A stretch of 23,457 nt of DNA, from IMG/VR virus record IMGVR_UViG_3300021420_000119, positions 1 to 23,457 of that record; one strand, written 5' to 3'. This document shows, in pieces, positions 1 to 23,457 of this stretch; the stretch's first letter is position 1; every line of letters begins with the position of its first letter. A model generated the notes under the pieces. The model saw only the letters and a list, made by a program, of their open reading frames with translations. It was not told where the DNA came from and made no database searches. The position numbers and the translations under genes were made by a program. Source of the stretch: a virus.

Positions 1-723
1 ACATTCGATCCTGCTCCTTTACGCGCGATCACAAGGGCTGGCACGTCTGCCTACAGGTCGCCGTCGAGGCCCCAAAGAAGCGTACGGTCTCGACGACTCT
101 CGGCATTGATCTCGGCCTCAACGTGTTCGCCTACAGCAGCGACAACGTAATAATCCCGAACCCGCACATTGCCCGCAAAGCCGAGAAGGAAATGCGGCGG
201 CGGCAACGCGCTTTGGCCCGCTGCCAGCGCGGCAGCAACCATCGCCGCAAGGTCAAGGCCCGGCTCGCGCGGCTTCACCAAAAGATCGCGAACGCGCGCT
301 CGACTTGGCTGCACCAACAATCTGCGGCGCTGGTCAACCGCGCCGACCTCATCGTCGTCGAAGATTTGAACGTCAAAGACATGATAAAACATCCGACGCT
401 GGCGCGCTCCATCGCGGATGCGTCGTGGTCGAAGTTCTTGGGCTTCCTGGAGTACAAAGCTGAAAAGGCTGGTGCTTACTTCGTCAGGATCGACCCGAAG
501 AATACGAGCCAGAAATGCTCTGGCTGCGGCGAACTTGTCCCAAAATCCCTGGCCATGCGGACGCATTCCTGTCCGTATTGCGGCCTGTCGATCAACCGGG
601 ATTGGAACGCCGCGAAGAACATTTTGCGGGCGGGATTGCCCGCTGGGTGGCCAACGTGAGCCAGTGGGCTGAACGTTCACCCGGAAACGCAGACTCGGCT
701 CCCTCGGGAATCGAGGATGTAAA
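1..723 (+). mobile_element. 3' part of a TnpB-bearing IS200/IS605-type element
   Basis: The window opens inside a transposon-type TnpB gene and the element continues past its stop. At 702-716 there is a short hairpin (CCTCG, loop GGAAT, CGAGG) followed by GAGGATGTAAA. This resembles the right-end hairpin plus GGATGT-AA terminus of tnpB-only IS605-family elements. The right boundary is therefore placed near 723, but it is an estimate. The left end and any tnpA lie outside the window. The 3' end of tnpB and the following ~60 bases are where the guide (omega/re) RNA of such elements is normally encoded. Confidence 0.55.
3..659 (+). CDS. tnpB: TnpB RNA-guided endonuclease, 5'-truncated by window edge
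   Basis: The frame is open from base 3 to the TGA at 657-659; a GTG at 123 is internal to the protein, not its start. All three RuvC-like acidic positions are visible: Asp in GIDLGL (codon 108-110), Glu in VVEDLN (360-362) and Asp in NRDWNAA (600-602). Between the last two is an intact zinc ribbon, CSGCG ... CPYCG. TnpB proteins are transposon-encoded nucleases guided by an RNA from the element's own right end. They promote retention of the element by cutting the empty donor site. No frameshift or lost catalytic residue is seen in the visible part, so the nuclease may be active. The N-terminal RNA-binding region is outside the window, so completeness cannot be judged. Its place directly upstream of head genes suggests insertion into the phage structural operon. 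Confidence 0.9.
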   Translation: MRSCSFTRDHKGWHVCLQVAVEAPKKRTVSTTLGIDLGLNVFAYSSDNVIIPNPHIARKAEKEMRRRQRALARCQRGSNHRRKVKARLARLHQKIANARSTWLHQQSAALVNRADLIVVEDLNVKDMIKHPTLARSIADASWSKFLGFLEYKAEKAGAYFVRIDPKNTSQKCSGCGELVPKSLAMRTHSCPYCGLSINRDWNAAKNILRAGLPAGWPT

Positions 724-762
724 TCCCCAACGCGCTTCTGAACATGGCTACAGAGGCATATC

Positions 763-969
763 GTGACTGCGATCACCGTCGTTCCGAAGATGAGGGTACG
801 CCGCAAGTTCCTGATGGACAGCGCGATCTATCAGACCGCCGCCGCCCCGCACCTCCTGGACCCGATCCCGCGCGCCGTGCTGGTGACGCCGTTCGACGAC
901 CCGAAGGACGTCGACAAGAGGACCAAGGCCGCGGTCAGGGCGGCGCGCGCCGAGGAGAGGCGGCGATGA
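763..969 (+). CDS. hypothetical small phage protein (68 aa)
   Basis: A short basic protein of 68 residues ending in an Arg/Glu/Ala-rich tail (AARAEERRR). The GTG at 763 was chosen because AGAGG lies 6 nt upstream (752-756); an internal ATG near 790 is the alternative. The stop overlaps the next gene's ATG as ATGA, so the two are probably translationally coupled. It is the first phage gene after the IS right end, so its original 5' context may have been altered by the insertion. No family is recognised and no function is proposed. Confidence 0.6.
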   Translation: MTAITVVPKMRVRRKFLMDSAIYQTAAAPHLLDPIPRAVLVTPFDDPKDVDKRTKAAVRAARAEERRR

Positions 970-1220
970 GCGTCGCCATCGCGCAGAACACGCTGCGCAA
1001 GTTCGGCGCCGACCTCCGCTGGCTGCTCGACAAGGCCGGCGTGAAGGCGGAAACCGCCGCCCGCGTCATCGTCGTCGTGGAGACCGCCGAGGACCGCAAG
1101 AAGATGATCGACGTATTCGACCGCGAGTACGATCCTTCCGTCATGGACAGAAGCGTCGGGCAGCCGACCGTCATCGTCCACGGCGTCCGCGTCGCCGTTA
1201 CCGTCAGGGAGCCGAAGTGA
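966..1220 (+). CDS. hypothetical small phage protein (84 aa)
   Basis: An 84-residue protein starting at an ATG that overlaps the previous stop (ATGA) and ending with TGA inside the TGATG that starts the next gene. This placement is typical of a real gene in a packed virion operon. It has an N-terminal helix-like part (LRKFGADLRWLLDKAG) followed by an alternating hydrophobic strand pattern (ARVIVVVE, TVIVHGVRVAVTV), suggesting a small alpha/beta fold. No recognisable family or catalytic motif was found. Its position just before the protease/scaffold gene suggests an accessory head-assembly role, but that is inferred from location only. Confidence 0.7.
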   Translation: MSVAIAQNTLRKFGADLRWLLDKAGVKAETAARVIVVVETAEDRKKMIDVFDREYDPSVMDRSVGQPTVIVHGVRVAVTVREPK

Positions 1221-3142
1221 TGCAGCCCGCGCTCAGCACGTCCGCCAACTCCGGACTCCCCGCCGGCGCGCGCCGGGCCGACGACATGACGCCGGAGGCC
1301 TGGACCGGACTGATCGGCGGGCTGATGGAGTTCCTCGGCGAGGAGGCGAAGGAGCCGGAGCACGCCGCCGACCAGGCGGAGCCGCACGGCGCCGGCGTCG
1401 CGTTCGTGACCCCGAGGGGGCACGCGCTTTTCCTCAAGCGATCTTCTGATGGGGACCACCCCAATGAGTGGGCGTTCCCGGGCGGCGGCCTCGAGGACGG
1501 TGAAAGCGCCGAGGCCGCGGCGCGCCGCGAGGCCCGCGAGGAGACCGGCCATCCCGCCGACGGCGGGCTGCGGCCGCTGGACCGCCGCGCGACCGGGGGC
1601 GTCGACTTCGCGACCTACGCGCACCCCGTCGCGGAGCGCTTCGAGCCGAAGCTCAACGGCGAGCACGTCGAGCACGCCTGGGCGCCGCTGACCGACCCGC
1701 CGCAGCCGCTCCACCCCGGCGTCGAGGCGACGCTGGCGGAGAAGGCTACCGGCAACGACTGGATGCCGGTCCAGGGCGGCAAGATGAGCCCGTTCGACTC
1801 TGGCACTGACCCGGAGGTCAGCCTGGACGACCTGGCCGAGGCGATCGACGCCGCGTTCAACGAGTCGGCCCACCGCCGCGACGCCAGCGGCGAGTTCGCC
1901 AGCTCTGGCAGCGAGAGCGGCTCCGGCACGTCGCAGCAGGACAGGGAGGACTTCGAGGGCCAGGCGCGCAGGCTGTCGGAACATGCCGAGGGTTCGGGCT
2001 GGTCGGAGCAGGACCTCGCCGACTACGCCGACGAGAAGCCGGCCGGCGTCGACGAGGCGATCGACGGCGTCGAGGTCGACGCGACGCACGACGGGCCGTG
2101 GATGTCCTGCATGTCGAAGGACCGCCGCCGGATGTACCGCAACAAGAACGTGCCGGCGCAGGCGGAGATCGACGGCAAGGCGGTGCCGGTCGACCCGATC
2201 CTCGTTCGCCACGAGAAGGCGGAGGTGGACGAACTTGAAAAGCTGTTGACCGAGTTTCAAAAATCAAACGGCCGCGAGCCGAACGACGAGGAGCGCAAGG
2301 CGATCTACCTCAAGGCCCACAAGACGAAGGGAACGCCGTCGGAGAAGGCGTTCGTCGAGGAGACCTACGGGCCCGGCTTCTGGGAGAAGTGGTCGGCGTG
2401 GTGCCGCGGCGAGGAGGCGAAGGTCGAGAAGATGCCGCCGACGAACCCGCCAGAGGACGCCGACGTGAAACCGATCCCGCACGGCCACGGCGACCTCGAG
2501 GCGGAGGATGCCGCATGGGACCGCGCGATCAACATCGCGACGGACTGGGCGCTGAAGATGGCGCTCGACGACTCGGTCCGCTCGATCGACTACGACGGCC
2601 GACTCCACGTCGAGGTCGCCAACATCTGCGAGGCCAACATCTGCCCGTACAAGGGCGAGGAGATTCCCGGCTGGGAGGAACTCGGGCTCGACCCCGACAA
2701 GATCTACCAGCTGCTCCGCGACCCCGAGGAGTTGGAGAAGGCGCTGCCCTCGGCGAACAGCCTCCAGATCCTGAAGAAGCACGTCCCGGTGAACGCGGAC
2801 GACCACCAACCGTGGGAGACGGTGGGCGCGACGGGGAGCACCGCGACGTGGGTCGCGCCTTGCATCCAAAACAGCCTCGTCATCTGGGCGCAGGATGCCA
2901 TCGACGACATCGAATCGGAAGCGAAGCGGTCTCTGTCGCCGGGCTACCACTACAGGCCAGATTTAACGCCAGGATCCTACCAAGGCGAGGCCTACGACGG
3001 CGTGATGCGCGACATAAAATTTAACCACCTCGCGATCGTCGAGACCGGAAGGCAAGGCGAAAACGTCGTCATCGGCGACACCGACGAGGTGTTGTGGGCG
3101 CTCGCCGAGCGCGCCATCGTGGAATTTGTAGATGCCCGGTAA
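1220..3142 (+). CDS. Nudix hydrolase fused to DUF2213 prohead protease-like domain
   Basis: A 640-aa multidomain protein. Residues ~55-190 are a Nudix domain with a full Nudix box at ~88-111 (GGGLEDGE, then REAREETGH), so phosphohydrolase activity on a nucleoside-diphosphate-type substrate is plausible. A Ser/Gly-rich linker follows at about 215-240. Next is a middle region with HEKAE at 331-335 and a later KAHKTKG-SEKAF stretch; its layout resembles a metal-dependent hydrolase, but I cannot assign it. The C-terminal ~230 residues match DUF2213, a phage head maturation protease-like family, with LSPGYHYRPDLTPG then GVMRDIKFNHLAIVETGRQG near 572-613. The ATG at 1220 forms TGATG with the preceding stop; a GTG at 1217 is the alternative. 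The protein stops where DUF2213 relatives usually continue into a scaffold-like tail. That tail is encoded separately at 3430-4566. Confidence 0.8.
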   Translation: MQPALSTSANSGLPAGARRADDMTPEAWTGLIGGLMEFLGEEAKEPEHAADQAEPHGAGVAFVTPRGHALFLKRSSDGDHPNEWAFPGGGLEDGESAEAAARREAREETGHPADGGLRPLDRRATGGVDFATYAHPVAERFEPKLNGEHVEHAWAPLTDPPQPLHPGVEATLAEKATGNDWMPVQGGKMSPFDSGTDPEVSLDDLAEAIDAAFNESAHRRDASGEFASSGSESGSGTSQQDREDFEGQARRLSEHAEGSGWSEQDLADYADEKPAGVDEAIDGVEVDATHDGPWMSCMSKDRRRMYRNKNVPAQAEIDGKAVPVDPILVRHEKAEVDELEKLLTEFQKSNGREPNDEERKAIYLKAHKTKGTPSEKAFVEETYGPGFWEKWSAWCRGEEAKVEKMPPTNPPEDADVKPIPHGHGDLEAEDAAWDRAINIATDWALKMALDDSVRSIDYDGRLHVEVANICEANICPYKGEEIPGWEELGLDPDKIYQLLRDPEELEKALPSANSLQILKKHVPVNADDHQPWETVGATGSTATWVAPCIQNSLVIWAQDAIDDIESEAKRSLSPGYHYRPDLTPGSYQGEAYDGVMRDIKFNHLAIVETGRQGENVVIGDTDEVLWALAERAIVEFVDAR

Positions 3143-3347
3143 GATCGTCGCGATCGACGTGAAAACCCTTCGTTTGCGGCTGCAACTGACCCAGGAGCAG
3201 TTCGCGCTACGCTACGGATTCAACGTCACGACCCTGCGCCAATGGGAGCAGGGACGCCGCTGTCCAGACAAGGCCGCCAGGGCCTTCCTCGCCGTCATCT
3301 CGCACTCGCCGGAGATCGTGAGCGACGCGCTCCGCGCGGCGTCTTGA
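3132..3347 (+). CDS. XRE/HigA-like helix-turn-helix protein, orphan
   Basis: A 71-aa protein overlapping the end of the protease gene by 11 bases. Residues ~12-45 form a clear HTH: LRLQLTQEQFALRYG, then TTLRQWEQGRRCP. They are followed by a helical tail (ARAFLAVISHSPEIV) as in HigA/NadS-type antitoxins and regulators of the XRE superfamily. No toxin gene lies next to it, so it is an orphan regulator or antitoxin-like gene. A DNA-binding protein between a protease and its scaffold is out of place for a virion operon and suggests an acquired accessory gene. Its DNA target is unknown; the AT-rich gap just downstream (3348-3429) is one place to look. Confidence 0.85.
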   Translation: MPGKIVAIDVKTLRLRLQLTQEQFALRYGFNVTTLRQWEQGRRCPDKAARAFLAVISHSPEIVSDALRAAS

Positions 3348-3429
3348 CCGCCGCCGCCGCACTCATGCAATGACGCACTATAAAATTATTTGAAAATAAG
3401 CCATTCATACCGAAGCCTTTTGTTTCGGG
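3348..3429. other. AT-rich intergenic spacer with TATAAA-like element
   Basis: This 82-base gap is one of the few real spaces in the operon and is strikingly AT-rich in its middle (3377-3405), unlike its surroundings. It contains TATAAA at 3379-3384. A TTGACC at 3344-3349 lies 29 bases upstream of this, too far for a normal sigma70 promoter, so I do not call a promoter. It may be a regulatory region for the scaffold gene, an operator for the adjacent HTH protein, or the scar of the event that split DUF2213. Confidence 0.35.
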
Positions 3430-4566
3430 ATGCAGGACTCGCTCGTGACCACCAAACTCGGCGCGGCCCTCAAAGCCAAGTTCGGCAACGACCCGAAAAA
3501 ATTGCTTCAGGCGCTCGGCCTGGACGAGAGCCTGATCAGCGACGCACGCAGAACGGAGAGCCCCATGAAGCCGACGCGCCTTGCCTATGCGGTGCTGATG
3601 AACACCGCCGCCGCGATCAACCCGCTTCTGGCCTTCGACAAGCAGGTCGATTACTCGCCGATCATCGCCGGGCTGACGACCAAGAACTTCAAGGCGCGGA
3701 AACCGGAGATCGTCAAGCAGCTCGGCGCCGCGCTGAAGGGCAAGCTCGCGATCGACGAGGGCGTCACGATGGGCCACGTCGCCAAGATGCTCGACCACAT
3801 CGAGCATGAAGGCATGGCGGCGAAGCCGGAATCGCTCGACGAGTCGGTCTCCGAGCCGCAGCACAAGGCGATGGAGGCGGCCGCGCACGGCCAGTCCAAC
3901 CTCGGCATCCCGAAGGACGTCGGCAAGGAGTTCGCCGAGGCCGACAAGGGCAAGACCTTCGACGCCGGCGGCGTCGGGAACCTCAAGGGCTTCCTGAAAG
4001 AGAAGGGCATGGGCGACGACGACATCGCCGGCGCCTGCGACGCGCTCTTCAAGAAGGTCGGCGGGGCCGACGAGGGCGGCGAGAACAAGGAACAGCGCAA
4101 GGAAGACACCGCCGCGGTCGGCGACGCCGAAGAGACCCCCGAGGAGAAGGCCGCCCGCGAGAAGAAAGAGGGCGAGGACAAGGCGCGGGACGAGAAGATG
4201 AAGGGCATGGTCACCAAGGACGAGCTGACGACCTCGATCGCGGCCGCCGTGAAGGCGCAGCGCGAGAACGACCGCGCTACCTTCCAGGCGCTCGACAAGG
4301 TCCGCCCGTACGTCGGCGAGCTGAAGGGCATGACCTTCGACAGCGCCGAGCAGGTCTTCCGTCACGCGCTGAAGACGATGAAGGTTCCCAAGATCGACGG
4401 CGTCCACGCCTCGGCGCTGGAGACCATCCTCGACCTGCAGCCGAAGCCCGGCGCGCGGCCCGCGCAGGAGCTGGCCAACGATTCCATCGCGACGGAGGCC
4501 GCCGCGATCGACGACTACAACAAGAGGTTCGGCGGCGCGCACATCGTGACGGTCGTCGGAACTTAA
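3430..4566 (+). CDS. Scaffold-like protein, C-terminal half of DUF2213
   Basis: A 378-aa protein rich in Glu, Lys and Ala, with a charged low-complexity middle (residues ~215-260, EEKAAREKKEGEDKARDEK) as in phage scaffolds. The C-terminal part (KAQRENDRATFQALDKVRPY, VGELKGMTFDSAEQVFRHAL, then LQPKPGARPAQ and KRFGGAHI) matches the usual C-terminal part of DUF2213 proteins, where the protease is followed by a scaffold-like tail. I read it as the detached scaffold portion of the upstream Nudix-DUF2213 gene. The ATG at 3430 is the first start after an in-frame TAA at 3397. A GTG at 3448 and a well-spaced ATG at 3565 (GGAGAG upstream) are alternatives. The latter could give a shorter second product. 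Confidence 0.75.
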   Translation: MQDSLVTTKLGAALKAKFGNDPKKLLQALGLDESLISDARRTESPMKPTRLAYAVLMNTAAAINPLLAFDKQVDYSPIIAGLTTKNFKARKPEIVKQLGAALKGKLAIDEGVTMGHVAKMLDHIEHEGMAAKPESLDESVSEPQHKAMEAAAHGQSNLGIPKDVGKEFAEADKGKTFDAGGVGNLKGFLKEKGMGDDDIAGACDALFKKVGGADEGGENKEQRKEDTAAVGDAEETPEEKAAREKKEGEDKARDEKMKGMVTKDELTTSIAAAVKAQRENDRATFQALDKVRPYVGELKGMTFDSAEQVFRHALKTMKVPKIDGVHASALETILDLQPKPGARPAQELANDSIATEAAAIDDYNKRFGGAHIVTVVGT

Positions 4567-4576
4567 CCGCGCGGGC

Positions 4577-4589
4577 GCCCCGCCGGGGC
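4577..4589 (+). other. Short GC stem-loop between scaffold and cement genes
   Basis: GCCCC, loop GCC, GGGGC forms a perfect 5-bp hairpin shortly after the scaffold stop. No T-run follows, so it is not a convincing intrinsic terminator. It could act as an RNA-processing or stability element between scaffold and the cement/capsid genes. Confidence 0.25.
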
Positions 4590-4626
4590 TTCCGGGACGA
4601 GAGCAACTTTCGCAGGAGACCAAAAG

Positions 4627-5607
4627 ATGAGCGGCACCGGCGGCTTCCAGACGCAGGCTTACAACCAGCCTTCGATGGCCATCGCGGGGGACTTCTGCAG
4701 CCAGAACCCGTACTTCACGTTCGACGCCGGCCCCGGCGCCCTCGTCGCAGGCCTCGGCGGCGTAACCATCGGCCGCTTCGCCTGGGTGTACCCGCCGGAC
4801 GATCCGGACGGCACCGGCGCGATCGTTCTGAACAGCGGCTCCGGCCCGGTCTCCGGCTTCGTGCTGCGGCCCGGCCAGCCCGGCCTGATCACGCAGTTCC
4901 TCGCCGACGCCAGCATGGTGATCCAGCAGGGGTACGCGATGACGCTGGCCACCGGCGGCGACTTCTGGGTCGTCAACGACGGCACCACGCAGGCGCTCCC
5001 GCAGAGCCCCGGCCAGGCGGCGATGAAGGCCTACGCCAACCTCGCCACCGGCAAGGTCACCTTCGCGCTGACCGGCGCCCCGACGAACGCGGCGACCTCG
5101 ACGGCGTCCTCGATCGCGGCGGCCTCCTCGACGTTCACCGGCTCGATCTCCGGCGGCGTTCTGACCGTCACCACGGCACCGACGACGACGCTGCAGCCCG
5201 GCGCGACGCTCACCGGCACCGCGGGCACGATCCCGTCGACGACGCAGATCGTCTCGCAGCTCAGCGGTTCCGTCGGCGGCATCGGTACCTACCTGCTCAA
5301 CAACCCGGAGGGCAACTACGCCTCCGGCCCGCTCACGGCGACGTGGGGCATCCTCACCGTCGGCGGCACCCTCACCGGCACGTTCGCGGTCGGCGAGACG
5401 CTGTCCGGCACCGGCGTAGCGGCGAACACCAACATCACGGCGTTGGGCACCGGCACCGGCGGTGCCGGTACCTACATCGTGAACAACAACGCCGTAGTGG
5501 CGTCGTCCACGATCAACGTCGTCGGCAACGTGGAAACTAAATGGACGGCGATGTCGAGCGGCTTGCCTGGTGAGCTCGTCAAAATCTCAAGCCATCCTTT
5601 GGGCTGA
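4627..5607 (+). CDS. Capsid structural cement protein (Gp24-like) with two C-terminal beta modules
   Basis: Residues ~1-150 match phage structural cement/decoration proteins. The N-terminal GDFCSQNPYFTFDAGPGALV is followed by GVTIGRFAWV and SGFVLRPGQPGLITQFL, then a strand pattern that includes YAMTLATGGDFWVVNDG. Such proteins bind the capsid surface and stabilise the expanded shell. After a linker, two tandem beta modules follow (residues ~170-300; see repeat at 5134-5526), probably displayed on the outside of the head. The ATG follows GCAGGAGACCAAAAG, a strong ribosome site. The last ~75 bases switch to AT-richer codon use just before the GIY-YIG gene. The gene lies immediately before the endonuclease and the major capsid gene, the usual cement-capsid order. 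Confidence 0.8.
   Translation: MSGTGGFQTQAYNQPSMAIAGDFCSQNPYFTFDAGPGALVAGLGGVTIGRFAWVYPPDDPDGTGAIVLNSGSGPVSGFVLRPGQPGLITQFLADASMVIQQGYAMTLATGGDFWVVNDGTTQALPQSPGQAAMKAYANLATGKVTFALTGAPTNAATSTASSIAAASSTFTGSISGGVLTVTTAPTTTLQPGATLTGTAGTIPSTTQIVSQLSGSVGGIGTYLLNNPEGNYASGPLTATWGILTVGGTLTGTFAVGETLSGTGVAANTNITALGTGTGGAGTYIVNNNAVVASSTINVVGNVETKWTAMSSGLPGELVKISSHPLG
5134..5526 (+). repeat. Tandem A-B pair of GSI-G-LTV/GTY beta modules (cement protein)
   Basis: Module A starts FTGSISGGVLTV and ends near GGIGTYLLNN. Module B starts WGILTVGGTLTG and runs through LSGTGVAANTNIT to GTGGAGTYIVNN. The same A-linker-B arrangement recurs in the sheath gene (14117-14499). The 18 bases GGCGGCATCGGTACCTAC are identical in both genes. 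Confidence 0.85.
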
Positions 5608-5623
5608 TAGGTAACGCGCGGCC

Positions 5624-6331
5624 ATGAACAAGTTCTACGTCTACGAGCATTGGCGGCCGGATAAGAACGAACCCTTCTACGTCGGAAAGGGATCGGGAAG
5701 CCGCGCTTGGAAGATCGGTCGCGCGAAGAATCCCTACTACGCGAACGTCGTCGCGAAACTGGCTGCGATCGGCTTGTGCGTCGAGGTAAGGCTCGTCGTG
5801 GGCGAGATGACCGCAGAACAGGCTTACGATGCAGAGATCAATCGCATCGCGTTCTGGCAGGCAAAAGGCGTCAAGCTGACGAACCAGACCGCTGGTGGCG
5901 AAGGAATGCTCAATCCTTCGGACGAGCTGCGGGCGCGCTTTGCTGAAATTTCGCGCTCTCGGCCGCGAACGCCGGAATTTTGCGCCAAAATGTCCAAGGC
6001 AGCCAGCAATCAATCTGCCGAGACGCGGGCAAAGCGCAGCGCCTCAATGACCGGCATCGTCCGTTCCGAGAAGACGAAGCTGAAAGTCAGTCGCTCCAAG
6101 AGCGATCCTCCGGCTGAAACTCGCGAACGGAACAGGCTGGCGGCCAAGCTGAGTTGGGAAGATCCTGAATGGCGAGCCAATCAGGTTGCGGCGCGCCTGG
6201 GAGTAATCCGCATCACTGACGGCGTCGAGAACAAGACCGTCAGACTGGTCGGGGAAGAAATCCCGACAGGATGGCGGCGCGGGATGACCAAGCGTCGGGC
6301 TCTCGTTGCCCATAATGGAGAAGCGACATGA
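5624..6331 (+). CDS. GIY-YIG homing endonuclease with NUMOD-like tail
   Basis: A 235-aa free-standing nuclease. The GIY-YIG core reads FYVYEHWRP then PFYVGKG (residues 4-23), with the expected catalytic Glu at E71 (AEINRI) and Asn at N87 (LTNQTAGGEG). Residues ~105-170 hold NUMOD3-like DNA-binding repeats (KMSKAASNQSAETRAKRS, SASMTGIVRSEKTKLK). The C-terminus has the RITDGVENK ... GEEIPTGWRRG element common in phage-borne endonucleases. It sits between cement and major capsid, and its stop overlaps the capsid gene's ATG as ATGA. The gene is clearly less GC-rich than its neighbours, as expected for a mobile insertion. Likely role: cutting endonuclease-free relatives at the cement/capsid junction to spread itself. 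Confidence 0.9.
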   Translation: MNKFYVYEHWRPDKNEPFYVGKGSGSRAWKIGRAKNPYYANVVAKLAAIGLCVEVRLVVGEMTAEQAYDAEINRIAFWQAKGVKLTNQTAGGEGMLNPSDELRARFAEISRSRPRTPEFCAKMSKAASNQSAETRAKRSASMTGIVRSEKTKLKVSRSKSDPPAETRERNRLAAKLSWEDPEWRANQVAARLGVIRITDGVENKTVRLVGEEIPTGWRRGMTKRRALVAHNGEAT

Positions 6332-7419
6332 ACTTGACCGAGGCTCGGACGCAGTGGCAGCAGGACAAGCCGGTCCACGAGTCCAGGGGCGTCTACCTCC
6401 CCGGCGTCACGATGTACCTGCCGGACGAGTGGAAGCGCAACTTCCAGCTCGCGATGGACGCGCAGCCGACGCTGTCCACCGACCCCAGCTCGGCGATCCC
6501 GTCGCTCCTGACGACGGTGATCGACCCGAAGGTCATCCGCATCGTCTTCACGCCGCTGAACTTCGCGAAGATCCTGACGGAGCAGAAGAACGGCGGCTGG
6601 CTCGAGGAAACCCGCATCTTCCCGGTCGTCGAGGAAACCGGCGAGGTGTCGAGCTACGGCGACTTCAACAACAACGGCCGCGCCGGCGTCAACCTGAACT
6701 TCCCGAACTTCCAGGCCTACCTCTTCCAGACCTTCGTGCGCTACGGCGAGCGCGAGCTGGAGCGGGCCGGGCTGGCGAAGATCAACTACGTTAGCGAGCT
6801 TGAGGTATCGGCGGCGGATCTGCTCAACCGCTACCAGAACCTCAGCTACGCCTTCGGCATCTCGGGCCTGCAGAACTACGGCATCATCAACAACCCGTTC
6901 CTGTCGGCCTACGTGACCCCGGCGACCAAGGCGGCCGGCGGCACGTCCTGGTTCGTCGGCGGCGCGCCGAACGCCACCGCCAACGAGGTCTACAACGACA
7001 TCGTCGCGCTGGTGGAGCGCATGATCGGCCAGACCAACGGCACCGTGGAGCTCGACGACGACATGACGCTCGTCATGGGCCCGTCGAGTTCCGTGGCGCT
7101 GACTTTCGCCAACACCTTCGGCGTCAACGTCAAAGACCTTCTGAAGGACAACTACCCCAAGATGAAGATCATGACGGCGCCGCAATACGCGCAGCAGACC
7201 GCCAACAACCCGCAGGGCTACTCGACGGCCGGCAACGCGATGCAGCTCATCGTCAAGTCCATCGCGGGCCAGGAGGTCGCCTACGCAGCGTTCAACGAGA
7301 AGCTCCGCGCCCACAAGATCATCCCTGAGCCGTCGGCGTGGCAGCAGAAGATGACGTCCGGCAGCTGGGGCACAATTTTGAGGCTTGTACTCGGTGTCAC
7401 GGGGATGCTCGGAATCTAA
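6328..7419 (+). CDS. Major capsid protein (DUF2184-type)
   Basis: A 363-aa protein of HK97-fold major capsid size. Features match the DUF2184/major capsid group: SAIPSLLTTVIDPKVIRIVF near residue 55, the ETGEVSSYGDFNNNGRAGVN segment near 105 and GISGLQNYGIINNP near 180. A C-terminal stretch AYAAFNEKLRAHKIIPEPSA leads to a closing SGSWGTILR ... GMLGI. It assembles the icosahedral shell, with the cement protein and the scaffold encoded upstream. The start overlaps the GIY-YIG stop (ATGA), so capsid synthesis may be partly coupled to translation of the endonuclease gene. The terminal ~45 bases are AT-richer than the body although no endonuclease follows. Confidence 0.9.
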   Translation: MNLTEARTQWQQDKPVHESRGVYLPGVTMYLPDEWKRNFQLAMDAQPTLSTDPSSAIPSLLTTVIDPKVIRIVFTPLNFAKILTEQKNGGWLEETRIFPVVEETGEVSSYGDFNNNGRAGVNLNFPNFQAYLFQTFVRYGERELERAGLAKINYVSELEVSAADLLNRYQNLSYAFGISGLQNYGIINNPFLSAYVTPATKAAGGTSWFVGGAPNATANEVYNDIVALVERMIGQTNGTVELDDDMTLVMGPSSSVALTFANTFGVNVKDLLKDNYPKMKIMTAPQYAQQTANNPQGYSTAGNAMQLIVKSIAGQEVAYAAFNEKLRAHKIIPEPSAWQQKMTSGSWGTILRLVLGVTGMLGI

Positions 7420-7447
7420 TCAGAAACTTTAGACGGAGAGATTGAAA

Positions 7448-8023
7448 ATGCCCGCGCCGCAGAAGAAGCAGCCGACCGCCGCCGAGGCGGCCGTCCTCGC
7501 CGCGCCGCACAAGCCGACGCCAGGACAGGGCTCCAAGAGCTACGCCGGCGACAAGGTCACCGTGTGCAGCAAGCTGCCGTTCGCGCTGGAGATCCAGCGC
7601 TGCGAGAAGCGGCCGCAGAGGATGACGCACCGCGGCGAGGCCTGGATCGAGGAGGTCGCCTACAAGGTCGGGCCGATCGCCGTCATCGCCGGCAACAACT
7701 ACCCCGTCGGCGCGCCGCCTGAAGGTACCGTCTGGCCGGACCGCCCGCAGATGGCGAACGGCTTCGCGATGACCTTCGGCGTCGACCGCGACCTCTGGGA
7801 GAGCTGGCTCGAGGACAACAAGGAGAACCCGTTCGTCAAGAACGGCCTGATCTTCGCGCAGCCCAGCGTCGATGACGCCAAGGCGCAGGCCCGCGACAAC
7901 CGCGACCGCGACAGCGGGCTGGGCCCGCTGAAGCCCGACACCGACCGCCGGATGCCGAAGAAGTTCCGGCCGAACCCGATGGGCCGGCCCGCCGCCGACG
8001 CGGAACTGACCGCGGCAGAGTGA
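7448..8023 (+). CDS. Conserved phage protein following the capsid gene
   Basis: A 191-aa protein starting at an ATG preceded by GGAGAG. Residues ~35-150 (KVTVCSKLPFALEIQ, then GFAMTFGVDRDLWESWLEDN and NPFVKNGLIFAQPS, ending SGLGPLKPDTDRR) match an uncharacterised family often found directly downstream of the major capsid in contractile-tail phages. The N- and C-terminal tails are Ala/Pro-rich and probably disordered. A connector or head-tail joining role would fit the location between capsid and DUF4054, but I know of no demonstrated function. Confidence 0.75.
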   Translation: MPAPQKKQPTAAEAAVLAAPHKPTPGQGSKSYAGDKVTVCSKLPFALEIQRCEKRPQRMTHRGEAWIEEVAYKVGPIAVIAGNNYPVGAPPEGTVWPDRPQMANGFAMTFGVDRDLWESWLEDNKENPFVKNGLIFAQPSVDDAKAQARDNRDRDSGLGPLKPDTDRRMPKKFRPNPMGRPAADAELTAAE

Positions 8024-8033
8024 CGGGGGCCGC

Positions 8034-8534
8034 ATGGGCCCTCCCGCCGTCCCGACGGTCGTCTTCGACTACCCGACCTGGATCGCTCAATTTCCGGAGT
8101 TCAGCGGCTGCTCGCCGGCGCAGGGGCAGGGCTGGTTCAACCGGGCCTCGCTGATGTTCGCCAACGCCGGCTGGACCGGGGCGCTGCCGCAGGCGCCGAC
8201 GCTGCTCTACCTCCTGACCTCGCACATCGGCTGGCTCAACGCGCCGCGCGACGCCAACGACATGCCGGCCTCGGCCGGCCAGCCAGCGCCGCCGCTGGTC
8301 GGGCGCATCAGCAACGCCAGCGAGGGGTCGGTCTCGGTGCAGGTCGACATGGGCGATGCCAACGCGGCTAGCCCGTCGCAGGCTTGGTACGAACAGACAA
8401 AGTGGGGTGCGGAATTTTTTGCGTTCTGTGCCCAATTTAGAACAGCTCGATATGCAGCAAGGCCGAGCCCGATGCCAGTCGGAGGCAGCTATCCCTTCTA
8501 TCGCCCAGGCTGGGGCAGAGGAAATTATTGGTAA
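8034..8534 (+). CDS. Head completion/adaptor protein (DUF4054)
   Basis: A 166-aa protein with the DUF4054 layout: FDYPTWIAQFPEFSG near the start, LLYLLTSHIGWLNAP near residue 60, GRISNASEGSVSVQVDMG near 88 and a C-terminal WYEQTKWGAEFFAFC then YAARPSPMPVGG. Members act as head-to-tail connector adaptors binding the portal ring. The body uses GC-rich codons, but from about 8391 the codon use changes: 8401-8460 has only 28 G/C of 60. This coincides with the approach to the HNH gene 50 bases downstream. A Gly/Pro/aromatic C-terminal end (RPGWGRGNYW) closes the protein. Confidence 0.8.
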   Translation: MGPPAVPTVVFDYPTWIAQFPEFSGCSPAQGQGWFNRASLMFANAGWTGALPQAPTLLYLLTSHIGWLNAPRDANDMPASAGQPAPPLVGRISNASEGSVSVQVDMGDANAASPSQAWYEQTKWGAEFFAFCAQFRTARYAARPSPMPVGGSYPFYRPGWGRGNYW

Positions 8535-8560
8535 CAACTTGCTGGCCGATCTAATATAAT
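8531..8560 (+). promoter_or_regulatory. Putative sigma70-type promoter for the HNH gene
   Basis: A perfect TATAAT at 8555-8560 has GTAACA (4 of 6 matches to TTGACA) 18 bases upstream at 8531-8536. It ends 25 bases before the HNH ATG, with GGGGAAAG as ribosome site in between. It lies in the 51-base gap between DUF4054 and HNH, one of few gaps in the operon. Independent transcription of the endonuclease is inferred. Confidence 0.4.
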
Positions 8561-8585
8561 TCCCTGTCTATCGGGGAAAGCAAAA

Positions 8586-9368
8586 ATGCCGGCCTTCAGA
8601 GACTTGACTGGCCTAACCTTCGGCCACCTAACTGCGATCCGGCGCGTCGCGAATAATAAGACGAAAGTTCGGTGGCTTTGGCGCTGCCAATGCGGCGTTG
8701 AACGAGAAGCCGACGCTTATCAAGTAACAGCGGAACGTCGAATTTCCTGCGGATGCCAATCACCAAATCGCCTCATTGATCGAACCGGACAGCATTTCGG
8801 CCGTTGGGTAGTTTTGAAGCCATCGTCAGGAAGACGCGGATATTCGCTATGCCGCTGTGAGTGCGGTACCGAACGCGATGTTTATGATGCAAATCTAAAA
8901 AACGGAACGAGCAAAGGTTGCGGCTGCATTGATATGAGCGGTGACAACAATCCGATGCGGCGTGCGGTCAAGAAGAAGCATGGCGAAAACTACGTCCAAA
9001 AGGGGACGCCTTGGTATAGACAGGCGGCCGGTATATTCGCGCGCTGTAGGGCTGGTAGCATTGAGATAGGTTTCGAATCTATCTGCGAACTGGCCACCTA
9101 TCTGATACAGATTGCGCCGGAACGATGCCCGGTCTTCGATGTCCCCTTCTCTCGCGGAGAAGCCGGATTTTCGCCATTTGCACCAAGTGCAGATCGGAAG
9201 GACAACTCTAAAGGCTATGTACGCGGCAACATCCAGATCATGTCCTTCAAGGCGAACAGCATGAAGGCCAATGCCTCCGCCGAGGAGATGAAGCTGTTCG
9301 CCGATTGGGCCGCCCGCCAGAATCAGAATCCATACGACAACGCCGGATGGTCCGCAGGATTGACGTGA
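8586..9368 (+). CDS. HNH homing endonuclease with duplicated Cys-rich DNA-binding repeats
   Basis: A 260-aa protein. Two N-terminal repeats each begin with L/R-TG--FG and carry Cys pairs: C34/C36 with C55/C57, and C89/C91/C93 with C112/C114. These look like paired zinc- or AP2-associated DNA-binding units of phage endonucleases. The C-terminal nuclease has CPVFDVPFSRG at ~181-191, then SADRKDNSKGYVRGN (201-215) and IMSFKANSMKANAS, the HNH/endonuclease VII-like signature. Codon use and GC are clearly unlike the flanking virion genes. Its stop TGA overlaps the next ATG (TGATG). Likely a free-standing homing endonuclease inserted between two head-tail joining genes. Confidence 0.88.
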   Translation: MPAFRDLTGLTFGHLTAIRRVANNKTKVRWLWRCQCGVEREADAYQVTAERRISCGCQSPNRLIDRTGQHFGRWVVLKPSSGRRGYSLCRCECGTERDVYDANLKNGTSKGCGCIDMSGDNNPMRRAVKKKHGENYVQKGTPWYRQAAGIFARCRAGSIEIGFESICELATYLIQIAPERCPVFDVPFSRGEAGFSPFAPSADRKDNSKGYVRGNIQIMSFKANSMKANASAEEMKLFADWAARQNQNPYDNAGWSAGLT

Positions 9369-9817
9369 TGGCTACAATTTCCGGTGGGAAAAAATTGGAG
9401 GCCGCGCTCGCGAAAATATCTCGCGGCGTAAGCCAGCCGGCGACGCTGCGGGTCGGCTTCCTCGCCGGGGCGACCTATCCGAACGGTACGCCGGTCGCGA
9501 TGATCGCGGCGATCCAGGACTTCGGCGCGCCGTCCCGCGGGATCCCGCCGCGGCCGTTCTTCCGCAACATGGTGAAGGCCAAGAGCAAGGAGTGGCCGAA
9601 GGCGATCGCGGACCTGCTCAAGGCCAACGACTACGATGCGGTGAAGACTTTGGAGACTACGGGCGAGGCCATCGGCGGGCAGTTGCGGCAGAGCATCATC
9701 GACACAAATAGTCCACCGTTGGCGCCGAGCACGATCAAGCGCAAGGGCTTCGCCAAGCCGCTGATCGATACGTCCGTTATGATCAACAGCATCGGCCACG
9801 AGGTGAAGACGTCGTGA
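9368..9817 (+). CDS. Tail completion / head-tail connector protein (HK97 gp10-like)
   Basis: A 149-aa protein with the pattern of this family: LRVGFLAGATYPNGTPVAMI, a RPFF motif in PPRPFFRNMV, and PPLAPSTIKRKGFAKPLIDT near the C-terminus. These proteins cap or join tail and neck during assembly. The ATG at 9368 forms TGATG with the HNH stop. Its first ~65 bases are AT-richer than the rest, mirroring the altered 3' end of DUF4054 on the other side of the HNH gene. It ends with a GTGA overlap into the next gene. Confidence 0.75.
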   Translation: MATISGGKKLEAALAKISRGVSQPATLRVGFLAGATYPNGTPVAMIAAIQDFGAPSRGIPPRPFFRNMVKAKSKEWPKAIADLLKANDYDAVKTLETTGEAIGGQLRQSIIDTNSPPLAPSTIKRKGFAKPLIDTSVMINSIGHEVKTS

Positions 9818-10407
9818 ACCTGCACAGCATCGTCGCCGGCGCGGTGGGCGCCGTGAACCCGAGGATCTTCGTCGCGGCGAGGGTCAGCGTCGGCCAGACG
9901 GCGGCCGCCGATGGTACGCCGCAGCCGGCCTACGCGACGCCGGGATCGTTCGTCGGCAGCATCGCGGGCAACACTCTGACGGTGGCGTCGGTGGCCGCTG
10001 GCGTGCTGCAGCCCGGCCAGGCGGTCTTCGACGGCTCCGGCGCGGTGCTGCCGGGGACCACCATCGTCGGGCTCGGCAGCGGCGGTGGCGGCCCGGGCAC
10101 CTACACGGTGAGCGAGGAGCAGAACGTCCCGCTGATCGCGATGCAGTCGTCGCTGACGCTCCTGGCGCAGGCGCAGGCGCTGAGCGGCCGCGACTTGAGA
10201 CAAGTAGAAACGCTCAACTTGCAGGGCGTACTCAAAACTTTCTACGTGAATGGCGCACTCGATGGCGGCGTACGGGTAGAACTCAAGGGTGGCGACGTTC
10301 TGACGCTCTCCGATGGCAGCGTCTACTTGGTCACGTTGGTACCGGAGCCTTGGGCGTTGACGGCGGGGTGGACAAAAATAATTTGTACGCTCCAGGCGGG
10401 GAGCTGA
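9814..10407 (+). CDS. Neck protein with an inserted beta module
   Basis: A 197-aa protein with a GTG start overlapping the previous stop. The two ends match an uncharacterised neck/tail-joining phage family: NLHSIVAGAVGAVNPRIFVA and QPAYATP at the N-terminus, then AQALSGRDLRQVETLNLQG, VYLVTLVPEPW and WTKIICTLQAGS at the C-terminus. Relatives run directly from the AYA segment into the Q-LS--DLRQ segment. Here a module (residues ~46-114) sits exactly between them, so it is a loop insertion rather than a terminal addition. The last ~200 bases (10195 onward) are AT-richer although no endonuclease follows directly. Confidence 0.7.
   Translation: MNLHSIVAGAVGAVNPRIFVAARVSVGQTAAADGTPQPAYATPGSFVGSIAGNTLTVASVAAGVLQPGQAVFDGSGAVLPGTTIVGLGSGGGGPGTYTVSEEQNVPLIAMQSSLTLLAQAQALSGRDLRQVETLNLQGVLKTFYVNGALDGGVRVELKGGDVLTLSDGSVYLVTLVPEPWALTAGWTKIICTLQAGS
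9949..10155 (+). repeat. Single GSI-G-LTV/GTY beta module inside a neck protein
   Basis: The module reads FVGSIAGNTLTV, then VLPGTTIVGLG and GGPGTYTVSEEQN. Bases 9952-9983 match 12143-12174 in the neck terminator gene at 31 of 32 positions, suggesting recent copying or strong homology between the two genes. Confidence 0.8.
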
Positions 10408-10409
10408 CT

Positions 10410-10604
10410 ATGGCCGGGAACGTCGTAATATTTCCGGACCCGGAGCGGAGGAGCCGCGACGCCGACGCGGTCGAGGTACGCGACCCTTCGGAATCTGCGA
10501 TCATCATCATCTTGCCGATCGTCCGCGTCGAGCGCTTCGACCTCAATCGCGCGCCGCGCGGCAACCGCGTCAGGAAGGCGCTCAAGAAGGGAACGCGCAA
10601 ATGA
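10410..10604 (+). CDS. hypothetical small protein (64 aa)
   Basis: A 64-residue protein from ATG 10410, just after the neck gene stop (10407). It has a charged N-terminal half (FPDPERRSRDADAVEVRDP), a short very hydrophobic strand (SAIIIILPIVRVERF) and a strongly basic C-terminus (RGNRVRKALKKGTRK). Its stop overlaps the next gene's ATG (ATGA). No family is recognised. The hydrophobic run is too short and isolated to call a membrane segment with confidence. Confidence 0.6.
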   Translation: MAGNVVIFPDPERRSRDADAVEVRDPSESAIIIILPIVRVERFDLNRAPRGNRVRKALKKGTRK

Positions 10605-10981
10605 AGAAGATGATGCTCGGGACCGCAGCGCTGGCGCTGCTGTGCACGTCCGCCGTAGCGCAGACGCCGACGGTAGGCATACCCTGGGTACCGCTGGGCT
10701 ACTGCCAGCTCTCGCCCGCGACGGCGACGAAGCTGTCGGCGTGCAGCATCAACAACGTCGTCGGCATCCCGGCCGGGGCGAACCTCGCCGTAATCAGGAC
10801 GGAGAGCCAGACCGTCCGCTACCGCGACGACGGCATCGCGCCGAGCTCCGGCGCCGGGCAGCCGATCCTGACCACCGACCCGCCGTTCGTCTACGAGGGC
10901 ACCTTGTCGGCGATCCAGTTCATCCAGGCCAGCAGCTCGGCGACGCTCGACGTCACGTTCTACAAGATCCCAGCGCAGTAA
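10601..10981 (+). CDS. Small beta-rich phage protein with a Sec signal peptide
   Basis: A 126-aa protein with a clear N-terminal signal: MKKMML, a hydrophobic core (GTAALALLCTS) and an AVA cleavage site before Q21. No lipobox is present. The mature part (VPLGYCQLSPATATKLSACS, NLAVIRTESQTVRYRDDG, VYEGTLSAIQFIQASS, LDVTFYKI) resembles a small beta-rich phage/prophage family whose members, as I recall them, usually lack a signal peptide. Export to the periplasm is therefore an unusual feature. It sits in a three-gene island between neck genes. A virion-associated or host-modifying role is possible but not shown. Confidence 0.7.
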   Translation: MKKMMLGTAALALLCTSAVAQTPTVGIPWVPLGYCQLSPATATKLSACSINNVVGIPAGANLAVIRTESQTVRYRDDGIAPSSGAGQPILTTDPPFVYEGTLSAIQFIQASSSATLDVTFYKIPAQ

Positions 10982-10992
10982 GGATTTCCCAG

Positions 10993-11214
10993 GTGGACGT
11001 CTGCACGCTGATCGTCGCGACGACCATGACGCTGCAGCTTTGCACGCGCGTCGACTGCCGGCCGACGGCCGACGGCACGAAACAGCTCTGCCAGACCTAC
11101 TCGAGCTGCGCCGCGGTTCGATACCCGACCTACGAGTGCAAGCGCCCCGACGGCTCGACGTACACCTTCGAGGACAAGACCTTCGAGGGCAATACCGTCG
11201 CGGTGTCGAATTGA
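10993..11214 (+). CDS. Cys-rich small protein, possibly exported
   Basis: A 73-aa protein with GTG start at 10993 (AAGGAT at its upstream side) and a stop overlapping the TTG start of the HNH-AP2 gene. The N-terminus MDVCTLIVATTMTLQLCTRV is hydrophobic and could be a signal or anchor. Six cysteines follow a spaced pattern (C4, C17, C22, C33, C39, and one in YECKRPDG near 50), as expected for a disulfide-stabilised exported domain. It directly follows the signal-peptide protein, which fits a pair of exported products. No function is assigned. Confidence 0.6.
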   Translation: MDVCTLIVATTMTLQLCTRVDCRPTADGTKQLCQTYSSCAAVRYPTYECKRPDGSTYTFEDKTFEGNTVAVSN

Positions 11215-11696
11215 CCGCGATCATCCCAACATTAACAGTAGAACGACTTCGAAAGATTTTGTTCTACGCTCCAGAAACTGGCCTTTTCACACGTAATATA
11301 GGCGGCATAGCCGGGAGTTTACGTAAAGACGGCTATTGGTGGATCATGATTGATGGTCAGAGATACTTTTCTCATCGCCTTGCGTGGTTCTATATGACGG
11401 GCGAATGGCCAATTGCCGATCTTGATCATAAAAATAGCAACAAAAGCGATAATCGTTGGGCAAATCTCCGACAAGCATCAAGATCGCAGAATAACTCCAA
11501 TGCGCGAATTTACAAGAACAATACGAGCGGATTCAAAGGAGTAAGCTGGCATAAGGCGCGCGGGAAATGGGTAGCTCGGATCATGGTCGATAAGCGATCA
11601 TTTTCTCTTGGTTACTTTGATTCTGCCGAAGAGGCTTATTCTGCCTATTGTATAGCGGCACCCAAATATCATGGCGAATTTGCGAGGGTCGCGTGA
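11211..11696 (+). CDS. HNH endonuclease with AP2 DNA-binding domain
   Basis: A 161-aa protein. The N-terminal segment LTVERLRKILFYAPETGLFT is the standard start of phage HNH-AP2 endonucleases, so the frame must begin upstream of the first ATG (11347). The only suitable start is TTG at 11211, overlapping the previous stop (TTGA). The HNH core is SHRLAWFYMTGEWP, LDHKNSNKSDNRWANLR (D72/H73) and ASRSQNNSN. The AP2 domain occupies residues ~103-160: NNTSGFKGVSWHKARGKWVA, SLGYFDSAEEAYSAYCIAA, HGEFARVA. Codon use is AT-rich and unlike the neighbours. It ends with a GTGA overlap into the neck terminator gene. Confidence 0.88.
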   Translation: MTAIIPTLTVERLRKILFYAPETGLFTRNIGGIAGSLRKDGYWWIMIDGQRYFSHRLAWFYMTGEWPIADLDHKNSNKSDNRWANLRQASRSQNNSNARIYKNNTSGFKGVSWHKARGKWVARIMVDKRSFSLGYFDSAEEAYSAYCIAAPKYHGEFARVA

Positions 11697-12676
11697 CAAT
11701 TTCTATTTCGCCCAGCCAATCAAATGTTCAGCAGGCGCTCCTCGCCTTCCTATCCCAGGTACTGCCGGGCCTGCCCGGCCAGGCGCCGGCGGTGTTCGTC
11801 GGCTCGATCGCCGGCAACGTGCTTACCGTCGCGGCGCTGCCCGGCAAGGTCCCCGTCGGCATCCAGGGAACGGTCCAGCTCAACGCGCCGCTGCTCGGCC
11901 TCGGCGTGGCGCCGGGGACGACGATCGCGGCGCAGCTCACCGGGCCCGCCGGCGGCGCCGGCACCTATCAGGTCTCGATCGCGCAGACCGTGGCGCAGGC
12001 CACGATGTCGACGGGGGTCTCGGCGGTGCCAGGCCAGGCCAACCGGGTGCCGGAGCCAGTCAACCCCTTCTTCGCCGTGGCGACGCCGATCAGGATCGAC
12101 CGGCTGGCGACCAACGTCGACGGCTCGGCGGACGTGAAGCTGGTCGGCAGCATCGCGGGCAACACGCTGACGGTCTCCCAGGTCATCGCCGGGCAGCTCG
12201 AGGTCGGCGCCGCGCTCTTCGGCACCGGCGTCGCGGCGAATACCGTGGTGACCGGGGTATCGGTAACCGCCGGCGGTCCAGGCGCCTACGCCGTCTCGCC
12301 GGCGCAGATCGCGGCACCGCAGACGATGTCGGCCGGGGCCAAGACGCTGACGCAGTCGGCGGAGGTCACGATCCAGGTGGATTTTCACTCCAGCGACAGT
12401 ACGGCTGGCGACTTCGCGCAGACCGTCTCGACATGTTTGAGAGATTCTTTTGGGGTCGATTTTTTTGCAGCTCTTGCCCCGCCCCTAAATGGCGTCGTTC
12501 CACTTTATGCGGATGATCCTAGGCAGGTCGGGTTCCAAAATGCAGAACAACAATGGGAATTTCGATGGAGTTTGGACGTTTGCTTGCAGATTTATCAGAC
12601 CGTTAGCGTCAACCAACAGTATGCAGATTCGGCTCAGATTGAGCTAATCGACGTTGACGCCGAATTTCCGCCTTGA
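11693..12676 (+). CDS. Neck/tail terminator protein (gp12-like) with two inserted beta modules
   Basis: A 327-aa protein from a GTG overlapping the HNH stop. The N-terminus MTISISPSQSNVQQALLAFL, middle QANRVPEPVNPFFAVATPIR and C-terminal core (QSAEVTIQVDFHSSDSTAGD, LYADDPRQVGFQNAEQQWEF, RWSLDVCLQI) match phage neck terminator proteins, which close the tail-proximal neck. Two modules interrupt this core, at residues ~35-108 and ~150-215. From ~12370 to the end the codon use shifts sharply: 12421-12480 has 29 G/C of 60 and includes a 7-T run. The last 68 bases overlap the antisense GIY-YIG gene. Confidence 0.78.
   Translation: MTISISPSQSNVQQALLAFLSQVLPGLPGQAPAVFVGSIAGNVLTVAALPGKVPVGIQGTVQLNAPLLGLGVAPGTTIAAQLTGPAGGAGTYQVSIAQTVAQATMSTGVSAVPGQANRVPEPVNPFFAVATPIRIDRLATNVDGSADVKLVGSIAGNTLTVSQVIAGQLEVGAALFGTGVAANTVVTGVSVTAGGPGAYAVSPAQIAAPQTMSAGAKTLTQSAEVTIQVDFHSSDSTAGDFAQTVSTCLRDSFGVDFFAALAPPLNGVVPLYADDPRQVGFQNAEQQWEFRWSLDVCLQIYQTVSVNQQYADSAQIELIDVDAEFPP
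11795..12337 (+). repeat. Two separated GSI-G-LTV/GTY modules in the neck terminator
   Basis: Copy 1 (11795-~12016) reads FVGSIAGNVLTV to GGAGTYQVSIAQTVA. Copy 2 (12140-~12337) reads LVGSIAGNTLTV, FGTGVAANTVVTG, then GGPGAYAVSPAQ. They are split by ~40 residues of the host fold (NRVPEPVNPFF... region), so each is an independent insertion rather than a tandem duplication. Confidence 0.82.
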
Positions 12677-13514
12677 GCCGACGCGCCTCCAACATCGCCG
12701 CCCGCCGAACAGGGTCTGCCCAGACATCTTTCATGGCGATGCCGTGCTTTACAGAAAAGGAAGGCCCATGCTGCTTCGCGCGATATTCTGGATTTGTCCA
12801 AAGCTCTTTAGTCGTCTGACTTCGCTGCGCAGCCACATCATTATCGTTGGCTCTTTCTCTAAATTTGGCGACCGTAACCGCACGATAGTCTGGGTCCGCC
12901 CACTGATCTTTCTTAATCGTTCGTTTCTTCTCCAAGGCTTCACCGGATTGAGTACCCTTCAGTCTTTCGCCATGCTCAATCCTAGATTCCTCAGTAGCGA
13001 ATCGCTCTAATTGTCCCTTTCTCATGTTGGCGCGGGCGGCGATACTCGGAGGTTTAGGGCCGCGCTTCTCAAGGGTAGCCTTAAATGTTGCTACTCTTTT
13101 GGTACGCGTTTCGGCCGATTCTTTTCGACCCTTGGAATTTTGGTTTCCTAGATTTGCCGCTCGTAGTTTCGCTCTTGTCTGTGATGATTTCGGTAATCCA
13201 GACGTTCCCTCACCGCCAGCTGTAGCATTGACCAAAGGCCCATCGTTTCCTCTTCCTATCGCGGCTATAAAAGCGGCCTCTATCGCGAAGGCCTCCGCCT
13301 CAGTCAAATTGTCGCGAATTTTCAAGCATGGTACCTCAAGGCCCAACTCGCGAGCCTTATTGATGACCGCCAAAAAATGCTTGTTCGCAAATCGCGGTTT
13401 TGGCCTTCGGTGGTGCAGCCATCGGTCGCCCTTCCCCTTGCCGACGTAGAGCGGCGACCCGTCCCAGGGGCGGAAAAGCACGTAGACGTAGAAGCATCGG
13501 CCGGGGTCTGGCAT
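12609..13514 (-). CDS. GIY-YIG homing endonuclease, antisense to the operon
   Basis: A 301-aa protein on the minus strand. The GIY-YIG core is CFYVYVLFRPWDGSPLYVGK (residues 7-26) with catalytic Glu E79 (FAIEAAFIAAI) and Asn N96 (LVNATAGGEG). NUMOD3-like repeats follow (KSSQTRAKLRAANLGNQNSK, RKESAETRTKRVATFKAT). The C-terminal half has three spaced repeats of the form K--W-DP-YRA (DQWADPDYRA, ELWTNPEYRA, DVWADPVRRA) and a basic end. It is the only gene against the operon direction. Its 3' end overlaps the neck terminator by 68 bases, and its start faces the sheath gene across a 98-base gap (13515-13612) in which I found no clear promoter. Confidence 0.88.
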   Translation of the reverse strand: MPDPGRCFYVYVLFRPWDGSPLYVGKGKGDRWLHHRRPKPRFANKHFLAVINKARELGLEVPCLKIRDNLTEAEAFAIEAAFIAAIGRGNDGPLVNATAGGEGTSGLPKSSQTRAKLRAANLGNQNSKGRKESAETRTKRVATFKATLEKRGPKPPSIAARANMRKGQLERFATEESRIEHGERLKGTQSGEALEKKRTIKKDQWADPDYRAVTVAKFRERANDNDVAAQRSQTTKELWTNPEYRAKQHGPSFSVKHGIAMKDVWADPVRRAAMLEARRLKAEIRRQRRLAQSEPNLHTVG

Positions 13515-13612
13515 GGCCCGGATCCTATGGTGGCCGTGACTTCCCGTCCACGCCGTGTTAATTGGTGCGCGGTGCGGTGCGCCGACTCAGGGGCGCCAGG
13601 GGAGACTTTGCG

Positions 13613-15580
13613 ATGTCGACCATCCCGGCCAACACCATCGTTGACGTCGTTCCCAGCGTGCTCGCAGCTGGCGGTACCGGGCTCACCGGCGTCGGCCTCG
13701 TACTTACCCACAACACCCGCCTCCCCGTCGGCACGGTTCAGAACTTCGCCGCCCCCGCCGGCGTTTCCGCGTTCTTCGGCCCCAGCGACCCGCTCACGAC
13801 GACCGCCGGCTTCTACTTCGCCGGCTTCCAGGGCGCCTCGATCCAGCCGGCGTCGCTGCTGATGGCGCAGTTCCCGCAGACCGCCGTCGCCGCCTACCTG
13901 CGCGGCGGCAACATCTCTGGTCTGACGCTGCCGCAGCTCCAGGCCATCAACGGCGTGCTGACGGCGGTATTCGACGGCTACAGCCGCAGCGGCACCGTCA
14001 ACCTCGCCGCGGCGACCAGCTTCTCCAACGCCGCCTCGCTGATCCAGACCGCGCTGAACTCCGCGCTGCCGAACGAGTCCAGCGTCACCGGCTCGATCGC
14101 CCCGCAGACGGCGAGCTTTACCGGATCGATCGCAGGGAACGTCCTCACCGTAACGGCCGTCGCCGCCGGCCCGATCGTCGCCGGCGGCGCGCTCAGCGGC
14201 TCGAGCGTCGCGGCGAATACCGTAGTCAGCGGCCAGCTTACCGGCACGCCGGGCGGCATCGGTACCTACGCGGTTTCGCAGCCACAGATCCTCGCCTCCG
14301 AGGCGCTCACCGAAACCTACGGCCTGCTCAGCGTGACCGTGGTCGGTTCAGGAGCGCCGGCCGTCGGGCAGGCGCTGTCCGGTACCGGGGTCTCGGCCAA
14401 CACCTCGATCGTCTCGCTGGGTACCGGCACCGGCGGGACCGGGACGTATTACGTCAGCCCGTCGCAGACGGCGCCGTCGCAGACCATCACCGGCGCCGCG
14501 ATCGCGGCCGCTGTTACCTACGATTCCGTCTCCGGGGCGTTCGTCGTCACGTCGGGCGTTACCGGGCCGTCCTCGACGGCCGCCTTCGCCTCTGGCGCCG
14601 CGGCGGCGCTGCTGCTGCTGACGTCCGCCACCGGGGCGGTACTGTCGCAGGGCGCCGCACCCCAGACGCCATCTGCCTTCATGACGGCGCTGATCGGCCA
14701 GAACGTGAACTGGGTCAACTTCATGACCCACTTCGACCCCGACGGCGGCTCCGGCAACGCGGTCAAGCAGCAGTTCGCGGCGTGGAAGAACACGGCGCTG
14801 GGCGGCAACCGCTTCGGCTACTTCTGCTGGGACCCGGACGGCAGCCCCGCGGCGACGAGCCCGGCGGCGGCGAGCCTCGGCCAGATCCTCAAGGCCAACG
14901 GCGACAGCGGCACGCTCCTGATCTGGGAGGGCGCGTCGGGCGGCAACCCCGCAGCGACCGTCGACAACGGGCTCTGCGCCTTCGCGCTCGGCCTCGCCGC
15001 CTCAGTCAACTACCAGCAGACCAACGGCCGTACCGACTTCGCCTTCCGCCAGGGCGCCGGCCTCGTCGCGAACGTTACCGACATCAACACGGCGACGAAC
15101 CTGCTGGCCAACGGCTACTGCTTCTACGGCGCCTACGGTGCGGCGAACGCCTCGTACGTCTGGTTCCAGAACGGGCAGATCACCGGCCCGTTCGCCTGGG
15201 CGGACAGCTTCGAGACGCAGGTCTGGCTGAACAACCTCTTCCAGATCACGCTGCTGACGCTGTTCGCGAACTCGCTGTCGGTGCCGTTCACCAACGCCGG
15301 GATCGCGCTGCTCCAGCAGGCGCTCCAGTCCGTCATCGACCAGGGCCTCGCCTTCGGCGCCTTCGCCCCGAACACGCTGACGGCGTCGCAGGTCGCGCAG
15401 GTCAACGCCGCCGCCGGGGCCAACATCGCCGGCTCGCTGCAGAGCCAGGGCTACTACCTGCAAATCCTGCTGCCGCCGCAGACGGTCCAGGCGGCGCGGG
15501 GCCCGTGGTCAATGGTTTTCTTTTACATCGACCGCAATAGTGTTCAACAAATAGACCTGTCGTCTGTATTGGTCCAATGA
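13613..15580 (+). CDS. Tail sheath protein (DUF3383-type) with tandem beta modules
   Basis: A 655-aa protein. ATG 13613 was chosen for its site (AGGGGAGACT seven bases upstream) over an upstream in-frame start at 13562. The N-terminal IPANTIVDVVPSVLAAGGTG, the FAAPAGVSAFFGPSDPLTTT segment and the C-terminal part (LFQITLLTLFANSLSVPFTN, VIDQGLAFGAFAPNTL, YYLQILLPPQTVQAARGP, SVQQIDLSSVLVQ) match the DUF3383 contractile sheath family. Sheath subunits stack around the tube and contract to drive it through the envelope. Modules at residues ~169-295 are inserted in a domain likely to face outward. The last ~75 bases become AT-rich just before the HNH gene, with which the stop overlaps (ATGA). The tube gene follows that endonuclease. 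Confidence 0.85.
   Translation: MSTIPANTIVDVVPSVLAAGGTGLTGVGLVLTHNTRLPVGTVQNFAAPAGVSAFFGPSDPLTTTAGFYFAGFQGASIQPASLLMAQFPQTAVAAYLRGGNISGLTLPQLQAINGVLTAVFDGYSRSGTVNLAAATSFSNAASLIQTALNSALPNESSVTGSIAPQTASFTGSIAGNVLTVTAVAAGPIVAGGALSGSSVAANTVVSGQLTGTPGGIGTYAVSQPQILASEALTETYGLLSVTVVGSGAPAVGQALSGTGVSANTSIVSLGTGTGGTGTYYVSPSQTAPSQTITGAAIAAAVTYDSVSGAFVVTSGVTGPSSTAAFASGAAAALLLLTSATGAVLSQGAAPQTPSAFMTALIGQNVNWVNFMTHFDPDGGSGNAVKQQFAAWKNTALGGNRFGYFCWDPDGSPAATSPAAASLGQILKANGDSGTLLIWEGASGGNPAATVDNGLCAFALGLAASVNYQQTNGRTDFAFRQGAGLVANVTDINTATNLLANGYCFYGAYGAANASYVWFQNGQITGPFAWADSFETQVWLNNLFQITLLTLFANSLSVPFTNAGIALLQQALQSVIDQGLAFGAFAPNTLTASQVAQVNAAAGANIAGSLQSQGYYLQILLPPQTVQAARGPWSMVFFYIDRNSVQQIDLSSVLVQ
14117..14499 (+). 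repeat. Tandem A-B pair of beta modules in the sheath
   Basis: Module A reads [18 protein letters not shown] to GGIGTYAVSQPQ. The linker is LTETYGLLSV. Module B reads VGQALSGTGVSANTSIVSLG to GGTGTYYVSPSQ. The order, linker and wording parallel the cement protein pair at 5134-5526, pointing to a shared two-module cassette. Confidence 0.85.
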
Positions 15581-16350
15581 TGAGAACTTGCAGAGATTGC
15601 GGCATTGAAATTTCTGGACGCTCGCCACGCTGCGATGCTTGCAGAACTGCGCGCCGTCGGCAGCAAGAATATGAGGCCAATGTTCGGTATTGCGCGAGAC
15701 ATCCAGAACGGAAAAAAGCATCTTTCAAAAAGTTTTATGATGCAAATGCCGATGCGATGCGAGCGCGTCGGAGGGATTATGGAGCCGCAAACAAGGAAAA
15801 GGAAGCTTTAGCAGCCGCTCGCAGGCGCGCAGAGAATCTCGACGAAATCTTGGAACGAGAGCATCTTCTCAGACTTGAACAGCCTGACCGATTCAAAAAA
15901 TATCGCCGCACTCATTACGAGAAGCATCGCGAAAAAATCTTGGAACGGGGCCAGAAATACAAGGCCGCAAATTACGAAAGGTTGCTGGCTTACGCAGCCG
16001 ACTATTGGCGCGATCATCCAGAATTAAACCGCGCACATGCTGCAAAGCGACGTGCGGCGGAGAAGCGTGCGATGCCAATCTGGGCCGACTTCGACAAGAT
16101 GCTGGCCTTCTACAAGGAGGCGGTTCGGTTGACGCGCGAGACCGGCATCCCGCATCACGTCGATCACATCTACCCGCTTCAATCGAAAACTGTTTGCGGC
16201 TTGCATTGCCATACCAATCTTCAAGTCGTTCCGGCTACGGTGAACCTACGGAAGAAGAATCGCGTTCCAGAACTTGACGAGCTACCGCGCTGCTGCGCGT
16301 GGCCTTCCATCGTTCACTTCGAGGCTTCGAGAGGAATTATGCCATGCTGA
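15577..16350 (+). CDS. HNH homing endonuclease with N-terminal zinc ribbon
   Basis: A 257-aa protein starting ATGATG, overlapping the sheath stop. Residues 5-22 form a Cys4 ribbon (CRDCG ... CDACR). A long Lys/Arg/Glu-rich helical middle (~25-165) holds loosely repeated K-YYEKH/KFYDAN-type units, a likely DNA-contacting linker. The HNH core lies near the C-terminus: HHVDHIYPL at ~193, then VCGLHCHTNLQVVPATVNLR. The gene is AT-rich compared with sheath and tube. Its final bases overlap the tube gene's ATG. A likely free-standing homing endonuclease inserted between sheath and tube, two genes that are normally adjacent. Confidence 0.88.
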   Translation: MMRTCRDCGIEISGRSPRCDACRTARRRQQEYEANVRYCARHPERKKASFKKFYDANADAMRARRRDYGAANKEKEALAAARRRAENLDEILEREHLLRLEQPDRFKKYRRTHYEKHREKILERGQKYKAANYERLLAYAADYWRDHPELNRAHAAKRRAAEKRAMPIWADFDKMLAFYKEAVRLTRETGIPHHVDHIYPLQSKTVCGLHCHTNLQVVPATVNLRKKNRVPELDELPRCCAWPSIVHFEASRGIMPC

Positions 16351-16772
16351 CAGCTGCGAATGCCATCATCACGCTCTCGCAGGCGACGCTGTTCCCGACG
16401 CCGCAGCAGCTGCAAGGCTTCGCGGCCGACGAAGTCACCGACATGGACAACGCCAAGGTCCTCGAGCACGTCATGGGCGTCGACGGCAAACTCTCCTTCG
16501 GCTTCGTGTTCGTCGAGAGGATGCAGAACATTACGCTCCAGGCCGACTCGGCGTCGAACTCGTTCTTCGATACCATCAACCAGTACCAGGAGGCTGGCGA
16601 GACGGCGTACCCGCTGACCGGGGTCATCATCCTCCCCGCCATCGGCCTGATGTTCAACTGTACCAACGGCGGCCTCGATACCTACAACCCGATGCCCCCG
16701 GTTCGGAAGATCATCCAGCCACGCAAGTACAGGCTGGTCTGGAACAGGGTCGTCGCCAGGCCGAACTCGTAA
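16344..16772 (+). CDS. Tail tube protein (DUF3277/KPP10 ORF10-like)
   Basis: A 142-aa protein. ATG 16344 follows GAGAGGAATT and overlaps the HNH stop by 7 bases; an upstream in-frame ATG at 16299 lies within the HNH gene and is less likely. Motifs DEVTDMDNAKVLEHVMGVDG, GFVFVERMQNITLQADSASN and YPLTGVIILP fit the tail tube family of small contractile phages (DUF3277). Tube subunits form the inner hexameric channel around which the sheath polymerises. The body is in the GC-rich phage codon style, so the altered codon use seen next to other endonucleases is not seen at this start. Confidence 0.83.
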   Translation: MLTAANAIITLSQATLFPTPQQLQGFAADEVTDMDNAKVLEHVMGVDGKLSFGFVFVERMQNITLQADSASNSFFDTINQYQEAGETAYPLTGVIILPAIGLMFNCTNGGLDTYNPMPPVRKIIQPRKYRLVWNRVVARPNS

Positions 16773-16784
16773 AAAGGTGCGTCC

Positions 16785-17291
16785 ATGAGGGAAAGCGTCG
16801 TCGTCCGCGTCCCGGAGTTCCCCGCTACCCGCAACCGCGACAAGGACAAACTTTTCCGCCTTACGGAGTGGCCAGCGGCGAAGGCGGAGAACTGGGGCCT
16901 GCGCATGATGCTGGCGGCCAACAGCGGGGCCGGCGAGCTGCCGCTGAACCTCTCCGGCATCGGGCTCGACGGCATCGCCATCCTCGGCATCAATACGTTC
17001 CTCCGCGGCAACATCGCGCCCGGAACGCTGATCCCGCTGCTGGACGAACTCCTGCAGTGCGTGAGGTACATCCGCGACCAGTCGAAGCCGCACCTCGACA
17101 GCGACCTCGTCAGCGACGACGACGTCGAGGAGGTCGCCACGCGGATGTGGCTGAGGGGGGAGGTCCTCAGCCTGCACCTAAATTTTTCCGTGAGCGCGGC
17201 GTTGTCCGCGCTCTACAAGAAAATCATGATCCCGCTCCCGACGGAATCATCGAGCCAGCGAACGTCTCCAGGCGAATCGACGTTGCAGTGA
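16785..17291 (+). CDS. Tail assembly chaperone, short (G-like) product
   Basis: A 168-aa zero-frame product with ATG after AAAAAGGTG. It lies between the tube and tape measure genes, the fixed position of tail assembly chaperones in long-tailed phages. The N-terminal strand segment (ESVVVRVPEFPATRNRDKDK) is followed by helices, including WGLRMMLAANSGAG and LIPLLDELLQCVRYIRDQSK, and an acidic turn (DSDLVSDDDVEEVATRMW). The zero frame continues past the slippery site at 17180 and ends with a low-complexity Ser/Thr/Pro tail. The chaperone pair coats the tape measure during tube polymerisation and is absent from the virion. Confidence 0.8.
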   Translation: MRESVVVRVPEFPATRNRDKDKLFRLTEWPAAKAENWGLRMMLAANSGAGELPLNLSGIGLDGIAILGINTFLRGNIAPGTLIPLLDELLQCVRYIRDQSKPHLDSDLVSDDDVEEVATRMWLRGEVLSLHLNFSVSAALSALYKKIMIPLPTESSSQRTSPGESTLQ

Positions 17292-17443
17292 GGAGCAAGC
17301 TAGCGACGCTCCACGAGCTGCAGACCGTCTATAGCGTCAGGGATCTGTACGACCTCGTCGAGATAGCGGCCGTCGACGGCTACAACAGGAACCTGCTGGA
17401 GAAGAGGGCCGCCGAGGCCGCGAGGCGGGAACGGGAAGGCTGA
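16785..17443 (+). CDS. Tail assembly chaperone, long (GT-like) -1 frameshift product
   Basis: Predicted product of joining 16785-17186 to 17186-17443: 134 zero-frame residues, then 85 residues in the -1 frame, 219 in all. After the slip the sequence reads FRERGVVRALQENHD and continues to a domain-like end: LATLHELQTVYSVRDLYDLV, EIAAVDGYNRNLLEKRA, then a basic coiled tail. Leu/Asp-rich second chaperone domains of this kind are found behind the first one in many phages. An alternative is independent translation of a 51-aa protein from GTG 17288, which overlaps the short product's stop as GTGA. The slippery site and stem favour the frameshift, but both could occur. Confidence 0.72.
17180..17213 (+). 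promoter_or_regulatory. Programmed -1 ribosomal frameshift signal
   Basis: Slippery heptamer A AAT TTT (17180-17186) in the correct phase of the zero frame, a 5-nt spacer TCCGT (17187-17191), then a perfect 8-bp stem GAGCGCGG/CCGCGCTC (17192-17199 and 17206-17213) closed by a CGTTGT loop. This is the canonical layout for -1 frameshifting. The AT-rich heptamer stands out in GC-rich coding sequence. Confidence 0.82.
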
Positions 17444-17452
17444 GGAGAGCCC

Positions 17453-18895
17453 ATGCCCACGGCGATAGACGAACTCGTTGTCGAGGTCGGGCTCGACGGC
17501 AGCCGGTTCGCGGAGGGGCGCCGCGGGCTCGACGAGCAGTTCGAGCGCAGCAGGCGCTCGCTGGAGGCTTTCGGCCGCGACGTGGAGCGCAGCGGCCAGA
17601 GGATCTCCGACGTCTTCGGCTTCATGAAGCGCGGCGTCGTCGGCCTCGTCGGCGCCTTCGTCGGTGGCGAGGCGGCCGCGTTCATCGACCGCATCGCCAC
17701 GATGGACGCCCACACCAGCCGGCTGGCGCGCTCGATCGGGATCAGCACCCGGGAGCTGTCGGTCTGGCAGAACATGGTGAAGATGGTGGGCGGCACGGCG
17801 GAGGACGCCTCCTCCACGTTCGGCGGCCTCAACGACATCTTCCAACAGATGCGGATGGGCAACGCGATGCCGAGCGCCCCGTTCGCGGCCCTGCTCGGCC
17901 GGGCCGGGGTGGACTGGCGCAACGCCTCGCCGGACCAGGCCATGATGCAGATCATGCAATTTTTGGCCACGCAGTCGCCGCGCGACCAGCGGTTCTGGCT
18001 GCAGCAGATCCCCGGCATGAACGAGAACATGATGTTCTTGATGATGGAGGGCGCCAAGAACATGGCCCGCTTCCGGGAGGAGGTCGAGCGGATCGGCGTG
18101 GCCAGCGACCAAAGCGCCGCACAGGCGAAAGAGCTTCAGGAGAGGACCGGCGAATTGGACACCGCGCTCGACAACCTGGCGCGAGTCGGCTTCCCCTTGC
18201 TGACGACGGCCGCAAACGCGGTTACGGCCGCGCTCGAAGTCTTGACTACCACCACCGGCAACGACGCCATCAACGCCGTCAAGCGCGGGGCCGCCGGGGC
18301 GTGGGGTTGGCTGACGGATCCCCGGCCGGGAAGCCTGCGCGAACTGTGGGGCGCGATGACCGGAACTTCGGCGGTGACGCCGCCGTCCAGCGGCGGCAGC
18401 CGCGGCGACCGCAACAACAACCCAGGAAACGTCAAGTACGGGGCGTTCGCGATCGCCCACGGCGCCACTGGCGCCGACAGCGGCGGCTTCGCGATCTTCC
18501 CGGACTTCCACGCCGGCGCCAGCGCGGCGGCGGCGCTCCTCAACAGCGCCTACCAGGGGCTCACCTTGGCGCAGATCCAGAAGCGGTGGGTCGGCAACGT
18601 CGACGAAGGCTACCTCGGGGGGATGATGAAGGCCACCGGCCTGCGCGCTGGCGACGTGCCGAACCTGAACGATCCCAACACCGTCGCCGCGGTGATGATG
18701 GGGATTATGAGCGGCGAGGGGACGCACGTCCCGAGGGCGCCGTCGTCCTCGACCACCAACAAGACGAGCTCCGTCAACATCGGGACGATCAACGTGTCGT
18801 CGGCCAAGGCCGACCCCGCCGCCGTCGCCGACGCCATCCCCGATTCGGTGCGGCGATACTCAATGCTGGGCGGCATCAACTCGGGGCTGACGTAA
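17453..18895 (+). CDS. Short tape measure protein with RNNNPGN lysozyme-like domain
   Basis: A 480-aa protein directly after the chaperone pair. The N-terminal part (IDELVVEVGLDGSRFAEGRR, then LDEQFERSRRSLEAFGRDV) and a hydrophobic segment (KRGVVGLVGAFVGGEAAAF) are typical of tape measures. They are followed by LARSIGISTRELSVWQNMVK, seen in phage tape measure proteins. Residues ~315-415 hold an RNNNPGNVKYGAFA ... GGFAIFPDFHAG domain, related to lysozyme/transglycosylase-like domains of tail proteins that open peptidoglycan locally. I cannot identify the catalytic residue with certainty. The small size predicts a short tail, in line with minimal contractile phages. Confidence 0.8.
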   Translation: MPTAIDELVVEVGLDGSRFAEGRRGLDEQFERSRRSLEAFGRDVERSGQRISDVFGFMKRGVVGLVGAFVGGEAAAFIDRIATMDAHTSRLARSIGISTRELSVWQNMVKMVGGTAEDASSTFGGLNDIFQQMRMGNAMPSAPFAALLGRAGVDWRNASPDQAMMQIMQFLATQSPRDQRFWLQQIPGMNENMMFLMMEGAKNMARFREEVERIGVASDQSAAQAKELQERTGELDTALDNLARVGFPLLTTAANAVTAALEVLTTTTGNDAINAVKRGAAGAWGWLTDPRPGSLRELWGAMTGTSAVTPPSSGGSRGDRNNNPGNVKYGAFAIAHGATGADSGGFAIFPDFHAGASAAAALLNSAYQGLTLAQIQKRWVGNVDEGYLGGMMKATGLRAGDVPNLNDPNTVAAVMMGIMSGEGTHVPRAPSSSTTNKTSSVNIGTINVSSAKADPAAVADAIPDSVRRYSMLGGINSGLT

Positions 18896-18896
18896 G

Positions 18897-19499
18897 ATGC
18901 CGAACGTCCCCAACCTGCCCGGCGTGCCGCCGCTGAACAGCTACAGTGCCGGGGGCGTCGTGCTGCTCGCCGCTGACATCGCTGCGGCGATCTTCGGGTT
19001 CTCGACGCAGCAGTGGGGCATCTTCCTCGACGGCGAGCCGGTTCTGGCCTACGACAACCAGGTCAACTTCTCCTACTCGCAGGAGTGGAAGGTTTCGACC
19101 TACCCGGTCGAGCAGGGCGCCTTCCAGAGCTACAACAAGGTGCAGCTGCCGTCGCAGGTCCGCTGCCGCTTCTCGGCCGGGGCGTCGGCGACCAACCGGC
19201 AGGAGATGTTGCAGTCCATCGACGCCGTGATGAGCACGACGGAGCTGTACGACGTCGTGACGCCGGAGGCGGTCTACCTCGGCTACAACTTCGTGCGCCG
19301 CGAGTACGACCGCGAGGCCGCCAACGTCGGCCTCGTCTCGATCGACGTCGTCCTCGCGGAGATCATGGAGACGGCGACGGCGCCGTTCCAGAACACGCAG
19401 ACCCCGGCCGTCGCCGGCCAGGTCGGCCTCGGCAACGTCGGTGTACCGCAGACCGACGCGGCGACCCAGACCTCCGTGGCGGGACAAGGATGGAACTGA
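18897..19499 (+). CDS. Dit-like baseplate/distal tail protein
   Basis: A 200-aa protein. Residues ~50-160 (VNFSYSQEWKVSTYPVEQGA, FQSYNKVQLPSQVRCRF, then LYDVVTPEAVYLGYNFVRRE and VSIDVVLAEIMETAT) match the N-terminal domain of Dit-like phage tail proteins, in which the PVE-GA segment is conserved. These form a ring joining the tube end to the baseplate hub. A Gly/Pro-rich N-terminus and a Gln/Thr/Ala-rich C-terminus flank it. Its stop overlaps the plug gene start as TGATG. Confidence 0.75.
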   Translation: MPNVPNLPGVPPLNSYSAGGVVLLAADIAAAIFGFSTQQWGIFLDGEPVLAYDNQVNFSYSQEWKVSTYPVEQGAFQSYNKVQLPSQVRCRFSAGASATNRQEMLQSIDAVMSTTELYDVVTPEAVYLGYNFVRREYDREAANVGLVSIDVVLAEIMETATAPFQNTQTPAVAGQVGLGNVGVPQTDAATQTSVAGQGWN

Positions 19500-19807
19500 T
19501 GCAGACGATCCTCGCGCAGGCCGTCCCGAACCAGCAGATGAGCTGCCAGCTCGGCGCGCAGTCCGTCACGCTCATCATCACGCAGATGGCCTACGGCCTC
19601 TTCATGACGATCGCCGTGGCCGGGGTCACGATCCTCAACAACGCGCCGTGCCAGAACCTCAATCGCGTCGTCCGCGACGCCTACCTCGGCTTCGTCGGGG
19701 ACTTCTTGTGGTTCGACACCCAGGGCAGCAGCGACCCGGTGTACACCGGGATAGGCACCCGCTACCAACTGCTCTATCTATCCCCGGCGGACCTCGCGGC
19801 GGGCTGA
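19499..19807 (+). CDS. Baseplate plug protein (Pam3 gp18-like)
   Basis: A 102-aa protein. ATG 19499 was chosen because it forms TGATG with the previous stop and has AAGGA 8 bases upstream; ATG 19490 is the alternative. The sequence pattern (AVPNQQMSCQLGAQSVTLII, YGLFMTIAVAGVTILNNAPC, then FVGDFLWFDTQG and YQLLYLSPADL) fits the small beta-barrel plug family first seen in the cyanophage Pam3 baseplate. It would close the hub channel before contraction. It stands just before the hub gene. Confidence 0.72.
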   Translation: MQTILAQAVPNQQMSCQLGAQSVTLIITQMAYGLFMTIAVAGVTILNNAPCQNLNRVVRDAYLGFVGDFLWFDTQGSSDPVYTGIGTRYQLLYLSPADLAAG

Positions 19808-19808
19808 C

Positions 19809-20864
19809 GTGACGACGCAGATCACCATCCCGGCAACGCACTTCGCTACCGCCGAAACCCCGCAGCTGACGACCTTCGCGAGGCAGCCCAGCTTTACGCA
19901 GAAGCTGCTGAACTTCGCGGTTACCCTGGACCCGACGGCGAACGGCCAGTCGAACAGCTTCGCCGAGCTCAACGGGCTGCCGACCTCGGGGACCTTCAAC
20001 ATATCCGGCGCCCGCGCCCGCTGCAGGATCACCAACGCCGGGGCGCCGGCCGGGGGCATGGCCGACATAACGCTCTACGGCCTCTCGCTGAGCCTGATGT
20101 ACCAGCTCGCCACGCTGGGCGTCGTCGTCGATTCGGTCTCCAAGAACCAGATCATCGTCAGCGCCGGCGCGTCGAGCCTGCCCGACGCCTCCTCGGCCAA
20201 CGCGGCGCAGACGCCGGCGGGGGGATTTCCGGTCGTGTTCGGCGGCACGATCTGGTTCGCCTACGGCGACTACAGCAACATGCCGGAGACGCCGATCCGC
20301 ATCATCGCGCAGGCCGGCCTCATCAACGCCGTGAAGTCGGCGGCGCCGGCGAGCTATACCGGGCCGACGTCGATCGTCTCGATCATGGAGAGTTTCGCGC
20401 AGCAGCTCGGAGTGCCGCTGGAGAACAACGGGGTAGATGGGACGTTGGCGAGTCCGTACTTCCCCGGAACGGTGCTGCAGCAGGTCTACCAGGCGGCCGA
20501 GCACGCCAACATCAGGGCGCTGCTGGTCGACGGCGGTACCAAACTCGCGATCATGCCGAAGAACGGGTCGCGTACGTCGCTGACCAACATCCCCCTGATC
20601 TCGAAGGGCACCGGGATGGTTGGATCGCCGTCGTTCGCCCAGACCGGCTGGCTCGTCGTGAAGATGGTCTACAACCCGGACGTCGCCTTCCTCGGCAACA
20701 TCCAGGTGGAGAGCGCCGTCGTGCCGCAGGCGAACAAGACGTGGACGGTCTTCAAGCTCGACCTCGCGCTGGACACGCTGCTGCCAGACGGCGACTGGGT
20801 GGCGACCGCGCTGTGCTACCCCAAGGGCGTCAACGCACCGGCACCGCCTGTGGTGACGCAATGA
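19809..20864 (+). CDS. Baseplate hub protein
   Basis: A 351-aa protein from GTG 19809, one base after the plug stop. Motifs expected of phage hub proteins (gp27/Mu gp44/D-like) are visible: NISGARARCRITNAGAPAGG with MADITLYGLSLSLMYQLATL, VVFGGTIWFAYGDYSNMPET, PIRIIAQAGLI, TSIVSIMESFAQQLG, and a C-terminal PLISKGTGMVGSPSFAQTGW. The hub links the tube to the spike and centres the baseplate. It ends by overlapping the spike gene (ATGA), which fits their direct interaction in the virion. Confidence 0.78.
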   Translation: MTTQITIPATHFATAETPQLTTFARQPSFTQKLLNFAVTLDPTANGQSNSFAELNGLPTSGTFNISGARARCRITNAGAPAGGMADITLYGLSLSLMYQLATLGVVVDSVSKNQIIVSAGASSLPDASSANAAQTPAGGFPVVFGGTIWFAYGDYSNMPETPIRIIAQAGLINAVKSAAPASYTGPTSIVSIMESFAQQLGVPLENNGVDGTLASPYFPGTVLQQVYQAAEHANIRALLVDGGTKLAIMPKNGSRTSLTNIPLISKGTGMVGSPSFAQTGWLVVKMVYNPDVAFLGNIQVESAVVPQANKTWTVFKLDLALDTLLPDGDWVATALCYPKGVNAPAPPVVTQ

Positions 20865-21556
20865 GCGACTTCGGCTACGGCCAGATAGGCCCCGACGATG
20901 GCGCCACCGACCTCAATGCCGTGGCCGCGGTAGTAAGGCAGCTCGTCGCGCGCATCGACTCGATGAAGCTGGTCAAGGTCGTCGGGGTGCACGCGGGGTC
21001 GGGCTCCCCGCCGGCCGTCGGCACCGTCGACGTCCTTCCGCTGGTGAGCCAGATCGACGCCAACGGCTACGTCGTCCCGCACGGCACCGTGTACGGCCTC
21101 CAGTATTGGCGCTTCCAGTTCGGCCCATGGGCGATCGTCGCCGACCCCGCCGTCGACGACGTCGGCTACGTGGTCTGCGCCGACCGCGACTCCTCAGCGG
21201 TAGCGAAGAACTTGGGCCAGACCGTCGCCCCCGGCTCGCGGCGCCGCTACAACATCACCGACGGCCTCTACGTCGGCGGCTGCCTCAACCCAGTGCCCGC
21301 CGCTACGCTCCAGCTGAAGCCGGACGGCACATGGGTTCTCACCGACAAACCCGGGAACGTGCTACAAGGCGACGCGAACGGAATCACGGCGACGCCGACC
21401 AGCGGGAAGCCGTTCAAGGTGAGCGGCAACCTCCAGGTGACCGGCACCATCGCGTCGGGCGAAGGCGGGGGCGACCAGGTGAGCCTGCAGACCCATACCC
21501 ACAGCGGCGTCCAGACCGGCGGCGGAACGTCCGGGCCGCCGACGCCGGGGAGCTGA
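20861..21556 (+). CDS. Baseplate central spike protein (gp45/gpV-like) with HxH apex
   Basis: A 231-aa protein. The N-terminal part (QLVARIDSMKLVKVVGVHAG, GTVDVLPLVSQIDANG, YGLQYWRFQFGPWAIVADPA, then DVGYVVCADRDSSAV) is the OB-fold (Gp138_N-like) spike domain. It is followed by a beta-helix-type stretch (VLQGDANGITATPTSGKPFK) and a C-terminal apex QTHTHSGVQTGG. The HxH is the iron-binding tip motif of contractile-tail spikes. The spike trimer pierces the outer membrane on sheath contraction. Confidence 0.85.
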   Translation: MSDFGYGQIGPDDGATDLNAVAAVVRQLVARIDSMKLVKVVGVHAGSGSPPAVGTVDVLPLVSQIDANGYVVPHGTVYGLQYWRFQFGPWAIVADPAVDDVGYVVCADRDSSAVAKNLGQTVAPGSRRRYNITDGLYVGGCLNPVPAATLQLKPDGTWVLTDKPGNVLQGDANGITATPTSGKPFKVSGNLQVTGTIASGEGGGDQVSLQTHTHSGVQTGGGTSGPPTPGS

Positions 21557-21560
21557 CGGG

Positions 21561-21944
21561 ATGTACAGCAGCTTCCTCCTCGACACCGCGGTATGGGACC
21601 TCCTCGTCGACGCCAACGGCAACATGGCGGTGGCGTCGGAGCCGTACTCGCTGGCGCAGGACGCCGCGTCCGCGATCCAGACCTACCTCGGCGAGTATTA
21701 CTGGGACATCACGGTCGGCGTGCCGTGGCTGACGCAGATCCTCGGCCAGTCGCCGTCGCTGGCCCTGCTGAAGGCGCAGCTCGCCGAGACCGCCGTCGGC
21801 GCCAACCCCGACATCGCCTCGGCGACGGTCTTCATCTCGTCGTTCAACAACCGCGTCGTAACCGGCCAGGTTCAGATCGTCTCGGCGGCCGGCCAGACGG
21901 CGGCGGCCAACTTCGGCGTCGTCAACCTGCAGGGGAGCGGGTAG
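21561..21944 (+). CDS. Baseplate wedge protein, gp25-like
   Basis: A 127-aa protein of gp25/Mu gp46 size. Motifs: LLVDANGNMAVASEPYSLAQ with DAASAIQTYLGEYYWD, then GVPWLTQILGQSPSLALLKA and TAVGANPDIASATV. gp25-like proteins anchor the first sheath ring to the baseplate and form the base of the wedge. Its stop directly abuts the J-like gene start (TAG ATG), the conserved gp25-J order. Confidence 0.85.
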   Translation: MYSSFLLDTAVWDLLVDANGNMAVASEPYSLAQDAASAIQTYLGEYYWDITVGVPWLTQILGQSPSLALLKAQLAETAVGANPDIASATVFISSFNNRVVTGQVQIVSAAGQTAAANFGVVNLQGSG

Positions 21945-23457
21945 ATGGCGAACATCGGCACCACCAATACGCCGGCCATCGCATGGGGCCCGAACGGCCC
22001 GCAGGCGCCGTCCCCCCCGGCCATCCTCGTCGGCGTGCAGCAGGACTTCAACGTCGCCTTCAACGTCACCTTCAACTGGAATGGCGTCACCCCGCAGGGG
22101 CAGCTGACCTCGACCCTCGCGGCGGTCCTCGCCAACTACAACGCGGTAATGGTCTACTACGCGACGCAGGTCGACCCGGCGTACTCGCAGGGCCGGATGC
22201 AGGACGCGATCTGCCGCATCAACTTCCTCACCCGCAACCCGGCCAACTCGACGGTGCTGCAAGTCTCCTGCTCCGGCGCCGGGGCCAACATCCCGGCCGG
22301 GCCGCTCGCCTACGGCACCGTCGTCGACCCGTCCGGCAACCTTTACCAGTGTACCGGGGCCGGGACGCTCCCCGCCGGCGGCGGCTCGATCACGCTCTCC
22401 TTCGCGGCGGTGAACACCGGGCCGATCGCGGTGCCAAACTCGGTGAAGATCTACCGGGCGATCCCGGGGTGGGATTCGGCCGCCGTCGTCTCCGGCGTCG
22501 TGGGAAACAACACCGAAACCTCGCAGCAGTTCGAGCTGAGGCGGCGGAACTCCGTCGCTGCGACCGCGCGCAACAGCAACGGCGCCATCCTCGGCGCGGT
22601 GCTCTCGGTCCCCGGCGTACTCGACGCCTACGTCATCGACAACCCCTCGAACAACCCGCTGACGGTCGGCGGCTTCACCCTGGCGGCGCGCTCGATCTAC
22701 GTCGCGGTCACCGGCGGCGCGGCGCAGGCCGTCGGCAACGCGATCTGGACCAAGAAGCCGCCCGGCATCCCGATGAACGGTAACACGTCGGTCACCGTGA
22801 CGGACCAGAACCCGGGCTACTCGCCGCCGTTCCCGTCCTATACGATCACCTGGGAGACCCCGGCCGCGCTGCCGGTCTACTTCAACGTAACCATCGCCAG
22901 CTCCGCTCTGGTGCCGGCCAACGCTGCGGCGCAGATCCAGAGCGCCATCGTCAACGCCTTCAACGGGGCGAATACGGGGGCGAGCTTTACCGGCTCGATC
23001 TCTGGCAACGCCCTCACCGTCACCGCCGTAGCCGCCGGCACCGTCGCCGTCGGCCAGGCGCTTTCCGGCGCCGGCGTGGTACCGGGGACGACGATCGCGG
23101 GACTGCTGACCGGCGCCGGCAACGCCGGGACGTATACGGTCAGCCAGCCGCAGAACGTCGCATCGACCGCGATGACGACGACGCCGACGACGAACCTGAC
23201 GGTACCGCCGAAGGCCAGGATCGGCTCGACGATCTACGCCAGCCAGTACGGCGCCGTCGTCGCCGCTCTGGGGTCGTGGGCGGCGGTCAAGTCGATCCTG
23301 TGCGGCTCCGCCAACGACTCCGATGCGGCGTCCGTAGTCGGTTCCATCTCGGGTGCGACGCTGACGGTAAGGTCCGTCACCTCCGGGGCGCTGACCGTCG
23401 GGCAATGGCTTACGGGGTTCGACTCCGTCGCCGGCATCTCCGTCGGGACGACGATCA
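21945..23457 (+). CDS. Baseplate wedge protein J (gp6/Mu gp47-like), 3'-truncated by window, with beta modules
   Basis: Open from ATG 21945 to the window end (504 codons), no stop reached. Residues ~75-340 show J-like features: [40 protein letters not shown], an [10 protein letters not shown](N) segment, [55 protein letters not shown] proteins with gp25 form the baseplate wedge that triggers sheath contraction. From residue 348 a module starts ([12 protein letters not shown]), and a second starts at residue 464. The part between them ([20 protein letters not shown]) looks like resumption of the J C-terminal fold, so the modules are again insertions. Confidence 0.85.
22986..23457 (+). repeat. 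Two beta modules in the J-like protein, the second cut by the window end
   Basis: Copy 1 (22986-~23182) reads [51 protein letters not shown], the closest to the consensus. Copy 2 starts at 23334 ([35 protein letters not shown]) and is incomplete. Confidence 0.82.

Follow-up and report, generated by a model that had tools for sequence, protein, structure and literature searches.

Nine copies of one small module are distributed over the decoration protein, two neck proteins, the tail sheath and the baseplate wedge J encoded in the window, i.e. the whole stretch of 23,457 bases of a virus record that was analysed here and whose gene set runs from head to baseplate. Among relatives of this contractile-tailed soil phage the module occupies fixed loops of the same five proteins as a whole unit, and it may serve weak contacts of the particle with its surroundings, a reading which we put forward tentatively. 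When each copy was scored against a profile of the other eight, 28-88 bits were obtained (Table 1), the top score among 500 shuffles per copy being at most 14.4 bits, and pattern scans and profiles revealed no module in any other ORF of the window. A preliminary description of this DNA had counted at least nine copies over positions 5134 to 23457, two each in cement, neck2, sheath and J and one in neck1; the profiles bear out both number and distribution, and the span is right, with the first copy beginning near 5125. Of the motif it had assigned to the copies, the GSI-G start is lacking in the second copies of cement and sheath, which are degenerate at this end. The window ends within the last copy, whose counterpart in a relative, G001, is complete. 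Relatives bear a third module in J, and the true copy number of the window phage is therefore probably at least ten.

The names given earlier to the five host proteins agree with PHROG and Pfam profiles, with gene order and with a model of cement. The order of genes in the window corresponds to that in Aeromonas phage 2_D05, Acinetobacter phage AP22 and Pantoea phage PA-1. The AlphaFold2 model of full-length cement (pLDDT 88) resembles the solved decoration proteins of T1, FCWL1, Pa193 and Pam3 (all prob 1.00, best E 0.002), and neck2 reached 58.3 bits against the PF23961 neck terminator profile, above the curated cut-off of 27. The sheath was identified by its match to the DUF3383 profile together with a gene position as in annotated relatives, and solved homologues exist for the sheath (E217 gp31) and for J (E217 gp44, E 3e-17). 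At the position of the head maturation protease, a single ORF (1217-3142) combines a NUDIX domain with DUF2213.

Table 1. Module-bearing proteins and module copies in the window; scores are those of each copy against the profile of the other eight.
Feature	Position	Strand	Score (bits)	Remarks
Cement, capsid decoration protein	4627..5607	+		phrog_2122 minor head protein; bears modules 1 and 2
Module 1 (cement copy 1)	5125..5343	+	45	
Module 2 (cement copy 2)	5320..5532	+	56	degenerate start
Neck1, head/collar protein	9814..10407	+		phrog_1912; module-free homologues exist; single inserted module
Module 3 (neck1)	9946..10155	+	71	
Neck2, neck/tail terminator	11693..12676	+		PF23961, NF047498; two modules at two separate sites
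Module 4 (neck2)	11786..12022	+	51	7-residue insert
Module 5 (neck2)	12134..12349	+	64	
Tail sheath	13613..15580	+		DUF3383 E 3e-87, phrog_205; tandem module pair in one loop
Module 6 (sheath)	14108..14320	+	77	
Module 7 (sheath)	14312..14506	+	56	degenerate start
Baseplate wedge J	21945..23457	+		phrog_6; cut by window end; modules at two sites
Module 8 (J site 1)	22977..23195	+	88	used for AlphaFold2 model
Module 9 (J site 2)	23325..23456	+	28	cut at window end; score of the part present

Alignment with module-free homologues, which included Burkholderiaceae prophages and three isolated phages among others, showed that modules are cleanly inserted in the five proteins, at seven loops in all: one site each in cement, neck1 and the sheath, where the copies stand in tandem, and two each in neck2 and J. 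Within cement, the modules sit between two β-strands of the C-terminal part, and for neck2 the alignment comprised homologues with no, one and two modules. A prophage of Paraburkholderia panacisoli has the sheath site and the first J site empty and a module at the second J site; the neck terminator of this prophage (strain DCY113) is module-bearing as well. The length of the insert is quantised, with about 72 aa per sheath module and next to nothing where the module is missing: the median sheath insert amounts to -9, 65, 137, 215 and 274 aa for zero, one, two, three and four modules, respectively, and the corresponding medians are 1 and 77 aa for J and 4, 75 and 155 aa for neck1. Only modules were found at these sites, and other types of insert were absent from the set of 312 loci described below.

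Since sampling on the module itself had to be avoided, these 312 viral loci, all of them relatives of the window phage, were chosen via the module-free parts of the sheath, the major capsid protein, cement and J. Modules were present in 476 of 675 distinct orthologues of the five outer proteins (cement 132/140, neck1 30/130, neck2 91/134, sheath 128/163, J 95/108), where distinct means a different ORF sequence and cut ORFs may be counted twice where two loci share a contig. From the same loci came 1,555 orthologues of a further 13 virion genes (protease, scaffold, major capsid protein, two additional neck proteins, tube, chaperone, tape measure, hub, spike, wedge and two others), and none of these orthologues had a module. 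The restriction to outer and neck proteins, with none in the inner proteins or the major capsid protein, strongly supports the initial view that the module is spread over the outward-facing layers of the virion. From the nature of the host proteins, rather than from coordinates, we infer that the insertion loops point outward. The ten modules found in a 128.8-kb relative all lie within the same five genes. Scans with the module profile found none in seven isolated relatives; of 300 Burkholderiaceae genomes 5 had modules, as did 4 of the 399 examined from the phylum. A different group of phages has the module in Hc3 (phrog_578), which is a head closure protein and again a connector (L004:5496-7607, L007:11331-13358), and in a relative, G003, a 1,602-aa ORF downstream of J (L108:9966-14771) that matches no PHROG or Pfam profile has two modules.

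The module is about 72 residues long. Among 95 copies scanned, none had a significant Pfam match, and NCBIfam yielded none either; a profile of the 95 copies gave no significant match to PDB sequences, and weak hits at E 0.06-0.9 were taken as chance. An AlphaFold2 model calculated from the 95 copies is all-β with a mean pLDDT of 89, and two further copies were modelled inside full-length cement. Together with the relationship at the profile level, these models support a single fold common to the copies, as had been anticipated, and on their basis the module can be confidently predicted to be a small, self-contained all-β domain that folds autonomously. Among solved structures, chain 1 of the capsid of phage Bridgette (8eci) comes closest in fold (E 0.015, prob 1.00, TM 0.66). 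Weaker matches in the PDB include F1-ATPase subunits, the matching part of which is the β-barrel domain. Among predicted viral proteins, 18 fold matches were obtained at E <0.001, in proteins with the names HK97 major capsid protein, P22 gp10-like, side tail fibre, J and pectate lyase as well as in Indivirus proteins named as collagen-like. In composition the module (30% Ser+Thr, 17% Gly, 3.2% charged, 0.2% Trp) departs from the rest of the same host proteins (17% Ser+Thr, 10.3% charged). Gly, Thr, Val and Ile make up most of the conserved positions, to which one Tyr (92/95) is added, and neither a conserved charged residue nor a conserved aromatic or charged patch was found across the 95 copies. 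To judge from the sequences, the conserved Gly, Thr, Val and Ile residues seem to be structural and look unlike those of typical lectin or CBM sites.

Mapped on a tree of the sheath core (FastTree, 150 rows), the presence of the module has changed at least 14 times in the sheath, 15 times in neck1, 13 times in neck2, 11 times in J and three times in cement. The closest copy was found in the same gene of another phage in 461 of 549 cases, and the top identity between modules of different proteins inside one virion was 74%; thus, the dispersal of the module is old, and recent copying within the genome was rejected. Over 45 close pairs, the median dN/dS was 0.146 for the modules and 0.141 for the rest of the proteins, and the comparison of the window with G001 yielded 0.22 and 0.24, respectively. 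The modules are under real purifying constraint, the same as that on their hosts, and the near identity of the two ratios (0.15 and 0.14) indicates that they are not neutral cargo. Between the window and G001, the modules of cement have diverged less (dS 0.17, dN 0.04) than the remainder of this protein (dS 0.47, dN 0.22), a pattern suggestive of recombination or conversion that took in the module block.

The limitation to outer proteins and the constraint on the sequence together argue for a function at the surface. The β-domain is inserted as a whole unit into fixed loops of the decoration protein, the two neck proteins, the sheath and J, has been gained and lost repeatedly, at times in tandem, and would be retained as an accessory surface domain. 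If the loops face outward, the modules could make many weak contacts of low specificity with the cell envelope, capsule, exopolysaccharide or another extracellular polymer, so that the entire virion would be slightly adhesive, as opposed to bearing a single dedicated ligand site. Such weak, multivalent contact of an exported accessory β-domain with material outside the particle is the mechanism best supported by our data, although we would advance it with some reserve. Against it stand the near absence of Trp, the low number of charged residues and the structural appearance of the conserved residues, as well as the nearest solved fold, which belongs to a capsid cross-linking protein and would be equally apt for cementing. 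Adhesion of the module to glycans or the cell surface, as raised at the outset, may occur, a view to which module-bearing surface proteins secreted by bacteria lend indirect support. The alternative raised with it, an adapter for one shared ligand, is unsupported: a specific ligand common to all layers predicts alike copies per virion, whereas copies in different proteins of the same virion resembled each other no more than did copies taken from separate virions (excess identity within virions 0.6 points, 95% interval -0.06 to 1.3, 878 pairs), and the sequences show no conserved aromatic or charged patch. It is conceivable, if rather doubtful, that in a large myophage lineage the virion represents a plug-and-socket system in which fixed loops of every outer structural protein are dedicated to this one exported, hitherto undelimited module and accept it alone, in none to four copies, so that the whole particle from head to baseplate would obtain a common, tunable surface property.

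A lateral cement, in which the modules would clamp neighbouring subunits of head, neck, sheath and baseplate and harden the virion like small decoration proteins, appears unlikely. It would accord with the closest solved fold being a capsid protein of Bridgette (8eci), which has dimeric capsid proteins bridging capsomeres (PMC13033339), with the location of most modules in the high-copy lattice proteins cement and sheath, and with the tail stabilisation that has been proposed for extra sheath domains (PMC9230969). However, relatives vary between zero and four copies per site with many gains and losses, the low-copy neck and J proteins bear modules as well, tandem copies of one protein are unmatched to each other, and the seven isolated relatives manage without any. 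The module is, furthermore, also part of secreted bacterial proteins. It was found in 11 of 199 genomes of the order Chitinophagales, in proteins which have FG-GAP repeats, Ig_7 or fn3 and, in three of four examined, a T9SS sorting domain; this occurrence speaks more for a domain of general use in extracellular contact or as a spacer than for a cement specific to virions. By fold, the module recurs in other viruses, namely in tail fibres, J proteins and fibre-like proteins, and nearly all its contexts in Chitinophagales and in these viruses are exported or at the surface. T9SS-sorted Chitinophagales proteins with one to five modules are encoded at L432:1276-8163 (minus strand), L435:5437-8586 and L088:4944-8120, the modules of the latter two lying inside the FG-GAP repeat region.

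It is quite unlikely that the modules form an inert coat or spacer, in which uncharged domains rich in Ser, Thr and Gly would, without binding, disperse virions and guard against their unwanted adsorption or recognition, and could also carry glycosylation. The high Ser+Thr and low charged content relative to the remainder of the proteins is in line with such a role, and aggregation at low cation concentrations has been described for T4 particles that lack Hoc (PMC7602432); the conservation of the module, however, exceeds what mere composition would call for, and selection acts on it as strongly as on the host cores. The modules might be docking sockets that anchor another phage protein, a fibre or appendage, so that one partner is attached all over the virion. 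A shared anchorage system has been suggested for the repeated paralogous domains of phage 0305phi8-36 (PMC2147016) and the modules are indeed placed in many outer proteins, but the copies of one virion lack the convergence expected from a common partner and secreted proteins of bacteria carry the module too, which renders this explanation improbable. Finally, the modules might be passengers, neutral or selfish, that permissive loops at the surface tolerate, as might be read from the recurrent gain and loss and from the many relatives without a module at one or another site; this reading is disfavoured as very improbable by purifying selection equal to that on the host cores (dN/dS ~0.15), by the old, site-specific lineages with same-gene nearest copies, and by sites that take this module and no other insert.

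Accessory β-domains on phages are already known as a kind. Ig-like domains of tailed phages are small, all-β and horizontally mobile, occur in fibres, baseplate, tail, head and decoration proteins, and have been proposed to make weak contacts with carbohydrates (PMC7602432, PMC9230969). The module is likewise predicted to be small, all-β and accessory; none of the 95 copies, however, matched Pfam Ig or FN3 models significantly (best Ig model Big_6, E 0.014, 3 members), and its best fold matches are the Bridgette capsid protein and F1-ATPase and no Ig structure. In contrast to the scattered Ig-like domains, a single type of module fills fixed loops of five proteins of one virion. Lactococcal 936 phages carry carbohydrate-binding modules on the neck passage structure, the major tail protein and Dit, with all three decorations in 1 of 113 phages and binding demonstrated for two modules (PMC6669499). 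These, too, decorate several layers of a single virion type, whereas here one homologous module, known from sequence, is present in five proteins, head and sheath included. The Bridgette protein ranks first among the solved fold matches (TM 0.66, although at E 0.015); it is a separate capsid protein of 124 aa, as opposed to a domain inserted in host proteins, and the 95-copy profile found no sequence match to it at E up to 10. PHROG 21413 (unknown) and PHROG 38233 (tail fibre) contain the module, with matches down to 9e-18 in the window proteins; they are, however, clusters of whole proteins in which it is neither named nor delimited. The part of a sheath survey considered here describes extra domains as β-rich and added to the core away from the tube, with proposed roles in adhesion or stability; that part covers Ig-like sandwiches of sheaths only and does not describe one module common to head, neck and baseplate (PMC9230969). 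In the literature searched, no published description of this module was found. New, then, are a delimited module on all outer layers of one lineage, its absence from the inner proteins, and quantised sites that are exclusive to it.

For years, Ig-like and CBM domains have been noted here and there on phages as accessory β-domains whose function is in doubt. The module described here, delimited as one unit, marks the outer proteins, and only these, of about 100 or more phages, and pairs with and without it are available at every site; thus, what such a domain does can be tested by removing or relocating one unit within a set of homologous proteins. The module profile can also be used to annotate surface position in uncharacterised phage proteins, and it links phage surfaces with secreted surface proteins of Bacteroidota.

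The window further contains, at its left end and upstream of the capsid genes, a TnpB-like protein with OrfB_IS605 and Cas12f1-like TNB domains (3-659). Five ORFs among the virion genes are likely selfish endonucleases (5624-6331, 8586-9368, 11040-11696, 12609-13514 on the minus strand and 15577-16350); the assignment is based on Pfam for the ORFs at 11040 (HNH_3 and AP2) and 12609 (LEM-3 GIY-YIG), and was made by eye for the remaining three. Several of the five directly adjoin module-bearing genes, and in locus L087 HNH-like ORFs flank the sheath and tape measure genes as well.
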